A model generated the notes under the pieces. It made no database searches. It had not been told where the DNA came from and was given only the letters and a program-made list of their open reading frames with translations. From Galbibacter sp. BG1 (GTDB taxonomy: Bacteria > Bacteroidota > Bacteroidia > Flavobacteriales > Flavobacteriaceae), in the NCBI RefSeq assembly GCF_013391805.1, contig NZ_CP058364.1, forward strand, positions 2,981,501-3,045,500: a stretch of DNA of 64,000 nt, given 5' to 3'. This document shows positions 1 to 64,000 of the stretch, piece by piece. Each line of letters opens with the position of its first letter. Position 1 is the stretch's first letter. The position numbers and the translations under genes are program-made.

Positions 1-1248
1 ACAGAGATTGTTATTAACTTCGATCAAGCCAGCACCGAAGGAGGAAGTATAACTATTGAAACTTCCGGGGATGCCGTTTTCAACACTGATTATGAAATTG
101 AAGGTCAGTCATCGTCAAATTTTTCCATACCGATAAGTGCAGGGGCAACTTCTGCTTCTTTTTTGGTTAAACCTTTGGATAACGATGAATTTGACGCAGA
201 TAAAAAGGTGAACTTTACTATTTCCGAGGTATCCGGTGGACTGGAACTTCGGACTGCGATAAATACGGAAGTAACGATTGTTAACGATGATTTGCCTTCA
301 GTCCCGGTTATTGATTTTAGTTCGGAAAATGTGCTAAGCTTTACAGAGGCAGATGGCAATGCCACTATAAATTTCGACTTTTCTGAAACCACTAGCGAGG
401 AGAGTACGGTAGCTATTAGCATTAGTGGCTCCGCTACTTTAGGTGAAGATTTTACCATAGAAGGAAGTACAAGCAATCCTTTTATGCTCGCTGTGCCTGT
501 TGGAAGCAATGCAATAGCTGTTAATTTAGAGCTCTTGGAAGACATGATCGATGAAGATGATGAAATTATTACCCTTACAATAACCGAAGTTACCGGAGGC
601 TTGGAAAAAGGACTTAACCTCCAGGAGCAAACATTTACATTGGAAAACGTTAGCAGCCAAACTGGCCTAGACTACTTGGAAACATTTGAAGGGTTTACGG
701 GTGATGCCTTTTTGGAAGATATCGGTTATAAGAGTTTTGGACTTCCTGGTCAAACCGTTGGGGATAATCAGATACTGGATGCTAATAACAATAGCGGACA
801 GTATAGCGACGAACAAGTCCCAACGGGTACTTCGGATAACGGACTTAATTTCTTTTACAATGCTGGTCAAGATGGCAATTATGAGGGGGATGGAATAGTT
901 GATAATATATTAATTACAAGTGAATTGCAAGGGGCGGGAGATATAACGGTAAATATTGATGCGGCATACGCCTTTAAGAACCAGAATTCGGCAACCGTAA
1001 CTTTTTATTATTCGGAAAACTATGACGGCTCCGGAGCTTTTACGGAGAGTGAATGGGAAATTATGGGTACGGAAACGACCACCACTATGAACAGTGATGG
1101 ATTTGGAAACAATGCTTATAAGCGCGAGGATTTTTCCATTAACACCTCCGGGAATTTTTATATTGCAATTCGGATTACGCAAAACATAACTACTGAAAAT
1201 TACAGACTGAGATGGCGATTTGACAACATAAAAGCCGTTTCAAATTAA
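1..1248 (+). CDS. Calx-beta-type surface protein, 5' end outside window
   Basis: The reading frame is open from base 1 and ends with TAA at 1246-1248, so about 415 C-terminal residues are visible. The first part shows at least two Calx-beta-like repeats, with the recurring pattern of a conserved Asp-Glu-Asp/Asp-Asp-Glu turn followed by a Thr-Ile-x-Glu-Val-x-Gly-Gly strand (around 190-245 and again at 545-600). Calx-beta modules are calcium-binding beta-sandwiches found in large adhesins and surface proteins. The last 190 residues contain a different beta-rich domain resembling the choice-of-anchor or jelly-roll type of Bacteroidota surface proteins, ending Arg-Trp-Arg-Phe-Asp-Asn-Ile-Lys. Function beyond extracellular adhesion or binding cannot be stated. 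No sorting signal of the T9SS type is obvious at the C terminus. Confidence 0.75.
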   Translation, partial: TEIVINFDQASTEGGSITIETSGDAVFNTDYEIEGQSSSNFSIPISAGATSASFLVKPLDNDEFDADKKVNFTISEVSGGLELRTAINTEVTIVNDDLPSVPVIDFSSENVLSFTEADGNATINFDFSETTSEESTVAISISGSATLGEDFTIEGSTSNPFMLAVPVGSNAIAVNLELLEDMIDEDDEIITLTITEVTGGLEKGLNLQEQTFTLENVSSQTGLDYLETFEGFTGDAFLEDIGYKSFGLPGQTVGDNQILDANNNSGQYSDEQVPTGTSDNGLNFFYNAGQDGNYEGDGIVDNILITSELQGAGDITVNIDAAYAFKNQNSATVTFYYSENYDGSGAFTESEWEIMGTETTTTMNSDGFGNNAYKREDFSINTSGNFYIAIRITQNITTENYRLRWRFDNIKAVSN

Positions 1249-1267
1249 CCTTAATAATTAACTTAAA

Positions 1268-1630
1268 ATGAGAAAGACGATGAGAAAATGGATTTTATTG
1301 GGAATTTCAATAGTAGGATTAGTAACATCAAGCTATGCACAATCGGAAAAAATGAAAGAGAATGCCCAAAATAAAGTAGATGAATTAAATGCATCGATAG
1401 TAGCAGAAGATACCGATTTGGTACTTAGCACAGAGCAACGGGATCAGCTTTATAATGAATATCTTGAAATGTTGATGGATGTAAAGAAGGTTAAAAAATC
1501 CGGAGGTGATAAAGAAGAACTGAAAGCTGCCAGAAAGAAACACAATAAAGCAATTTTTGGGGATATTTTGACCAAAGAGCAGCGAAAGGCCCGTAGGAAG
1601 AATAAAAAATCTTCCGAAGAAGAAGAATGA
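1268..1630 (+). CDS. Small exported charged protein
   Basis: This encodes 120 residues with an N-terminal signal peptide ending near Ser-Ser-Tyr-Ala-Gln (residues 1-25). The mature part is highly charged and probably helical, with a Lys/Glu-rich C terminus. The segment LTKEQRKARRK resembles the repeat of periplasmic Spy/CpxP-like or LTxxQ proteins, but the match is weak. An alternative start at 1280 (MRKW) would shorten the n-region and still leave a signal peptide. It follows the preceding gene by 19 bases and may be co-transcribed with it. A terminator-like hairpin follows. No function is assigned. Confidence 0.7.
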   Translation: MRKTMRKWILLGISIVGLVTSSYAQSEKMKENAQNKVDELNASIVAEDTDLVLSTEQRDQLYNEYLEMLMDVKKVKKSGGDKEELKAARKKHNKAIFGDILTKEQRKARRKNKKSSEEEE

Positions 1631-1662
1631 TTAAATTTTAACATATAGTTAGTAGTTTTTGC

Positions 1663-1696
1663 AAAGTCCATGGTAACCATCATGGGCTTTTGTTTT
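1663..1696 (+). terminator. Rho-independent terminator
   Basis: The arms AAAGTCCATG (1663-1672) and CATGGGCTTT (1681-1690) pair with one G-U, around an 8-base loop, followed by TGTTTT. It lies 33 bases after the stop codon of the small exported protein and ends that + strand unit. Confidence 0.65.
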
Positions 1697-1822
1697 ATAA
1701 GGAATTTTGGTGGCTAATCAAATTTGCGATTAAACCGTTAAAAGCGAAAGGCTCCATTTGTTTATGAAGTAAATAAAGTTTAAATATTATCATTAAAGTA
1801 ACAATTGCTGGGGAGAGGTTTG

Positions 1823-2662
1823 TCATCTGAGGTCGGTTGGGTTTTTTCCACGGTATTTTTGAAAAGTCTTATTCATATGACTGGCATCGTTAAATCCGAC
1901 TCTATTGGCTATTTGGGAAACACTGTAGGTGCTTTGCTTCAATAATCTTTCTGCTGTCTTTAGTCTGGTTTCGGTAATCATCATCTGCAATCCCAAACCT
2001 GTATGTTTTTTTAAGTAATTACTTATATAATTTGGGGAGAGGTTAAAAGTTTGGGCGATATATTTTTGGCTTAGCAATTCTTTTTTATCCATATGTTGTC
2101 GAATATGTAAAAGTACTTGTTGTACTTTTTCCCGTTCGTCCTGTTGCAATTTACTTATGTCCAAATTTCTTTTTGAAATATTACGTGATACCAAAACCAT
2201 TAAAGCTCCGAAGAGTTCCAGTATAAGTGTCCTAGAATTGGTTTTTGGACGTATAAATTCCTCAAGCAACATTTTGGATAGGGAAAAAATCATTTCTTTA
2301 TCCATTTTGTCCCTTACAATGCATTCAGGGGTTGTATTAGGATTGTACAGAACCTTCTCAATATTTTTTAACCAATGCGTATTTTGACCGTTGAGCTGTT
2401 TTTCCACGAACAGTTGTTCGGTAAATTTTATATAGGTAAATATCGTATGGTTATCGATTTCAAATGAATGGTGGTCGTCCGGAGTTAACAAAAAAATATG
2501 TCCAGGCCCGTAAGAAAAGGATACCCCATTAAGCAAGTGCCTTCCATGACCTTCATTGATCAGGATAAGTTCGTAGAAATTATGGGTATGGGGAGGATAG
2601 GGCCATTCATCCAATTTAAGCTGAAAAACATTTAAGGAATAACGACTGAAAATACGTTTCAT
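1823..2662 (-). CDS. AraC-family transcriptional regulator with cupin sensor domain
   Basis: This 279-residue protein has the classical AraC/XylS layout. Residues 1-130 form a cupin-like ligand-binding domain with the HTHNFYELI metal or ligand motif near residue 25 and a second strand motif around PDDHHSF. The C-terminal 100 residues hold two helix-turn-helix units, the first around KYIAQTFNLSPNYISNYLKK and the second around SVSQIANRVGFNDASHMNKTF. It is divergent from the deacetylase-like operon, with 100 bases between starts, so it probably controls that operon in response to a small molecule. That pairing is inferred from position. No ACACGTGT site of the LacI regulon occurs here, so the two circuits look separate. 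Confidence 0.9.
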   Translation of the reverse strand: MKRIFSRYSLNVFQLKLDEWPYPPHTHNFYELILINEGHGRHLLNGVSFSYGPGHIFLLTPDDHHSFEIDNHTIFTYIKFTEQLFVEKQLNGQNTHWLKNIEKVLYNPNTTPECIVRDKMDKEMIFSLSKMLLEEFIRPKTNSRTLILELFGALMVLVSRNISKRNLDISKLQQDEREKVQQVLLHIRQHMDKKELLSQKYIAQTFNLSPNYISNYLKKHTGLGLQMMITETRLKTAERLLKQSTYSVSQIANRVGFNDASHMNKTFQKYRGKNPTDLR

Positions 2663-2679
2663 GTCAAGTAATTTATTTA

Positions 2680-2687
2680 CAAAATTA
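2680..2687 (-). promoter_or_regulatory. Putative -7 box for the AraC gene
   Basis: On the minus strand this reads TAATTTTG, a match to the Bacteroidota TAnnTTTG element. It lies 18 bases upstream of the regulator's ATG. No convincing -33 TTTG is seen at the right distance. Confidence 0.35.
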
Positions 2688-2725
2688 ACCTTTTATTTTA
2701 CAATAGTAATAGATTGACATCCACT

Positions 2726-2733
2726 TAATTTTG
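2726..2733 (+). promoter_or_regulatory. Putative -7 box for the deacetylase-like operon
   Basis: TAATTTTG matches TAnnTTTG and lies 29 bases upstream of the ATG at 2763, a plausible spacing. The -33 element is not clear. An AraC-dependent promoter often has a weak -33, which would fit. Confidence 0.4.
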
Positions 2734-2762
2734 ATTTCTAATCATTACTTAAATAATTACAG

Positions 2763-3716
2763 ATGACAAAGATTACGGTACAAAGCAAACTTTCCCTACT
2801 GGTACTGGCTATGTTCGTTTCACACAATGTCCGTTCGCAATCCAAAACCAATGGAAAAGACTATTGGCCGAACGGGGCACAATTGGTAATTTCCTTTTCC
2901 ATGCAATTTGAAACAGGTGGTCAACCGGAAGGGGCGGAAAGTCCTTTTTCAGGAAACGCACTCCCCAAAGGTGTAGTAGATCTACCTGCCCAGACGTGGT
3001 TCCGTTATGGAGCAAGGGAAGGGATTTATCGAATGTTACGATTATGGGATAAGCATGGTATCAAGGTAACATCACATGTGGTGGGGGAAGCAGCAATAAA
3101 ATACCCTGAGGTGGCAAAAGCAATAGCCAATGGGGGGCACGAAATTGCGGCCCATGGTATCGCTTGGGATGATCAATGGAATTTGAGCTATGAAGAAGAA
3201 AAGACTTTCATAAAAAAAGGGTTGGATACGGTAGAGGCCATTACAGGCAAACGGGGTATTGGATACAATAGTAATTGGCTGAGAAGAAGTCCGAACACCT
3301 TAAAAGTACTTCAAGATCTAGGTTTCCTGTACCACATAGATGATCTCAGTCGGGATGAGCCCTTTATAACCAAGGTTAGGGGTGAAAATTTTGTGGTAAT
3401 ACCCTATACGCTTAGAAACAATGATATTGTCAACATCGCGGGGAAAAACTGGAGTCCTGACCAATTTTTGGCTCAGTTGAAAACGGAATTCGATCAGTTG
3501 TATGCCGAAGGCGCCCATAGACGCAGGATGATGTCCATAAGCTTGCATGATCGTATCGGTGGTGCACCCGCCATCGTAAAAGTGGTGGATCAATTTATTG
3601 AATATGCTAAGAAACATAAAGGAGTGGTATTCATGAGAAAAGATGAAGTCGCCAAGATGGTCGTTAACGATCCTAAGACGCCTGTTGACAATGCTGAACA
3701 TCAATTCAATAAGTAA
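2763..3716 (+). CDS. Exported polysaccharide-deacetylase-fold protein, PuuE-like
   Basis: The product is 317 residues with a signal peptide of about 25 residues (ending Asn-Val-Arg-Ser-Gln). The rest matches the NodB-type TIM-barrel deacetylase fold closest to the PuuE or allantoinase-like branch: strand 1 SFSMQFETG, then the long GREGIYRMLRLWDKHGIKVT helix, then motif 2 NGGHEIAAHG. In classical NodB enzymes motif 1 is TFDD with two Asp residues. Here it is SFSM, so the general-base Asp is absent, as in the PuuE branch. Both His of motif 2 are kept. Late segments MSISLHDRIGGAP and the aromatic NSNWLRRSP match the same branch. It is the first gene of a seven-gene operon. Substrate is unknown; an exported location argues against cytosolic allantoin use. 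Confidence 0.75.
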   Translation: MTKITVQSKLSLLVLAMFVSHNVRSQSKTNGKDYWPNGAQLVISFSMQFETGGQPEGAESPFSGNALPKGVVDLPAQTWFRYGAREGIYRMLRLWDKHGIKVTSHVVGEAAIKYPEVAKAIANGGHEIAAHGIAWDDQWNLSYEEEKTFIKKGLDTVEAITGKRGIGYNSNWLRRSPNTLKVLQDLGFLYHIDDLSRDEPFITKVRGENFVVIPYTLRNNDIVNIAGKNWSPDQFLAQLKTEFDQLYAEGAHRRRMMSISLHDRIGGAPAIVKVVDQFIEYAKKHKGVVFMRKDEVAKMVVNDPKTPVDNAEHQFNK

Positions 3717-3720
3717 AATC

Positions 3721-4605
3721 ATGGATCGAAAAATTTATATCGTGTTTATAGTTTTTCTCACTACAATTTCTGGATGGGGACAAAAGCTATTTCCCTATAG
3801 ATTGGAAAAAGGATTTGAAGTTAGTGGTTTTGATGCGCCTGAAAGTGTTTTGAAAGATCCTGAGAATAATGTGCTTTATATTTCAAATATCAATGGAGAA
3901 CCAGCGGAAAAGGATGGCAATGGCTATATTTCCAAGTTGGGAATTGATGGAAGTATAATTGAAAGAAAATGGATCGATGGGCTCAATGCGCCCAAGGGTA
4001 TGGGAATCTACAAAGGGAAGCTCTATGTGGCCGATATCGATGTTGTTGTTGAAATAGATATTCAAACACGAGTTCGTAAAATCCATAAGACGCCAGATGC
4101 CACATTTTTAAATGATATCACAGTCGATCGGGAGGGAAATGTTTATATCAGCAATACTTTTGGGTTTTCAGGGATTTATAGATTGTCACCGAATGGAACG
4201 GTTACTTTGTGGATGAAGGACAAGGACCTACAGATGCCCAATGGTTTGCTAATGGACGGAAAAAGTCTTTTAGTGGCCAATTGGGGCGTGGACCTAGATC
4301 CTAAAACGTACGAAACCAAGACAAAAGGTAATATTCTAAAGGTGGATACAGTGACGAAGAGAATCATGGACTTCATTGGTCCGCTCGGTAACTTGGATGG
4401 GATCGTTGAAACAGGAGAAGGGTATTTTGTTACAGATTGGCTTTCTGGAAAGTTATGGTATACTAATTTATCGGGGCAGAGGATTTCGATTGCCCTTCAG
4501 CTGCCAAAAGGTATTGCGGATGTTGGATATGACCAGATTACAGAGACTTTATATGTACCCCTTATGTTGGATGGGAAGTTAGTAAGCTATAAACTTTTAA
4601 AGTGA
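3721..4605 (+). CDS. Exported SMP-30/gluconolactonase-like beta-propeller
   Basis: I chose the ATG at 3721 because it directly precedes a signal peptide (MDRKIYIVFIVFLTTISGWGQ); the frame stays open upstream to 3643 but that part overlaps the previous gene. The product is 294 residues. Repeating blades of the type DREGNVYISNTFG and MPNGLLMDGKSLLVANWG mark the SMP-30/NHL-like six-bladed propeller that usually binds a divalent metal and hydrolyses lactones. It is clearly paralogous to the C-terminal half of the fusion protein at 60263-61957, which shares the PxGLLMDGxxLxVAxWG segment. It is separated from the deacetylase-like gene by only 4 bases and its stop touches the next gene, so co-translation is likely. 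Substrate unknown. Confidence 0.8.
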   Translation: MDRKIYIVFIVFLTTISGWGQKLFPYRLEKGFEVSGFDAPESVLKDPENNVLYISNINGEPAEKDGNGYISKLGIDGSIIERKWIDGLNAPKGMGIYKGKLYVADIDVVVEIDIQTRVRKIHKTPDATFLNDITVDREGNVYISNTFGFSGIYRLSPNGTVTLWMKDKDLQMPNGLLMDGKSLLVANWGVDLDPKTYETKTKGNILKVDTVTKRIMDFIGPLGNLDGIVETGEGYFVTDWLSGKLWYTNLSGQRISIALQLPKGIADVGYDQITETLYVPLMLDGKLVSYKLLK

Positions 4606-4610
4606 TTCAG

Positions 4611-5084
4611 ATGAAGAAATTATTAATATTGTTGTTTGCCGTTGCAGCCCAAACAATGGTTTCCCAAGGGCATGAACAAAAAAATAAATTGGATTTCCAT
4701 AATAAATCCAATGGGGTTCAACATTTCAACTTTGAGAATTTGCCGAGGGATACTATTTCGGAAGGGATTACAAGGCAGTGGTTCTATGCCGGAAAAGGGC
4801 AGATGGCATACTTCCATTTGGAAAAAGGGGCCCATATACCTATGCATAAACATCCAAATGAGCAAATTACCTATATATTAAAGGGTAAGGTCAGGATCAA
4901 AACTTTCCTTGATGGGGAACCAAAGGATTTTATAGTCGGTGCGGGAGAGGTTATTGTATTTCCTGAAAATGTACCCCATGAATTCTATGCTTTGGAGAAA
5001 ACATTGGATCTGGATGTTCACATACCGGTGCGTGAAGATTGGCTTTCAAACGAATTGCCGCAATATTTACGAAAAAGCAATTAG
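4611..5084 (+). CDS. Exported cupin-2 protein
   Basis: The start is taken as ATG 4611, giving MKKLLILLF with a signal peptide ending Ser-Gln-Gly; a GTG at 4602 in frame is less likely. The product is 157 residues with a single small-barrel cupin domain. The metal motif is visible as HIPMHKHPNEQITYILKG (residues about 79-96) with the second His in FPENVPHEFYAL. Such exported mononuclear cupins occur in sugar-acid loci, sometimes as isomerases like KdgF, which converts unsaturated uronate to the linear keto acid. That role is a possibility only. The gene starts 5 bases after the SMP-30 gene. Confidence 0.75.
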   Translation: MKKLLILLFAVAAQTMVSQGHEQKNKLDFHNKSNGVQHFNFENLPRDTISEGITRQWFYAGKGQMAYFHLEKGAHIPMHKHPNEQITYILKGKVRIKTFLDGEPKDFIVGAGEVIVFPENVPHEFYALEKTLDLDVHIPVREDWLSNELPQYLRKSN

Positions 5085-5088
5085 TGTT

Positions 5089-5502
5089 ATGGAAAACGAG
5101 AATTCAAAACAGACCGCCTATTTCCTTTTAAGAATTACATTGGGGATGAACTTATTGAGCCATGGTATAGTGCGTATGGGGAATATCGAAGGGTTCCGGA
5201 ATTGGATGGATCAATTATTTCAGGAAACGTTTTTGCCTTGGTGGGCAGTATTTGTATGGGGTACCGTGCTACCGATAATTGAATTTTCTTTGGGAGGTTT
5301 ATTGGTGCTCGGGATTTTTACCTATAGGGCCTTGATTACAAGGGCCATTCTAATAGTGATTTTAATTGTTGGGTCTTGCCTAATTCAACGCTGGGAATGG
5401 GTAGGGATTCAAATGATTTATTCACTTTTCTTTTATTTTTTGATTAACAACTTATCCAACAATGCATATGCAATTGATAATTATTTAAAACATCGAACAT
5501 GA
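5089..5502 (+). CDS. DoxX-like integral membrane protein
   Basis: The frame is open from 4939, but the upstream part overlaps the cupin gene; ATG 5089 gives 137 residues, 4 bases after the cupin stop. The sequence has four hydrophobic segments (about residues 9-27, 46-66, 69-90, 94-118) and the pattern LRITLGMNLLSHGIVRMGN typical of the DoxX/YphA/TQO small-subunit family. Members associate with redox enzymes or quinone pools, but the exact role is rarely known. It overlaps the next gene by 4 bases (ATGA), which indicates translational coupling. Confidence 0.75.
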   Translation: MENENSKQTAYFLLRITLGMNLLSHGIVRMGNIEGFRNWMDQLFQETFLPWWAVFVWGTVLPIIEFSLGGLLVLGIFTYRALITRAILIVILIVGSCLIQRWEWVGIQMIYSLFFYFLINNLSNNAYAIDNYLKHRT

Positions 5503-6512
5503 AGGCAATAGGATTTACAACATCGCACCCAATTTCGCATGAAGAGAGTTTCATGGAATTTCATAAAGACGTTCCTGAACCAGAAGGAAGGGACCTTTTG
5601 GTGAAAATCGAGGCCATTTCGGTAAACCCCGTCGATTACAAGATTAGACAGAACAGTACCTTGGAAACCGTTTTGGAAGACCCAAAAATTATAGGTTGGG
5701 ATGCCATTGGAACAGTCGTGTCCATGGGAGAAAGTACGGAACTTTTCAAAAAGGGGGATAGGGTATTTTATGCTGGAGACCTTACCAGGCCGGGTAGTAA
5801 CCAAGAGTACCAATTGATTGATGAACGGATTGTAGGTTTTGCACCAAAAAAAATAACAGCTCCACAGGCGGCTTCCATGCCCTTGACTTCTTTGACGGCA
5901 TGGGAACTATTATTTGATAGGATTAGGCTTTCCCAAGACAGGGACAAGGGCAAGACCTTATTGATTATTGGTGGTGCAGGAGGCGTAGGCTCAATAGCCA
6001 TTCAACTGGCAAAAAAGGTGGCAGGACTTACCGTTCTTGCAACGGCTTCAAGACCGGAAACCAAGGCTTGGTGTGAAAAAATGGGAGCCGACCATGTGGT
6101 GGACCATAGAGATTTGGTTCATCAGGTACATGAGGCGGGTTTTAAAGAGGTTGATTTCATAGCGGACTTTGTTGATACCAATGGCTATTGGGATAGTATG
6201 GTAGAGCTTATAAAGCCACAGGGCCATATCGCCTCCATAACTGGAAACGAGACTCCCATCCTGCTCAATAAATTAAAAACCAAAAGTGTTTCCTTTTCAT
6301 GGGAATTCATGTACACCCGTTCGATGTACCAAACAGATGATATGATTGAACAACATCACATCTTAAATAGAGTAGCAGGTTTATTGGATTCGGGGACCAT
6401 AATTTCTACCTTGAATCATGTCCTGAATGGTTTTACCGTTGCAAACCTTAACGAAGCGAATGAGCTACTTGAGTCGAATAAAACAATAGGTAAAATTGCA
6501 ATTGAATTTTAA
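5499..6512 (+). CDS. Zinc-free medium-chain dehydrogenase/reductase, quinone oxidoreductase type
   Basis: This is 337 residues, the usual length for MDR enzymes. The N-terminal GroES-like domain carries EAISVNPVDYKIRQ and GWDAIGTVVSMG. The Rossmann motif GGAGGVGSIAIQLAKK begins near residue 157 and binds NADPH. The structural and catalytic zinc ligands of alcohol dehydrogenases are not seen, which places it with the zinc-independent enone or quinone reductases (annotated as zinc-binding ADH family protein, YogA-like). No signal peptide, so it is cytosolic. Together with the Old Yellow Enzyme two genes downstream it suggests reduction of an alpha,beta-unsaturated carbonyl compound. It overlaps the DoxX gene by 4 bases and the following cupin by 1. 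Confidence 0.88.
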   Translation: MKAIGFTTSHPISHEESFMEFHKDVPEPEGRDLLVKIEAISVNPVDYKIRQNSTLETVLEDPKIIGWDAIGTVVSMGESTELFKKGDRVFYAGDLTRPGSNQEYQLIDERIVGFAPKKITAPQAASMPLTSLTAWELLFDRIRLSQDRDKGKTLLIIGGAGGVGSIAIQLAKKVAGLTVLATASRPETKAWCEKMGADHVVDHRDLVHQVHEAGFKEVDFIADFVDTNGYWDSMVELIKPQGHIASITGNETPILLNKLKTKSVSFSWEFMYTRSMYQTDDMIEQHHILNRVAGLLDSGTIISTLNHVLNGFTVANLNEANELLESNKTIGKIAIEF

Positions 6513-6898
6513 TGATTGCCAAAGAAATGAATAAAAAAGGCGATTGGGGCTCAACTTGGACAAAAAAGCTCTTGGATGAACTCGAACTTGGAAAACGGAA
6601 CTCACAGGTTGGCGAAAATTTGGTTTTCGAAAACCGATTCGTAAAAATTTGGACTATTCATTTGCCACCGCAAGGGAAGCTTCCCTTTCACAAACACGAC
6701 AAACCCTATGTGTACATTGCGCATAATGATGGTATTTCAAGGTCTTACATCGATAACGGGGAAGTACAGGAGGTGACGTATCAAAGAGGTGATACAAAGT
6801 ATTTACCAAGTCTGGATAAAGAGAACCCTTTGATTCATAATCTAATCAATATTGGGTGTACGGCCCTAATTTTTACGACAATCGAATTTAAACAGTAA
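6512..6898 (+). CDS. Cytosolic cupin-like protein
   Basis: This encodes 128 residues without a signal peptide. The ATG overlaps the previous stop (TAATG); a second ATG at 6524 is possible. A cupin barrel is suggested by the strand motif LPFHKHDKPYVYIAHNDG and a later YQRGDTKYLPSL. Only two or three of the usual metal-binding His residues are visible. It may bind a small acid or sugar derivative for the operon. No substrate can be named. Confidence 0.65.
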   Translation: MIAKEMNKKGDWGSTWTKKLLDELELGKRNSQVGENLVFENRFVKIWTIHLPPQGKLPFHKHDKPYVYIAHNDGISRSYIDNGEVQEVTYQRGDTKYLPSLDKENPLIHNLINIGCTALIFTTIEFKQ

Positions 6899-6908
6899 AT
6901 AATATAAC

Positions 6909-8036
6909 ATGGAATATAAAAGATTATTTTCGTCCTATAGGTTAGGTGAGAACCTTTTGAAGAATAGGTTTGTAATGGCCCCGATGACTAGATCAAGAAG
7001 TTCACAACCAGGGGATGTTCCTAACGAGCTGATGGCAACCTATTACGGTCAACGGAGCGCTGCCGGTCTAATTATCACAGAGGCGACCCAAGTCAGCCTC
7101 CAAGGAAAAGGATATGCCAATACCCCTGGCATATATACACGGGAACAAATAGCTGGATGGAAATCCATAACCGAAAAAGTGCATGATAAGGGAAGCAAGA
7201 TCTTTCTTCAGTTATGGCATGTAGGGAGGGTGTCCTCCTCTAGGGTAAATGGCCTTCAACCAATAGCGCCATCTTCGATTACGGCAAGCAAGACAGATGT
7301 TTACGTATTTGATGGTGCCCCCAATGGGGATGCTACTTTTATTCCTGTGGAGCAACCTAGGGAGATGGATCGAGGGGATGTCGAACAGGTGAAGAGAGAA
7401 TTTGTAAATGGGGCTAGGAATGCCATGGAAGCTGGTTTTGATGGAGTGGAAATCCATGCAGCGAATGGATATCTTTTGGACCAGTTCCTACGCAGCAACA
7501 GTAATAAAAGAACCGATGAATATGGTGGGAGTATGGAGAACAGGGTACGGTTGCTTTTAGAAATTACCGAATTGATTGCTGAGGCCATTGGCCGTGATAA
7601 AGTTGGAGTGAGACTTTCCCCTTTTATTAAATTCAAGGATATGGATGATCCCGAAATTTTATATACCATCATGTTAGCTGCCGAAAAACTTGATCGCTTG
7701 GACATTGTTTATCTGCATTTGTGTGAGGCCGATTGGGGGGATGCCCCAAAAATCCCATTGCTTTTTAGGAGGTCGCTTAGGACAAAATTTAAAAATTCTA
7801 TCATTGCTACGGGTAATAAAACGCCGTCTGAAGGGGAATCACTTCTAGAGGATGATCTGGTCGACCTAATTGGATTTGGAAGAAATTTTTTGGCCAACCC
7901 CGATTATCCAGAGAGGGTAAAAAAACATGCGGTCCTGAACAGTATATTCGATACACATACTCTGTTTGGGGGTGGAGGCGCGAGAGGGTATACCGATTAT
8001 CCCTTTTTGGAAAATCAATTGCAACAAAAAACATAA
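6909..8036 (+). CDS. Old Yellow Enzyme family NADH:flavin oxidoreductase
   Basis: The 375-residue protein matches the NemA/N-ethylmaleimide reductase group of FMN-dependent ene-reductases. Visible landmarks are the N-terminal NRFVMAPMTRSRS, the substrate and flavin contacts in LQLWHVGRVSS (near residue 100), the GVEIHAANGYLLDQFLRSNSN segment and the late phosphate-binding LVDLIGFGRNFLANPDYP. It reduces activated C=C bonds using NAD(P)H. No signal peptide. It is the last gene of the AraC-linked operon; with the MDR reductase it supports a role in handling an enone or reactive aldehyde. Confidence 0.92.
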   Translation: MEYKRLFSSYRLGENLLKNRFVMAPMTRSRSSQPGDVPNELMATYYGQRSAAGLIITEATQVSLQGKGYANTPGIYTREQIAGWKSITEKVHDKGSKIFLQLWHVGRVSSSRVNGLQPIAPSSITASKTDVYVFDGAPNGDATFIPVEQPREMDRGDVEQVKREFVNGARNAMEAGFDGVEIHAANGYLLDQFLRSNSNKRTDEYGGSMENRVRLLLEITELIAEAIGRDKVGVRLSPFIKFKDMDDPEILYTIMLAAEKLDRLDIVYLHLCEADWGDAPKIPLLFRRSLRTKFKNSIIATGNKTPSEGESLLEDDLVDLIGFGRNFLANPDYPERVKKHAVLNSIFDTHTLFGGGGARGYTDYPFLENQLQQKT

Positions 8037-8128
8037 GAATTTACAGTGTTTAACATTATTAAAGTTTAACTAACATGTTAAGAGCGAAAAGTTTATAACT
8101 TTACGCTACATTATTTAATTAAACAATC

Positions 8129-10393
8129 ATGAAGAAATTTTTATTTATTACCACACTCATACTTTTGGTGGGTGTATCCAATGCACAAACGATCAAAGGT
8201 GATTGGAGTGGAAATATTAATGCCCAAGGACAGGAAATCCCTTTGATTTTTCATTTTTCAGGAGAGGATGATCAACTTAGTGCTACTATGGACAGCCCTT
8301 CCCAGGGGGCCAATGGCATTCCGGTTGAAAAAGTAACGTATAATGATAACGAGTTGAAACTGTCCCTTATGAGCGGGCAGATTTCCTACGTGGCTCAGGT
8401 CAAAGGTGAAACCATGGAAGGAACTTTTTCGCAAGGAGGTGCTGAAATCCCGCTTGAACTTAGTAAAGGTGAAATCAAGAAACCTGGTAACACTTCATTG
8501 CCAAGTTCTGAAGAAGAGCTTCAGGCACTTGCTGATAAGGAAACGGGTAATTATAAGTATTCAGTATCCGATTATTTCGCCAAACCTGCTTCTTCATCTT
8601 TTCAATTATCCCCTAATGGCACCTTTATGAGCTATCGGGAAAAGGATGAAAAACTTAAAAACCATGTATACGTCAAAAATATTGAAACTAATGAAGTAAA
8701 GCGGGTAATAACTGAAGGTGAAGAACTGGTTCGAGGTTATGGCTGGGCAAATGACAATCGTTTGATTTATGTAATGGATAAAGGTGGTAATGAGGATTAT
8801 CATCTTTTTGCAGTAAATGTTGATGGTACCAACGAGAAAGAACTTACTCCCTATGATGGAGTAAAGGTGAATATACTGGCATCGCTCAAGGAGGACAAGG
8901 ATCATATGATTATCTCCATGAATAAAAATAATCCCCAGGTGTTCGACCCCTATAAAATCAATATTGTTTCGGGGGAATTGGAACAACTTTATGAAAATAC
9001 GGATTTGACCAATCCAATAACAGGTTACGAATTCGATAAGGACGGAAAGCTACGTGGGTTTTCCAAATTGAAGGATGGCATAAATTCAGAGATTTATTAT
9101 TCAGTTGAGCCAGGCGACTATAAGTTAATGAAAACCATTAATTGGGACGATACTTTTTCAATCCTTAGTTTTGATTATGCGACGGAATATCCCCATGATG
9201 CCTACGTAATCTCGAATTTGACCTCCGATAAGGCCGAAATATACTTATACGACTTAGCCAAGGATCAGGCGATCAAAAAGCTATTTTCCAATGATAATTA
9301 CGATGCCTCCTCCATATCCATTTCCCGCAAACGAAATTGGGAATTGGATTATTATAGCTATGAAGGTGAGAAATATCAAATAATACCCGTTAGTAAATAT
9401 TACAAGAAACTGCATAAAAGATTGCAAAAGGAGTTCCCCGACTATGAGTTCAATCTTGTGGGAAAAACGGATGATGAGAGCCAGTATCTTATCTATGTTA
9501 CCAGCGATAGATTGTACGGTAAATACTTTTCCTACGATGTCGACAAGGATGAAATTAAATTGCTGTTTGATCTAATGCCCCAATTGAAGGAAGCGGACAT
9601 GGCAGAAATGCGACCGATTTCTTTTATGAGTAGGGACGGGATTCAGTTGCATGGATATATAACCTTGCCCAAACAAGCCTTAAAAGGAAAGAAAGTTCCG
9701 GTCATTGTAAACCCGCATGGGGGACCGCAGGGAATAAGGGATTCGTGGGGTTTCAATCCTGAAGCACAATTGTTTGCAAGTCGTGGATATGCAACGCTCC
9801 ATGTTAATTTTAGGATCAGTGGTGGATATGGGAAGGAGTTTTTTCGCAGTGGCTTTAAACAAATAGGACGTAAAGCTATGGATGATGTTGAGGATGGATT
9901 AAAATATGTTATAGAAAAAGGATGGGTGGATAAGGATAAAGTAGCAATCTATGGAGGTAGCCATGGCGGTTATGACGTTCTGCGAGGGCTCACCAAGACT
10001 CCAGATTTATATACCTGTGGAGTGGATTATGTAGGCGTTTCGAATTTATTTACATTTATGGAGACCATACCGCCCTATTGGGCACCTTATCTTCCGATGT
10101 TAAAGGCTATTTGGTATGATCCTGATGTTGCGGAAGAAAGAAAGATAATGGAAGAGGTTTCCCCAGTATACCATATAGACAAAATAAAAAAGCCACTATT
10201 CGTAGTTCAGGGGGCTAACGATCCACGTGTGAACATTGATGAAAGTGATCAAATCGTACAGGCGTTAAGGAAAAGGGATATAGAAGTACCTTACATGGTA
10301 AAATACGACGAAGGCCATGGATTTGCGAAAGAGGAAAACCGAATGGATTTATACGAAGCCATGATGGGATTCTTTGCTGAACATTTGAAATAG
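8129..10393 (+). CDS. Secreted S9 (prolyl oligopeptidase family) peptidase with extra N-terminal domain
   Basis: The product is 754 residues. Residues 1-20 are a signal peptide ending Ser-Asn-Ala-Gln. Residues 21-115 form a small beta-barrel-like domain (IKGDWSGNINAQGQEIPL) often fused to Bacteroidota hydrolases. Residues about 145-480 make the beta-propeller gate, and 500-754 the alpha/beta-hydrolase. The triad is complete: Ser611 in GGSHGGY, Asp698 in GANDPRV and His730 in DEGHGF. The nucleophile elbow has His instead of the usual Tyr or Met at the second x. It has its own intergenic region upstream and a strong terminator downstream, so it is monocistronic. Likely a periplasmic dipeptidyl or acylaminoacyl peptidase, unrelated to the carbohydrate genes. 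Confidence 0.92.
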   Translation: MKKFLFITTLILLVGVSNAQTIKGDWSGNINAQGQEIPLIFHFSGEDDQLSATMDSPSQGANGIPVEKVTYNDNELKLSLMSGQISYVAQVKGETMEGTFSQGGAEIPLELSKGEIKKPGNTSLPSSEEELQALADKETGNYKYSVSDYFAKPASSSFQLSPNGTFMSYREKDEKLKNHVYVKNIETNEVKRVITEGEELVRGYGWANDNRLIYVMDKGGNEDYHLFAVNVDGTNEKELTPYDGVKVNILASLKEDKDHMIISMNKNNPQVFDPYKINIVSGELEQLYENTDLTNPITGYEFDKDGKLRGFSKLKDGINSEIYYSVEPGDYKLMKTINWDDTFSILSFDYATEYPHDAYVISNLTSDKAEIYLYDLAKDQAIKKLFSNDNYDASSISISRKRNWELDYYSYEGEKYQIIPVSKYYKKLHKRLQKEFPDYEFNLVGKTDDESQYLIYVTSDRLYGKYFSYDVDKDEIKLLFDLMPQLKEADMAEMRPISFMSRDGIQLHGYITLPKQALKGKKVPVIVNPHGGPQGIRDSWGFNPEAQLFASRGYATLHVNFRISGGYGKEFFRSGFKQIGRKAMDDVEDGLKYVIEKGWVDKDKVAIYGGSHGGYDVLRGLTKTPDLYTCGVDYVGVSNLFTFMETIPPYWAPYLPMLKAIWYDPDVAEERKIMEEVSPVYHIDKIKKPLFVVQGANDPRVNIDESDQIVQALRKRDIEVPYMVKYDEGHGFAKEENRMDLYEAMMGFFAEHLK

Positions 10394-10416
10394 AGGACTT
10401 TCTAGAAACTTTTTTT

Positions 10417-10464
10417 AAAAAACCGTGCGGGGTATGGCAATAATCCTGCACGGTTTTATTTATT
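10417..10464 (+). terminator. Rho-independent terminator of the S9 peptidase gene
   Basis: The arms AAAACCGTGCGGG (10419-10431) and CCTGCACGGTTTT (10445-10457) pair over 13 bases with one G-U, around a 13-base loop, followed by ATTTATTT. It begins 25 bases after the stop codon. Confidence 0.85.
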
Positions 10465-10748
10465 TAAGATGATGTATTAGTTTTTATTAAAAGAATTTAC
10501 ACTGGATTTAAAAGAGTGTAAGTAAATTATATTTATTGCCTTTTTATATAATGAAAATGTATAGTAATTAAATATCTTCTATTGGAACTCTGCAAAGAAT
10601 ATTCTATGATTTTAATTGGAACATTTCGTGAAATTATTTTTTTGATAAAGCGAATGAAAAGTACCTCGGATAGCTATTATAAAGTGTAGTTTTATTTATT
10701 TAAATTTGGGTATTTTAATAGCATTAGGCAATAAATTTAAATATAAAG
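10465..10748. other. AT-rich intergenic stretch before the truncated regulator
   Basis: No open frame with coding character and no convincing palindrome is seen. It probably holds the promoter of the regulator gene at 10749, but I could not find a TTTG/TAnnTTTG pair with proper spacing. Confidence 0.4.
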
Positions 10749-13043
10749 TTGAATAAAAAGTCAACCTTTCATCTAATCCTCTGTTTGTGTTCATTTTTGT
10801 ACCAAAAGGGCAAAGTTCTGTTCTTGTATTCCATGATTTTGGGAACTGTAATTCAAGTTCATTCGCAGGATAGTATCCCCTTAGGGGGAATGTTTTTTTA
10901 CTCACATGAAAAAGTTCAAGAAAAGAGAACAACATTGAACTTAACTCCTGAGGAACCATTATATTTTAGAGAAGGCTTTGAATTGGCTTTTAAAGTTAAA
11001 TTCCGTTCTGGAAATGGTTATTACGGCAATATAATAAGGATAATTTGTAATAATAAGATTAATCTAGATTTAATTGCAAACCTTAACTCTCATCCAAAAG
11101 TTGACAAAGCTGGCCTGTCTTTGGTTTTGAGAGATTCAGTTATCGCCCATTTCGATTGGTCTAAGAAGTCTTTGATGAGGTTTGATGAATGGATGGATAT
11201 AGAACTTAAGGTTGATAGAAGAAAGTCAATATGTTACTTAAACATAAATGGTTCTCAAAAAAGTGTCCGTACAGAAGCTTTTTCCAATCTTGATTTCTAT
11301 GAGTTTATTTTTGGAAAAAGTGATTATGAGGGTTTTTGGATAACTGATGTAGCGCCGATGAGTTTAAGGGAGATAGTTCTACGGTCAATCAATGAAGAAG
11401 ATATTCCTATTAATTGGCCACTCTCCAAGCATACTCTTACAGACAATGTCTACTCTGAATCTTTTAAATATACGGCTACTTCAAAAAATGCTAGATGGCT
11501 TTTGGATGATCATATTAAATGGAACAAAGAAGCACAGTTCCATTTTAAAAATTTATTGGGTTTTACCAGCGATTCACAAAAAGGGCGTGTTTTTTTTATA
11601 GAGTCAAAAAGATTATTGGTCTATCAAATTAAAGATGGTACCTTAGATACTCTAAGTTTTACTGGGAATCCTTTTGATTTTCAAGGTAATGCATTTGTTT
11701 ATCAGCCTAGGAACAATCAAATTTGGTCATATTCCCTAGACACTCCCGTCATAAATAGTTTTAACTTCAACACCAAGAGTTGGTCGTTGGACACAATTAC
11801 CCAAATCGGTGAAACTGCCTTTTGGAATCATGCCAAATTAGTCTCGTCCTTTGATAATTCCCTCATAACCTTTGGAGGGTATGGGTTTTTTAAATACAAA
11901 AGTGCATTAACGGTATATAATGCTGACGGATCGTTAAAATCGCAATATAATTCCGCTGATAAAATAGCACCTCGATATCTTAGCTCAATGGGCGAGTATA
12001 AAAATAACAGATATCTTATTTATGGAGGTTATGGCAGTAGAACTGGGGAGCAAATGGAAAATAGTGGTTTCTTTTATGACCTACATGAAGTTTCAATAGA
12101 TCCTTTTGACGTGAGAAGATTATGGAACGTCGACACTTTTGAAGATTCACCATTTGTGCCCGTCGAATCTATGGTGGTTGATGAAAAAAACGATGGTTTT
12201 TATACCTTGGTTTTTAATAATTTACATCATAATACTTATCTGAGGCTGGCCAAATTCAATCTGGAAAAGCCCGGTCTAACTCTTTACAAGGATTCCATAC
12301 CTTATAAATTTAAAGATGTTAGGTCAAATGCAGATATCTTCTTGGATAGCACACAAAATAAATTAGTAACGATCGTGCGCGAGGAAGGCAATGTAAATAT
12401 TTATACATTAAATTATCCTCCATTGGCATATTCCGACGTTATCTATGATAGGAATGTCATGGAGACACAAAAGAACAATTTTATTTGGTTGCTAGTTATA
12501 ATTTTACCAGTTGGGGTTTTTATATTTATTTATTTTAAACGAAAAAAGGCAATAGTTGAAAACCGAGCTGAACAGGGAGATGATACGGGCATTGGTTCAG
12601 TTGAAAATATCAATACATATCCGAATTTTGATGGTACATGGGATACCAGCAGCATACTGGTCTTTGGGGGTTTTCAGGCTTTTGATGCTAATGGTAAGGA
12701 AATTACTTCGTCATTTACTCCAAAATTACAGGAAGTCTTCGTAACAATATTATGTGCCTCAATTAAAAGTAAAAAAGGGATTACATCAAATTCATTGACG
12801 GAATTGATATGGTTTGACAAATCGGAAGCTAGTGCTAAGAACAATCGAAATGTAAACATCAGCAAGTTACGTTTACTTCTCAGTCAGGTAGGAAGGACAG
12901 TGATAGAAAATAAAAATACTTATTGGTCCATTTCTTTTGGAAGCGAAATCAGGTGTGACCTTTTGGAAGTAAACTCTTTGATTGCTAAAAATAGGGTATT
13001 GACAGATTCCGAAATAGTGGAACTTCTAAATCTCGTATTGTAA
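10749..13043 (+). pseudogene. Membrane-anchored Kelch-type propeller/winged-helix regulator, 3' end cut by an IS element
   Basis: The frame starts with TTG 10749; an ATG at 10833 is an alternative. It encodes 764 residues: a signal or anchor segment, a laminin-G or jelly-roll-like domain (about 60-215), a Kelch-like propeller (about 280-560, e.g. SLITFGGYGFFKYKSALTVYN and YLIYGGYGSRTG), one transmembrane helix (about 577-598) and a cytosolic winged-helix domain (about 640-735; TSNSLTELIW then NISKLRLLLSQVG). The layout is a one-component membrane sensor that binds DNA. The reading frame ends 5 bases into the terminal repeat of the IS3-family element, using its TGTAAG as stop, and the C-terminal region that usually follows the winged helix in this class is missing. 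I regard it as a truncated gene. Confidence 0.7.
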
Positions 13044-13064
13044 GCTTCCCCATAATAGAACTGC

Positions 13065-13853
13065 TTAATTTTCTAAAACTGGTTTAAAAATACCGTTTTT
13101 AATTCTACTTTGGCTAGCCAAAGTAGAATTAAGTTTTGCATATTTTACCGGAGGGATTTTTCCCAAGGCATCGTGAGGTCTGTGGTTATTGTAGTCATCG
13201 ACCCATATTTGCGTCTGTTCCCTTACCTGATCAATGTTCTGGAATATGTATTTGTTTAGTACCCCGCGTCTATAGCTGCCATTGAAGCGTTCTATAAAAG
13301 CATTTTGGGTTGGTTTCCCAGGCTCTATGTACTGGAAAGCTATCTCGTGCATTTCGCTCCATTGTGATGCGATCTCGGCGATAAATTCCGGCCCATTGTC
13401 CATCCGTATCTTCCGGGGCTTCCCTCTTTTGTTGATGAGATGGTTGAGCACCCAAACCACCCGGCTGCTGGTCAATGAAAAGTCTATTTCTATATGGAGC
13501 GCCTCCCTGTTAAAATCATCGATGATGTTAAAGGCCCTGAAGCGTCTTTTGTTCTCTAGGACATCGGTTACAAAATCCATGCTCCAGGTATGGTTAAGTT
13601 GATCTGGTACATTTAAAGGCTCCTTGACCCTTGCCGGTAAACGTTTCTTTGCCTTTCTTCTCAAGGGAAGCCCCAGTGACACATAGACCCTGTACACCCT
13701 TTTATGGTTCCATGGCTTGCCCTCTTCCCGCAATCGGTCGTAAGCCTTCCAAAACCCCTCTTCAGAATGCGCTTCAGCTTTCTCTTTCAAAGCTCGTTCT
13801 ATCTCACTGTCATCTTTGGCTATCGGGTTGTAGTAATAAACACTCTTGCTCAT
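13065..13853 (-). CDS. IS3-family transposase OrfB (DDE integrase core)
   Basis: The ATG-initiated frame gives 262 residues, but in the same frame coding similarity continues upstream to the OrfA end ([18 protein letters not shown]...), so the active product is most likely the OrfAB fusion made by a -1 frameshift. The catalytic core shows WSMDFVTD (first Asp), [11 protein letters not shown] (second Asp) and [16 protein letters not shown] (Glu), followed by [14 protein letters not shown]. It appears intact, so the element may still be active. Confidence 0.92.
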
Positions 13854-13927
13854 TCCCAGGACACGGCACGCCCTACTGATACCGTAATGAATGAGCTCTT
13901 TGCTGATACTCCGCTTACGGCAGGGCT

Positions 13928-14194
13928 TTAAAGCTTTTTTTCGATAACCTCCTTGGCCATCTGGTGGTCAAGGGCCAATGTGGCATACATCTGCTTGAGC
14001 TTACGGTTTTCCTCTTCGAGCTCCTTTAACCGTTTTAGCTCCTTACCGCTCATCCCTGCATAGCGTTCCCGCCATTTGTAGAAGGCAGCGGTGCTCACAC
14101 CGTGCTCACGGCTGATCTGAGCAGCTGTTTTGCCGTTGTCGAATTCTTTTAAAATCTTTGCGATCTGTTGCGGACTGAATTTACTCTTTCTCAT
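13928..14194 (-). CDS. IS3-family transposase OrfA
   Basis: This encodes 88 residues with an N-terminal helix-turn-helix ([18 protein letters not shown], then [20 protein letters not shown]) and a C-terminal leucine-zipper helix ([19 protein letters not shown]). It binds the terminal repeats and joins OrfB through the frameshift. Its stop is TAA at 13930-13928 on the minus strand. Confidence 0.93.
13934..13940 (-). promoter_or_regulatory. -1 ribosomal frameshift heptamer of the IS element
   Basis: On the minus strand the heptamer A AAA AAG stands in the OrfA frame just before its stop. A -1 slip continues as Ala-Leu-Lys-Pro-Cys and enters the OrfB frame without further stops. This is the known frameshift signal of the IS3 family. 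Confidence 0.8.
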
Positions 14195-14260
14195 AATTGC
14201 TGTTTAAAATTAATAAAATTATTATACTTCTAAACAGTTCGGTTTTAAGGGGAGCTTACA

Positions 14261-15530
14261 AGAAATCTGGTTACAAAACGGGATTTGTAGGAAAATGTCA
14301 CGTGATAGATCATGATCTATTAAAAGGAAACGAGAGGAAGGTAAAGGAAAGTTGGCAAAGAAACGATTTACAAGTTTATGGGAAATCAGCTAATCCAAGA
14401 AAAACGGAGGTCAATAATAAAATGGGGCACAATCATCGTATCTGGTCTGAAAAAATAAAGAACTATGGTTTTGATTTTGCCGATGCCGTATACGCCGCTA
14501 ATTTGAGGGAGCTATTCAATGATAGTTTGAATTGCCATAATGTTGAATGGAAAAATAAAGCTGTGTTGGATTTTATTGATGAGTTCTATAAAGAGCCTTT
14601 TTTTCTTTATTACTGTGAAACCGTACCACATGATCCAGCACCATGAGTTAAAAAGAACGGAGAATATGTATATGGATTGGATAGCAACATTTCATTTACG
14701 GGTGAGGGGTATGTTGAGCAGGACTACAATTACTTGCTATCTAAAGATGAAATCAAAGAAGAGATTGATAGTTTGGGAAAATCATTGGATCATGCCTGGC
14801 TACGTTGGTTTGACCACGCTGTGGGTGCATTGGTTACCAAATTGAAAGAAAATGGGATTTATGAAAACACTTTGATCGTAATCACTTCAGATCATGGTAA
14901 TTACAATTTGGGAAAAACAACATTATATGAGGGAGGGGTAAAAGTACCTTTATTAACGCATTGGCCTAAAACTATAGTTAAGGACCCTTATGATGAACTA
15001 TTGCAAGATATAGATTTCATGCCAACTTTTCTTCAACTCGCAGGAGTGGATATGGATGAGGTTGAATACTCAATGGATGGGGTTAGTCTAAAAAATGCAT
15101 TGATTGGTAGTAAAGATTCCCTGCATGAATATTTATTCTTTGCGCTGGGTTTTGCCAGGGGAGTAACCGCCAAGGAATGGAAGTACATAGCTGTTCGCTA
15201 TGATGAGCAAACCCAAATCAAATTGAAAATGGAGTGGAGTTTAAAGGGTTGAAAGTACATAAACACAAATTGCAGTACTATGTGATAAATAGTCATTTGG
15301 GTTTTCACGCTGCATCATTGAACCCACATTATTTTGAAAGGGATCAGTTGTTTAATTTATATCAAGACCCGTTGGAAATGAAAATTTGACGCATAAAAAC
15401 CCAGAGGTATTTGCCAGAATGAAAAGTTATCTTTTGAAAAGTTTAAAAACGTTTGCCCATAGACCTTATGGGGAATACCAGTCAAAAAAAAAAGTTGAGT
15501 TACTTGGAGAAAATGGTAGCAATTTATTAT
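14261..15530 (+). pseudogene. Decayed S1-type sulfatase remnant
   Basis: The frame enters directly from the IS end. It begins KKSGYKTGFVGKCH, which corresponds to the segment about 100 residues into S1 sulfatases (usual GKWHLG), so the N terminus with the C/S-x-P/A-x-R formylglycine site is gone. An in-frame TGA sits at 14644-14646 after PHDPAP. The same frame then resumes and carries the metal and substrate motifs TSDHG and LYEGG. A one-base deletion in the A run at 15220-15222 shifts the frame to NGVEFKGLKVHKHK and NSHLGFHAASLNPHYFERDQ. A second shift near 15377-15383 leads to ENLTHKNPEVFARMKSYLL. The 3' end runs into the lacI-type gene on the other strand. It cannot make an active enzyme. 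Confidence 0.88.
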
Positions 15531-16550
15531 TTAAGCTTTTTCTTTTATGCTTCCTCGGTAAATAACTTCCCCGTTAAAAACCTGATTTTCAATAACACTG
15601 TCTTGAGATCCTTCTTTAATGAGATAACTCAATTTTTGAATGGCCGACCGGCTGGCCTCCTTGAAATTTAATTTTACAGTGGACAAAGGTGGTTGGACCA
15701 GACCTGAGACACGAACGTGACCAAAACCAAAAACACCTAAATCTTCTGGAATTGAAATTTTTAATTTTTCACAAGCTAGATATACCCCCAAAGCAACTGA
15801 ATCATTGACACAAACTACAGCCTGTGGTAGTTTATTACCCTTATTTATATATTTCATAAAAGACTTCTTGGCATCTTTCTTATCCAATTCAGTATTTATT
15901 ATGCGTGATTTTTCAATAGATAGGCCTGCCTCTTTTAGCGCTTTTTTAAACCCCTCAAATCGATTGTAACAAATATTGATTTGCTGGGAACCGGTCATAT
16001 ACAGAATATCTTGATAGCCTCTATTCGTCATCTCTTTTGTTAATTGATAAGATAGCTCATAATCTTCAAAAAAAACACCTGGTTGGTTGATTCCAAGTGG
16101 TTTTCTATCAAAATAAATCAAGGGTTTTTTATGTTTTACCACCAGATCAAAACTTTTATAGGGAGGATTAACGGAAACGGAGTCAATTAAGATACCATCC
16201 ACATTCATAGAGAGCAATGATTTTACATTTGCCAATTCCGTTGCCTCATCTTCAAAAGAGACCATAAGAATAATTTGATACCCCAATTCTATCGCTGATT
16301 GATACATTTCTTCAATAACTGAAGAAAAGAATGAATGGTTTATTTTGGGAATAACAACTCCAATCATTCCCGTTCTCTTTAATGATAAACTTCTACCCAC
16401 CCCATTAGGGATATAACCCAATTCATCGGCGAGCTTTTTAATTTTGGATTTGGTTTCTTCCGAAATATCGGGATGATCCTGAAGCGCTTTTGTTACAGTT
16501 ACCCGGGATACTTTTAAAATATCGGCAATGTACTTTTGATTAATTTTCAA
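15531..16550 (-). CDS. LacI-family repressor, likely master regulator of the locus
   Basis: The product is 339 residues, normal for LacI/GalR proteins. Residues 1-55 hold the helix-turn-helix (NQKYIADILKVSRVTVTKAL) and hinge helix (ADELGYIPNGVGRSLSLKR). The remainder is a periplasmic-binding-protein-like effector domain (GMIGVVIPKINHSFFSSVIEEM, FGHVRVSGLVQPPLSTVK). It is divergent from the operon starting at 16765, and the palindrome ATTACACGTGTAAT lies between them. Five further copies occur only upstream of other catabolic operons in this window. LacI proteins typically bind such central CG palindromes, so I assign these as its operators by inference. The effector is probably a sugar acid or oligosaccharide from the pathway. 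Confidence 0.93.
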   Translation of the reverse strand: MKINQKYIADILKVSRVTVTKALQDHPDISEETKSKIKKLADELGYIPNGVGRSLSLKRTGMIGVVIPKINHSFFSSVIEEMYQSAIELGYQIILMVSFEDEATELANVKSLLSMNVDGILIDSVSVNPPYKSFDLVVKHKKPLIYFDRKPLGINQPGVFFEDYELSYQLTKEMTNRGYQDILYMTGSQQINICYNRFEGFKKALKEAGLSIEKSRIINTELDKKDAKKSFMKYINKGNKLPQAVVCVNDSVALGVYLACEKLKISIPEDLGVFGFGHVRVSGLVQPPLSTVKLNFKEASRSAIQKLSYLIKEGSQDSVIENQVFNGEVIYRGSIKEKA

Positions 16551-16573
16551 AATATAATATTTGTTTGCGTATT

Positions 16574-16581
16574 CAAAGATA
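16574..16581 (-). promoter_or_regulatory. Putative -7 box of the LacI-type gene
   Basis: The minus strand reads TATCTTTG, a full match to TAnnTTTG, 24 bases upstream of the ATG at 16550. Another match, TAATTTTG at 16708-16701, lies further upstream and next to the operator, so two start sites are possible. Confidence 0.4.
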
Positions 16582-16717
16582 CGATAGATTTCTTTTCTTA
16601 TAAATTTAAACTATTTACACCTAAATTTTTCCTCTAAGTTAAATAGAGATGAAATAATTGAAATTTTGTCTTTCATCGAGTGTAAAGTTTTTGTTAAAAT
16701 CAAAATTATTTTGTAAA

Positions 16718-16731
16718 ATTACACGTGTAAT
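16718..16731. promoter_or_regulatory. LacI-type operator O1
   Basis: ATTACACGTGTAAT is a perfect 14-base palindrome. It lies in the divergent region between the LacI-type gene and the operon at 16765 and could control both. Confidence 0.85.
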
Positions 16732-16764
16732 GTGCTAAATTAACTATTTTATATATAATTTCCG

Positions 16765-17319
16765 ATGACAATGAATAAATTAAAGATTTTCTTAATCTTT
16801 TTTGTATTGAATCTATTCTTTACAATTAATAGCAACGCTCAACAACGCAATTTTTCGTATTTTAAACTATGTGTGACCAATAGCCAAAATGAAATTTTGT
16901 TGGTAAAATATAAGGGAATCTGGGAACTAGCAGGGAAAAAATATGTTGACACTCTCTCAATTAAACAGTTCACGGCTGGAATGGCAGGTGAAATGGGGGT
17001 TAATATTAAGGATACTCAGTTAAGGGGATTGTTCACCTTTTATTACAATGATGCTAAGTATCCAATTATTTTTAACTACTACAGTGCACAATATCATTCT
17101 GGAGACCTTGTGGTTCCTCCTGGATGTTCGGATATAGCGTGGTTTTCACTTCAGGAGGCATTAGAAATAATTCCGTTTAAGACCATGACCATGAGTTTGC
17201 AAAAAATGTTCGAGAAACCTTCTGTCGTGTGGGGCGGTTCCTTCCATATTGAAAAATCCAAACCCATGAAAATTGATAAGGTGAAAATGCTCGAGGATTT
17301 CTACCCTTTAAGCCGTTAA
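16765..17319 (+). CDS. Exported Nudix-like protein with degenerate Nudix box
   Basis: This encodes 184 residues; an internal ATG at 16771 is also usable. A signal peptide runs to about residue 27 (NSNAQQ). The remaining fold pattern (FKLCVTNSQNEILLVKYKGIWELAGKK, then SIKQFTAGMAGEMGV, then FSLQEALEII) resembles a Nudix hydrolase. The canonical box G-x5-E-x7-R-E-x-x-E-E-x-G is reduced to FTAGMAGEMG: the Arg and most of the catalytic Glu residues are missing. Export and loss of catalytic residues suggest a binding role or a new activity. It is the first gene of the LacI-controlled + operon, 34 bases after operator O1. The family assignment is moderate. Confidence 0.6.
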   Translation: MTMNKLKIFLIFFVLNLFFTINSNAQQRNFSYFKLCVTNSQNEILLVKYKGIWELAGKKYVDTLSIKQFTAGMAGEMGVNIKDTQLRGLFTFYYNDAKYPIIFNYYSAQYHSGDLVVPPGCSDIAWFSLQEALEIIPFKTMTMSLQKMFEKPSVVWGGSFHIEKSKPMKIDKVKMLEDFYPLSR

Positions 17320-17327
17320 ATAGAAGT

Positions 17328-18200
17328 ATGATGGAAAGAATGTTTGTTATCGTACTTCTTTTGGCATGTTTCTTTAGTAACGGTCAAAATTTGAAATATG
17401 GAAAGGTGGAAAAAGTGGCTGGCGGGTTTAAATTTACAGAAGGACCAGCTGCCGATAGGGAAGGTAATCTCTATTTTTCAGATGTGATAGCTAGTAAAAT
17501 ATACAAATTCAACCCTAAGAAAGGGGTAGACACAGTTGTTGAAGATACAAAATGGGGGAATGGAATTTATATTTCTAAATCAAATGATTTGTTTTTTTGT
17601 CAAAATAAAGGTAAGAATTTGGTCAAATTGTTGACCAATGGTAAGGTTAAGCATTTGTTGACATCGGAAACCTCCAATTCATTAAATAGCCCAAATGATT
17701 TATGGATAGTGCCCTCTGGGGGCATTTATTTTACCGATCCCAATTATGATACTTCTTCCACTCCAGAAATAGAGGGTGTATACTTCTTAGGACCGAATAA
17801 AGAAAAACCTATTTGTGTTGAGCAGACGTTGACCCGACCTAACGGGATAATAGCGACGCCAAAGGGTGATACACTTTATATTACAGATCATGGGGATAAT
17901 AAAACTTGGCGCTACACTGTAAATAAAAATGGTGGATTGAAGAACAAGGAGTTAGTGGTTGAACATGGTGGAGATGGTATTACTTTGGATTATAAAGGAC
18001 GTATTTATATAACAGATCTAGGACAAAATGCAATAAACATCTATACTGTTTCCGGAGAATCCATAGATCAGATTGATATTCCTGAAACTCCCTCCAATGT
18101 GGCCTTTGGAGGTGAGAAAAGAAATATTCTTTTCGTTACTGCGAGAACTTCGTTATATGCCATCAAAACGAATTCTAGGGCTCAGGAAAAGACATACTAA
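17328..18200 (+). CDS. Exported SMP-30/gluconolactonase
   Basis: The product is 290 residues with a signal peptide ending Phe-Ser-Asn-Gly-Gln. It shows the metal-ligand motifs of SMP-30 lactonases: KFTEGPAADREGNLYFSD (Glu ligand), NSPNDLWIVPSGGIYFTDP (Asn ligand) and DGITLDYKGRIYITD (Asp ligand). It probably hydrolyses a sugar lactone in the periplasm. The gene follows the Nudix-like gene by 8 bases. It is closer to classical gluconolactonases than the proteins at 3721 and 60263. Confidence 0.88.
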   Translation: MMERMFVIVLLLACFFSNGQNLKYGKVEKVAGGFKFTEGPAADREGNLYFSDVIASKIYKFNPKKGVDTVVEDTKWGNGIYISKSNDLFFCQNKGKNLVKLLTNGKVKHLLTSETSNSLNSPNDLWIVPSGGIYFTDPNYDTSSTPEIEGVYFLGPNKEKPICVEQTLTRPNGIIATPKGDTLYITDHGDNKTWRYTVNKNGGLKNKELVVEHGGDGITLDYKGRIYITDLGQNAINIYTVSGESIDQIDIPETPSNVAFGGEKRNILFVTARTSLYAIKTNSRAQEKTY

Positions 18201-18223
18201 ACAATACTCTAAGAATCAATTTT

Positions 18224-21200
18224 ATGTATTACAGAAGAATTGTAAATTATACGAAGCTGTTGAACGCTAAAAATAAAATTAATTTTTTTTTAGCTGTATT
18301 TATGGTCAACGCTTTACTTTATGGGGTAAACGCACAATGCGAACATTCTCCAAAACTTTTTGAATTGAAAGATCACAAGATAACAGGAGTGAAGTTCCGT
18401 AATGACTTGGATGATACGGGTAAGGTTAATTTTTTATCCCATACTTTCATATACAACGGAGCCGGGGTGGCTGTTGGGGATATTAACAATGATGGTTTGG
18501 ATGATATTTTCTTTAGTGGCAATATGCGCAGTAGCGAATTATATTTGAACAAAGGTAATTTGCATTTTGAAAATATAACTGAAAAGGCCGGAGTAAATGA
18601 TGGTAAAGACCATTGGGCTACTGGCGTGAACATGGTTGATATAAATAGCGATGGCTGGCTGGATATTTATGTTTGCTATACCAATAGGGATGAGCCTTCC
18701 AAACGGAAGAATAGATTCTATATCAATCAAAAAAATGGAAAATTCAAAGATGAAGCTCAAAAATATGGTTTAGATGATGCGTCGTACAGCGTCCAAGCTG
18801 TTTTCTTTGATTTTGATAGGGATAATGATTTGGATATGTATTTGTTGAATTATAATTCTGACCATATTTCGTCCACCAATTGGGAGTATGTGAAACACAC
18901 CCGTGATCTTTATGCCGGTGATAAGCTCTTCGAAAACAGGGACGGAAAATTCCATGATATTAGTAATAAAGCGGGAATAAAAGGTTCACCATTGGGGTAT
19001 GGACTTGGAGTTGCAGTAGCTGACATTAATGGAGATAATTATCCGGATCTCTACATATCAAATGATTTTGTAGAACCTGATTACCTGTACATCAATAATG
19101 GAAATGGCACCTTTTCAGATCAGTTGCCTCAGTATTTTCAACATATAAGTCAATTTTCAATGGGATCGGATCTTAGCGACTACAATAATGATGGAGCCGT
19201 AGACCTTTTGACCATAGATATGCTTCCAGAAGACAATAAAAGACAGAAACTGCTTTACGGTCCCGAGAATTATGAGGCTTATGCCAGGCAAGTTCTCAAT
19301 GGATACTATCACCAAAGTATGCGTAACATGCTGCATCTAAACAATAGTAACGGAACTTTTAGCGAAATTGGTCAATTGGCAGGGGTTAGTAATACGGATT
19401 GGAGTTGGAGTGCGCTACTGGCTGACTATGACAACGATGGTTGGAAAGATTTATTTATTACCAACGGCTATTATAAAGATGTTACAAATAAAGATTTTCT
19501 GAAGTTTAAGGGGGACTATTATTTTGAACAACAAATTAAGGGGGAAGAGCCGGATACTACCTATATAGTAAAGAATACGGTATCGACCCCAATTTCCAAT
19601 TATATTTATAGAAATGAAGGTGATTTGCGCTTTAAGGACATGTCAAAATGTTGGGGAATTTCTGATCTACCTGGTTTTTCCAATGGGGCTGCTTATAGTG
19701 ATTTGGATATGGATGGAGATCTGGACCTTGTTATAAATAATGTTAACGGATTCGCTTCCATATACGAAAATCGTTCTAATGTGGTGTATCCCAATCGCAA
19801 CTTTATAAAATTAGACCTTAAAGGATCAAAGGGTAATTTGGGTGCATACAATTCAAAGATTAACATTTTTTCCCAGAACGGGAACCAGTTCTATGAAAAA
19901 ATGCCCGTGCGGGGATTTCAATCGGCAATGAGTCCATTAATCCATATTGGTCTGGGTGAAATTAATCAAATTGATTCCGTTGTTATTGATTGGGATCCTA
20001 CCCGCAAATCCATAATTAAGAACCCAAAACTCAATACCACAATAGTAATTGATAAACAAGAAAGTGAAATTAGATCAACAAGGAATAAAACGAATCAAGA
20101 CCCTGTTCTATTGGGAAAAAAAGATATTATAAACCATCAACACAAAGAATATCCTATCAATGACTTTAAAAGACAGCGACTTTTATTGACCATGCCATCA
20201 AATTCAGGACCCGTAATTAAAACTGCCGACTTGAACAGTGACGGTTTGGAAGATGTAATCATCGGGTCTTCAAAAGGTAGCTATACAGAGATTTACTATC
20301 AGAAAGAAGATGGGACTTTCCTTATTAAAAAATTAGATTCAACTTTTAACCATGGAACCACAACCTCATTAGAGCTTGCCGATTTTAATGGGGACGGTCT
20401 CTTGGATATTTATGAAGGCAACGGCGGTTACCACGATTATACTCCAAGGGATAAAAATTTACAGGATCGATTATATTTAAATGTTGAATCCAGATTTAAA
20501 TTTCAGAATAATCTGCCTGTTATGACTATTAGCACAGGTTCTGTTACAAGTTCGGATTTTGATAATGATGGAGATTTGGATTTATATGTAGGGGCTAGAA
20601 TAGTTCCAGGTATGTACCCCTTGACTCCCCCAAGCTATCTACTATGTAATGATGGACATGGTAATTTCACGGATTGTACCGAGAATTTAGCACCATCCTT
20701 TGAGGATCTAGGGATGATCACCAGTTCCTCTTCTTTCGATTTTGACAAGGATGGGTGGGATGATCTCATCTTGGCAGGCGAATATATGCCCATAACTTTT
20801 TACCAAAACCAAAGTGGAAAGGGCTTTAAAAATGTTACGGCAGAAGTTTTTCAATCAGGGTTTACTGGACTATGGTCCGCTATCGAAAAGGCAGACTACG
20901 ATAACGATGGTGATATAGATTTGGTTCTGGGGAATTTTGGTCTCAACTCCCAGTTGAAAGCCAGTGTAAAGGAGCCGCTGTCAATTTATTTTGGGGATTT
21001 CAATAAAGATGGTGCAATAGATCCCATTGTAACCTCCTTCATTCAGGGAAAAAAATATCCTTTTGCCAGTAGGGATGCAATTACCAACCAAATGATTTCT
21101 TTAAGACGAAAATTCCCCACCTATGAAAAATTTTCGGAAGCAATTTTGGAAGAGGTACTTGACGAAAATCAGCTAGGACAGGCTTCTATCTTGACCGCTG

Positions 21201-21571
21201 TAAACCTTACATCTGTATACCTAGAGAATGTAAGTGGAAGGTTTATACTTCGCAACCTTCCTTTAGAGGCCCAATTCGCTCCTATTCAATGTATATTTAC
21301 AACGGATATAAACGATGATGGATACCTTGATATACTAACTGGGGGTAACCAGAGTTTTATTCGAATAAGACTGGGCGCAATAGACGCTAGCTACGGTCAG
21401 GTTTTCTTAGGTGACGGTAAAGGGAACTTTAGGTTACTTCCTCAAAAAGATTCCGGACTAAAATTAAAAGGAGATGTTAAATCTATCGATACTTTAAAGG
21501 TAGGTAATAAAGAATATTACTTATTCGGGATGAATAATGCCCCTTTAGAAACATATTTAAAAAAACAATGA
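18224..21571 (+). CDS. Large exported FG-GAP/VCBS repeat protein with ASPIC/UnbV domain
   Basis: The product is 1115 residues with a signal segment ending around VNAQC (residue 38). Many calcium-loop repeats of the form DINNDGLDDIFF, DINSDGWLDIYV, DYDNDGWKDLFI, DLDMDGDLDLVI, DFNGDGLLDIYE and DFDNDGDLDLYV fill two propeller-like regions (about 60-480 and 640-1080). Between them, residues about 525-605 form an ASPIC/UnbV domain (RNFIKLDLKGSKGNLGAYNSK ... IHIGLG). Proteins of this CRTAC1-like type are common in PUL regions of marine Bacteroidota and are believed to be surface-exposed binding proteins. The stop overlaps the next ATG by 4 bases. Confidence 0.9.
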   Translation: MYYRRIVNYTKLLNAKNKINFFLAVFMVNALLYGVNAQCEHSPKLFELKDHKITGVKFRNDLDDTGKVNFLSHTFIYNGAGVAVGDINNDGLDDIFFSGNMRSSELYLNKGNLHFENITEKAGVNDGKDHWATGVNMVDINSDGWLDIYVCYTNRDEPSKRKNRFYINQKNGKFKDEAQKYGLDDASYSVQAVFFDFDRDNDLDMYLLNYNSDHISSTNWEYVKHTRDLYAGDKLFENRDGKFHDISNKAGIKGSPLGYGLGVAVADINGDNYPDLYISNDFVEPDYLYINNGNGTFSDQLPQYFQHISQFSMGSDLSDYNNDGAVDLLTIDMLPEDNKRQKLLYGPENYEAYARQVLNGYYHQSMRNMLHLNNSNGTFSEIGQLAGVSNTDWSWSALLADYDNDGWKDLFITNGYYKDVTNKDFLKFKGDYYFEQQIKGEEPDTTYIVKNTVSTPISNYIYRNEGDLRFKDMSKCWGISDLPGFSNGAAYSDLDMDGDLDLVINNVNGFASIYENRSNVVYPNRNFIKLDLKGSKGNLGAYNSKINIFSQNGNQFYEKMPVRGFQSAMSPLIHIGLGEINQIDSVVIDWDPTRKSIIKNPKLNTTIVIDKQESEIRSTRNKTNQDPVLLGKKDIINHQHKEYPINDFKRQRLLLTMPSNSGPVIKTADLNSDGLEDVIIGSSKGSYTEIYYQKEDGTFLIKKLDSTFNHGTTTSLELADFNGDGLLDIYEGNGGYHDYTPRDKNLQDRLYLNVESRFKFQNNLPVMTISTGSVTSSDFDNDGDLDLYVGARIVPGMYPLTPPSYLLCNDGHGNFTDCTENLAPSFEDLGMITSSSSFDFDKDGWDDLILAGEYMPITFYQNQSGKGFKNVTAEVFQSGFTGLWSAIEKADYDNDGDIDLVLGNFGLNSQLKASVKEPLSIYFGDFNKDGAIDPIVTSFIQGKKYPFASRDAITNQMISLRRKFPTYEKFSEAILEEVLDENQLGQASILTAVNLTSVYLENVSGRFILRNLPLEAQFAPIQCIFTTDINDDGYLDILTGGNQSFIRIRLGAIDASYGQVFLGDGKGNFRLLPQKDSGLKLKGDVKSIDTLKVGNKEYYLFGMNNAPLETYLKKQ

Positions 21572-22869
21572 AATTTACAATAACACTTATTACGGTAATA
21601 TTATCTTATCTGGGATTCTCTCAAGAAAACAAAAGCGAAGCATCCTACTATAAAGATCAATTGTTCGAAATTACTAAAGTAATGGTTCATGATGTTATTA
21701 GCCCGCCCGTTGCAGCACGCTATTACGCTTACTCATGTTTAGGGGGGTATATTGCCTTGAATGGTACAAAAGCCAATAAAAATTTAAAACTGTTATCGGT
21801 GTTGCCCAAATTTTCTTCAAAGTTTCCACTTCCGTCAAAAAATGTGGATAATCACTTAGCAGCACCCTATACGCTGCTGGAAGTAGGCAAAGCAATGTTG
21901 CCCTCCGGTTACCTTTTGGAAGACATTCAACAACAAATGTTGGATGAATACAGGAAAACTGACAAGCTTTCTGAAAAAGACATACAGGAAACTGTAACCT
22001 ATGCTGGAAAGGTTTCTGAGTTTATAGTAGAGTATGCGAGCACCGATGGTTATAGTAAATTAAGTGCTATGATTGGGTATACCCCTAAAAATGAGCCTGG
22101 TTATTGGTACCCCACGCCTCCTGCCTATATGGCCGCCATAGAACCCAATTGGAATATCATTCGACCTTTTTTTCTTGAAAGCCCTGAGCAGTTTAAGCCG
22201 ATCCCGCCAACACCCTTTAGTTTAGATGAACAAAGTAGTTTCTTTAAAAATCAATTAATGGGAGTTTATAATGCTGTTAAAAACAACACCGAAGAACAAT
22301 TGTTGATAGCCAAATTTTGGGATTGTAACCCCTTTATGGTACGTTATACGGGCCATATGGCTATTGGAATTAAGAAAATCACTCCAGGGGGGCATTGGAT
22401 GGGTATTACAGGGATTTCCTGTCAAAAAGCCGGTTACGATCTAGAAAAAACAGTGCTGGCGCATACATTAGTGGCGTTAACATTGCACGATGCTTTTATA
22501 AGTTGTTGGGATGAAAAATATAGAAGCGACCGTATTCGGCCAGAAACTGTAATTAATAAGCATATTGATAAAAGTTGGAAACCGGTTTTGCAAACTCCCC
22601 CATTTCCGGAATACACCAGCGGGCATAGTGTTGCCTCAAGTGCCGCGGCCGTAATTTTGACACACCTTTTTGGAGAAGATTTTTCTTTTGTGGATGATAC
22701 AGAGGTTTTCTTTGGACTTCCCGAACGTTCGTTTCCGTCTTTTTATCAGGCTTCCCAGGAAGCAGCTATGAGCAGGCTGTATGGTGGAATTCATTATATC
22801 GATGCCTGTGAAAATGGAGTTGTTCAAGGAAAAGAAATAGGATTCTATGTTGTGAATAAAGTAAAATAA
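21568..22869 (+). CDS. Exported vanadium-haloperoxidase/PAP2-like protein
   Basis: This encodes 433 residues with a signal peptide ending Gly-Phe-Ser-Gln. The three vanadate or phosphate binding motifs of the haloperoxidase/acid-phosphatase superfamily are complete: Lys317 with Arg324-Pro325 (KYRSDRIRP), Ser351-Gly-His353 (TSGHS) and Ser402-Arg403 ... His409 (SRLYGGIHY). Length and the long N-terminal helical part fit the bacterial haloperoxidase branch rather than small PAP2 phosphatases. Members may oxidise halides or act as phosphatases; the sequence alone cannot decide. It is translationally coupled to the FG-GAP gene, an unusual position inside a polysaccharide locus. Confidence 0.85.
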   Translation: MKFTITLITVILSYLGFSQENKSEASYYKDQLFEITKVMVHDVISPPVAARYYAYSCLGGYIALNGTKANKNLKLLSVLPKFSSKFPLPSKNVDNHLAAPYTLLEVGKAMLPSGYLLEDIQQQMLDEYRKTDKLSEKDIQETVTYAGKVSEFIVEYASTDGYSKLSAMIGYTPKNEPGYWYPTPPAYMAAIEPNWNIIRPFFLESPEQFKPIPPTPFSLDEQSSFFKNQLMGVYNAVKNNTEEQLLIAKFWDCNPFMVRYTGHMAIGIKKITPGGHWMGITGISCQKAGYDLEKTVLAHTLVALTLHDAFISCWDEKYRSDRIRPETVINKHIDKSWKPVLQTPPFPEYTSGHSVASSAAAVILTHLFGEDFSFVDDTEVFFGLPERSFPSFYQASQEAAMSRLYGGIHYIDACENGVVQGKEIGFYVVNKVK

Positions 22870-22875
22870 ATATTT

Positions 22876-23901
22876 TTGAAAAAAACAGTAAATTTTGGAA
22901 TTGTAGGGTATGGGAATATTGCTGAACATCACATAACCAGTATAAATACCATAGCCAATGCTAAATTAATAGCGCTTTGTAGCCGTAGTGAAGAGAAAAG
23001 GCGAAAGGTTAAAGACACTTACGGAATAGAGGTATATGCCAATATAAATGATATGCTTAAGCTAAAAGAATTGGATGTAATTTCTATTTGCACTCCCAAT
23101 GGATTTCATTTAACACCTTGCATTTTGGCAGCGAAGGCGGGAAAACATGTAATTACCGAAAAACCTTTGGAAATTAATGTATCCCGCTGTCTACAAATGA
23201 TAGAAGCCTGTCAAAAATCACAGGTTATTTTAGGTTGTATATTTCAGAATAGGTATATTCCGGGATACCTTACTTTTAAGGAAACTGTGGAGAGCGGGGC
23301 GTTGGGAACATTGATATTGGCTAGTGCTTCGGTTAAGTGGTACCGTCCACCTTCTTATTATAAGGAAAACAATTGGCGTGGTACTTTAGATGGTGATGGC
23401 GGCGCTGCCTTAATCACACAGGCAATTCACTCTATTGACCAAATGCTCCACGTAATGGGTAAAGTTAAATCGGTACAGGGTAAGGTCAAGACCAATTATC
23501 ATGATATCGAGGGGGAAGATGTGGGCACTGCTATTTTAGAATTCGAAAATGGGGCCCTAGGAATTATCGAAGGAAGCACTGCGATTTATGCCGGATTTCC
23601 AGAGAAGCTAGAGGTTCATGGCAGTAATGGTAGCATTATCTTGGAAGCTGGAAAAATTACGCAATGCAGGATTAAAGGAAATGAACAATTTGAAGTAAAA
23701 CCTGAAGATGGCACCACCTCGGCTTCCAGTGATCCAAAAGCGGTTGATGTAGGACTTCACATTAAGCAATATCAGCATTTTGTAGATTGCATTCTTTCAG
23801 GTACGGAGCCAGAGGTGGATGGGCAGGAAGCTTTAAAGTCGATTCAAGTTTTGGATGCTATTTACACCTCTTCGAGAACAGGAAGGATAATCTACTTATA
23901 A
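22876..23901 (+). CDS. Gfo/Idh/MocA-family oxidoreductase, cytosolic
   Basis: The product is 341 residues. The start is TTG 22876; no ATG is suitably placed, and the sequence MKKTVNFGIVGYGNIAEHH immediately forms the Rossmann GxGxxA motif. Residues about 92-97 show the family EKPLE motif (GKHVITEKPLEI), and DGDGGAALITQAIHSIDQ matches the conserved substrate His region. It likely oxidises or reduces a sugar or cyclitol with NAD(P). It lacks a signal peptide, unlike the paralog at 59148. It ends the + operon and converges on the acyl-CoA dehydrogenase gene with 16 bases between. Confidence 0.9.
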   Translation: MKKTVNFGIVGYGNIAEHHITSINTIANAKLIALCSRSEEKRRKVKDTYGIEVYANINDMLKLKELDVISICTPNGFHLTPCILAAKAGKHVITEKPLEINVSRCLQMIEACQKSQVILGCIFQNRYIPGYLTFKETVESGALGTLILASASVKWYRPPSYYKENNWRGTLDGDGGAALITQAIHSIDQMLHVMGKVKSVQGKVKTNYHDIEGEDVGTAILEFENGALGIIEGSTAIYAGFPEKLEVHGSNGSIILEAGKITQCRIKGNEQFEVKPEDGTTSASSDPKAVDVGLHIKQYQHFVDCILSGTEPEVDGQEALKSIQVLDAIYTSSRTGRIIYL

Positions 23902-23917
23902 TAGTTCAGAAATTTTA

Positions 23918-25066
23918 TCAATCAGAAAGAATACGCTTGGCAATAATATTTCTTTGAATCTGATTGGTTCCTTCATAAATCTGTGTAATTTTTGCATCCC
24001 TATATAATCTTTCCACCTCGAAGCCCCTTATGTAACCGCTGCCTCCAAATATTTGCACTGCATCGGCAGTAACCTTCACGGCCACATCGCTGGCGTATTG
24101 CTTGGCCATGGAACATGCCGTTCCAGCGGTAATCTTATTATCCAATTGTAGGGCTGCTTGATGTACAAGGTTCCTTCCTGCCTGAATTTGTGTGGCCATA
24201 TCGGCAAGCATCCATTGAATACCTTGGTTCGCGGCAATGGGTTTACCGAATTGTTTACGGGTTTTAGCATAATCCAAAGACCTCTCAAACGCTGCCTGTG
24301 AAATACCGGTAGCAAGAGCTCCTATACCAACGCGTCCTATCTCCAATACACTCATCATTATATAAAAACCTTTGTTTAATTCCCCGAGTAAATTTTCCTT
24401 TAGCAAAAGAACATCATCAAAGAAGAGTGCCCCAATTTGGGAAGCCTTTTGTCCCATTTTATGATCTTTGGGCCCTCGGCTTACTCCTTTGGAATGTAGG
24501 TCAACAATAAAAATACTCATTCCTCTATGTCCCAACTCTGGTTCCGTTCGAGCCAATACCAAACCAATATCTGCTATGGGTGCATTGTGGATCCATTGCT
24601 TACTTCCGTTAAGAACCCAACCCTTCTGTGTTTTGGTTGCGGTAGTTGTCACATTGGAGACGTCTGAGCCAGCTTCTGATTCTGTTATACAGTAAGCTAT
24701 TTTAATATTGGTTTTTAAAATGTCTTGGGTATATTTATTTATTTGATAATCCGTACCGTAAGTGCTCAATAAGGTTGTAATTAATTCGATTACCCCACAT
24801 TGATCCGCAACGGAAGCATATCCTTTAGACAATTCTTCCATAATAATGGCGTAGGCATACACATCCAATCCATTACCCCCGTAACTTTCCGGCACCGTGA
24901 TACCAAACAAACCTTGTTCTCCCATTTTACGGTAAAGTTCATCTGGGAAATTTTCATTTTTATCAAGTTCTTCAGCAATAGGCCTAATGTGTTCGGCAGA
25001 AAACCTAGCAGTCATTTCTTTTATTTCGCGATACACTTCTAAGGGCAAAAGAGGGGTTTGGATCAT
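23918..25066 (-). CDS. Acyl-CoA dehydrogenase
   Basis: The product is 382 residues, the normal length. FAD and substrate motifs are present: YCITESEAGSDVSN, WVLNGSKQWIHNA, RKQFGKPIAANQGIQWMLADM and the catalytic Glu365 in QIYEGTNQIQR. That Glu position is the one used by short- and medium-chain and by glutaryl-type enzymes. It is the last gene of the long minus operon that starts with SusC, 12 bases after the NTF2-like lipoprotein gene. With the CoA-transferase, enoyl-CoA hydratase and aldehyde dehydrogenase in the neighbouring minus operon, it could complete beta-oxidation of a short or aryl acyl group. That link is inference. Confidence 0.92.
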   Translation of the reverse strand: MIQTPLLPLEVYREIKEMTARFSAEHIRPIAEELDKNENFPDELYRKMGEQGLFGITVPESYGGNGLDVYAYAIIMEELSKGYASVADQCGVIELITTLLSTYGTDYQINKYTQDILKTNIKIAYCITESEAGSDVSNVTTTATKTQKGWVLNGSKQWIHNAPIADIGLVLARTEPELGHRGMSIFIVDLHSKGVSRGPKDHKMGQKASQIGALFFDDVLLLKENLLGELNKGFYIMMSVLEIGRVGIGALATGISQAAFERSLDYAKTRKQFGKPIAANQGIQWMLADMATQIQAGRNLVHQAALQLDNKITAGTACSMAKQYASDVAVKVTADAVQIFGGSGYIRGFEVERLYRDAKITQIYEGTNQIQRNIIAKRILSD

Positions 25067-25078
25067 TTTAAATAGTTT

Positions 25079-25603
25079 TTAATTGCAATCGGGGTTAAAC
25101 ATTTTTATTTCTTCGGAATTACAGTTCCACATATGGGAGGAATACAGCCATTTCCCGTTTACTTTTTCGAAAACGTCGGTAGTTTTTTGATCAACCTTTA
25201 TGGAGTCACCGGTAGATAACTCAATAAAGTAACCTTTGCTTTCGTATCTGTGTACAGCGGTGGTAGGGGAGATTATCCAATTATCGTAGAGAACTTGATT
25301 ACTATTCCCAGCAGTTAGTGCATAAGTCCTAAAAAACTGTACGCCCCATTTTAAAATTGCCTGTTTTCCAATGAGAACTTCGTCATTCTGGGGCATATAA
25401 ACTGGATTCGCTACCGTGTTTTCCGTGTATATTTGTGCAATTTTCTGTGGGTCTTTTTCTGCTAACATTCTTTCAAAGCGTTCATTGGTCATAGCTATAA
25501 TTGCTTTTTTCTCATCTTCAGGGGTGAATGTGTTTTCTTTATGGGTTGCTCGGGAACAACTTGTTAAGAAAATCAGACTTGCAATAGGTATTAAAATTTT
25601 CAT
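25079..25603 (-). CDS. NTF2/SnoaL-like lipoprotein
   Basis: This encodes 174 residues. The lipobox LTSC places the acylated Cys at residue 16. The mature part fits the DUF4440/SnoaL cone fold (helix AIIAMTNERFERMLAEKDPQKIAQIYTENTVANPVYM, then STTAVHRYESKGYF-like strands, and VNGKWLYSSHMWN). Such proteins bind small ligands or act as isomerases or dehydratases. Substrate is unknown. It sits between the carbohydrate-binding lipoprotein and the acyl-CoA dehydrogenase. Confidence 0.75.
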   Translation of the reverse strand: MKILIPIASLIFLTSCSRATHKENTFTPEDEKKAIIAMTNERFERMLAEKDPQKIAQIYTENTVANPVYMPQNDEVLIGKQAILKWGVQFFRTYALTAGNSNQVLYDNWIISPTTAVHRYESKGYFIELSTGDSIKVDQKTTDVFEKVNGKWLYSSHMWNCNSEEIKMFNPDCN

Positions 25604-25651
25604 CTGCTCTTTGTTTGATGATTTATCTTTACATCGAAATTAAAATAAAGG

Positions 25652-26206
25652 TTAGTTATTTTGAGGTAGTTCTTGTACGACCTCTAGTTTGTCTATTTGA
25701 ATTTTTACGTTTTGACTCGAATGATTTACAGCGATGTAAATCGTGGTATTGGCATTGGTGGAGTCTGTGTAAAAATCGTATGAAACTTTTTGCCATTTTT
25801 CTTCAGGGATCATTGCGTTGTTCCATCCAAGGAATTTTCCTGAATTAAACGCACCGCAGTGCATTTCTACACTATCGCCTTTAATGTAAAAAGTTGTGGT
25901 GTATTTTTTGTTGGGTTTCAGTTTAATTTTTTGTGATATACCCCACCAGTCCCCAGCTTGGGCCGTCAAATCTAGAAACTTTCTGCCATGATATGCCTCC
26001 TTAGCATCTTCTACGATCCTAAAATTGGCCTTGGCCGTGTCTGGTCGGGTGATATAACTGGAATTCAGGTTATCAGAAGCTTGAAGTTCAAAACTTCCAT
26101 CCGTAATTTGCGTAAAACTGTTTAATGTACTGTTCACTGGTTTATTGTAACAAGCCGAAAATGTAAGAATTGTCAAAAACGTATAAATTAATGCGTATTT
26201 TTTCAT
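25652..26206 (-). CDS. Lipoprotein with CBM4/9-like beta-sandwich
   Basis: I take the ATG at 26206, which overlaps the stop of the upstream enzyme (ATGA) and gives MKKYALIYTFLTILTFSACYN with a lipobox; the frame also allows a start 12 bases further up. The 184-residue product holds one jelly-roll module with the features of carbohydrate-binding families 4/9 (DGSFELQ near the start, GRKFLDLTAQAGDWWGISQKI, IPEEKWQKVSYDFYTD, IQIDKLEVVQ). It probably binds glycan at the cell surface alongside the coupled enzyme. Confidence 0.72.
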   Translation of the reverse strand: MKKYALIYTFLTILTFSACYNKPVNSTLNSFTQITDGSFELQASDNLNSSYITRPDTAKANFRIVEDAKEAYHGRKFLDLTAQAGDWWGISQKIKLKPNKKYTTTFYIKGDSVEMHCGAFNSGKFLGWNNAMIPEEKWQKVSYDFYTDSTNANTTIYIAVNHSSQNVKIQIDKLEVVQELPQNN

Positions 26207-28335
26207 TTTAAAGAACATTTCTTGAGAATAGGTTTTTTATGTATGCCTAAAGCATCGATACTTACTTTACCTTTCTCCCATATAATTATGCCTTGCTCCA
26301 TCTGAGGAATTTCAATGGACGAGCCATCCGCTAATTTAAGATAGAGTGGGGAAGGAGCCGTGCCATGGTAACCTGCAACAACGGTATTTCCACTAGGTGA
26401 GGTGTAGAGCCATGCTGCGTTTTCCGAAAGGGTGGCAAGGGAGCAACCGTTTAGATCAATTTTTCCGGTTCTATTTTCAATAGCCCATTTACTCTGGAGC
26501 ATGGGCATGGATATCTCCCCTTTTGAATTCCAGCGCTTAGGCGATTTAAACCAATCAAATAAATCTACAGTCATTCCCAACTTCTTTCCATCACGCTGAT
26601 ACCCTACCTTCCAAGATCTGTTTTCCACTCCGGTATAGGTCAATTTAGGGTCAACTTCATCGATAAATTCACCCCTGTTTATAAGCCTTGATAATTGTGA
26701 GGGGGTTTGAACATCTTTTTTTGAAACTATCTCCGCATAAAAACCATTTTGAGGCTGCCCTTGGTAAAAAGTCCCTGGCCATGCCAGTTCCCAAAATGTT
26801 TTTTCCGGACCATCATAGTTATAAAGTTCAACTACTAAAGTATGATCAGGGTCATCTAGTAGTTTGATAAACAATTGTGGCCCGGTTGCTAAATTCGAAA
26901 TGGTGAAAGGACGTAATCCTAACATCATTTCTCCACTCGAGATTATTACCGTTTGTCCAGGTTTGAATTCGGCAGGGAAAGTAGTTACTTTTTGGTCTTC
27001 TATCCATATTTCGTCATATGCATCGTTCCAGCGGGGAAAAGCGATTACAGATTTAGCACTGCTATAATGGTCCATAGCGTTCAGACCGCGGGGAGCGTAA
27101 AGCCCTATTGCCCGATTGTTTTCCATTATACCTTGAAAATGGCCTCTATCCGGGATAAGCATATCCTTAGGTCTTCCAGGTCCAGCCGCAAAATCCCCCA
27201 ACCACTCATTATTCAATATATAGCGCGTATAGATTGTCCCAGGGACTTCTCTTTTAGTGCGTACATAATTGGAACTGAAAACATTGGACTGCCAAGCAAT
27301 GAATCTGTTAGCTTGATTTGCCATATTCCGGGAAGCTACACCAAAAGTATAATCTTCTGTTAGTTGTGTTGAAATAAATATTTCATCATTCCGTCCAACG
27401 GTTTCAATGACTTCATTTGGCAAGGCTTTTTCGGTCAATAGTTCTTCTATCCATTCTGGAATGGTTTCATCTTCTATCCATTCCTCTATAGTAGTAAGCT
27501 CTTCTGCAGCTAATTTGTACCAGCCGCCGTCACTGGTGTACGAATTATGATACGCTCGACCATGTGGCCCCGCCCATCTTTTTGTAGGTGCGTGCATATG
27601 TAATCCAGTTGTTAAACTTAATCTGGCTAACATTAGCTTTGCCCTTATTCGAGTAGGCTCGTGGGTAATTTGTTTTTCCAATTTTGAAAGAACATCCAAC
27701 GCTACGGCGGTATAAGGTAAACTGTTGTATTCGTAAGCACTGCCCGAATGATCCGTAAATTCCATCCATTGCTTCATTTTACGGTATCCACGATTCGCTA
27801 TTGCTGTATCGCCCAAGAGTTCCCCTCCTAAGCTGGTATTGGAAATGTCTTTAAGAACAATATTAGTATATTTTAGTCCTACATCAATGTTCGCTATATT
27901 TTTTAGTCCTAAGCGAATAGCTTGTTTTATAGTATCGGCTGTTTGTTTGTCAAGTTTGTTTTCATTTCTGATCATGGCCGGGATTAAGGCATCTAAAACA
28001 AATTCCACGGCGTTGAGGTCGTTTACCATGGAAGATTCCAATTCCCAACGAAACCCGCCATAATGGGGTGATTTTTTTCTTAGCTCCTGGGTTGAAAGAA
28101 GGGAAGGGATTATTTTTTTTGCCAATTCAATATCCCGTGGTGTACCATTATCCAATAGTTTTTCAACAAATTGCGCATTTGCATAGGCCCAATGAATTTT
28201 CTCTCCATTCACCATAGTGGATAACATGTTTACCGAAGGATCAAAATTCTCCGGTATAGGTAAGGGAGTTCGGTTTTGCGCATTTGTACAAATGTACATC
28301 AATAGGGTTAGGAAAAAGATGATGCTGTTTTTCAT
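26203..28335 (-). CDS. Exported toroid plus beta-sandwich enzyme, candidate polysaccharide lyase or hydrolase
   Basis: The product is 710 residues with a signal peptide ending Cys-Thr-Asn-Ala-Gln. Residues about 30-330 are helical and suggest an (alpha/alpha) toroid; a Tyr/His/Arg-rich stretch (KRWAGPHGRAYHNSYTSDGGWY, split here at position 20) near residue 245 looks like a catalytic groove. Residues about 340-710 are beta-rich. This two-part layout is typical of polysaccharide lyases of families 8, 12, 15 and 21, but none of their signature motifs is clear to me, so I leave the family open. Context (SusCD, GH99-like, GH88-like, KDG enzymes) favours a uronate lyase. Its gene is coupled to the CBM lipoprotein and is separated from the GH99-like gene by a terminator-like hairpin. 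Confidence 0.6.
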   Translation of the reverse strand: MKNSIIFFLTLLMYICTNAQNRTPLPIPENFDPSVNMLSTMVNGEKIHWAYANAQFVEKLLDNGTPRDIELAKKIIPSLLSTQELRKKSPHYGGFRWELESSMVNDLNAVEFVLDALIPAMIRNENKLDKQTADTIKQAIRLGLKNIANIDVGLKYTNIVLKDISNTSLGGELLGDTAIANRGYRKMKQWMEFTDHSGSAYEYNSLPYTAVALDVLSKLEKQITHEPTRIRAKLMLARLSLTTGLHMHAPTKRWAGPHGRAYHNSYTSDGGWYKLAAEELTTIEEWIEDETIPEWIEELLTEKALPNEVIETVGRNDEIFISTQLTEDYTFGVASRNMANQANRFIAWQSNVFSSNYVRTKREVPGTIYTRYILNNEWLGDFAAGPGRPKDMLIPDRGHFQGIMENNRAIGLYAPRGLNAMDHYSSAKSVIAFPRWNDAYDEIWIEDQKVTTFPAEFKPGQTVIISSGEMMLGLRPFTISNLATGPQLFIKLLDDPDHTLVVELYNYDGPEKTFWELAWPGTFYQGQPQNGFYAEIVSKKDVQTPSQLSRLINRGEFIDEVDPKLTYTGVENRSWKVGYQRDGKKLGMTVDLFDWFKSPKRWNSKGEISMPMLQSKWAIENRTGKIDLNGCSLATLSENAAWLYTSPSGNTVVAGYHGTAPSPLYLKLADGSSIEIPQMEQGIIIWEKGKVSIDALGIHKKPILKKCSLK

Positions 28336-28353
28336 ACTTTACATAAGATATTT

Positions 28354-28390
28354 ATAAAAAATGCTGCTGCAGATAAATTGCAGCAGCATT
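28354..28390 (-). terminator. Intra-operon terminator or attenuator on the minus strand
   Basis: An 11-base perfect stem, TGCAGCAGCAT/ATGCTGCTGCA (28379-28389 with 28361-28371), encloses a 7-base loop. On the minus strand it is followed by a U run (the A run at 28356-28360). It lies between the GH99-like gene and the toroid enzyme gene and would reduce transcription from the SusC promoter into the downstream genes, or stabilise the upstream message end. Confidence 0.75.
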
Positions 28391-28444
28391 GAGAAGGGAT
28401 TTTTATGTTGAACTAGAATTATACACTAAAACCACTGGTGGGAT

Positions 28445-29527
28445 CTAATTTACTTTAAATTCATCCCTTAAAATTTCCAAATACTGTGTACCGTAACTTT
28501 GGGCAGGTTCCAGTTGTGTATCAAAGTTCCAATTGTTAAAAGCATCTACCGTAATTATTCTCTTCGAAGATGTAGCTTTCTTGGCTACGTCACAGAAAGT
28601 TCTAAAAGTTTCTTCATCTTTGGGAAAAACATAATTACCGCTATTGGGGTTCCAAATCCTAGGATCGTAGGATGGTGAAACTTGTGGCACATATTCCAAA
28701 CCAACTCTTTCGAATTCTTCCTTTGCAAAAGTTAATGCCTGATCTGTGTATTGTTCAAATAGTTCAAACCTGTCGTAAAAAGCTCTTGTCACTACCATAT
28801 AAGTAGCGTGGCTAACAGCATCTACCGCATTCTCAAATCTGAAATCCCATCTTAGGGGAGGTGTCCAAGCTGGTTGAATTCCTATTATGTACAACTCTAT
28901 CCCAAGACTATTGACAGCAGCTCTCATATTGTTGTATAAAGTTACGCTGTCATCAGATGTTAAATCGTTGGCTTGAGATATGTATACGATAGCCTTACCG
29001 TCGTCAGTTTTCATGTAATTGGATTGCTGAAAGAAATAACTCATAGCAGTGAAATCATCGATAAACTGTTGGACCAAACCTGCACTTTCGATGGAAGTAT
29101 TGTTGTTTAGACCCATTGCCTGAAAATTATAATTTAGAGCGAAATTAACTTCTCCTGCATTTGGAGCAGTTTGCAGTGTTTCCACATATAAACTATCAGA
29201 GGAATAATTAGCAGGATTTACTCCCGATCTCATTCCAAAAATAAAGAAATCAATTCCTCCTTGTTTTGCCATCTCGATATGCTCTTGATAAGCTACAGGG
29301 TCTCCATTACTGGCATCATATTGTCCAAGTACGGGCTGTTCGGTAATATCGGGATCCCAAGTAAATCTATTATAGTTTGCACCCACGATATAGTCCTCGG
29401 TTACAGGTACGCTTTCCACCTCGTAGTTAAGAAAATTATCTTCTGCCGTAGGTGTGTCGGTATTGTCGCAAGACAGGGCGAGCATAACAATACCCACAAA
29501 TAGTATTATGTTATTTATTTTTTTCAT
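28445..29527 (-). CDS. GH99/WbsX-like lipoprotein
   Basis: The product is 360 residues with a lipobox LALSC (Cys20). The barrel begins YIVGANYNRFTWDPD, continues HIEMAKQGGIDFFIFGMRSG and ends ITVDAFNNWNFDTQLEPAQSYGTQYLEILRDEF. The last segment mirrors the NAWNEW...LEP...YG pattern of WbsX-like proteins and the GH99 clan, which includes endo-acting alpha-mannosidases. It follows SusD directly and is probably the surface endo-enzyme or glycan-handling lipoprotein of the PUL. Activity on alpha-mannan would fit the two GH92 enzymes nearby, but this is inference. Confidence 0.72.
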   Translation of the reverse strand: MKKINNIILFVGIVMLALSCDNTDTPTAEDNFLNYEVESVPVTEDYIVGANYNRFTWDPDITEQPVLGQYDASNGDPVAYQEHIEMAKQGGIDFFIFGMRSGVNPANYSSDSLYVETLQTAPNAGEVNFALNYNFQAMGLNNNTSIESAGLVQQFIDDFTAMSYFFQQSNYMKTDDGKAIVYISQANDLTSDDSVTLYNNMRAAVNSLGIELYIIGIQPAWTPPLRWDFRFENAVDAVSHATYMVVTRAFYDRFELFEQYTDQALTFAKEEFERVGLEYVPQVSPSYDPRIWNPNSGNYVFPKDEETFRTFCDVAKKATSSKRIITVDAFNNWNFDTQLEPAQSYGTQYLEILRDEFKVN

Positions 29528-29537
29528 GTTATATCAT

Positions 29538-31349
29538 TTACAGTTTTACAAATGCTTTACCATCATTTACAAGTTGCTGTTTAGCTTGGATTTCTTGAGG
29601 AGTACCAGTTGTAAGATCTACTTCTATAAGTCCATTTGAAAGTAAATCATCAACGGACGGGCCATAGTATTCGGAAATATAATCTGAATTAAAACTTGCA
29701 TCCGCATTGTTCCAATTTATACCTTCTTCTGTGCTGTTCATCTTAAGTTTGGTTACAAGATTGTCTTCACCACCCAACTTGTTCACTCCATCTTGATATC
29801 CATTAGGGTTTTCAACAATTTCGGATAATGGAAAGGCCATACGTTCAGGGAAATCCAGAAAATCTACGCCAAGCCTATCTGCAGGATTAAGGAAAGGAGC
29901 CCAGTCTATTTCTCTAGTTCTTTTCTGAAGACACCATCCGTCGTGACCTTGGAAAAACATCGCAATCCACCTTTGGGTTATTATCCTTTCTAGATTTGTT
30001 GTTATACCTGTAGTTACTATGCCATTGTAGTTTCGCTGTCCGGTTGAAGTAGTTCCCCATGCAATACCGTCTTGCGTTAAATAATCATCTACTCCCGAAA
30101 CATTATATCTTGCAAAAGAGGCCTTAATAGCATTAATATAATAATTTTCGGCACTGTTGGAGGTATTAAATCCTTTTAGAGCTAATTCTGAAAGCATAAA
30201 CATAGTTTCTTCGGATGAAATTATAGTGAAACTGGCGTCTGCTTTCATGAATTCATTATTGTAATTGGAATAATTTTCAAATACATAATCCCTTATAGGG
30301 TTATCTGCTTCGTTTAGGCCCCACGCATCCAAAGTACGGTTTGCATTGGTACCAAGAGGTTCTCCCAAATAGGGTACTGCATATTCCACTGCAATTTTAG
30401 TAGAGCTTCCTCCGCCTTCTTCCAACGAATCAACAAATCTTACCTTTTCTTCCGCTTCTGCAGCAAACGCTGTGATTCGTGGATCGTTATAAGTATTTAG
30501 GTAAAGGTATAAGTCGTCGTTTATCTTAGGAATATGGTTTTCATTTTGTATGATTGTCTGCTGATTGTAAAAAGTACTCCAGTTTTGTTGATCATCCCCC
30601 CAAGATAACATGGCGTTTTCGGATGGATTCATAATTAATAAGGACTCGTTTGCAATTACCTCATTAATGTGCTGGGATGCCAAGGCAGGAAAAGCATCTA
30701 CAATTCTCAATGCTATTTTAAGGCGCAGCGTATTTGCAAATTTTTTCCATTTTGTCATATCACCCCCATAAAGAACATCTTGATTATTGATGAAGGTGTC
30801 TCCTGATGGATCTATTGATGCACTGGCTTCTTTTAATCTATCCAAAATAATTGTGTAAGCCTCTTCTTCGGTATCGTATAATACATCGGGTAGATTATCG
30901 ATACTTAAGGCTTGGCTAATGGGTACTGGCCCCCAAGTTGAAATAATAATAGAGTAATTATAGCTCGCCCAAATTTTTGCAACTTCGACCCTGTTGGAAT
31001 AGTTTGGGTCTTCTCCATAGATTTCCATTATGGATTCGCATGGTTTTATGGCATCTACATATAGATCCCGCCAGTAATTGTTAACGAATTGTTCAAAGAT
31101 ACCAAAAGAATGGAATTCGTTCCCTTGCAACCCTCCTGCATACCTTGCATAGGATAGAAACATCCATAAGTTCATTTCCCCCCCAACCAAATCTAAACTG
31201 GTTTTCATTGCTCCCGTCATCAAGGCATTGGGCGTAGCAGTAGAAAACTGGTTCGGATTTGTGTTAATGTCTTCAAAATCTCTTGTACAACTTATCATTC
31301 CTAAAAATAATAGCGCCAATAAAATGATATTATTTGATAATTTATTCAT
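29538..31349 (-). CDS. SusD/RagB-like outer-membrane glycan-binding lipoprotein
   Basis: The product is 603 residues with a lipobox near LGMISC (Cys21). The N-terminal DFEDINTNPNQFSTATP and the TPR-like helical pattern (LYVDAIKPCESIMEIYGEDP, IWASYNYSIIISTWGPVPISQAL) fit the SusD-like-2 branch. It caps the SusC transporter and delivers oligosaccharides. The gene begins 12 bases after SusC. A short insertion EEGGGSSTK in the middle is probably a surface loop. Confidence 0.95.
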   Translation of the reverse strand: MNKLSNNIILLALLFLGMISCTRDFEDINTNPNQFSTATPNALMTGAMKTSLDLVGGEMNLWMFLSYARYAGGLQGNEFHSFGIFEQFVNNYWRDLYVDAIKPCESIMEIYGEDPNYSNRVEVAKIWASYNYSIIISTWGPVPISQALSIDNLPDVLYDTEEEAYTIILDRLKEASASIDPSGDTFINNQDVLYGGDMTKWKKFANTLRLKIALRIVDAFPALASQHINEVIANESLLIMNPSENAMLSWGDDQQNWSTFYNQQTIIQNENHIPKINDDLYLYLNTYNDPRITAFAAEAEEKVRFVDSLEEGGGSSTKIAVEYAVPYLGEPLGTNANRTLDAWGLNEADNPIRDYVFENYSNYNNEFMKADASFTIISSEETMFMLSELALKGFNTSNSAENYYINAIKASFARYNVSGVDDYLTQDGIAWGTTSTGQRNYNGIVTTGITTNLERIITQRWIAMFFQGHDGWCLQKRTREIDWAPFLNPADRLGVDFLDFPERMAFPLSEIVENPNGYQDGVNKLGGEDNLVTKLKMNSTEEGINWNNADASFNSDYISEYYGPSVDDLLSNGLIEVDLTTGTPQEIQAKQQLVNDGKAFVKL

Positions 31350-31361
31350 ATTAGTTGTTTT

Positions 31362-34300
31362 TTAGAATGAAAGATTAATGTTTACTCCCATTGATCTCGA
31401 TGGAAGGAAAGAACCAAATTCAATTCCTTGTCCGTTTCCAGAGGTCGAATTTGCTTCTGGGTCTAGCCCTTTCGGAGTATTTTGGTGGATTATCCAAAGA
31501 TTCCTTCCTACAAATGAAATTTTTGCGTTGGTAAATGGTGTGTTCTTTAGAATGGATTGGGGAAATTGATATCCCATGGTAACTTCCCTTAGCTTAATAT
31601 AAGAGGCATCAAAAATGCTACGGTTGTTATAAAACCAAGCATTGAAATAGTAAGTATCTGGACTTAAATAGATATTATTTTGTTCTCCCGAAGAAACCCA
31701 TCCGAATTCGCCATCACCATCTGGATCACCCCATTCGGCAATAACACCTGGAGCAATAGCTCCTTGAACTCGATCTCCTCGATTGTAATCATTTCCATTT
31801 AAGCCTTGTCCAGCTCTTTCATTTTCCGATTCCCCATAAATTCTAGCAGATTGAATAAATTCCTCCCTGCCAGGAAGTGTGGAAGCGTGGGTACCAAATT
31901 GATTTTGTCTGGCATAAGAAGCGGAGTAAAGTTCGCCGCCTTTTTTCATTTCTATCAAAAAGTTGAGGCTAATTCCTTTGTAGCTAAAGGAGTTATTGAT
32001 ACTTCCTAACCAATCTGGTTGGAAGTTTCCTAGGATTTGATCAGCTTCCCAAACTGGTAGACCACTAAAAGGGTTAATTAATGCCTGTCCACTTTCTTCA
32101 TCATATACTGGAGCCACACCACGAATATTTCCATAAGGCTCATTTTCCTCAGCAACTACCAGTAAATTTCCTCCCCATTGGTTCAAAGTGATGCGGGGTA
32201 CTTGTGGATCAATTTCTTTAACAAACGATTCATTTGTAGACCAGTTTAAATCCATACTCCAACTAAACGGACCGTCCAATATTTTTGCATTTGCAAACAC
32301 TTCCCAACCTTCATTAGTAATCTCTCCCGCATTAAGTACTGAAGTGGTATATCCCGTAACAGGGGTAACTGGACCAGATAAAATTTGATCGAATGAGTTT
32401 GTTTTGTAATAGGTAACGTTAGCACTAAACCTGTTCTTAAAAAATTTAGTTTCCAGCCCCATTTCAAAAGATCTAGTAGTCTCGTTTTTAAGATCCGTCT
32501 TATTTTTTTGATTTAGGGGGCTTACCCATGCAATATTTTGGTAATTTCCACCGTAAGCGTATGTATCATAAACCTGATAGGGTGCTGCGCTATTACCTAC
32601 TTCTGCTATTGAAGCTCTTAACTTACCAAATGAAAATATGTTATTTTTCTTGATAAACTCTGAAAATATGAGAGAGCCTCCAAACGAACCATACAAATAG
32701 CTATTATCTTCGAGAGAAAGAGTGGAAGACCATTCATTTCTTGCAGTAGCGTCTAAATAGATAAAGCTTTTATAACCAACGTTCAATGATCCAAATACCG
32801 AATTAAGCACTCTTTCGGAATCTGCTTCATTAGCTAGATAGTCGCCTGCACTGTTTGATAAACTGTAAACATCTGGAAACAGAAGCTCGTTTACCGTAGC
32901 AGTTCTTCTGGAATAATTGAATTTCCATTGATTTGCCCCTAAAACAGAAACTAATGAGAAGTTATTAATGTTTTTTCGATAGGTAGTTATTCCCTCGAAA
33001 TTCCAGTTAGTAATATTTTGGTTGAATGTAAAGTAACTACCATCCCTGTCATAAGTCGCGCCAGGAGCCTCATACCTGAAGCCTTCCGTTAGCCTTAAAT
33101 CGCCATTGACCTTTGCGGTGATATCCCAGCCTTTTAAAATTTCATAATTTACTTGAAACTTTGATATAATCCTGTCCGTTTTATCTTCGTTTAAATTTTC
33201 ATAAATATTCCAATACGGGTTAGACAACCATCCACTACCCGCACGAAGTCTGGTGGCTTGGCCGTTTTCGTCTTTCCATGGGGTTAAGTTCCCCCTGTAC
33301 ATACTGGGATGCATTTGAATAAAGTTTTGAGCAGGATTTCTAAAACTACCATTTTCAACTACCCTGTTGGTAATGTTATCGTTTGTGTAATACATAGATC
33401 CATCTACCGATAGTTTATCAGTCAATTTTGCGGTGGCCCTTAGCGATAAGTTGTGCCTGTTGATTTGATCTTGTCTATCCATAACCCATTCACCACCAGT
33501 ATGTGTATAACCAATACGTACTGTAGCCTTGTCTGTAGCCTTATCAAGTTGTACACCACTTATAATTGTGGTTCCAGTTTTAAAAAGCTCTTTCACATTG
33601 TTAGGCCTTGGTGAGTATGGCCCTATGGTATTATTGTAGTCGAAAACATTATATCCCAGCAGCGGCCCTCCGAATGCGTTGATATGTGAATTAACTTCAG
33701 CATAAGTTTCGCCATCTACTTCAGTTAAATGATTTGGAGTACTTGCAACAGAACCTTGGGCACCAGAACCGTAAACATATTGGTAATCGGGATATTGATT
33801 TACTTCTTGAATCATAGTGTTTGAAGTAAGGGTGACCCCCCAACCTTTTTTCTTTTTACCCTTTTTAGTGGTTATAAGTATTACCCCATTGGAAGCTCTT
33901 GATCCATACAGGGCAGATGCACTGGCACCTTTGAGGACTTCAATATTCTCGATATCATCTGGATTTAGATTAGAAACAGGATCCCCGTAATCCACAGGTG
34001 CATAATCTCCTCCTCCCCAAGAGCCTGATTGAGCGTCTCCCACAGTTTGATCTAGTGGCACTCCATCCAAAACATATAGAGGCTGGTTGTTCCCGCTTAA
34101 TGAAGTAATACCTCGAATTACAACTCTATTAGAGCCACTCGCAGTTTGGGAATTGGTTACTTGTACACCAGCGGCTTTTCCAGACAGCGCGGAAACAAAA
34201 TTCGAGCTTCGCGCTTCCTGTAGTCCTTCCACCGCAATAGATTGCTGAGCGTTTACAACGGATTTGGCTTCTCTTTTAATTCCCATTGCCGTTATCACAA

Positions 34301-34607
34301 CTTCTTCCAATTGCTCTGTAGACTCTTTTAAAACTACATCAATCGTTGTAGTAGTTGCTACTTTAATGGTTTTTGGTTCAAATCCTATGTATCGAAAATT
34401 AAGGGAAGCTCCACGAGAGGCTTCAATAGTATAGTTACCATTGAAGTCGGTCATGGTGCCCGTATTGGTGTTTTCTACTATTACAGTTACACCAGGTAAA
34501 GGATTCCCTTCTATATCTGATACGTTACCGGAAATACTTTGATTTTGTGCCCACGTTAGGGAGGACATTAAAATCAAAATGAAATTTAAAATGATTGTTC
34601 TTTTCAT
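31362..34607 (-). CDS. SusC/RagA-like TonB-dependent outer-membrane transporter
   Basis: The product is 1081 residues. Residues 1-20 are the signal peptide (SLTWAQ), residues 22-95 the CarboxypepD_reg-like domain (GNPLPGVTVIVENTNTGTMT), then the TonB box region EEVVITAMG, the plug (residues about 115-235, with VLKGASASALYGSRASNGVI) and the 22-strand barrel ending in a terminal Phe (MGVNINLSF). It imports oligosaccharides together with SusD. Two ACACGTGT operators and a good Bacteroidota promoter lie upstream, so it is the first gene of a LacI-controlled operon running to 23918. Confidence 0.97.
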   Translation of the reverse strand: MKRTIILNFILILMSSLTWAQNQSISGNVSDIEGNPLPGVTVIVENTNTGTMTDFNGNYTIEASRGASLNFRYIGFEPKTIKVATTTTIDVVLKESTEQLEEVVITAMGIKREAKSVVNAQQSIAVEGLQEARSSNFVSALSGKAAGVQVTNSQTASGSNRVVIRGITSLSGNNQPLYVLDGVPLDQTVGDAQSGSWGGGDYAPVDYGDPVSNLNPDDIENIEVLKGASASALYGSRASNGVILITTKKGKKKKGWGVTLTSNTMIQEVNQYPDYQYVYGSGAQGSVASTPNHLTEVDGETYAEVNSHINAFGGPLLGYNVFDYNNTIGPYSPRPNNVKELFKTGTTIISGVQLDKATDKATVRIGYTHTGGEWVMDRQDQINRHNLSLRATAKLTDKLSVDGSMYYTNDNITNRVVENGSFRNPAQNFIQMHPSMYRGNLTPWKDENGQATRLRAGSGWLSNPYWNIYENLNEDKTDRIISKFQVNYEILKGWDITAKVNGDLRLTEGFRYEAPGATYDRDGSYFTFNQNITNWNFEGITTYRKNINNFSLVSVLGANQWKFNYSRRTATVNELLFPDVYSLSNSAGDYLANEADSERVLNSVFGSLNVGYKSFIYLDATARNEWSSTLSLEDNSYLYGSFGGSLIFSEFIKKNNIFSFGKLRASIAEVGNSAAPYQVYDTYAYGGNYQNIAWVSPLNQKNKTDLKNETTRSFEMGLETKFFKNRFSANVTYYKTNSFDQILSGPVTPVTGYTTSVLNAGEITNEGWEVFANAKILDGPFSWSMDLNWSTNESFVKEIDPQVPRITLNQWGGNLLVVAEENEPYGNIRGVAPVYDEESGQALINPFSGLPVWEADQILGNFQPDWLGSINNSFSYKGISLNFLIEMKKGGELYSASYARQNQFGTHASTLPGREEFIQSARIYGESENERAGQGLNGNDYNRGDRVQGAIAPGVIAEWGDPDGDGEFGWVSSGEQNNIYLSPDTYYFNAWFYNNRSIFDASYIKLREVTMGYQFPQSILKNTPFTNAKISFVGRNLWIIHQNTPKGLDPEANSTSGNGQGIEFGSFLPSRSMGVNINLSF

Positions 34608-34705
34608 ATGTCAGTTAGTTTTTCATAGATTGAATTAAAAAGTTAAAGGTTGTTTAATTTTTATAATACATAATAGGGAATAGTAAAAATCATAATAGAA
34701 TTTTT

Positions 34706-34719
34706 ATTACACGTGTGAT
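34706..34719. promoter_or_regulatory. LacI-type operator O2
   Basis: ATTACACGTGTGAT, one mismatch from a perfect palindrome. It lies about 100 bases upstream of the SusC start and 21 bases centre-to-centre from O3, two helical turns, so two repressors could sit on the same DNA face. Confidence 0.82.
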
Positions 34720-34726
34720 AAATTAA

Positions 34727-34740
34727 AGTACACGTGTAAT
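34727..34740. promoter_or_regulatory. LacI-type operator O3
   Basis: AGTACACGTGTAAT carries the same core. Its edge is 1 base from the SusC -7 box, so a bound repressor would cover the transcription start. Confidence 0.8.
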
Positions 34741-34741
34741 A

Positions 34742-34772
34742 CAAAACTACTTAATTTATTTTATTTTACAAA
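34742..34772 (-). promoter_or_regulatory. SusC promoter
   Basis: On the minus strand a TTTG (34772-34769) is followed after 19 bases by TAGTTTTG (34749-34742). This matches the Bacteroidota consensus TTTG-N19-TAnnTTTG. Transcription would start near 34735, inside operator O3. Confidence 0.72.
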
Positions 34773-34922
34773 TATTTCTATTATTATTTTAATAATTTCT
34801 TAAATAGATGTTTTTGTTACAGGAAATCCTCAAATATAGCCAATTCTATTTTCTAAAAAATTAGTTGCAATTAATTATGAATCCATAAAAGAAATCTTTT
34901 TTAAAAAACATTCCTATTTTTT

Positions 34923-34936
34923 ATCACACGTGTAAT
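34923..34936. promoter_or_regulatory. LacI-type operator O4
   Basis: ATCACACGTGTAAT, one mismatch from a perfect palindrome. It lies just upstream of the -7 box of the KDG kinase gene, so binding would block RNA polymerase. Confidence 0.82.
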
Positions 34937-34944
34937 AAAAGAAT

Positions 34945-34952
34945 TATTTTTG
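34945..34952 (+). promoter_or_regulatory. -7 box of the KDG kinase operon
   Basis: TATTTTTG is a full match to TAnnTTTG, 26 bases before the ATG at 34979. The -33 region is T-rich but has no clear TTTG at the right distance. Confidence 0.55.
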
Positions 34953-34978
34953 TGTTTTCATATTAATTCTCATTATAA

Positions 34979-36001
34979 ATGGATAAGATTATAGCATTTG
35001 GAGAAATTTTGTTAAGGTTGTCAACTCAAGACAATTCTCGCTTTGTGCAGGCAAGATCATTTGCAGCAAACTATGGGGGAAGTGAATTCAACGTGATTAT
35101 GTCATTAGCAGATTTCGGTAAAAAAACAGCATTTATTTCAAAGCTTCCTAAGAATGTTTTTGGAAATCAAATCTTGGAAGAAATGCGAAAGAAAGCCATT
35201 GAGACTAATGATATTATTAGAAGTAACGGAAGATTGGGACTATATTTTATGGAAAAGGGCAATGCCGTTAGATCCAGTTGCGTGTTGTATGATAGGGAAA
35301 ACTCTTTATTTGCTAACATTTCTTCGGCAGAGTTTGACTGGGATAGAATTTTAGACGCCGCTAAGTGGTTTCATTGGAGCGGTATTACCCCGGCGGTTTC
35401 TCAAGAGGCAGCTAATGTTTGCAAAGAAGCGTTAGCAGTTGCAAAGTCTAAAAATATTACTGTATCATGTGATTTAAATTATAGGTCTAAATTGTGGAAC
35501 TATGGAAAGCAACCACAAGACATTATGCCTGAACTTCTTCGCTATACAGATGTAATATTAGGTGACTTGGATACTGCATGTATGATGACAGGAATGGAAA
35601 AATTAAATCCAGACTATTCGAATCTTGAAAGTATAGCTTTTGCCTATGATCACTTCCTTGAAAACTTTCCTAATGTTTCTTATATGGGGACTACTTTAAG
35701 GTATTCCTTGAGCGCATCCCATCAGAAAATTGGAGGAATTCTTTACGATAAAAACCATTGTTATTCTTCAAGACTTTGGGATATATTACCAGTTGTAGAT
35801 AGAGTTGGCACCGGAGATGCCTTTATGGCCGGGTTAATCCATGGATTGCTAGAACCTGAAGCATCATCGCAATACGCAGTAGACTTTGCAACTGCCGCTT
35901 GCAGCTTTAAGCATACTGTAAATGGTGACTATGGAATTGCATCAGTAGAAGAAATTGAAAAAATGATTACTCAAAAGGGCCAAGCATTGGTTGATAGATA
36001 G
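34979..36001 (+). CDS. kdgK: 2-keto-3-deoxygluconate kinase (PfkB family)
   Basis: The product is 340 residues and starts MDKIIAFGEILLRLS, typical of KDG kinases. The sugar-binding GGSEFNVIMSLADFG motif is near residue 33, and the PfkB signature with the catalytic Asp280 in DRVGTGDAFMAGL is intact. It phosphorylates KDG to KDPG in the cytosol. Adjacent to the KDPG aldolase with 5 bases between, it gives the last two steps from uronic acids to pyruvate and glyceraldehyde 3-phosphate. Controlled by operator O4. Confidence 0.93.
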   Translation: MDKIIAFGEILLRLSTQDNSRFVQARSFAANYGGSEFNVIMSLADFGKKTAFISKLPKNVFGNQILEEMRKKAIETNDIIRSNGRLGLYFMEKGNAVRSSCVLYDRENSLFANISSAEFDWDRILDAAKWFHWSGITPAVSQEAANVCKEALAVAKSKNITVSCDLNYRSKLWNYGKQPQDIMPELLRYTDVILGDLDTACMMTGMEKLNPDYSNLESIAFAYDHFLENFPNVSYMGTTLRYSLSASHQKIGGILYDKNHCYSSRLWDILPVVDRVGTGDAFMAGLIHGLLEPEASSQYAVDFATAACSFKHTVNGDYGIASVEEIEKMITQKGQALVDR

Positions 36002-36006
36002 ATAGT

Positions 36007-36684
36007 ATGATAACAAGAATACAAATTTCAGAAAAAGTTAAGGAAATAGGATTTATACCTTTATTTTACAACGATGATGTACAGGTTTGTAAAAGAATTA
36101 TACACGCCTGCTACGAAGGTGGGGCCACTGTTATTGAATTTACAGCACGCGGCTATGCGTCATTGGAGGTGTTCAAATCATTACTTGAATATAGCGAAAC
36201 TGAGCTTCCTAGATTACTATTAGGAGTTGGCTCCGTGACCGATGCTGGAGCAGCTTCCCTATATATGCAGATGGGAGCTAAGTTCATTGTAACTCCCGTT
36301 TTAAGGGAAGACATAGCTAAAGTTTGCAATAGACGGAAAGTTCTGTGGATGCCTGGATGTGCCACCTTAACGGAGATAGCCCAAGCTGAGGAATTGGGCT
36401 GTGAAATAATTAAATTATTTCCAGGAGCTTTATATGGGCCGGAATTTGTTAAAGCAATTAAAGGACCGCAACCTTGGACACGGATAATGCCTACCGGAGG
36501 GGTGGGGTTGGAAGAAAATAGTTTGAAAGGATGGTTCGGAGCTGGAGTGGATTGCGTAGGGCTTGGGTCGAATCTTATTGGAAATTCATTTACTGGTGAA
36601 AGTGATTTTATTAGCTTAAAGAAGCGGGTAACAGAGGTTAAAGATAAGATTTTGAAAATTAGACGGGACAGAGGTTTGTTGTAA
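36007..36684 (+). CDS. eda: KDPG/KHG aldolase
   Basis: The product is 225 residues. The Schiff-base lysine is Lys136 in EIIKLFPG, and the glutamate-containing strand ATVIEFTARG near residue 40 replaces the usual E-V-T-L-R-T. The phosphate site PTGGVGLEEN matches the family. It splits KDPG to pyruvate and glyceraldehyde 3-phosphate. It forms a two-gene unit with the kinase and converges on the transporter gene downstream, with a 142-base gap that holds only a weak hairpin. Confidence 0.93.
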   Translation: MITRIQISEKVKEIGFIPLFYNDDVQVCKRIIHACYEGGATVIEFTARGYASLEVFKSLLEYSETELPRLLLGVGSVTDAGAASLYMQMGAKFIVTPVLREDIAKVCNRRKVLWMPGCATLTEIAQAEELGCEIIKLFPGALYGPEFVKAIKGPQPWTRIMPTGGVGLEENSLKGWFGAGVDCVGLGSNLIGNSFTGESDFISLKKRVTEVKDKILKIRRDRGLL

Positions 36685-36826
36685 AAGTGTTTATAACTGG
36701 AGGTTTTTAGGGGAACCTTTGCTAAGAATGGATTCCCCAGTACATTTAAAAGCTCCTGACATTTTATTTAAACATTTTGGTTGTAGGATCCTATGTGTTG
36801 TAACATTCCCTTGCCCGCTATTAAAT

Positions 36827-38065
36827 TCAGATAATGGCAATAAGACTTTCGATAGCTATCACCATCATGAATAGGTTGAAGATTAATGTGGCTATTAATG
36901 CGATATTGAGACCTAGTTTTGCCCTGTAATCTCCCATTACACTTTTTTTATTGATTAAAATCAATAGAAATAGTGTAATCAAGGGCATGATAAAGGGACT
37001 GAAAGCCTGTGAGGCTATTAATATCCAAACAGGTTTACCACCCATGATAGGGACAATTAAACAGGTGAGTGCCACTATTACTACCAGAAGCTTATATAGT
37101 GGTTTTTTCATATTTCTATCCTCTTTCTTATAATCTGAAATGATCCATGGAGTTAATAATAGATTAGGAAAAATTGAAGATAGGCCCGCACCCAATATTC
37201 CCAATGTAAATAAGGTCAAGGCGAATTCACCCGCCCAAGGTCCTAATGCATGCATTAAGTCGATGGGACTATCCACTTTTATATCCTGAAAGTACAAGGT
37301 TCCCGTAGCACTTATCATAATAGCCAGACTTATAAGAAAAGTCATTACCATAGAGTAAATGGCATCTTTACGTTCTGTTTTTAGATCTGCTATTTTCCAG
37401 TTTTGTTCCTGGACAAGTATGCTCCGAGATATAAGGCATATACCTGCCATGGTAGTTCCCACCATACCGGCAATTACCAATCCAGTATTTCCTGCTTCCG
37501 GTAATTCAGGGAAGTAGGCTTTTAAGGGAAATTCCGATTCCTTTAAAACAATGATACTGGTAATAATAAAAGACAAGGCCATAAAACCTACTAGGAAAGC
37601 CATTATATTTAAGAAATATTGGTGTTTTCCTAGCCAAAAAAGGGTTATTAATAAAGCTATAAAAAGTAGGCTAATGTAAATTTGATTTAAAAAGTCTATA
37701 TTAGTATTTACCCTAATCCATTCTACAACCACCTCTGCAACCACTCCCATAATACCAATGCAAGAGGACACGATAGATATAATAAGTGCAAGTATTATAA
37801 AAAGGGTTACAGGTTTTCCAAAATGCTTCTTAAAATTGTAAAGTAAGGTTTCTCCAGAAACAATTGTGAGTTTACTGATGGCCGCTATTAAAAAAAAAGT
37901 AAAAAAACAGGATAGAAAAAGCGCCCAAGATAGGGAAAGTCCGAAATTGGCACCTGAAACTACCATGGAAGTGACACTTCCTGTCCCTACTACATATCCA
38001 ATGATAAAAAATGCAGGGCCAAGGTTTTTGACAATGATGTTTAATTTTTGTGTTAGTAGCATCAA
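36827..38065 (-). CDS. Nramp-like transporter lacking the metal-binding residues
   Basis: The product is 412 residues with eleven hydrophobic segments. The order and helix lengths fit the Nramp/LeuT-fold family (LGPAFFIIGYVVGTGSVTSM as helix 1). In true Nramp proteins helix 1 carries D-P-G-N and helix 6 M-P-H, which bind the metal. Here the aligned residues are V-G-T-G and A-G-I, so the classical metal site is absent. Family members with this change may transport other substrates. It is the last gene of the minus operon after the PQQ propeller, so it may import a sugar acid or related small molecule. Function is uncertain. Confidence 0.72.
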   Translation of the reverse strand: MMLLTQKLNIIVKNLGPAFFIIGYVVGTGSVTSMVVSGANFGLSLSWALFLSCFFTFFLIAAISKLTIVSGETLLYNFKKHFGKPVTLFIILALIISIVSSCIGIMGVVAEVVVEWIRVNTNIDFLNQIYISLLFIALLITLFWLGKHQYFLNIMAFLVGFMALSFIITSIIVLKESEFPLKAYFPELPEAGNTGLVIAGMVGTTMAGICLISRSILVQEQNWKIADLKTERKDAIYSMVMTFLISLAIMISATGTLYFQDIKVDSPIDLMHALGPWAGEFALTLFTLGILGAGLSSIFPNLLLTPWIISDYKKEDRNMKKPLYKLLVVIVALTCLIVPIMGGKPVWILIASQAFSPFIMPLITLFLLILINKKSVMGDYRAKLGLNIALIATLIFNLFMMVIAIESLIAII

Positions 38066-38093
38066 AAAAATAGTTTAGGTTAAACAATCGTAG

Positions 38094-40667
38094 CTATTCA
38101 ATTGCAAAAAGATAGCCATTTTTACATAGTGCCAATACTTTATTTCCATATAAAGCGGGAGCGTTTTCCAGCATTTCACCTCCAGTAAACACCCTCCAAA
38201 GAATTTTTCCTGTATCCGGCGAAATACCGGTGATAAACATACTGGTCGATGATCCTGTAATTAGTGTTTTATCAGTTATTACGGGAGCAGTAAGTCCCCC
38301 AACATTATCTAATTCCCATATCTTATTTGGATTGCCTATGTTTTTACTGTTAAAAGCACGCATGGTTGAAGTGTATGGAAGAGAGATCACTTTTCTTACG
38401 GTTGAAGTAAAAATCATATCCCTGTTTGCCGCAACCGAAGCATTTTGTAAGTGCCCCCTTTTTGCATACCATTCCCAGGCAATTTCTCCCTTTTTTACAT
38501 TCAATGCGGCCACAGCCCCTCCTTTTTTCTGAACATATAGATATCCTTTATATAGAATGGGTGCTGCTGAATCAGGCAATCCCCCATAATCATTTGCACT
38601 TGTTTTGGTACGCCATTTAAGCGCTCCCGTCTTTTGATCAAAAGCAAAATAGTATCCGGACCAGGAGCCCACATAGAAATTTTTATCATCCTTTGTAGGA
38701 ATGCTATAAACCCCGGAAGGAAAACCGTGTGTAAATGGTGTTGTAAGTGGTATTTTCTCTTTTGGGGTGTCTTTTGCAGTATTATATTTCCACATAATAT
38801 TTCCGTTTTCCGGATTAACAGCAAAAACGAAACCATCGGTATTACCAAAGAAAAGTTTACCGTCCGCATAGGTAGCACTTACCCAAACCCGACCAAATTC
38901 TTTGGAGCTCCAAATAGGCTCCCCAGTGTTTTTATTTAATGCGAAATATTCTCCGGGATTCTCATAACCATAATGTTCTGTGTTAGCGCCAAGATAACCG
39001 AAAAAAATCCTTTCATCAACAACTGTGGGGGCTAAGGATACTGTACTGTTAGTTTCAAAACGCCATATTTCTTTTCCTGTTTCCACATTTACAGCATTTA
39101 CGAATCCATCAGGTCCGCCTATATACGCAACACCATCGACAATTGTTGGAGTTCCCAAAAGCCCACCGGCCCAATCTGCCTTGTAGTAGTTTCCACTATC
39201 AAAAATACCGTCTACAATGCCGTGTTGCCATAAAGTCTCTAAACTATTGGGAGATACCGCATGCAAGACTAGGTTTTGATCCGCAATAAATACTCCATTA
39301 TTGTTTCCAACAAGGTCGGCTGTAATTGGATGCTCGCTTATAGGATTCCCTAAGACTATTCTTGGTTTTTTGGTAGAGATATCAATTTTATGTAGCAGGC
39401 CATCAAAGCTTGCAGCATATAAATAATTATTTACTGTCACAGGGGCGGCCCTAATCCAATCGGATAGTTTTAGCTTCCAGAGCTGTTTGCCTTCAGGTGA
39501 GAAGCAATATAAATTCTTATTACTGGCACCAATGAAAACTTGATCATGGTAAAAGTGGGCCCCGGAATAGAATTGATTTGACTTTTTTTCAATCTCTTCT
39601 GCTTGAAAACTCCAGTTAAGATTTCCGTTTTTTACCTTAATTGAAAATAGTTTTCCTGTTGTATTGCCGATTATTAGTTGTTCATTCCCTATTGATGGTG
39701 TTCCTACCAATTCCGTATCGAGGTCTATATTCCATACTATTTCTCCAGTAGATAGACTAAAGCTATAAACTTCTCCGTTGCGCAGTGCGACCAAAACCAT
39801 TTCATTATGGACTTTTGGCTGGTTGGTGATATAATTTTGAAAATTATGTGTCCAAATATCCTTTCCTTCGTCGGTACTTGCTACGACAAGGGTTTTACCT
39901 AACCTGGTATAAGCAAACTTTAGTTCTTCTTTATTTTCCTTACTTGGTTGGCCAGTACTTTTGTCAACCACATGAATGGACTCTTCGTCAAAAGCGTTTC
40001 GAATAATTACGTTCTTTTGGGTGACCACAGGTGTCCATCTGGAACCATGATCAGTATAAAAATCAATTCCCATTTGTCTTGATCTCCATAGAACTTTTCC
40101 AGTTTTCTGATCTAAACAAAAACCATTCACATCAATTCCAGGGCTGGAAATAAAAAGTCTTCCATTTTCCAAGACTGGAGTAGCTGTTGAGTGATAGCCT
40201 TTAGGGAATTTCCATGCTATTTTACCTTTTGTGGGACCGGGATCTGGAGAATATCCGGTCTGTCGGTTTTCAGTGCCCAAATAATAAGGCCAATTGGTTT
40301 TGGATAATTTTTTAGTACGGACAGCATTGGAATTAATTTGTTCTATCTTTTTTCCAATAAAGTATAGGCTGTCCAAAGCCAAAAAACCTTTATCTATGTT
40401 TTCATAGTTTTTTTTAGCATCCGAGAAATCGGTTATCAAATTTTCAGAAAGCGTATCCATATTTGTAAGGTCGTACCCCTGTCTCCATAACAGTCGCCAA
40501 TAACGGAAAAGGGCAGCCCGTCTACCTTTGAAGTTTATACTGTCAGTTGGGGCTTCCTTGATTTCCTGTCGGATTTTATCAATATCGGTAAGTCCCGTAT
40601 CTTTTTGTAATTGAGAGTAACATGTAAGGGAAATAAGAAGGCAAATGTTAAGTACAAAGAGTTTCAT
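38094..40667 (-). CDS. Exported PQQ-type multi-blade propeller protein (paralog 1)
   Basis: The product is 857 residues with a signal peptide ending Cys-Tyr-Ser-Gln. Residues about 20-130 form a helical N-terminal domain (DKIRQEIKEAPTDSINFKGRR). The rest consists of repeated PQQ-type blades with the DxxTGxxxW signature (DQKTGKVLW, NVETGKEIWRFE, NKNTGEPIWSS, DQKTGALKWRT, SPDTGKILWRVF). The opening blade reads YLGTENRQTGYSPDPGPTKG. It is homologous along its length to the proteins at 48691, 51357 and 56455, but is the most divergent of the four. Such proteins may bind PQQ, but the conserved dehydrogenase Asp, Cys-Cys and calcium ligands are not evident, so an electron-transfer role is unproven. 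Confidence 0.82.
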   Translation of the reverse strand: MKLFVLNICLLISLTCYSQLQKDTGLTDIDKIRQEIKEAPTDSINFKGRRAALFRYWRLLWRQGYDLTNMDTLSENLITDFSDAKKNYENIDKGFLALDSLYFIGKKIEQINSNAVRTKKLSKTNWPYYLGTENRQTGYSPDPGPTKGKIAWKFPKGYHSTATPVLENGRLFISSPGIDVNGFCLDQKTGKVLWRSRQMGIDFYTDHGSRWTPVVTQKNVIIRNAFDEESIHVVDKSTGQPSKENKEELKFAYTRLGKTLVVASTDEGKDIWTHNFQNYITNQPKVHNEMVLVALRNGEVYSFSLSTGEIVWNIDLDTELVGTPSIGNEQLIIGNTTGKLFSIKVKNGNLNWSFQAEEIEKKSNQFYSGAHFYHDQVFIGASNKNLYCFSPEGKQLWKLKLSDWIRAAPVTVNNYLYAASFDGLLHKIDISTKKPRIVLGNPISEHPITADLVGNNNGVFIADQNLVLHAVSPNSLETLWQHGIVDGIFDSGNYYKADWAGGLLGTPTIVDGVAYIGGPDGFVNAVNVETGKEIWRFETNSTVSLAPTVVDERIFFGYLGANTEHYGYENPGEYFALNKNTGEPIWSSKEFGRVWVSATYADGKLFFGNTDGFVFAVNPENGNIMWKYNTAKDTPKEKIPLTTPFTHGFPSGVYSIPTKDDKNFYVGSWSGYYFAFDQKTGALKWRTKTSANDYGGLPDSAAPILYKGYLYVQKKGGAVAALNVKKGEIAWEWYAKRGHLQNASVAANRDMIFTSTVRKVISLPYTSTMRAFNSKNIGNPNKIWELDNVGGLTAPVITDKTLITGSSTSMFITGISPDTGKILWRVFTGGEMLENAPALYGNKVLALCKNGYLFAIE

Positions 40668-40753
40668 GTTATATGGTAATTTAAATACTAATTAAAAGAA
40701 AAGTATGGGAAAGATGAAGAGGCTTTCCCAATACTAATCAAGCTAACTACTAA

Positions 40754-42118
40754 CTATGGAGTTAATGTATCGAAAAAGGTGTAATACCCATCTTTGGCCA
40801 TCTGCGAAGCCAAAAAACACAATTCGACCATGTGATAATCTCCCCACATGCTCGATTCGTCGGTGGGAACCTTTTGTCCTTTTTGTACATGATCCCATCC
40901 ATTGGGCCAATGATAAACGGAATGCTTTAAAATTCCTTGGTGATCCTTGTCGGTGGCAAGATAATCGTCCTGCAAAAGAGTCTGCAGAACGCTAAGGCCT
41001 GCTTGAATGTATTTATTGGATGCATTTTTGTCCTTATTTTCCAAAAGCTTACCCAAACGCAGAAGACCTTGGGCTCCAATTGCAGCTGCCGAACTATCAA
41101 TAGGTTCAAATTCATTATAAATATCAGCCTTTCGTTGCGTATAGTCACCGAGCTTATGAAGGGTCGGTGCACCTGTATCCCAATAGGGAATACCATCTTT
41201 TGACGTATGTGATATATAAAAATCGCATGTTGCCTTAGCTGCCTTTATTAGATTATTTTTAATAGATTCAATTTCTTCTATTTCTATATTTTCGTGTTCC
41301 AAATACTCTAGAAATTCTGGAAACCCAACCATGGCCCATGAAAGTCCACGAGTCCATGTAGTAAATCCTGAAAATCCCTGTTGGGAGTTCGGACACCTAA
41401 AGTTACCATCATTTATGTTGAAAATTGCTTCATGGGAAACTCTACCCCGAATATCATATTGATCCCGACCTTCCCCGTAGTATACTGAGTATTTGGCTGA
41501 AGTTAGAGCATGGGTTATCGCCCTATCCAATAAATTGATTTCCTTATCGTTCTCATCTAGCATTTTGTGACCTAGTTTATGTGCGGCCAACAAAATTCGG
41601 GCTGTTCTGATAGTATCTATGAACAAAGAGTGTGGTCCATTGAAAGAGTACATATAACCGCCATCTTTTATTTGGGTCCATCTTTTTGATTGAACGGATC
41701 CTGAAGCTTGAATGGCAAGTTTATAAAAATTTCTTTCCCCTTCCGAAGATTCGAAAAGCTCGGCGTTCGACATTCTTAATAAATTTCCATAGGTACTAAG
41801 GTTATTGAAACCGTGGTCGTGGACTCCAAAATGCGTTATATGGTGGGCCATATTATTCACGGTATTTCTCTTCCCGAGTTCAAACATTTCTTCATCCTTG
41901 GTAGCATTGGCTACAAGAAGCGGAATTCCATATTGAAAACCTTGGGTCCACTCGGTCCATCCTCGAGAGGTGTATTTCCCTTCTACGGTAAATACAGGAG
42001 CGCCCTTGGTTTTGTCGTAGTTACTTTCCACTAATAATGCTTTACTTTTTGCTAGTACCCAAAATTCATCTAATTGCTTATTTAAATTGCTTATTGTTAA
42101 GGTTGTATTGATATCCAT
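40754..42118 (-). CDS. GH88-like unsaturated glucuronyl hydrolase, cytosolic
   Basis: The product is 454 residues without signal peptide. The (alpha/alpha)6 toroid is marked by RGWTEWTQGF, by Asp101 in HDHGF and Asp168 in FIDTI (positions of the two catalytic Asp residues in GH88), and by TWTRGLSWAMVGF, PIDSSAAAIGAQGL and SSMWGDYHMVE. GH88 enzymes hydrate the double bond of 4,5-unsaturated uronates made by polysaccharide lyases, releasing the keto sugar. It therefore argues that a lyase acts in this pathway. The cytosolic location means that short unsaturated oligosaccharides are imported. It follows the enoyl-CoA hydratase gene in the minus operon. Confidence 0.85.
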   Translation of the reverse strand: MDINTTLTISNLNKQLDEFWVLAKSKALLVESNYDKTKGAPVFTVEGKYTSRGWTEWTQGFQYGIPLLVANATKDEEMFELGKRNTVNNMAHHITHFGVHDHGFNNLSTYGNLLRMSNAELFESSEGERNFYKLAIQASGSVQSKRWTQIKDGGYMYSFNGPHSLFIDTIRTARILLAAHKLGHKMLDENDKEINLLDRAITHALTSAKYSVYYGEGRDQYDIRGRVSHEAIFNINDGNFRCPNSQQGFSGFTTWTRGLSWAMVGFPEFLEYLEHENIEIEEIESIKNNLIKAAKATCDFYISHTSKDGIPYWDTGAPTLHKLGDYTQRKADIYNEFEPIDSSAAAIGAQGLLRLGKLLENKDKNASNKYIQAGLSVLQTLLQDDYLATDKDHQGILKHSVYHWPNGWDHVQKGQKVPTDESSMWGDYHMVELCFLASQMAKDGYYTFFDTLTP

Positions 42119-42221
42119 TATTTTTCTGAGGGTTTAAAAATTATTGAAAAAAGTCAGTGTCATCCATGTTCGTTGGTCCAGAATCTATACTGTGTTTGGG
42201 GGCTGCTTTGATAAGGATAGA

Positions 42222-42926
42222 TTAAGAATGGTTGGAAATATTAACAGCTAATACATCAAAGTCAATTGCTGAACCGTATGTCGTACGGTTGGGATCCATA
42301 ATTGCTGATTTGGCCATGGCATACGCCATGGGTTTAACCTGACTTAGCGTACTTAAAAGTCCGGAAATTTCGTTTTCATTCTTGATATAATGGATGAGTT
42401 TCATTTCTTGTGCTTGAACGGCATCAACCCGTTCAGATAATAGAATAAGTTTTTTTGCATGGACTTCACCAATCAGACGCGTAGCCCTAGCCATACCTCC
42501 CCAGCCAGGAAGCCATCCGTTTGAAACTTCGGGAAAAGCAAATATAGCGGTAGATGAGGCTATGCGAAAATCGCAAGCAAGGGCGAGCTCTAGACCTCCA
42601 CCCATCGCATAACCATTAATGAAAGCAACGGTTGGTTTCTTCAAACATTCCAATGAATTATTGATTTTATTACCAAGTTCAATCCATTCAGTTATTTCTT
42701 TGTCCTTCAATTTTTCAAATTCCTTAATATTGGCTCCTGAACAAAATGCCCTATCCCCAGCGCCCTTTATTAGGACTACTTTGATTTTATCTTCCTGCTG
42801 AGCCTGCTGTAAAGCGTTTTCTAAAGCATACAACATTTCAAATCCCAAACAATTTAACTTTTCGGGATAGTTAAGAACGATGCTGAAAACACCATCGGAC
42901 AGAGAAGTTAGAACTTTTTGACTCAT
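42222..42926 (-). CDS. Enoyl-CoA hydratase/isomerase (crotonase family)
   Basis: The product is 234 residues, slightly shorter than the usual 255-265. The oxyanion-hole motifs CSGANIKEF and FINGYAMGGGLELALACDF are present, and both crotonase acidic positions appear to be kept (Glu in GGGLELA and Glu in AFPEV). Cytosolic. It lies 2 bases after the CoA-transferase gene. It would hydrate or isomerise the acyl-CoA made by that enzyme. Acyl chain identity is unknown. Confidence 0.9.
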   Translation of the reverse strand: MSQKVLTSLSDGVFSIVLNYPEKLNCLGFEMLYALENALQQAQQEDKIKVVLIKGAGDRAFCSGANIKEFEKLKDKEITEWIELGNKINNSLECLKKPTVAFINGYAMGGGLELALACDFRIASSTAIFAFPEVSNGWLPGWGGMARATRLIGEVHAKKLILLSERVDAVQAQEMKLIHYIKNENEISGLLSTLSQVKPMAYAMAKSAIMDPNRTTYGSAIDFDVLAVNISNHS

Positions 42927-42928
42927 TT

Positions 42929-44485
42929 TTATTGAAATTTATCTTTTAATTTTAATTTATCGGATAGGAAAATCTTTTTGGAATATGACTTTAATTCCTC
43001 ACTGATTATAGGCGTGAAGTCCATCATATTCAATATATCTTTTTCCAAGTCCACGCCAGGAGCTATTTCAATCAATTCAAGTCCTTTGGGAGTAAGTCTA
43101 AATAGGGCCCTTTCAGTGGTATATAGAACTTCCTGTCCTTTTTCAATCGCATAATCTCCAGAAAATGTAACCTGTTCAACCTTATCAATGAACTTGTTGA
43201 ATTTGCCGGGGTTGGTTATTTTGATTCCTTCTGAAGTTATTTCCTGTTCCGATTTAACGGCAAAAGAGCCGCAGAACACCACTTTTTTTGCATTTTGTGA
43301 AATATCAATAAAACCACCACAACCCGTTAGTACATTACCGAACCTACTTGAATTAACATTGCCCTTTTTATCTATTTGGGCAAATCCCAGATATGCTATA
43401 TCCAATCCGCCACCTTGAAAAAAATCGAATTGATAGCCGTCATCTACAATAGAGGACGGGTTAAACATTGCTCCGAAATTCAATCCAGTAGTTGGAATAC
43501 CGCCTGTAGCCCCTTGTTCTATCATGAAAGTAAGTTGATCCGTAATTTCTTCTTCCCTTGCAACTATGGGAACTCCGTCAGACATTCCATACCCTAGATT
43601 AACAAATGCACCTTTATATAGTTCAAGTGCCGCCCTGCGGCTAACTATACGTTTTAACCCTTGAAGGTTTAGTTCTTCAGTTACATATGATGCATCTCTT
43701 TTTACTAAAGCAGGTTCGAAATTGGAAATAAAAGTCATTTCCTGATTTTCATCCTGTACCACATAATCTATTAAAACTCCAGGTACTTTAACCCTCTCTG
43801 GGTCCACGTGGTTATTATTTATATTTTTAACTTGGGCAATAACAATTCCTCCATTGGTTTTTGCAGCTTGAGCAATGGAAAGCATGGCAAAAAAGCCAAC
43901 TTCTTCCTCCATGGTCAGGTTGCCCTCCCGATCTATCGAAGTACCCCTGATAATAGCTACATTTGCCTTAAACGATCGATAAAAAAGATATTCTTCATTA
44001 TCCAATATTATCTTGGAAACCAAATTATCTTCGGTAATGCTGTTTATTTTTCCGCCTTCCAATTCAGGATCCACAAAAGTTTTTAGTCCTACTTTAGTTA
44101 CGATTCCCGGTTTTCCGGAAGCACTTGCTCTCATCAGATGACTAAGTACCCCCTGAGGAAAGTTATACCCTTTTATACAATGATTTTTTGCGAGTTCCGA
44201 CATTTTTGGGGCATTGCCCCAGAAACCTCCAATGTTGGTGTCTATTAACCCCTCGAGGGCAACGTGGTTGAGCCCCCTAGTATCATTATCGCCAATGCCG
44301 CAGGGGTGAATGGAGGTCAATCCTCTGGGAGCATTTTCATCTTGGAAGCGTTTTCCCAATGCGGCCATTACTTTATCCGGTACGGCATGTCCTGCTCCGG
44401 CACCGCCAAAAATAACAGTGTCATGATCTTTAATATGGCTAACGGCTTCTTCTGCACTTACAATTTTAAAATTTTTTTCTTTCAC
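42929..44485 (-). CDS. Acyl-CoA:carboxylate CoA-transferase (family I)
   Basis: The product is 518 residues, the length of fused alpha-beta family I CoA-transferases such as propionate or acetoacetate CoA-transferases (YdiF type). The N-terminal half has VIFGGAGAGHAVPDKVMAALG, and the C-terminal half has the catalytic glutamate in FMIEQGATGGIPTTG. The two halves joined in one chain are typical of this subgroup. It activates a free carboxylic acid by CoA transfer. Immediately upstream (42 bases) is the aldehyde dehydrogenase, which could supply that acid. Confidence 0.92.
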   Translation of the reverse strand: MKEKNFKIVSAEEAVSHIKDHDTVIFGGAGAGHAVPDKVMAALGKRFQDENAPRGLTSIHPCGIGDNDTRGLNHVALEGLIDTNIGGFWGNAPKMSELAKNHCIKGYNFPQGVLSHLMRASASGKPGIVTKVGLKTFVDPELEGGKINSITEDNLVSKIILDNEEYLFYRSFKANVAIIRGTSIDREGNLTMEEEVGFFAMLSIAQAAKTNGGIVIAQVKNINNNHVDPERVKVPGVLIDYVVQDENQEMTFISNFEPALVKRDASYVTEELNLQGLKRIVSRRAALELYKGAFVNLGYGMSDGVPIVAREEEITDQLTFMIEQGATGGIPTTGLNFGAMFNPSSIVDDGYQFDFFQGGGLDIAYLGFAQIDKKGNVNSSRFGNVLTGCGGFIDISQNAKKVVFCGSFAVKSEQEITSEGIKITNPGKFNKFIDKVEQVTFSGDYAIEKGQEVLYTTERALFRLTPKGLELIEIAPGVDLEKDILNMMDFTPIISEELKSYSKKIFLSDKLKLKDKFQ

Positions 44486-44527
44486 GTGTACTTTTTTAGG
44501 GTGATTGATTTATCTAATAAAAATGGG

Positions 44528-46021
44528 CTATCCTTTAACCCAGTTGCCAGGTTTTGCACCCATTTTGATTAAAACAGACTTTGTCTCCATATATTCATCA
44601 ATACTGTGCGGTCCCAGCTCCCTACCTAAGCCACTTTGCTTCATTCCGCCAAACGGAATTTCAGGATAGCCTGACATCCAATTGTTGACCCAAACTGTTC
44701 CTGCTTCAATCTTTCGTGTCATTAACATTGCCGTATCCAAATCTTTAGTCCATACCCCGGCTGATAAACCGTAAGGGGTGTTATTCGCTATTTCAATAGC
44801 TTCTTCGGCAGTTTTAAAAGTCAAGATTGACAGAACAGGACCGAATATCTCTTCTTTGGCTATATCCATGTGGGGTTGAACCTTTGTAAAAATGGTAGGA
44901 CTTATATAAAACCCGTTATCATCTATACCGCTATCCTTTCCAAGCTTTAATTCAGCGCCTTGCGCAATACCGGAATTAATACAGTTAATGATCTTATCAT
45001 ATTGGTTTTTATTTATGATAGCGCCTATCTTTACACTAGGATCAAGGGGATCACCTACTTTAACATCTTTCGAATGTTCGATGACGCGATTTTCGATTTC
45101 TTCGGCTATATCTTCGTGGACAATAATCCTTGATCCTGAATTGCAGCATTCTCCCATATTGAAATAAACCCCAAATACAATAGCATCAATGAGCGCATCG
45201 ATGTCGGCATCCGGGAAAATTATTTGTGGGTTTTTTCCGCCAAGCTCTAATTCAACTTTTTTTAAGTTTACCGAAGCAGACTTAACGATTTGTTTGCCAA
45301 CTTCAGTGCTACCGGTAAAGGAAATCATATCAACATCCAGACTTTCCGTAAGTGTGACCCCAACAGGGTCTCCATATCCAGCCACAATATTAACAACTCC
45401 ATTCGGGAGGCCTGCCTCTTTTAAGATTTCTCCAAGAAGAAGGGTAGTGCCGGGCGTCATTTCCGATGGCTTGATGACTGCCGTGCAACCGGCTGCCAGT
45501 GCGATGGGTAATTTCTGGGATATTATAAGGAGGGGGAAGTTCCATGGGGTAATCATACCAACCACACCTATGGGGACCTTTTGCATCATGGCAGTCATAT
45601 CGCTACCGACATTAGTGTTAACATCTCCAGCAATATGTCTAGCTAAGGTCGCAGCATAATCCCAAATACCGGCGGCCCACTCCATTTCATCCAAAGCCTG
45701 ACTTATGGGCTTTCCGCTCTCCAAAGTTTCAATCAATGCCAGTTCTTTTTTTCTTGCTCGAATAATCCCCGCTGCTTTACGAATTATAATTTCCCTGTCT
45801 GCACCGGTAAGGGATGACCATTTCTCACTTTTAAATGCCACCTTGGCTGCGGTAATTGCTTCTTCGGTATCTTCTTTTGTACTTAACGGATATTTTCCTA
45901 CGGTAACCCCATGTCCAGGACTTTCCCTTTCAAAAGTTTTGTTGCTGATAGAAGTCTTGTACGTACCATTTATAAAATTTTGGTATTGGTGCGGTTTATC
46001 GGGTAAACTAAACTGGTTCAT
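44528..46021 (-). CDS. NAD-dependent aldehyde dehydrogenase
   Basis: The product is 497 residues and shows all ALDH hallmarks: PWNFPLLIISQKLPIALAAG, the catalytic glutamate in LELGGKNP, the nucleophile in MGECCNSGSR (Cys292-Cys293, the second being the likely nucleophile), and the late EEIFGPVLSIL and NNTPYGLSAGVWT motifs. It is closest by pattern to betaine, aryl and aminoaldehyde dehydrogenases. It is the first gene of the minus operon under operator O5 and probably oxidises an aldehyde released from the substrate. Confidence 0.95.
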   Translation of the reverse strand: MNQFSLPDKPHQYQNFINGTYKTSISNKTFERESPGHGVTVGKYPLSTKEDTEEAITAAKVAFKSEKWSSLTGADREIIIRKAAGIIRARKKELALIETLESGKPISQALDEMEWAAGIWDYAATLARHIAGDVNTNVGSDMTAMMQKVPIGVVGMITPWNFPLLIISQKLPIALAAGCTAVIKPSEMTPGTTLLLGEILKEAGLPNGVVNIVAGYGDPVGVTLTESLDVDMISFTGSTEVGKQIVKSASVNLKKVELELGGKNPQIIFPDADIDALIDAIVFGVYFNMGECCNSGSRIIVHEDIAEEIENRVIEHSKDVKVGDPLDPSVKIGAIINKNQYDKIINCINSGIAQGAELKLGKDSGIDDNGFYISPTIFTKVQPHMDIAKEEIFGPVLSILTFKTAEEAIEIANNTPYGLSAGVWTKDLDTAMLMTRKIEAGTVWVNNWMSGYPEIPFGGMKQSGLGRELGPHSIDEYMETKSVLIKMGAKPGNWVKG

Positions 46022-46093
46022 ATTCTTTCAATTAATAAATTTTGTTCTGAATTTTGGACATTAGGAGTTTTAATTTTTTGCAATCCTAGAAAT

Positions 46094-46101
46094 CAAATGT
46101 A
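46094..46101 (-). promoter_or_regulatory. Putative -7 box of the aldehyde-dehydrogenase operon
   Basis: The minus strand reads TACATTTG, a full match to TAnnTTTG, 73 bases upstream of the ATG at 46021. Operator O5 lies directly upstream of it in the minus direction. Confidence 0.5.
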
Positions 46102-46111
46102 TAAAAATTTT

Positions 46112-46125
46112 ATTACACGTGTAAT
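46112..46125. promoter_or_regulatory. LacI-type operator O5
   Basis: ATTACACGTGTAAT, identical to O1. It lies in the divergent region, next to the -7 box of the minus operon. Confidence 0.85.
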
Positions 46126-46268
46126 ATATTAAGTATCTTTTTTACTTTTTAAAGATCAACTGCTCTGTATTATGTTGATTTACAATTATATTAATTTTAT
46201 TTTTTTAGTTAAAATTATTTAGCTAAAATAGTTTTTTTTGAAAATAATTAATTTTAATGTAATATTGC

Positions 46269-46282
46269 ATCACACGTGTAAG
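46269..46282. promoter_or_regulatory. LacI-type operator O6
   Basis: ATCACACGTGTAAG has the same core and ends 21 bases before the GH92 start codon at 46304, where it could repress the + operon. Confidence 0.78.
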
Positions 46283-46303
46283 TAATTGTATTTAAGTGAT
46301 AGT

Positions 46304-48658
46304 ATGAGCTTTAATTTTATTTTGTCTAGGAAAGTGAAATCCCGATTGTGTTTAATAGGATTTTTATCAATTTTTAATCTCAATGCGCAGGATAAGCTTA
46401 CTGATTTAGTAGATGTTTTTATAGGAACCGGCGGTCACGGTCATACCTTTCCACATGCTATGGTTCCCTTTGGTGCCGTTAGTGCTGGACCGGATTGGGC
46501 TACCTTAGGTTGGGATGCCGCGGGAGGTTACCACTACGATGCGACAAACATAAAAGGTTTCAGTCAAGTGCACTTGAGTGGCACTGGGCTTACCGAACTT
46601 GGCGACTTATTGCTTGTTCCAACAATTGGTAAAATTAAGATTGCCCCTGGCAGCTATGAAAATCCAGACGAGGGATATCGCTCCCGTATTTCACACGAAG
46701 ACGAGAATGCACGGCCAGGTTATTACCAAGTACGACTGTTGGACTACAATATCAATGCTGAAATGACTGCATCCACCCGTGTGGGCTTTCATAAGTACAC
46801 TTTTCCTAAAAGTGAAGATGCCCATATTATACTGGATTTGACTCATCATATAAATGGAAAACCAGGTTCGGTAAAGCATTCTTACATCAAAATTCAAGAT
46901 AAACAAACGGTTTTAGGGTATCGCTATACAAGTGGTGTATGGGCTCCAAATCGTCAGCTGTATTTTGCCATGAAATTCTCTAAGCCATTTGTTTCTAGGT
47001 TTATCTGGGATGGAAATAAAGGGGCCTATAATGATAAAAAGAGTAGGTACTGGGATCTTACCGAGCGTGGAAGTGATCAATTAAAAGGCGTTTTCAATTT
47101 CAATACAAAGGAAGGTGAGGTGATTTACGTAAAAATCGCGGTTTCTTCGGTTTCCATGAACAATGCACTTGAGAACCTAGAAGGTGAGATACCCCATTGG
47201 GATTTCAATAAGGTTGTTAGGCAAGCCGATGAAAAATGGGAAAATGAACTGCAGAAAATTCATGTAAAGGGGACGAATGAAAGGGTGCGGAAATTTTATG
47301 CGGCTCTTTATCACAACAACATCCATCCTACAGTTAATCATGATCTCAACGGTGATTACCGGGGGATAGATCAAGAAGTGCATAATACAGAGGACTATAC
47401 GCATTATACGGTGTTCTCTCTTTGGGATACATTCCGGGCCACCCATCCGTTATTTACACTAATTCATCCGAAACGAACTGATGACATTGTTAAAACGATG
47501 ATAGACTTTCAAAAGCAGAGTCCAATGCATATGCTTCCGATGTGGAGTATGTATCAGAATGAAAACACCTGTATGATTGGTTTGCATTCGTTTCCTGTTA
47601 TTGCTGATGCTTTTTTTAAAGGATTGACTACTGTTCCAGAAGATGAAATGTTGGAAGCTATGATTGAGACCTCCAACAACCCTGGAATTGATAGTACGGC
47701 TGGAAGAGCTATTTACCCGGCATACTATGGTCAAAAATATTATCTAGATAAGGGATATCATCCCAACGATGTGGTAAGGACGGGGGTTTCTGTTACTTTA
47801 GAGCATTCCTACGATGACTGGGCTTTGGCCCTGGCTGCTTCCAAGATGGGTAGGGAGGATGTGAAGGAAACTTATTTGAAACGGTCTCAAAATTACAATA
47901 ATGTTTGGGATAAGGAAACCAAATTTTTCAGGGCTAAAATGAATAATGGAGAGTTTAAGGAACCTTTTGATCCCCGTGCATATCATCGTGAGGATTTTCA
48001 TGATAGGGACTATACCGAAGGCAATGCCTGGCAATATTTATGGTTTGTTCCCCATGATATATATGGATTGATGTCTAAATTGGGAGGTAAAAAGGAAATG
48101 GAGAAAAAGTTGGATACCTTATTTAACTTGCCCTATTTAGGAGAGTCCTCCGTAGGGGATGTGTCTGGACTTATAGGGGATTACGCTCATGGAAATGAAC
48201 CCTGTCATCATGTTGCATACTTGTACAATTACACAGGCCAGCCATGGAAAACGCAGGAGAGGGTTCACCAGATCGATCGAGAGTTTTACAAAGATGAACC
48301 AAATGGTTATATAGGCAATGAGGATGCAGGTCAAATGTCCGCATGGTATGTTTTTAGCGCTATGGGTTTTTATCCCGTTAATCCCGCTGGAGGAGTTTAT
48401 ATTTTTGGTAGCCCCTTGTTGGAAAATGTGATCCTAAACTTAAGTGATGGAAAAAAATTTGAAATAAGTGCTAAAAACCTATCAGAAGAAAATATTTATA
48501 TACAATCGGTTAAGTTAAATGGTAAGAGCTATAACAACGTCTGGATTACCCATGACACTATTACAAAAGGGGGAACTCTTGAGTTCATTATGGGACCTGA
48601 GCCCAACGGTTGGGGGAAGGACTCGAAAAAAGTGCCATTTGGTAATGGTAAGGTGTAG
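46304..48658 (+). CDS. GH92 alpha-mannosidase-like enzyme 1, exported
   Basis: The ATG at 46304 gives 784 residues with a signal peptide ending Asn-Leu-Asn-Ala-Gln; the frame also contains a TTG 18 bases upstream. Family-92 landmarks are IGTGGHGHTFPHAMVPFG (residues about 40-57), HLSGTG, FSLWDTFRATHPL, AHGNEPCHH with Glu632 and GNEDAGQMSAWY with Asp674. GH92 enzymes are calcium-dependent exo-alpha-mannosidases that remove terminal mannose from N-glycans and mannans. It is the first gene of the long + operon under operator O6. It is paralogous to the enzyme at 54110. Confidence 0.94.
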   Translation: MSFNFILSRKVKSRLCLIGFLSIFNLNAQDKLTDLVDVFIGTGGHGHTFPHAMVPFGAVSAGPDWATLGWDAAGGYHYDATNIKGFSQVHLSGTGLTELGDLLLVPTIGKIKIAPGSYENPDEGYRSRISHEDENARPGYYQVRLLDYNINAEMTASTRVGFHKYTFPKSEDAHIILDLTHHINGKPGSVKHSYIKIQDKQTVLGYRYTSGVWAPNRQLYFAMKFSKPFVSRFIWDGNKGAYNDKKSRYWDLTERGSDQLKGVFNFNTKEGEVIYVKIAVSSVSMNNALENLEGEIPHWDFNKVVRQADEKWENELQKIHVKGTNERVRKFYAALYHNNIHPTVNHDLNGDYRGIDQEVHNTEDYTHYTVFSLWDTFRATHPLFTLIHPKRTDDIVKTMIDFQKQSPMHMLPMWSMYQNENTCMIGLHSFPVIADAFFKGLTTVPEDEMLEAMIETSNNPGIDSTAGRAIYPAYYGQKYYLDKGYHPNDVVRTGVSVTLEHSYDDWALALAASKMGREDVKETYLKRSQNYNNVWDKETKFFRAKMNNGEFKEPFDPRAYHREDFHDRDYTEGNAWQYLWFVPHDIYGLMSKLGGKKEMEKKLDTLFNLPYLGESSVGDVSGLIGDYAHGNEPCHHVAYLYNYTGQPWKTQERVHQIDREFYKDEPNGYIGNEDAGQMSAWYVFSAMGFYPVNPAGGVYIFGSPLLENVILNLSDGKKFEISAKNLSEENIYIQSVKLNGKSYNNVWITHDTITKGGTLEFIMGPEPNGWGKDSKKVPFGNGKV

Positions 48659-48690
48659 CCTTACAACTTAAAGCATAATTTGATAGATTC

Positions 48691-51351
48691 ATGAGAAAAA
48701 TAGTATATTTTATTTTAATAACCCTAGTGGGTTCGTTACATGCACAATCCATTGAAAACCCTAGTGGCAATAAAGAATTGGATAGTATTCGTCAAGCGGT
48801 GAAAGAACTTCCGACCGGGCGCGAAAATTTTAAACCAAGAGCAATTAGAATGAAATTGTGGGCTGTAACGCTGCAGCAGCAAGGTGTGCGTCTTGACGAT
48901 TATGTAAACATAGATAATCGTTTGAACAAAGTCACTCGTTGGAATAATTTGTGGTCTGGTAACGAGCCACAAGAATTTTCTGATGAAGAGATGGGAGTTT
49001 TGGGTGAAATTGTTGATGATGGGTATAGCGTACTTGAAAAATACCAAGCTGTGGCCTCATCAGGAAGGTCGATGGAGTTCGCATCCAATGTGGAACCTAT
49101 CGATCCTGATACCCAAGAAGAAATACCATGGACTTCTTATAAGGGCAATGAAGGTTTAACAGGCTATACTGGGGCAAATGGCCCTACCAAAGGGGTGAAG
49201 GCTTGGACCTTTCCAGTTGGACTGGCATGGGAATCAAAACCGGCCATTCAAGGTGATCGTGTTTATTTATCCTCTCCTGGGGTACGTACCACTATGTACT
49301 GTTTAGATTTAAATACAGGCAATGAAATATGGAGTACCAGTCAAACCATTGAAATAATGGGGGACCAATTGTATCATGCGCCAAACAATCAATCGAGCCC
49401 GGTGGTCCTTAAAGATCATATATTATTTAGGGAACTGGGGGCTAGAGGAAATAAGGGACCAACCAAAGATGTAGTTTTTGTTAACAAGAAAACTGGTGAA
49501 ATTGAAAGGGAATTGGAAGTTGGGCACGTAGATTATAGGGCGGGCCACGCCGCTTTTGATGCGAATGAAGAAGTAGTGGTTTTTCCTTTTGGTGTTCAGG
49601 ATATACATACCACACCACCATTAACGCAAGCCCATGATCGCGTAATTGGCAAAAATTTAAAAACCGGAGAAAAATTGTTTGAATTTTATACTGGATACAC
49701 TTTTGCTGAACCCTTGCTTGATAATAGTAGTAGTGTTTACCAAGGCACTATGGAAGGCTATATGTATTCTTGGAAAGCAAATAAAAGGTTGCCGAACCGT
49801 CCCAAGCCAGACTGGGAATTTAGGGCGGGGGGCGCCATCAATGATAAAGCTGTAATTTATGGTGATTATGTAATGTTTGGAGCCAATGATGGCGTGTTCT
49901 ATTGCCTAAATAAAAACAATGGTAAGCTACAATGGAAATATGCCACGGATAATTTAGAAAAGAAATCTTTTCGCTATTTCTCCGCTCCCTTTGCAAAGGA
50001 TGGGAAAGTAGCCGTCGGCGCTGCCAATAAGAAATTTTATGTGTTTGACGTGACTTCTGGAAAGTTAATTTTGGAGAGTCTTGCAGATGATTGGATACGT
50101 GCCGCACCTGTTTTTAATGAAGATGGGTATTTCTTTGCAACCATGAAGGGGACACTTTATGGGGTGCAGAAAGGTAGAAAAGGGGCAAAGACAATTTTTA
50201 AGAAAACCATTAGTCATCACCCCATTATTGCAGATTTAGCAATTAAAGATCAAAAATTAGTAATGAATGATTCTGATCTATACGCGCATTGTATAGATAC
50301 CAAAGGCAGAACCATTTGGAAAAAAAGTCTTATCGAAAGCTTTGAGAAAGATGGAAATAGAATATTGTCCGATCAAATAGCTGGAGGTGCTTATTATCAA
50401 TCCAAGCCCATAGCTGCTGACGGAATGGTCTTTTTTGGAAGTCCTATTCGTTTTGTTTATGCCGTAGACGCGCAGACAGGAAAAGAGATATGGAAACATG
50501 AAATAGGTGCCTCTATTTCAGGAGCCCCAACGTATTACGATGGTAAAATATACGTAGGACAACAGGGAGGTGAAGATGATTTTTATTGCTTGGATGCCAA
50601 AACAGGGGAGTTAGTTTGGAAACAAAATGTAGATTGGGTATGGGGGTCTGCCACTTGTTCGGATGGGATGGTATACATACCTGGTATTGATGGTTACGCA
50701 TGGGCTTTGGATGCAGAAACTGGACAGATGATTTGGAAAAAACCATTTTCAAGATCAGTTTGTAGCGAGCCTGCGGTCGAAGGTAATACGGTAGTTTTTG
50801 GAAGTTGGGACGATTATCTTAAAGCTTTCAATAAAAAAACAGGGGAATTGCTTTGGCAATATAATGGTGCTGGAACAGATTCTGGAGTTGCCATTGTGGA
50901 TAAAGGTAAAGTATATGTGAAAAACAAATGTATAGATTTGGAAACCGGAAAGCTGCTGTGGGAATTCATAGACGGGAAAAACATTTTTAATATTACCCCT
51001 GCAGTACATAATGGAAAAGTTTACATGTCTTGTTGGCATGGTTTGGGAATGGGCGGAATAACTGTGGAAGCAGTTCTCTATTGTATTGATGCCGAGACAG
51101 GGGAGCTGATATGGACGCAACTAGGGGCAGGTCTTAGCAGTCCCGTTATTGGAGGTGAAGGGAATGTGTATTTTCCAAGTATCGCCGATCCTTATTTTTA
51201 CAGTGTTGATTCAGAAGGAAATGGAGATGGTACCACAACGGTTAACTTTATGTACCAAATGGGAAATAAAGTCGAAGAAAGTACACCGGCCTTATATAAA
51301 GGGAAAGCTTACATAATGTCCTCAGATGGATACATACATGCCATTAAATAA
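48691..51351 (+). CDS. Exported PQQ-type multi-blade propeller protein (paralog 2)
   Basis: The product is 886 residues; signal peptide ends Leu-His-Ala-Gln. Its N-terminal domain carries NKELDSIRQAVKELPTGREN and MKLWAVTLQQQGVRLDDY. I count about twelve DxxTGxxxW blades (e.g. DLNTGNEIWS, NKNNGKLQWK, DAQTGKEIWK, DAKTGELVWK, DAETGQMIWK, DLETGKLLWE), more than one eight-bladed propeller needs. The last 30 residues are nearly identical to those of the protein at 56455. It follows GH92 enzyme 1 by 32 bases. It may be a periplasmic or surface quinoprotein, or a glycan-binding propeller. Function unproven. Confidence 0.85.
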   Translation: MRKIVYFILITLVGSLHAQSIENPSGNKELDSIRQAVKELPTGRENFKPRAIRMKLWAVTLQQQGVRLDDYVNIDNRLNKVTRWNNLWSGNEPQEFSDEEMGVLGEIVDDGYSVLEKYQAVASSGRSMEFASNVEPIDPDTQEEIPWTSYKGNEGLTGYTGANGPTKGVKAWTFPVGLAWESKPAIQGDRVYLSSPGVRTTMYCLDLNTGNEIWSTSQTIEIMGDQLYHAPNNQSSPVVLKDHILFRELGARGNKGPTKDVVFVNKKTGEIERELEVGHVDYRAGHAAFDANEEVVVFPFGVQDIHTTPPLTQAHDRVIGKNLKTGEKLFEFYTGYTFAEPLLDNSSSVYQGTMEGYMYSWKANKRLPNRPKPDWEFRAGGAINDKAVIYGDYVMFGANDGVFYCLNKNNGKLQWKYATDNLEKKSFRYFSAPFAKDGKVAVGAANKKFYVFDVTSGKLILESLADDWIRAAPVFNEDGYFFATMKGTLYGVQKGRKGAKTIFKKTISHHPIIADLAIKDQKLVMNDSDLYAHCIDTKGRTIWKKSLIESFEKDGNRILSDQIAGGAYYQSKPIAADGMVFFGSPIRFVYAVDAQTGKEIWKHEIGASISGAPTYYDGKIYVGQQGGEDDFYCLDAKTGELVWKQNVDWVWGSATCSDGMVYIPGIDGYAWALDAETGQMIWKKPFSRSVCSEPAVEGNTVVFGSWDDYLKAFNKKTGELLWQYNGAGTDSGVAIVDKGKVYVKNKCIDLETGKLLWEFIDGKNIFNITPAVHNGKVYMSCWHGLGMGGITVEAVLYCIDAETGELIWTQLGAGLSSPVIGGEGNVYFPSIADPYFYSVDSEGNGDGTTTVNFMYQMGNKVEESTPALYKGKAYIMSSDGYIHAIK

Positions 51352-51356
51352 TTGAG

Positions 51357-54074
51357 ATGAAGCAATTATTACCCATATTTATAGTTCTGTTTAGTGTTCA
51401 AACACACTGCCAAGAGCCCAATATTCTGCGATATCCTAGTGGTGACAATGAGATTGATAGTTTGCGAATAGCTATAAATCGAATGCCCACGGATAGAACG
51501 AATTATAATACCAGAATATTGATGATGAAACTATGGGCTGTAACTTTACAACAACAAGGGGTGAATCTGGGCAAGGCATACATGGAGGTGGATCAACACC
51601 TTAATCGTTTTTCAAAATGGAATCCTGTCTTTAAAGGTGGGGAAGAGCAAATATATACCGATGCCGATATCAAGGAGTTTGCAAAAGTAGTAAAGAATGG
51701 ATATGCGGAGCTTGACCGACTTCAGGAAAGATTACATCAAAATGATGAATTAGCAGGATTTGAACATAAATTGATTATAGAAAATGAAAATTCAGAAAAG
51801 GCAGAGAAAAATAACATAGATTGGTCCAATTACAGGGGTAATGCCCAGCGTACGGGATTTACTGGTGCGGATGGACCCATACATGGAGTGACAGCTTGGA
51901 AGTTCCCCGTTGGACTTCGGTGGGAATCCAAGCCTGTTGTAGTTGAAAATAATGTATACCTAACATCGCCCGGAATGCGTAATATTCTTTGGACATTGGA
52001 TTTAGAAACGGGCAAGGTCAAAAATCTATCTACCCACATTCCCAAAATGAAAGGAGACCAACTCTATAGCACCCCCGCTATGGCCTCTACACCAGTTGTT
52101 TTAAATGACTACGTTTTGCTACGTGAAATGGGGAGTAGGGGAAATAAGGGAATTTCAAAGCACATTGTATTTATAAACCGCAAAACCGGAAAAGTTGACC
52201 GCAAGATGGAGGCAGGGCATGTAGATTATCGAGCTGGCTTTGTTTCTTTGGAGGCCAATGAAAAATATACGGTATATTCCTTTGCGGTACATGATATTGA
52301 AGAGCGGCCACCATTGTGTTCTCCGATGACAAGGATAATCGCCAAGGATACCAAAACTGGAAATCGCTTGTGGGATTTTAATATTGGACCACATTATGCT
52401 GCACCATTATTGGATGATTCTTTCGTGTATGTGGGTACGGGTACAGGGGATGTTTTTTGCTTGGACGTTAGTGGTAAATATGGTCCTGCCTCCGCTAAAC
52501 GAATTAAATGGCAATTTCAAGCAGAAGGTTCAGTAAATAGAAAAACAGTAATCTCCAATGGTTGCCTCTATTTTGGGGACAATGCAGGTAATATTTATTG
52601 CTTGGATAAAAATAGTGGTGATTTGAAATGGAAATACAAGTCAAAGGAAATAGAGGAAAATGCATTTCGTCAATTTACCACGCCGACAATCCAAAACGGT
52701 TTATTGTTCATCGGAGCTGCTTTTAAGAAAATGTTGATTTTGGATGCTAAATCTGGCGATTTTGTGGATGAATATCCTACTTCAGATTGGGTGAAATCGA
52801 GACCTGTAGCTTTTAACAACGACGTATATATTTCTTCAATGAACGGTGAAGTCTCCAAATTAACAATGAAGGGCCGTTCATTCTCAGAAGTGTGGAAGGT
52901 AAAGGCCACAAATCATTTCGTTTATGGAGAACTCACATTTGCTAAAGGAAAATTACTTTTTACCGATTCAGACCTCTTTGCTTACGCTTTGGATGCAAAG
53001 ACAGGAACTGAGTTGTGGAAACATAGTATCATAAAAAGCTTTCAAAAGGAAGATGGTTATCGTATTTTGACCGACCAAATAGCTGGAGGGGCTTATTACG
53101 AATCCAAACCGACTGCCATTGATGGCACAGTTCTTATTGGCACACCGTCCGGGTTTGTTTATGCCATAGATGCGGTGACAGGAAAGGAAAAATGGAAATT
53201 TGAAGTCGGCGGAGCTGTGTCGGGAGCACCCATAGTCGATCAAGGGAAAGTCTATATTGGTACAGAAGGAGCAGAAGAAGACTTCTATTGCTTAGACCTT
53301 AAAACAGGAAACGTCATTTGGAAACAACTTGTAAGTTGGGTATGGGGATCTGCAAATGTAAGTGAAGGCCTCGTGTACGTACCAGGGGTTGACGGTTACG
53401 TAAATTGTTTGGACGGTGACACAGGTGCCATCATTTGGCGCTACCGAACAGAGCGTTCCACTTGTACTGAGCCGCTAATTATTGAAGATTATGTGTATTT
53501 TGGAAGTTGGGACCACTACCTCTATAAATTTCATAAGAAAACTGGAGAGTTTATATGGAAATATCAATTGAGTGGGGGATCGGATTCTGGAGCTCCTATT
53601 AGTGGGGAGGGAAAGATCTTTTTACCTGTTGGAGGTGGAGTTTTCCGTTGTTTGGATCCTACAACGAAGAAGGTATTGTGGACACCAGACCTGAAAGGAA
53701 AAATGTATAATGTAACGCCCGGCTACCATGACGGAAAAGTATATTTGTCCTGTCTTAATGGAAGAGGGATAGGGGGCATTCCTATAGGAGCTGAAGTTTT
53801 CTCTGTAGATGCCAAAAATGGTATGCTTAATTGGACATTCAACGGAGGAGGCGGTCTTACAGGACCTGTAATCGGTGCCAACAATCGAATTTATTTTGCA
53901 TCTACTGTAAGTCCATACGTCTATTGCGTTGATGAGAAAGGTAATGGAGATGGAACCACAGGCCTTTACTGGAAAGTTCGAATGGATAATAAAACCGAAG
54001 AGTCAGTCCCCGCACTGTATAACGGTATGTTATATGTTTTGAATTCGGGAGGGTATCTAACGGCCATAAAATAA
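51357..54074 (+). CDS. Exported PQQ-type multi-blade propeller protein (paralog 3)
   Basis: The product is 905 residues; signal peptide ends Thr-His-Cys-Gln. It has the same N-terminal domain (DNEIDSLRIAINRMPTDRTN, MKLWAVTLQQQGVNL) and blade pattern as its neighbours, with the linker NYRGNAQRTGFTGADGPIHG. Its last residues diverge more (LNSGGYLTAIK). It starts only 5 bases after paralog 2, so the two are surely co-transcribed. Several blades have the W-rich EDFYCLDLKTGNVIWKQLV pattern shared by all three + strand copies. Confidence 0.85.
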   Translation: MKQLLPIFIVLFSVQTHCQEPNILRYPSGDNEIDSLRIAINRMPTDRTNYNTRILMMKLWAVTLQQQGVNLGKAYMEVDQHLNRFSKWNPVFKGGEEQIYTDADIKEFAKVVKNGYAELDRLQERLHQNDELAGFEHKLIIENENSEKAEKNNIDWSNYRGNAQRTGFTGADGPIHGVTAWKFPVGLRWESKPVVVENNVYLTSPGMRNILWTLDLETGKVKNLSTHIPKMKGDQLYSTPAMASTPVVLNDYVLLREMGSRGNKGISKHIVFINRKTGKVDRKMEAGHVDYRAGFVSLEANEKYTVYSFAVHDIEERPPLCSPMTRIIAKDTKTGNRLWDFNIGPHYAAPLLDDSFVYVGTGTGDVFCLDVSGKYGPASAKRIKWQFQAEGSVNRKTVISNGCLYFGDNAGNIYCLDKNSGDLKWKYKSKEIEENAFRQFTTPTIQNGLLFIGAAFKKMLILDAKSGDFVDEYPTSDWVKSRPVAFNNDVYISSMNGEVSKLTMKGRSFSEVWKVKATNHFVYGELTFAKGKLLFTDSDLFAYALDAKTGTELWKHSIIKSFQKEDGYRILTDQIAGGAYYESKPTAIDGTVLIGTPSGFVYAIDAVTGKEKWKFEVGGAVSGAPIVDQGKVYIGTEGAEEDFYCLDLKTGNVIWKQLVSWVWGSANVSEGLVYVPGVDGYVNCLDGDTGAIIWRYRTERSTCTEPLIIEDYVYFGSWDHYLYKFHKKTGEFIWKYQLSGGSDSGAPISGEGKIFLPVGGGVFRCLDPTTKKVLWTPDLKGKMYNVTPGYHDGKVYLSCLNGRGIGGIPIGAEVFSVDAKNGMLNWTFNGGGGLTGPVIGANNRIYFASTVSPYVYCVDEKGNGDGTTGLYWKVRMDNKTEESVPALYNGMLYVLNSGGYLTAIK

Positions 54075-54109
54075 GGATATAAGAATATTTTGTAACAAAA
54101 AATAGTTGA

Positions 54110-56422
54110 ATGATCAATAAATTAAATTACCTGTATGGACTGCTTATTCTAGGCATAATTTCATGCGATTCTGTAAAGGAGAAAGAAAAAGAAATCGCCT
54201 CACCCGAAGGGAACGCAAAATACGTAAATACCTTTATCGGTACGGGAGGGCATGGCCACACCTTTCCTGGAGCTACTGTTCCCTATGGTATGGTGCAATT
54301 AAGCCCAGACACTCGTACTGACGGTTGGGACTCTTGTGGTGGTTATCATTACACTGATAATTCTATAATAGGGTTTACCCATACACATTTAAGTGGTACA
54401 GGTATTGCAGATTATGGGGATATTCTATTTATGCCATTTTCTGGAGAAGTACAATTGGATAGGGGCACACCCGATAACCCAGACAGTGGTTTTAGATCCA
54501 GGTTCTCACATGATCAGGAATATAGCCAACCTGGTTACTACAAAGTTCATTTACTGGATGATAAAATTACAGCTGAACTGACCGCAACCGAAAGGGCAGG
54601 CTTCCATAGGTATACATTCAAACCCGGGGAGGATCAAAAATTGATGATAGATTTAACCCACGTTTTACAGGAAAAACATAATAAGAATGAAATTAATGAA
54701 TTTAAAATATTAAGCGACACTGAAATATCCGGTTATAAACTTACCAAAGGTTGGGCTAAAAAACAGCACATTTATTTTTATGCAAAATTCAATAAACCTT
54801 TTGTTGGCAGTTTGTACGACGCAGATTCCTTAGCTGAAGGAGATAGTTTGAAAACTACATTGAGTAAGGCCGTACTTCAATTTTCTTCGAATGAAGAACC
54901 GTTATTGGCGGTTGTTGGAATCTCTTCGGTAGATTACAACGGGGCAAAACAAAATGCCACCAAGGAGATTTCACATTGGGATTTTGATAAAATTAGGGAA
55001 CAAGCTTATGACCAATGGAACGATCAATTGAAAACAATTGCAATAGAGGGTACTACAGATGAGGAAAAATCTATATTCTATACAGCTTTGTACCATACCA
55101 GTATTAGTCCAAACATTTTTAATGACGTAGACGGGCGTTATCGAAAAATAAATATGGATATTGATACCTTACCAACAGGTGAAAATACGTACACAGTTTT
55201 TTCTTTATGGGACACTTTTCGAGCTTTTCATCCTCTATTAACTATTACGAATCCGGATTTGGACGCAGAATTCATAAATACCCTGTTGAAAAAATATGAG
55301 GAAGGTGGAATATTGCCGAAATGGGAACTGGCCGCCAATTATACTGGTACCATGATAGGTTACCATGCCATTCCAGTTATTGTTGATGCGTATTTTAAGG
55401 GAATTCGAAATTTTGATGTGGATAAGGCTTATAAAGCTATGATAGCCACCTCCAAATTTGATAGGGATAATATAGAAGCAAATAATGAAAAGATTTTAGA
55501 AAAACTAATGCCTATGGCAAAAAAATATAATGAGGAACTTGGGTATATCCCTGCAGACCTAGAAATTGAATCTGTGGCAAAGGCGTTAGAATATGCTTAC
55601 AATGATTGGTGCATTGCCCAGTTGGCAAAAGATCTGGGGAAAGATGATGATTATGAATATTATATGGAAAGGGCAAAACGCTATGAAAAATATTTTGATA
55701 AGCAAAGCGGATTTATGAGAGGAAAATTGGCCGATGGAAGTTGGAGAACACCTTTTGACCCCAAAGCTTCATCCCATAGGAAGGACGATTACTGTGAAGG
55801 AAATGCATGGCAATGGACTTGGTTTGTTCCTCATGATGTGGACGGCTTGGTAAATTTAATGGGGGGCCGTGATAGGTTTACGGCCAAACTAGATACATTA
55901 TTTTCTACGGATTCAAATATTACAGGAGATCAAACATCCAATGATATTTCTGGATTGATCGGTCAATATGCCCATGGAAATGAACCAGGGCACCATATTA
56001 CCCATCTATATAATTATGTGGGACAACCTTGGAAAACCCAGAAATTGGTAGACTCGGTACTTACTACGTTATATTTCAATAACCCAAATGGATTGGCGGG
56101 TAATGAGGACTGTGGACAAATGTCTGCTTGGTATATTTTAAACGCAATAGGGATATATCCTGTATGCCCAGGCTCATCCGTGTATTCAATTGGAAGACCC
56201 ATTTTTGGAGAGGTAAATATAGCCCTTAAAAATGGGAACGTTTTTACGGTTAAAACTAAAAACAACTCAAAGCAAAACAAATATATTCAAGGGATTACTT
56301 GGAAGAATATGCCTTTGAACCAACCATTTATTGATCACAAAGAAATCATGGCTGGGGGTGTTTTGGAAGTACAATTGGGGGCAAAACCTAATAAAAGCTT
56401 TGGAATTCAAGGACACGAATAA
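54110..56422 (+). CDS. GH92 alpha-mannosidase-like lipoprotein 2
   Basis: The product is 770 residues. The lipobox ILGIISC places an acylated Cys at residue 19. The family-92 core is complete: IGTGGHGHTFPGATVPYG, THTHLSGTG, FSLWDTFRAFHPL, AHGNEPGHH with Glu625 and GNEDCGQMSAWY with Asp667. Unlike enzyme 1 it is lipid-anchored, probably at the outer membrane, so the two may act at different sites or on different linkages. It is the second GH92 of the operon. Confidence 0.94.
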   Translation: MINKLNYLYGLLILGIISCDSVKEKEKEIASPEGNAKYVNTFIGTGGHGHTFPGATVPYGMVQLSPDTRTDGWDSCGGYHYTDNSIIGFTHTHLSGTGIADYGDILFMPFSGEVQLDRGTPDNPDSGFRSRFSHDQEYSQPGYYKVHLLDDKITAELTATERAGFHRYTFKPGEDQKLMIDLTHVLQEKHNKNEINEFKILSDTEISGYKLTKGWAKKQHIYFYAKFNKPFVGSLYDADSLAEGDSLKTTLSKAVLQFSSNEEPLLAVVGISSVDYNGAKQNATKEISHWDFDKIREQAYDQWNDQLKTIAIEGTTDEEKSIFYTALYHTSISPNIFNDVDGRYRKINMDIDTLPTGENTYTVFSLWDTFRAFHPLLTITNPDLDAEFINTLLKKYEEGGILPKWELAANYTGTMIGYHAIPVIVDAYFKGIRNFDVDKAYKAMIATSKFDRDNIEANNEKILEKLMPMAKKYNEELGYIPADLEIESVAKALEYAYNDWCIAQLAKDLGKDDDYEYYMERAKRYEKYFDKQSGFMRGKLADGSWRTPFDPKASSHRKDDYCEGNAWQWTWFVPHDVDGLVNLMGGRDRFTAKLDTLFSTDSNITGDQTSNDISGLIGQYAHGNEPGHHITHLYNYVGQPWKTQKLVDSVLTTLYFNNPNGLAGNEDCGQMSAWYILNAIGIYPVCPGSSVYSIGRPIFGEVNIALKNGNVFTVKTKNNSKQNKYIQGITWKNMPLNQPFIDHKEIMAGGVLEVQLGAKPNKSFGIQGHE

Positions 56423-56454
56423 AACGAAAAAAAATATTCAATTAAATAGTAATT

Positions 56455-59148
56455 ATGAAATTAAAGCTTATCTCCGCACTGCTTTTAATGTTTGTTTGCC
56501 GGCTAAATGCCCAAGGAAACTTTTTGTCTTCGGGGGATGAGGAATTGGATTCAATACGTCTGGCGGTTAAGAAAAACCCTACTTCAGCTGAGACTTTTCA
56601 ACTTAGGGCTTTTAAAATGAAGCTGTGGATGGTTATTCTTCAACAGCAGGGGGCTAGACTTGATCCATTCGTTGCTATTGATAATGAAATGGCTGAAATT
56701 GTCTGGTGGAATACTATTTTTTGGAACGAAGGGAAACCACAGGATTTTACCCCTGATGAAATGGATAAGTTATGTGATATTACCGATCGGGGATATGAAG
56801 TTTTGGAATACACACAAAAGGATTTAAGAGATAATCCACGAAAAATAATAAAGGCTTCGCCGGATGCTCAGGAGGTACCTACTCAAGAGAATCCAATAAA
56901 CTGGACACATTATAAAGGCAATAATGGCCTTAATGGTTATACTGGTGCCGAGGGTCCTCAACTGGGGGAAAATGTCTGGAAATATCCGGTAGGCCTTCCT
57001 TGGGAGTCGGAACCCGTTGTAGAGGGAAATCGAGTTTATTTATCCTCTCCTGGGATGCGTACTGCTATGCTTTGCGTTGATTTGGAGTCTGGAGAGACCA
57101 TTTGGGATACTACGCAACAAGCTGAAATTATGGGAGACCAACTTTATAATACCCCTAGTAATATGGCCACACCAGTAGTGCTTGAGGATTTTGTACTCTA
57201 TCGAGAAACTGGTAGCAGGGGTAATAAGGGTCCTACCAAAGAGATTGTTTTTGTAGATAAAAAGAGTGGTGAAATAGATCATGAGGTTTTGGCTGGGCAT
57301 GTCGATTATCGTGTAGGATTACCAACGGTGACCGCTAATGAAGAGTTTTTAGTATATACACATGGAGTACAGGATATTGAGGCGATACCGCCAATAGCAC
57401 AGGCATATAATAGGGTTGTTTGTAAGGACACCCATAGTGGGAAACTTTTATGGGATTTTAATATTGGATATACTTTTGCAGATCCTTTATTGGTAGAAGA
57501 CAGGGTCTTTATAGGAAACCAAACGGGGTACATGTATGCAATGAAATGTGGGGAAAAGTATGGCCCAGTGGATAAAAGGCGTATTGCTTGGGAATTTAGG
57601 GCAGCCGGCTCTATAAATGAAAAAGCGACAAATTACAAAGACTATTTATTTTTTGGTGATAACTCCGGAAGGTTCTACTGTTTGAATAATCAAAACGGGG
57701 AGAAAATATGGGAATTTAAGGTGAAAGATACGGAACAGCGTTCTTTTAGGCATTTTTCACGTGCTTTTGTAGTGGATGGTAAAGTATTTGTTGGGGCGGC
57801 TGATAAAATGATATATTGTTTCGATGTCAAATCGGGAGAATTGCTGTTTTCATATCTAACCGATGATTGGATACGGGCCAAACCTGTCGCAAAAGATGAC
57901 CGATTGTATTTTGCAACGATGAAAGGGTCATTCTATGGATTGGATATTTCCAGAAAAAAACCAAAACTGATTTTTAGAAAAACACCGGGAGATCATCCAG
58001 TTATTGCCGATTTAGTAATCACATCAAATAAAGTGTTGTACAACGATTCAGACCTTTACACGTATACTTTTAACTTAAATGGCGACCTACTCTGGAAGAA
58101 GAGTCTTGTAGGTAGTTTCATCAACGATAGTGGAAATCGAATCTTTACTGATGAAATCGCAGGTGGGGCTAGATATATGTCTAAGCCGACCGCTGCCAAT
58201 GGTTTGGTTTATTTTGGGAGTCCAATTCGTTTTGTTTATGCCGTCGATGCCAATAACGGAAAGGAAAAATGGAAGTTTGAAGCTGGCGCCTCGCTCTGTG
58301 GTGCACCAGTTTATGATAATGATAAAATTTATTTTGGTGTTCACAGCGGGGAAGACGAATTCTACTGCTTAGATGCTCAAACGGGCGAAGTTATTTGGAA
58401 ACAGGATGTCGGCTGGGTATGGGGGTCCCCAAATGTAAGTGATGGAATAGTATATATTTCAGGAATCGATGGAAACGTACAAGCCCTTGATGCCAATAAT
58501 GGGCAAATTATATGGCGCCATCGTTTGGACCGTTCCATCTGCAGTGAACCTGCTGTGGAAGGAGATCAGGTGTTTTTTGGAAGTTGGGATCACTATCTCT
58601 ATGGAATGAACAAAAAAACCGGAAACATTAACTGGAAGTTCCATCTTAGCGGCGGAACCGATTCAGGTGTTCAAATTGTAAAGGATGGTAAAATCTATTT
58701 ACCCATAGGAGGACCTAGGTTTCGTTGTTTGAATGCTAAAACTGGAGAGGTACTTTGGGAATTTACAGAGCCTAAAACAAATTTCAATGTGACCCCTGCA
58801 TACCATAATGGTAAAGTGTACTGTTCTAATTGGTATGGGATTGGATTGGGCGGAATATGTACAGTTTCCAATCTTTATTGTTTAGATGCTGAAACAGGTG
58901 AAAAAGTGTGGCAGGGTTACGGCGGAGGACTCAGCGGACCGGTGATTGGAGCGAATGGAGACGTTTACATAGCATCGGTTTCAAGCCCCTATTTTTATTG
59001 TTACGATGGAAATGGTAATCCTGATGGAAGCGCAAAGATAAAATGGATGTATAAAATGGGAAATAAAGTAGAGGAGAGTACACCAGCTCTCTATAACGGT
59101 AAAGCCTATATCATGTCATCGGACGGATATATTCACGCTATAAAATAA
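56455..59148 (+). CDS. Exported PQQ-type multi-blade propeller protein (paralog 4)
   Basis: The product is 897 residues; signal peptide ends Leu-Asn-Ala-Gln. It shares the N-terminal domain (DEELDSIRLAVKKNPTSAET, MKLWMVILQQQGARLD) and the end MSSDGYIHAIK with paralog 2, to which it is closest. The blade series (DLESGETIWDT, NNQNGEKIWEFK, DANNGKEKWKFE, DAQTGEVIWKQD, NKKTGNINWKFH, NAKTGEVLWEFT, DAETGEKVWQGY) is complete. It follows GH92 lipoprotein 2 by 32 bases, the same distance as between GH92 enzyme 1 and paralog 2. Its stop overlaps the next start by one base (TAATG). Confidence 0.85.
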   Translation: MKLKLISALLLMFVCRLNAQGNFLSSGDEELDSIRLAVKKNPTSAETFQLRAFKMKLWMVILQQQGARLDPFVAIDNEMAEIVWWNTIFWNEGKPQDFTPDEMDKLCDITDRGYEVLEYTQKDLRDNPRKIIKASPDAQEVPTQENPINWTHYKGNNGLNGYTGAEGPQLGENVWKYPVGLPWESEPVVEGNRVYLSSPGMRTAMLCVDLESGETIWDTTQQAEIMGDQLYNTPSNMATPVVLEDFVLYRETGSRGNKGPTKEIVFVDKKSGEIDHEVLAGHVDYRVGLPTVTANEEFLVYTHGVQDIEAIPPIAQAYNRVVCKDTHSGKLLWDFNIGYTFADPLLVEDRVFIGNQTGYMYAMKCGEKYGPVDKRRIAWEFRAAGSINEKATNYKDYLFFGDNSGRFYCLNNQNGEKIWEFKVKDTEQRSFRHFSRAFVVDGKVFVGAADKMIYCFDVKSGELLFSYLTDDWIRAKPVAKDDRLYFATMKGSFYGLDISRKKPKLIFRKTPGDHPVIADLVITSNKVLYNDSDLYTYTFNLNGDLLWKKSLVGSFINDSGNRIFTDEIAGGARYMSKPTAANGLVYFGSPIRFVYAVDANNGKEKWKFEAGASLCGAPVYDNDKIYFGVHSGEDEFYCLDAQTGEVIWKQDVGWVWGSPNVSDGIVYISGIDGNVQALDANNGQIIWRHRLDRSICSEPAVEGDQVFFGSWDHYLYGMNKKTGNINWKFHLSGGTDSGVQIVKDGKIYLPIGGPRFRCLNAKTGEVLWEFTEPKTNFNVTPAYHNGKVYCSNWYGIGLGGICTVSNLYCLDAETGEKVWQGYGGGLSGPVIGANGDVYIASVSSPYFYCYDGNGNPDGSAKIKWMYKMGNKVEESTPALYNGKAYIMSSDGYIHAIK

Positions 59149-60251
59149 TGATGAAGAGAATATTAAATAAATGGTTCGTCCTTGTCTTGATCACTTGCAT
59201 GACTGTAATGGTTTCAAATGCACAGAAAGGAAAATTTCGGTTGGCAATCGACGGTTTATCACATGGACATGTAGTTTGGGTTTTTAAGAATGTAGATACT
59301 ACTAAAATTGATATAGTAGGAATAGCTGAACCCAATAGGGAATTAGCCGAACGTATGGCAAGAAAATATAAATTTTCAATGGATTTGGTTTATGATTCTT
59401 TGGATGAACTGATTGATAAAGTAAAACCGGAAGCAGTTGCAGCATTTAATTCTACTTATGAACATTTGGAGACAGTTGAAGTTTGCGCTCCAAAAGGGAT
59501 TCACGTTATGGTAGAAAAACCACTGGCTGTAAATTTAGAGCATGCGGACAAGATTGTTTCATTGGCAAAAAAAAATAATATTCATGTAATAACTAATTAT
59601 GAAACAACTTGGTACCCCTCCAATGCTTTTATAAAAAATATGGTAGAAGGTGATAGAATAGGGGAGATTAGACGGATTATTGTCAATAATGGTCACAAAG
59701 GACCTCAAGAAATAAATGTAAACAAGGAATTTCTTGGTTGGTTGACAGATCCTGAACTGAACGGAGGTGGAGCCATTACCGATTTTGGCTGTTACGGAGC
59801 AAATTTAATCCTTTGGTTAAAGAAAGGTGAAATGCCTACATATGTGTATGCCACTTCGCACACATTTAAGCCCAAAAAGTATCCAAGGGTAGATGATGAT
59901 GCCACCATTTTATTGGACTTTAAAGATTGCCAAGGAGTAATACAACCTTCATGGAATTGGCCTTATTCCCGAAAGGACATCGAAGTTTATGGAGAGAACG
60001 GATATGTGATTGCTAAAAACAAAGAAAATGTAAACTATAGGTTTGGGGAATCACAGGAGTTAACCCAAAAGGTTACTGATTTGGAGATTTCCCATACAAA
60101 TCCATTTAACTATTTTAAAGCGGTCGTAAGAGGGGAAATTCAAATAGGGATTATGGACCTATCAGGTTTGAGAAATAATTATAATGTTATTAAACTGCTG
60201 GATGCTGCCAGATTAAGTGCAGCCGAAGGAAGAAAGATAGAAATAAATTAA
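59148..60251 (+). CDS. Exported Gfo/Idh/MocA-family oxidoreductase
   Basis: The product is 367 residues. Residues 1-26 form a Sec-type signal peptide (MTVMVSNAQ); no twin-Arg motif is seen, although exported members of the family often use Tat to carry a bound cofactor. The Rossmann start is FRLAIDGLSHGHVVWVFK, so the usual GxGxxG is replaced by a G-L-S-H-G-H pattern. The conserved family motif HVMVEKPLAVN is intact, and GGGAITDFGCYG matches the substrate region. It probably acts on a sugar or sugar acid in the periplasm, cofactor uncertain. It is translationally coupled to the upstream propeller gene and lies 11 bases before the epimerase fusion. Confidence 0.82.
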   Translation: MMKRILNKWFVLVLITCMTVMVSNAQKGKFRLAIDGLSHGHVVWVFKNVDTTKIDIVGIAEPNRELAERMARKYKFSMDLVYDSLDELIDKVKPEAVAAFNSTYEHLETVEVCAPKGIHVMVEKPLAVNLEHADKIVSLAKKNNIHVITNYETTWYPSNAFIKNMVEGDRIGEIRRIIVNNGHKGPQEINVNKEFLGWLTDPELNGGGAITDFGCYGANLILWLKKGEMPTYVYATSHTFKPKKYPRVDDDATILLDFKDCQGVIQPSWNWPYSRKDIEVYGENGYVIAKNKENVNYRFGESQELTQKVTDLEISHTNPFNYFKAVVRGEIQIGIMDLSGLRNNYNVIKLLDAARLSAAEGRKIEIN

Positions 60252-60262
60252 AACGATAAACT

Positions 60263-61957
60263 ATGTATTCAATTAGAAAGCCCTTAATTTTAATGGTGTC
60301 TATTTTAATGGCTGTTTTACTCAACGCCCAAAAACCTACCCAAAACGTAGATTGGCCTTTATACGCTTATAATTTTGGCGGTTTACAGGAAATGTCACCT
60401 GCTGAGCAAGTTTCAACTTTGGTATCCGCAGGATATCAAGGAGTTTCTGTTATGGCGAATCATCGTGGTGAAATGATAGATTTAAAACCTTTTTTTAGAG
60501 CTGCTTCAAGCCATGAGGATTTTAAAGTATTTTCGGTTTTTTTTAGATATAACGCAAACGATGTAGTCGATGTTCGGGAGGGATGGAAAAGTGTTATTGA
60601 TCAACTCTCCGGTAAAAATACGGCGCTTTGGGTAATTTTTGGAAGACCGAATGAAAAGCTTACGAAAGATTTTGCCGTCAATAAATTAATTGAAATAAAT
60701 AATTATGCAAAGCTTAAAGGGGTAGAGGTAATACTTTACCCTCATCACAAGGATGTTATCCAGACTGCGGAGGAAGCTTTTAAAATAGTGGATAGCATTG
60801 ATAGTGATAATTTAAATTTAGTTTATCACACGTGTCATGAAATTCGTTCGGGACAAGGTCTCCGTGCGCCCGAAGTGTTACGGAAAATAAAAGACCGACT
60901 TAAGTTCGTAACTATTGCGGGTTCAGATAAACGTGTCGATACTACCAACGCGATGAGTATCGAAAATTCTACTATAAAACCACTGTATAGAGGTAATTAC
61001 GATTTAATGGCTGTATTAAAAGGACTTAAGGATATCCGATATCAAGGAGCAGTAGGGTTTATAAACCATCAAATTAAGGAGGATCCTGAAGTTTATCTAC
61101 CGGAATCAAATAAAACTTATCGTAAATGGCTTAATGAACTCAATAAATTAAAGTGGCCTAAGGGTTATGATGCTCCCGATCAAGCAGTTTATCATAAGGG
61201 AACAGATTCTTGGTATATCTCCAATTTGGGAGGAGGAATTTCGTTGGAACAGGATAGTTATGGTTGGATAACACGGACGGATGCCAGAGGGGTTGTTAAA
61301 GATACGGTTTGGATTGGTATTAAAGAAGGTATGCATGCTCCTTCAGGAATGATTATCAAAGAAAATCTACTGTTTGTGTGTGATAGAACAGGGGTTCACG
61401 AAATTGATATTCTGAAAAAGACAATTGTTAACTTTTATCCATTGCCGGGAGGGAAATTTATCAATGATATCGCAATTGCCAATAATGGAGATTTATTCAT
61501 TTCAGATTTCTTTGGAAATAAAATTTATAAACTACCCGCGAAATCTAGAAAGGCAGAAGTTTGGTTGGAAACGGAACGCTTAGAAGCTCCGGACGGTTTG
61601 TTGATGGATGGAGAAAACTTAATAGTGGCTTCTTGGGGAAAGTTAAGTGAGCCTGGGAGTTTCGAAACGACCAAGCTTGGGGATCTTCTAAGTATTGATC
61701 TAAAAACTAAAAAAATAACTCCATTGATTAAAGAGGTTGGCAATATGGAAGGGATTACAAAAGCAGGTGATTATTACTATATAACGGATTGGGCGGCTGG
61801 AGAACTTTTAAAAGTAAATCCAAAGAGTAGTTCTGTAGAAAAAATTTTAACAGGTTTGAAACACCCTACAGACCCAATGTATGCCGAAGATTTGGGGATT
61901 CTTGGTTTTCCGCAGCATGGAACCAATCAAGTACTTTTTATGAAACTTAAAAAATAA
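60263..61957 (+). CDS. Exported fusion: sugar isomerase/epimerase TIM barrel plus SMP-30 propeller
   Basis: The product is 564 residues with a signal peptide ending Leu-Leu-Asn-Ala-Gln. Residues about 30-290 match the xylose-isomerase-like/AP-endonuclease-2 barrel (EQVSTLVSAGYQGVSVMANH, GVEVILYPHHKD, LNLVYHTCHEIRSG, KFVTIAGSD; His and Glu residues at the metal positions). Residues about 295-564 are an SMP-30-like propeller (APDQAVYHKGTDSWYISNL, DNGLLMDG-like PDGLLMDGENLIVASWG), paralogous to 3721-4605. A combined isomerase and lactonase could process a sugar through keto and lactone forms outside the cytosol. The fusion is not one I recognise as described. Confidence 0.8.
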   Translation: MYSIRKPLILMVSILMAVLLNAQKPTQNVDWPLYAYNFGGLQEMSPAEQVSTLVSAGYQGVSVMANHRGEMIDLKPFFRAASSHEDFKVFSVFFRYNANDVVDVREGWKSVIDQLSGKNTALWVIFGRPNEKLTKDFAVNKLIEINNYAKLKGVEVILYPHHKDVIQTAEEAFKIVDSIDSDNLNLVYHTCHEIRSGQGLRAPEVLRKIKDRLKFVTIAGSDKRVDTTNAMSIENSTIKPLYRGNYDLMAVLKGLKDIRYQGAVGFINHQIKEDPEVYLPESNKTYRKWLNELNKLKWPKGYDAPDQAVYHKGTDSWYISNLGGGISLEQDSYGWITRTDARGVVKDTVWIGIKEGMHAPSGMIIKENLLFVCDRTGVHEIDILKKTIVNFYPLPGGKFINDIAIANNGDLFISDFFGNKIYKLPAKSRKAEVWLETERLEAPDGLLMDGENLIVASWGKLSEPGSFETTKLGDLLSIDLKTKKITPLIKEVGNMEGITKAGDYYYITDWAAGELLKVNPKSSSVEKILTGLKHPTDPMYAEDLGILGFPQHGTNQVLFMKLKK

Positions 61958-62152
61958 AAAACCGCTGTGCAAGCCTGTCCTGCCCTATCAGGCGGGCACA
62001 AGGCATTGTAGATTGAATAAATTAAGAATACTCCAACGCTAGCCTACCATAATATTTCGGTCAGGTAAACCTCGGAGCAACTTGCCCGACGGCAGTCGGG
62101 TTATAAATCTCACTTTGTGGGTACATTATTAATTAACTCTAAAATTTTTATT
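61958..62152. repeat. Intergenic spacer with two REP-like palindromes
   Basis: Hairpin 1 at 61973-62004 pairs GCC-TGT-CCTGCC with GGCGGG-ACA-GGC around a CTATCA loop, with two bulged bases. Hairpin 2 at 62085-62100 is CCCGAC-GGCA-GTCGGG. The spacer is GC-richer than other intergenic DNA in the window and contains no coding frame. Short GC-rich palindromes of this type occur as dispersed repeats in flavobacterial genomes. They could also stabilise the upstream message end. Confidence 0.55.
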
Positions 62153-63313
62153 ATGAAACTAACAAAATTTAAAGGAAAATTTGCTGGTGCAATGCTGGCG
62201 ATTATTGGCACTATGGTTGCTTGCGATAGCGATTACCAGGTGCAGGAAGAAGAATTGATTGTGGCCTATGCCGAAGCACCTGAAGTTCTATTAAATACCA
62301 ATCCAGGCTTTGAAGAGGGGCTTACCGGTTGGTCAACCTATAAAGCCCCGAGTATTGCGAACGATGCCATAATTCGTGTGGACAACAACGGAAATGCAAA
62401 ATTCGGGAATAAACACCTGTTTATGAGACTGCCGGCCAGTGCTACTATTAATGGTTCGGAGTATATTAATTTAGGACAGACATTAAACTTAAGCAGTACA
62501 AAACGATACCGTTACAGTGCTTGGGTTAAATGGGCCAATCCAAATAACTCCCTTCCAAGTGCTATTATTTCCATTTGGGCTAGAAATCAGGATGGGAGCT
62601 ACAACGGTCAGGATGTTTGGATCACAGATGGCAATGATTATAAATATTTAACTTTCGAATTCACCCCAAATGAAACCGGTAATGTATTTTGTTATATTTC
62701 CTTGTTGACCCACCAAAATGGCTTTGATAATACAGATATATTTGTAGATGCCTTGCGCATCGAAGAAATTGGTGATGCAATTGTAGATGTAGATCCAAGA
62801 CCTGCAAACCAAAACCTTTTGTCCAACTCATTTTTTAGTCAAGATTTTGCAAATTGGACCACCACCAGCTATAATCCCCATAATGTAAGCGGGCTTAACA
62901 AGTTTATTGTTAATGACAATGGAAATAAAAGAATGCGCCTAGAACTACCAGGGGCCTCGAACAATACCTACTTAAATGAAACATGGATTGGTGCCTATCA
63001 GGAAGTAACCCTTTATGCGGGGAATAAATATGTGTTGGAAGCCAATATTGATAGGGTAGTGCCGGATGCACTTCAATATGAAACCATAGTAAACCTTTAT
63101 GCATTAAAACCCGAAACTCCAAATAGTCCTAGAGCTTGGTTGGGAGATGTCGATTACAAATTTAATAAATCTGAAAATCATTTTTACTCCCAGGTAATAT
63201 CCCCAACAGAAACCACTACGTATAATATTACCGCAAGGGTTTTTGGTTGGGCTAATGAAGGCAATCCTGTTTCCGTTAATTTTGACAATATAAAAGTGAA
63301 AAGGATAGAATAA
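62153..63313 (+). CDS. Surface lipoprotein with two CBM4/9-like modules
   Basis: ATG 62153 gives 386 residues with a lipobox GTMVAC (Cys24); the frame also contains GTG 62117. Two beta-sandwich modules follow. The first (about 45-215) opens NTNPGFEEGLTGWSTYK and closes DNTDIFVDALRIEEIG. The second (about 225-385) opens LLSNSFFSQDFANWTTTSYN and closes VNFDNIKVKRIE. This is the usual CBM_4_9 layout. It probably serves as a surface glycan-binding protein for the + operon and is separated from the upstream genes by the REP-like spacer. Confidence 0.82.
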   Translation: MKLTKFKGKFAGAMLAIIGTMVACDSDYQVQEEELIVAYAEAPEVLLNTNPGFEEGLTGWSTYKAPSIANDAIIRVDNNGNAKFGNKHLFMRLPASATINGSEYINLGQTLNLSSTKRYRYSAWVKWANPNNSLPSAIISIWARNQDGSYNGQDVWITDGNDYKYLTFEFTPNETGNVFCYISLLTHQNGFDNTDIFVDALRIEEIGDAIVDVDPRPANQNLLSNSFFSQDFANWTTTSYNPHNVSGLNKFIVNDNGNKRMRLELPGASNNTYLNETWIGAYQEVTLYAGNKYVLEANIDRVVPDALQYETIVNLYALKPETPNSPRAWLGDVDYKFNKSENHFYSQVISPTETTTYNITARVFGWANEGNPVSVNFDNIKVKRIE

Positions 63314-63333
63314 TAAGTAATTTTTAAATTATA

Positions 63334-64000
63334 ATGATGGGTAGCAGTTTGTTTAAAATATACAAGAAGTATAAGAATTATAGCAGACTGCTGCTCATTT
63401 GCTTTTATTACACATCATTTATCCCTTCGTATGGACAAAGCAACAGCTTGAAGAATACAGATATTAAAGGAAAGATCTTTTGTGGGTACCAAGGATGGTT
63501 TAATACTCCAAAAGATGGATCCAAGCTTGGGTTTAAACATTACCAAAAAAATTCATAATTTGAACCGGGTAGCTGTGTAATTGATTTTTGGCCAGATACC
63601 TCAGAATTGACGGATGCTGAAAAATACCCTACACCTTTTCGATTTAAAAACGGAGATACGGCCTACGTATTTAGTTCAGCTAATGTAAAAACGGTGGATA
63701 GGCATTTCAAATGGATGAAAACTTATGGCATAGACGGGATTTTCGTACAACGCTTTATTTTAAACATAAAGGACCCCAAGCGCTATACTAACTTGAATAA
63801 AGTCTTTGATAATTGTTTCAAAGGTGCGGTTAACCATGAAAGACTGATTTCTGTAATGTACGATTTAACGGGGTCTGACAATGATATCTTATCAAATATT
63901 AAAAAAGACTGGATAGCCCTTGTAAATGAATACAATCTTAATTCTAAATCAAATTCCACTTCAATAACTTTCGAAGGGAAACCAATAGTGGCTATTTGGG
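63334..64000 (+). pseudogene. GH71/99-like exported enzyme with in-frame stop, 3' end outside window
   Basis: The first 74 codons encode a signal region and GKIFCGYQGWFNTPKDGSKLG, the opening of the GH71/99-like family (putative endo-mannanase or xylosidase/arabinosidase relatives). A TAA at 63556-63558 stops the frame after KNS. The same frame then continues without stop to the window end with FEPGSCVIDFWPDTSEL, SSANVKTVDRHFKWMKTYGIDG and FVQRF, which align with the family beyond the stop. Only one substitution (AAA to TAA) would explain it. It is either a recent pseudogene or a sequence error. If intact it would be the second barrel-type endo-enzyme of the regulon. Confidence 0.75.

Follow-up and report, generated by a model that had tools for sequence, protein, structure and literature searches.

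Gene content of the locus

The window analysed here, by which we mean the whole stretch of 64,000 nucleotides from Galbibacter sp. BG1 (contig NZ_CP058364.1, positions 2,981,501 to 3,045,500), carries a polysaccharide utilisation locus (PUL) together with a gene for a LacI-family repressor. The hallmarks of such a locus are all present: a SusC with plug and CarbopepD domains, SusD-like families, two GH92 proteins in which both the N-terminal and the catalytic domains were matched, a WbsX/GH99-like protein, a GH88-like protein and, in an operon beyond the window, a sulfatase. No GH76 protein was found among the proteins scanned.

Five gene units with predicted limits lie in the window beside the regulator gene. 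Unit 1 (16765..23901, plus strand) encodes a 184-aa secreted protein that appears nudix-like by eye and has no Pfam or NCBIfam match, together with SGL lactonase, FG-GAP/ASPIC, PAP2 and Gfo/Idh/MocA proteins. Unit 2 (23918..34607, minus strand) encodes SusC, SusD, the WbsX/GH99-like protein, a 710-aa protein without family, a CBM protein, a SnoaL-like protein and an acyl-CoA dehydrogenase. The protein at 28445..29527 passes the WbsX cutoff and falls below that for GH99; a weak GH99 pass (36.5 bits, cutoff 33) was obtained for the protein at L046:1108-2136. For the 710-aa protein there was no match in Pfam (E ≤ 0.001), in PDB sequences (E ≤ 0.1) or in 298 other genomes of the family (E ≤ 1e-50). 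Unit 3 (34979..36684, plus strand) consists of a pfkB-type, KDG kinase-like gene and a KHG/KDPG aldolase gene. Unit 4 (36827..46021, minus strand), which is mostly conserved across orthologous loci, encodes an aldehyde dehydrogenase (ALDH), a CoA-transferase, an enoyl-CoA hydratase, the GH88-like protein, a PQQ propeller and an Nramp-like transporter. Unit 5 (46304..61957, plus strand) encodes GH92, two PQQ proteins, the second GH92, a further PQQ protein, a Gfo/Idh/MocA protein and a TIM-barrel/SGL protein; the mechanical reading frame of its first gene opens at TTG 46286, and ATG 46304 is its likely start. A CBM lipoprotein gene (62117..63313) may follow unit 5 or carry its own promoter.

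The regulator gene (15531..16550, minus strand) has a TTG start and encodes 339 aa, with the recognition helix SRVTVTK. Its assignment is based on Pfam, structure matches and clade: the helix-turn-helix matches PF00356 (E 4.3e-10, 39.7 bits, cutoff 27), the periplasmic-binding-protein-like ligand domain matches PF00532 and PF13377, and CcpA and PurR are among the nearest solved structures, aligned across most of the length. We take the protein to be about as long as PurR and to lack the additional tail by which E. coli LacI forms tetramers; most likely it forms dimers in the manner of PurR and CcpA. No other transcription factor was recognised among the scanned proteins of the locus.

A cluster of palindromic sites in the locus

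An earlier note on this DNA had described six copies of ATYACACGTGTRAT in three divergent intergenic regions, forming a network of 30 kb. All six positions hold the core ACACGTGT without mismatch, and the flanking gene pairs (LacI/184-aa gene, SusC/KDG kinase and ALDH/GH92) were confirmed. The count of copies was slightly generous, since the full palindrome is exact at four of the six and carries one mismatch each at 34727 and 46269. The candidate operators are O1 (ATTACACGTGTAAT, 16718..16731), a CG-centred palindrome recognised from its sequence in the gap that separates lacI from unit 1, 168 bp upstream of the lacI start; O2a (AGTACACGTGTAAT, 34727..34740) at the predicted susC start site, with O2b (ATTACACGTGTGAT, 34706..34719) 21 bp away; and three further sequence matches, O3 (ATCACACGTGTAAT, 34923..34936), O4 (ATTACACGTGTAAT, 46112..46125) and O5 (ATCACACGTGTAAG, 46269..46282).

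Two sites had been missed. O6 (ATCACACGTGTCAT, 60825..60838) lies within the reading frame 60263..61957, in codons for YHTCH, and its role is uncertain. The other, ATTACACGTGTACT, is found 6 kb beyond the window (G000:C1:3051660-3051673, equivalent to window position 70160), where it separates a PQQ pair from a sugar-porter/sulfatase operon. The clustering in one locus held, while its extent grew to eight core sites over 53.5 kb, with two further transcription units beyond the end of the window. Of the eight core sites, seven fall between genes, in a locus where, by our gene list, non-coding DNA makes up 4.1%. The pattern RYACACGTGTRY, a miswritten form of the motif, had no matches.

This concentration stands out against the rest of the 3.71-Mb genome. 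The exact 14-mer occurs four times, always at this locus; with at most one mismatch there are nine matches (none for the reversed control pattern), eight of them inside the 53.5 kb and the ninth with a broken core. The core itself occurs 16 times, eight of these within about 53.5 kb (binomial p ~2e-11, uncorrected for the choice of interval), and the eight outside the cluster comprise six in reading frames and two intergenic ones with other flanks. Within the window seven cores were counted, while 100 shuffles gave 0.33 on average. In 298 other family genomes the 14-mer was found once each in six and in none of the remaining 292. The genome-wide scan that the earlier note had proposed returned no other good sites.

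Position of the sites relative to predicted promoters

Most of the intergenic sites take one of two positions on promoters that we predict from promoter-like boxes. At one position the operator extends from about -36 to -21, over the -33 region and the adjoining spacer. This is the case for lacI (predicted -7 box TAATTTTG, 16701..16708, minus strand; O1 begins 23 bp upstream and covers the -33 region), the KDG kinase gene (TATTTTTG, 34945..34952, plus strand; O3 begins 22 bp upstream), the ALDH operon (TACATTTG, 46094..46101, minus strand; O4 begins 24 bp upstream), and two promoters beyond the window, those of the sugar porter and the PQQ pair. None of these five promoters has a TTTG or TTG element 18-21 bp upstream of the -7 box, so that their prediction depends on that box alone. 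At the other position, from about -3 to +11, the operator would cover the start site, as predicted for susC (TAGTTTTG, 34742..34749, minus strand) and the GH92 operon (TAATATTG, a 5/6 match, 46260..46267, plus strand); each has TTTG 19 bp upstream and an operator, O5 in the case of GH92, that begins 9 bp after the start of the box. At susC the second operator follows 21 bp further on, on the same helix face. Unit 1 shares the lacI site, and its own -7 box is weak (5/6).

Four site-orientations had an exact TAnnTTTG box at +22 to +24, and two had TTTG-N19 together with a box at -9 that matched 6/6 or 5/6; both counts were reached in none of 20000 random draws, with offsets picked after inspection of the data. 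The offsets were then held fixed for the 13 intergenic cores of four other organisms, the sample leaving aside five cores in reading frames (L124, L127 twice, L128 and L129) and three strict sites (G402:C1:772456, G403:C6:1009296 and G403:C7:47591). Three exact boxes were found in 26 site-orientations, against 0.10 expected (one of 20000 draws was as high). All three belong to Aestuariivivens. Both operator positions were seen again in another species.

Co-occurrence of the core with the regulator in other genomes

We compared 22 loci with the CoA-transferase. The core was present in all four with an orthologous LacI and in none of the 18 without (Fisher 1.4e-4; 7.5e-4 without Galbibacter mesophilus, which had first been noticed via the motif itself); many of the 18 come from contigs so short that a LacI may have gone unseen. 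Ulvibacterium is the weak case among the four: its CoA-transferase gene has no core in front of it, and its one core, an imperfect match (TTCACACGTGTTCT), precedes a sulfatase gene. Three strict YACACGTGTR sites do occur in this genome, but elsewhere, and the one inspected lies inside a reading frame. In the tree, the five orthologous LacIs form one clade across two families, and SRVTVTK is found in all five and in none of the 30 other LacIs. The expectation that orthologous loci would keep the sites together with the regulator was thus borne out, with Ulvibacterium contributing least, and the comparison lends support to the reading of the locus as a regulon of a single LacI.

Other LacIs appear to have other operators. 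Among the 29 best-scoring LacI homolog loci of the family, 23 had CG-centred palindromes of a different sequence within 300 bp upstream, as expected if every LacI has its own operator. Among the matches listed from 299 family genomes, the own included, the best LacIs of other genomes reached 34-35% identity. A first scan of named genomes with the LacI found no relative; this means little, since the method depends on identical stretches of 8 residues and failed to detect the Aestuariivivens protein, which is 63% identical. SusD relatives at E ≤ 1e-100, the closest ones, were in four of the other 396 family genomes, in mannan-type loci whose SusC-SusD-GH99-GH92 neighbours are 37-61% identical to the Galbibacter sp. 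BG1 proteins; in the 14-20 kb examined at each, neither a match to the LacI nor the core was present. Two Cyclobacterium genomes contained TACACGTGTA pairs in tandem, which were set aside; in the one genome whose neighbouring genes were scanned they lie beside a phage-integrase-family gene.

A proposed regulon and its alternatives

What was observed can be read together: the sites, their concentration at one locus, where they stand with respect to promoter-like boxes, and the fact that they accompany the regulator and its recognition helix. Very probably, the 14-bp palindrome ATYACACGTGTRAT is the target of one LacI-family repressor, most likely a PurR/CcpA-type dimer, which keeps the promoters of the locus shut as long as its sugar ligand is absent. 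A breakdown product of the imported glycan would presumably free the repressor from its operators, so that surface capture (SusCD), trimming (GH92, the GH99-like protein, sulfatase and PQQ proteins), uptake (the MFS sugar porter) and cytosolic catabolism (KDG kinase and aldolase, ALDH, CoA-transferase, hydratase and acyl-CoA dehydrogenase) would be induced jointly. Our best reading is a regulon of about 33 genes in eight units under this probably dimeric repressor. The substrate is perhaps a sulfated, uronate-bearing alpha-mannan, which is our best guess.

Could the palindromes simply be chance products of AT-rich DNA? If up to three mismatches are allowed, the window has 16 matches where 8.2 would be expected, and related genomes are not short of the 10-mer YACACGTGTR: whole-genome counts were 16, versus 17 for the reversed pattern, in four genomes with the LacI, and 33 versus 39 in seven without it. 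The evidence is in the location of the sites, not in their number, and the statistics for the exact core and for one mismatch, together with the orthologous loci, leave chance with a negligible probability. Another DNA-binding protein encoded elsewhere might instead own the sites, lacI being merely one of its targets; indeed, lacI has one site before it, like any other target. We consider this improbable, as the scanned locus proteins include no second regulator, core and LacI ortholog are both present in four of the 22 loci and both absent from 18, the recognition helix is identical across two families, and the genome-wide scan turned up no good sites at other loci, where a global factor would be expected to have them.

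Repression by the LacI, as preferred here, also has to be weighed against the idea that the bound protein mainly activates, or both activates and represses. Some LacI-family proteins, such as CcpA and Cra, activate from some of their sites, and the -33-type promoters without a TTTG element would suit an activator. Against this, the sites coincide in part with the -33 region or with the predicted start site, and a protein bound there should get in the way of RNA polymerase; activation is thus unlikely, if slightly less so than an unrelated binding protein.

Beyond this genome, it is possible, though we hold it only tentatively, that the system is a portable cassette. In this reading, the operator of one LacI subfamily did not change even as identity between the proteins dropped to ~42%, and the subfamily may have spread between Flavobacteriaceae and Persicobacteraceae. 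It would thereby have brought differing glycan modules (SusCD-GH92, sulfatase, PQQ) under joint control with a core pathway (ALDH/CoA-transferase/hydratase/GH88-like) that is itself conserved. Composition shows no sign of recent transfer, the GC content being 0.36-0.40 everywhere. The flanking S9 peptidase gene, sought for an empty site in relatives, was found in none of four other genomes (E ≤ 1e-60).

For a large polysaccharide locus, regulator, operator, promoter positions and target list could in this way be linked from sequence alone. The prediction is well supported in that the repressor's relatives adjoin the same DNA word, and this support in other species makes the regulon directly testable. 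The target list also links six PQQ propellers, the CoA-ester operon and the family-less 710-aa protein to one presumed glycan; without it these genes would lack an assignment.

Comparison with known systems

A literature search on LacI with this core, LacI with PULs and regulons of Bacteroidetes, in which subscription journals were thinly covered, returned no description of this regulator or operator. Flavobacterial PULs for alpha-mannan and glucuronomannan contain GH92, GH99-related enzymes and sulfatases (PMC9723552, PMC13063451), and the terms LacI, PQQ and regulator do not occur in the main text of either paper; compared with the loci as presented there, that of Galbibacter sp. BG1 adds PQQ, KDG and CoA-ester genes under one presumed regulator. 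A xylan PUL of Gramella flava likewise has a LacI-family regulator annotated in a SusCD locus, but it serves xylan, and the relevant passages of the paper name no operator (PMC5306329). The rhamnose LacI regulons delineated by comparative genomics, with 20-bp palindromes and four consensus sequences, follow, in the passages describing them, the same logic of a regulator beside catabolic genes and a palindrome kept across orthologs, whereas the sugar and the regulators are different (PMC3870299).

Like repressors of the PurR/CcpA type in the LacI/GalR family, the protein described here combines a helix-turn-helix with a periplasmic-binding-protein fold and has a palindromic candidate operator with a central CG; what distinguishes it is the core ACACGTGT together with the helix SRVTVTK, common to the five orthologs. 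Altogether, a LacI-controlled polysaccharide utilisation locus is an ordinary and known kind of gene control, of which this appears to be a new and well-defined member.

Operator sites at the locus and in the genome

The six sites that the earlier note had placed at 16718, 34706, 34727, 34923, 46112 and 46269 all carry the core ACACGTGT and are confined, as it had described, to three divergent intergenic regions (lacI/184-aa gene, susC/KDG kinase and ALDH/GH92). Its wording of six copies of one motif held for four of them, which match ATYACACGTGTRAT exactly; those at 34727 and 46269 are one base off. A seventh core is found at 60825 within an ORF (60263..61957). This intragenic site (60825-60838; one mismatch to the motif) is in coding sequence 14.5 kb into the GH92 unit, and could be an auxiliary operator or a chance occurrence. 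An eighth core, at window-equivalent 70160 (6.2 kb beyond the window end), lies between two divergent sets of genes. One consists of two PQQ-propeller genes; the other encodes a sugar porter (PF00083), a sulfatase and a glucose/sorbosone-dehydrogenase-like protein that carries a cytochrome c domain. The network would thus comprise eight predicted promoters and, taking same-strand neighbours as operons, approximately 33 genes, from about window 15531 to window-equivalent 74700. The first proposal was right in substance, but the regulon is larger, with eight core sites, and has the cross-species support described below.

We scanned the whole genome (3.71 Mb, a single contig, window included), as had been suggested. 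All four exact motifs, and eight of the nine matches with at most one mismatch, were at this locus; in the ninth (270928), which is inside an ORF, the core is broken, and the reversed control gave none. At up to two mismatches there were 25 matches versus 22 for the reversed pattern, so that matches past one mismatch are mostly background, and no further good sites emerged. The bare core occurred 16 times (30 times when read backwards), with eight occurrences inside ∼53.5 kb (binomial p ∼2e-11, uncorrected for the choice of interval); the eight distant cores were in ORFs (six) or intergenic with different flanks (two). Among 298 other family genomes the exact motif occurred once each in six and more than once in none, and the reversed pattern gave one match each in 6 of 299.

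The regulator and its operator in other genomes

The LacI protein has 339 aa and a TTG start, which is common to Aestuariivivens. PurR has about the same length, and the extra tail of tetrameric LacI is absent here, from which we infer a dimer. Homologs matched in 138 of 299 family genomes, and the 29 best-scoring loci were fetched. In 23 of these 29, the 300 bp upstream contain a 16-bp palindrome centred on CG (7 or 8 of its 8 pairs matching), with ∼0.5 in 29 expected by chance (an arithmetic estimate). These palindromes differ in sequence (e.g. GCTTAAACGTTTAAGC, ATACAATCGATTGTAT), and the core was present in one homolog locus (L033), inside the LacI ORF.

Within the genus (seven genomes) there was one other such LacI, in Galbibacter mesophilus Mok-17 (43% identity); others in the genus and the family sample reached at most 35%. 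Its contig bears that genome's only two exact motifs, and a third core precedes a sugar permease gene. A CoA-transferase scan of named genomes gave 22 loci, with LacI orthologs in Aestuariivivens sediminis (63%), uncultured Persicobacter (52%), G. mesophilus Mok-17 (42%) and Ulvibacterium marinum (42%). Orthologous loci had been expected to keep the sites together with the regulator, and the core was present in exactly these four and in none of the 18 loci that lack the ortholog (Fisher 1.4e-4). Excluding G. mesophilus, which was first found via the motif, left 3/3 versus 0/18 (p 7.5e-4, own arithmetic); many of the 18 negative loci are short contigs, and at loci of at least 17 kb the counts were 4/4 versus 0/7 (p 0.003, own arithmetic).

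All five Persicobacter cores are intergenic: one before a sulfatase 72% identical to that of Galbibacter sp. BG1, one between LacI and the ALDH operon, one after a GH92 gene, and two in the gap that separates the 184-aa homolog from a 485-aa gene preceding SusC. The strict form YACACGTGTR occurs three times in this 5.7-Mb genome, each time at a locus site. Aestuariivivens has sites in the LacI/permease region, before a SusC-like gene and, on a separate contig, twice in the interval from a sulfatase to a PQQ gene; of its five strict sites these account for four, and the other is within an ORF. Ulvibacterium is the weakest of the four cases, with a single imperfect core before a sulfatase and three strict sites elsewhere. 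Strict 10-mer counts were not enriched in whole genomes (16 versus 17 reversed in the four with LacI; 33 versus 39 in seven without), and support therefore rests on site position. Of note, two tandem copies of TACACGTGTA, spaced by 20 bp, are found in each of two Cyclobacterium genomes (L125:6552-6585, L126:1752-1785, both comparison loci), in L125 adjoining a phage-integrase-family gene.

One clade (100/99) unites the five LacIs. The recognition helix SRVTVTK is present in all five and in none of the 30 other LacIs in the tree. The BG1 protein groups with Aestuariivivens and Persicobacter, and G. mesophilus with Ulvibacterium (100/98, 100/99). Because the two Galbibacter species are on different branches and, with the 30 other LacIs as outgroup, another family is nested among flavobacteria, the tree points to horizontal spread of the LacI with its operator kept. 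Transposase/integrase-core genes flank the locus on both sides (window 13065-15252; L046:12428-12940 and 16959-17462, beyond the window end), and a sulfatase fragment (14677-15252) adjoins lacI; the regulon seems to be delimited by remnants of insertion sequences.

Promoter geometry

Flavobacterial promoters have a -33 TTTG, at a spacing of 19 bp. Their -7 box is TAnnTTTG, at about -12 to -5, according to PMC9723704. Exact boxes follow the operator start by 22 bp (KDG kinase), 23 (lacI), 23 (porter) and 24 (ALDH), and a 5/6 box by 24 bp at the PQQ pair, so that these operators would cover about -36 to -21, the expected position of the -33 box. At all five, TTTG or TTG was absent 18-21 bp upstream of the -7 box. 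At susC (6/6 box) and GH92 (5/6) the operator begins 9 bp past the box start (about -3 to +11), with a TTTG at exactly 19 bp upstream in each case. The sole box of the unit starting with the 184-aa gene is 5/6, at -12. When seven positions were drawn at random from the same intergenic regions, none of 20000 draws reached both offset counts, the offsets having been picked post hoc. With offsets fixed, 13 intergenic sites (26 orientations) of four other organisms gave three exact boxes versus 0.10 expected (1/20000 draws as high), all from Aestuariivivens.

Gene content and predicted substrate

The predicted regulon encodes two GH92 enzymes, two GH99/WbsX-like proteins, a sulfatase, SusCD and PQQ proteins, a set that would fit sulfated alpha-mannan. 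This one locus encodes six long PQQ-propeller proteins, of which four are in the window and two lie past its end (window 38094-40667, 48691-54074, 56455-59148; L046:2278-7589). A uronate component is suggested by the kinase/aldolase pair together with a GH88-like protein. Our best guess, a tentative one, is diatom sulfated mannan or glucuronomannan, going by PMC13063451 and PMC9723552. The nearest solved structures are YdiF for the CoA-transferase and 3-hydroxypropionyl-CoA dehydratase for the hydratase, and the top model for the acyl-CoA dehydrogenase, far under cutoff, is acryloyl-CoA reductase; a 3-carbon acid route is possible. At window 40754-44485 (minus strand) a GH88-like protein lacking an obvious signal peptide is encoded near a CoA-transferase, as it is in 10 of the 22 loci, in Bacteroidota and Desulfobacterota (L099-L101, L103-L107, L115, L117), most of which also have the hydratase or acyl-CoA dehydrogenase, and the grouping is possibly an uncharacterised catabolic module. 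A secreted-looking 710-aa protein in the susC unit (26203-28335, minus strand) found no counterpart in Pfam, in PDB sequences or in the 298 other family genomes at the search thresholds applied, and may represent a new family of lyases or hydrolases.

Altogether, this predicted network is a further LacI-type regulon of a known sort, now with cross-species support.
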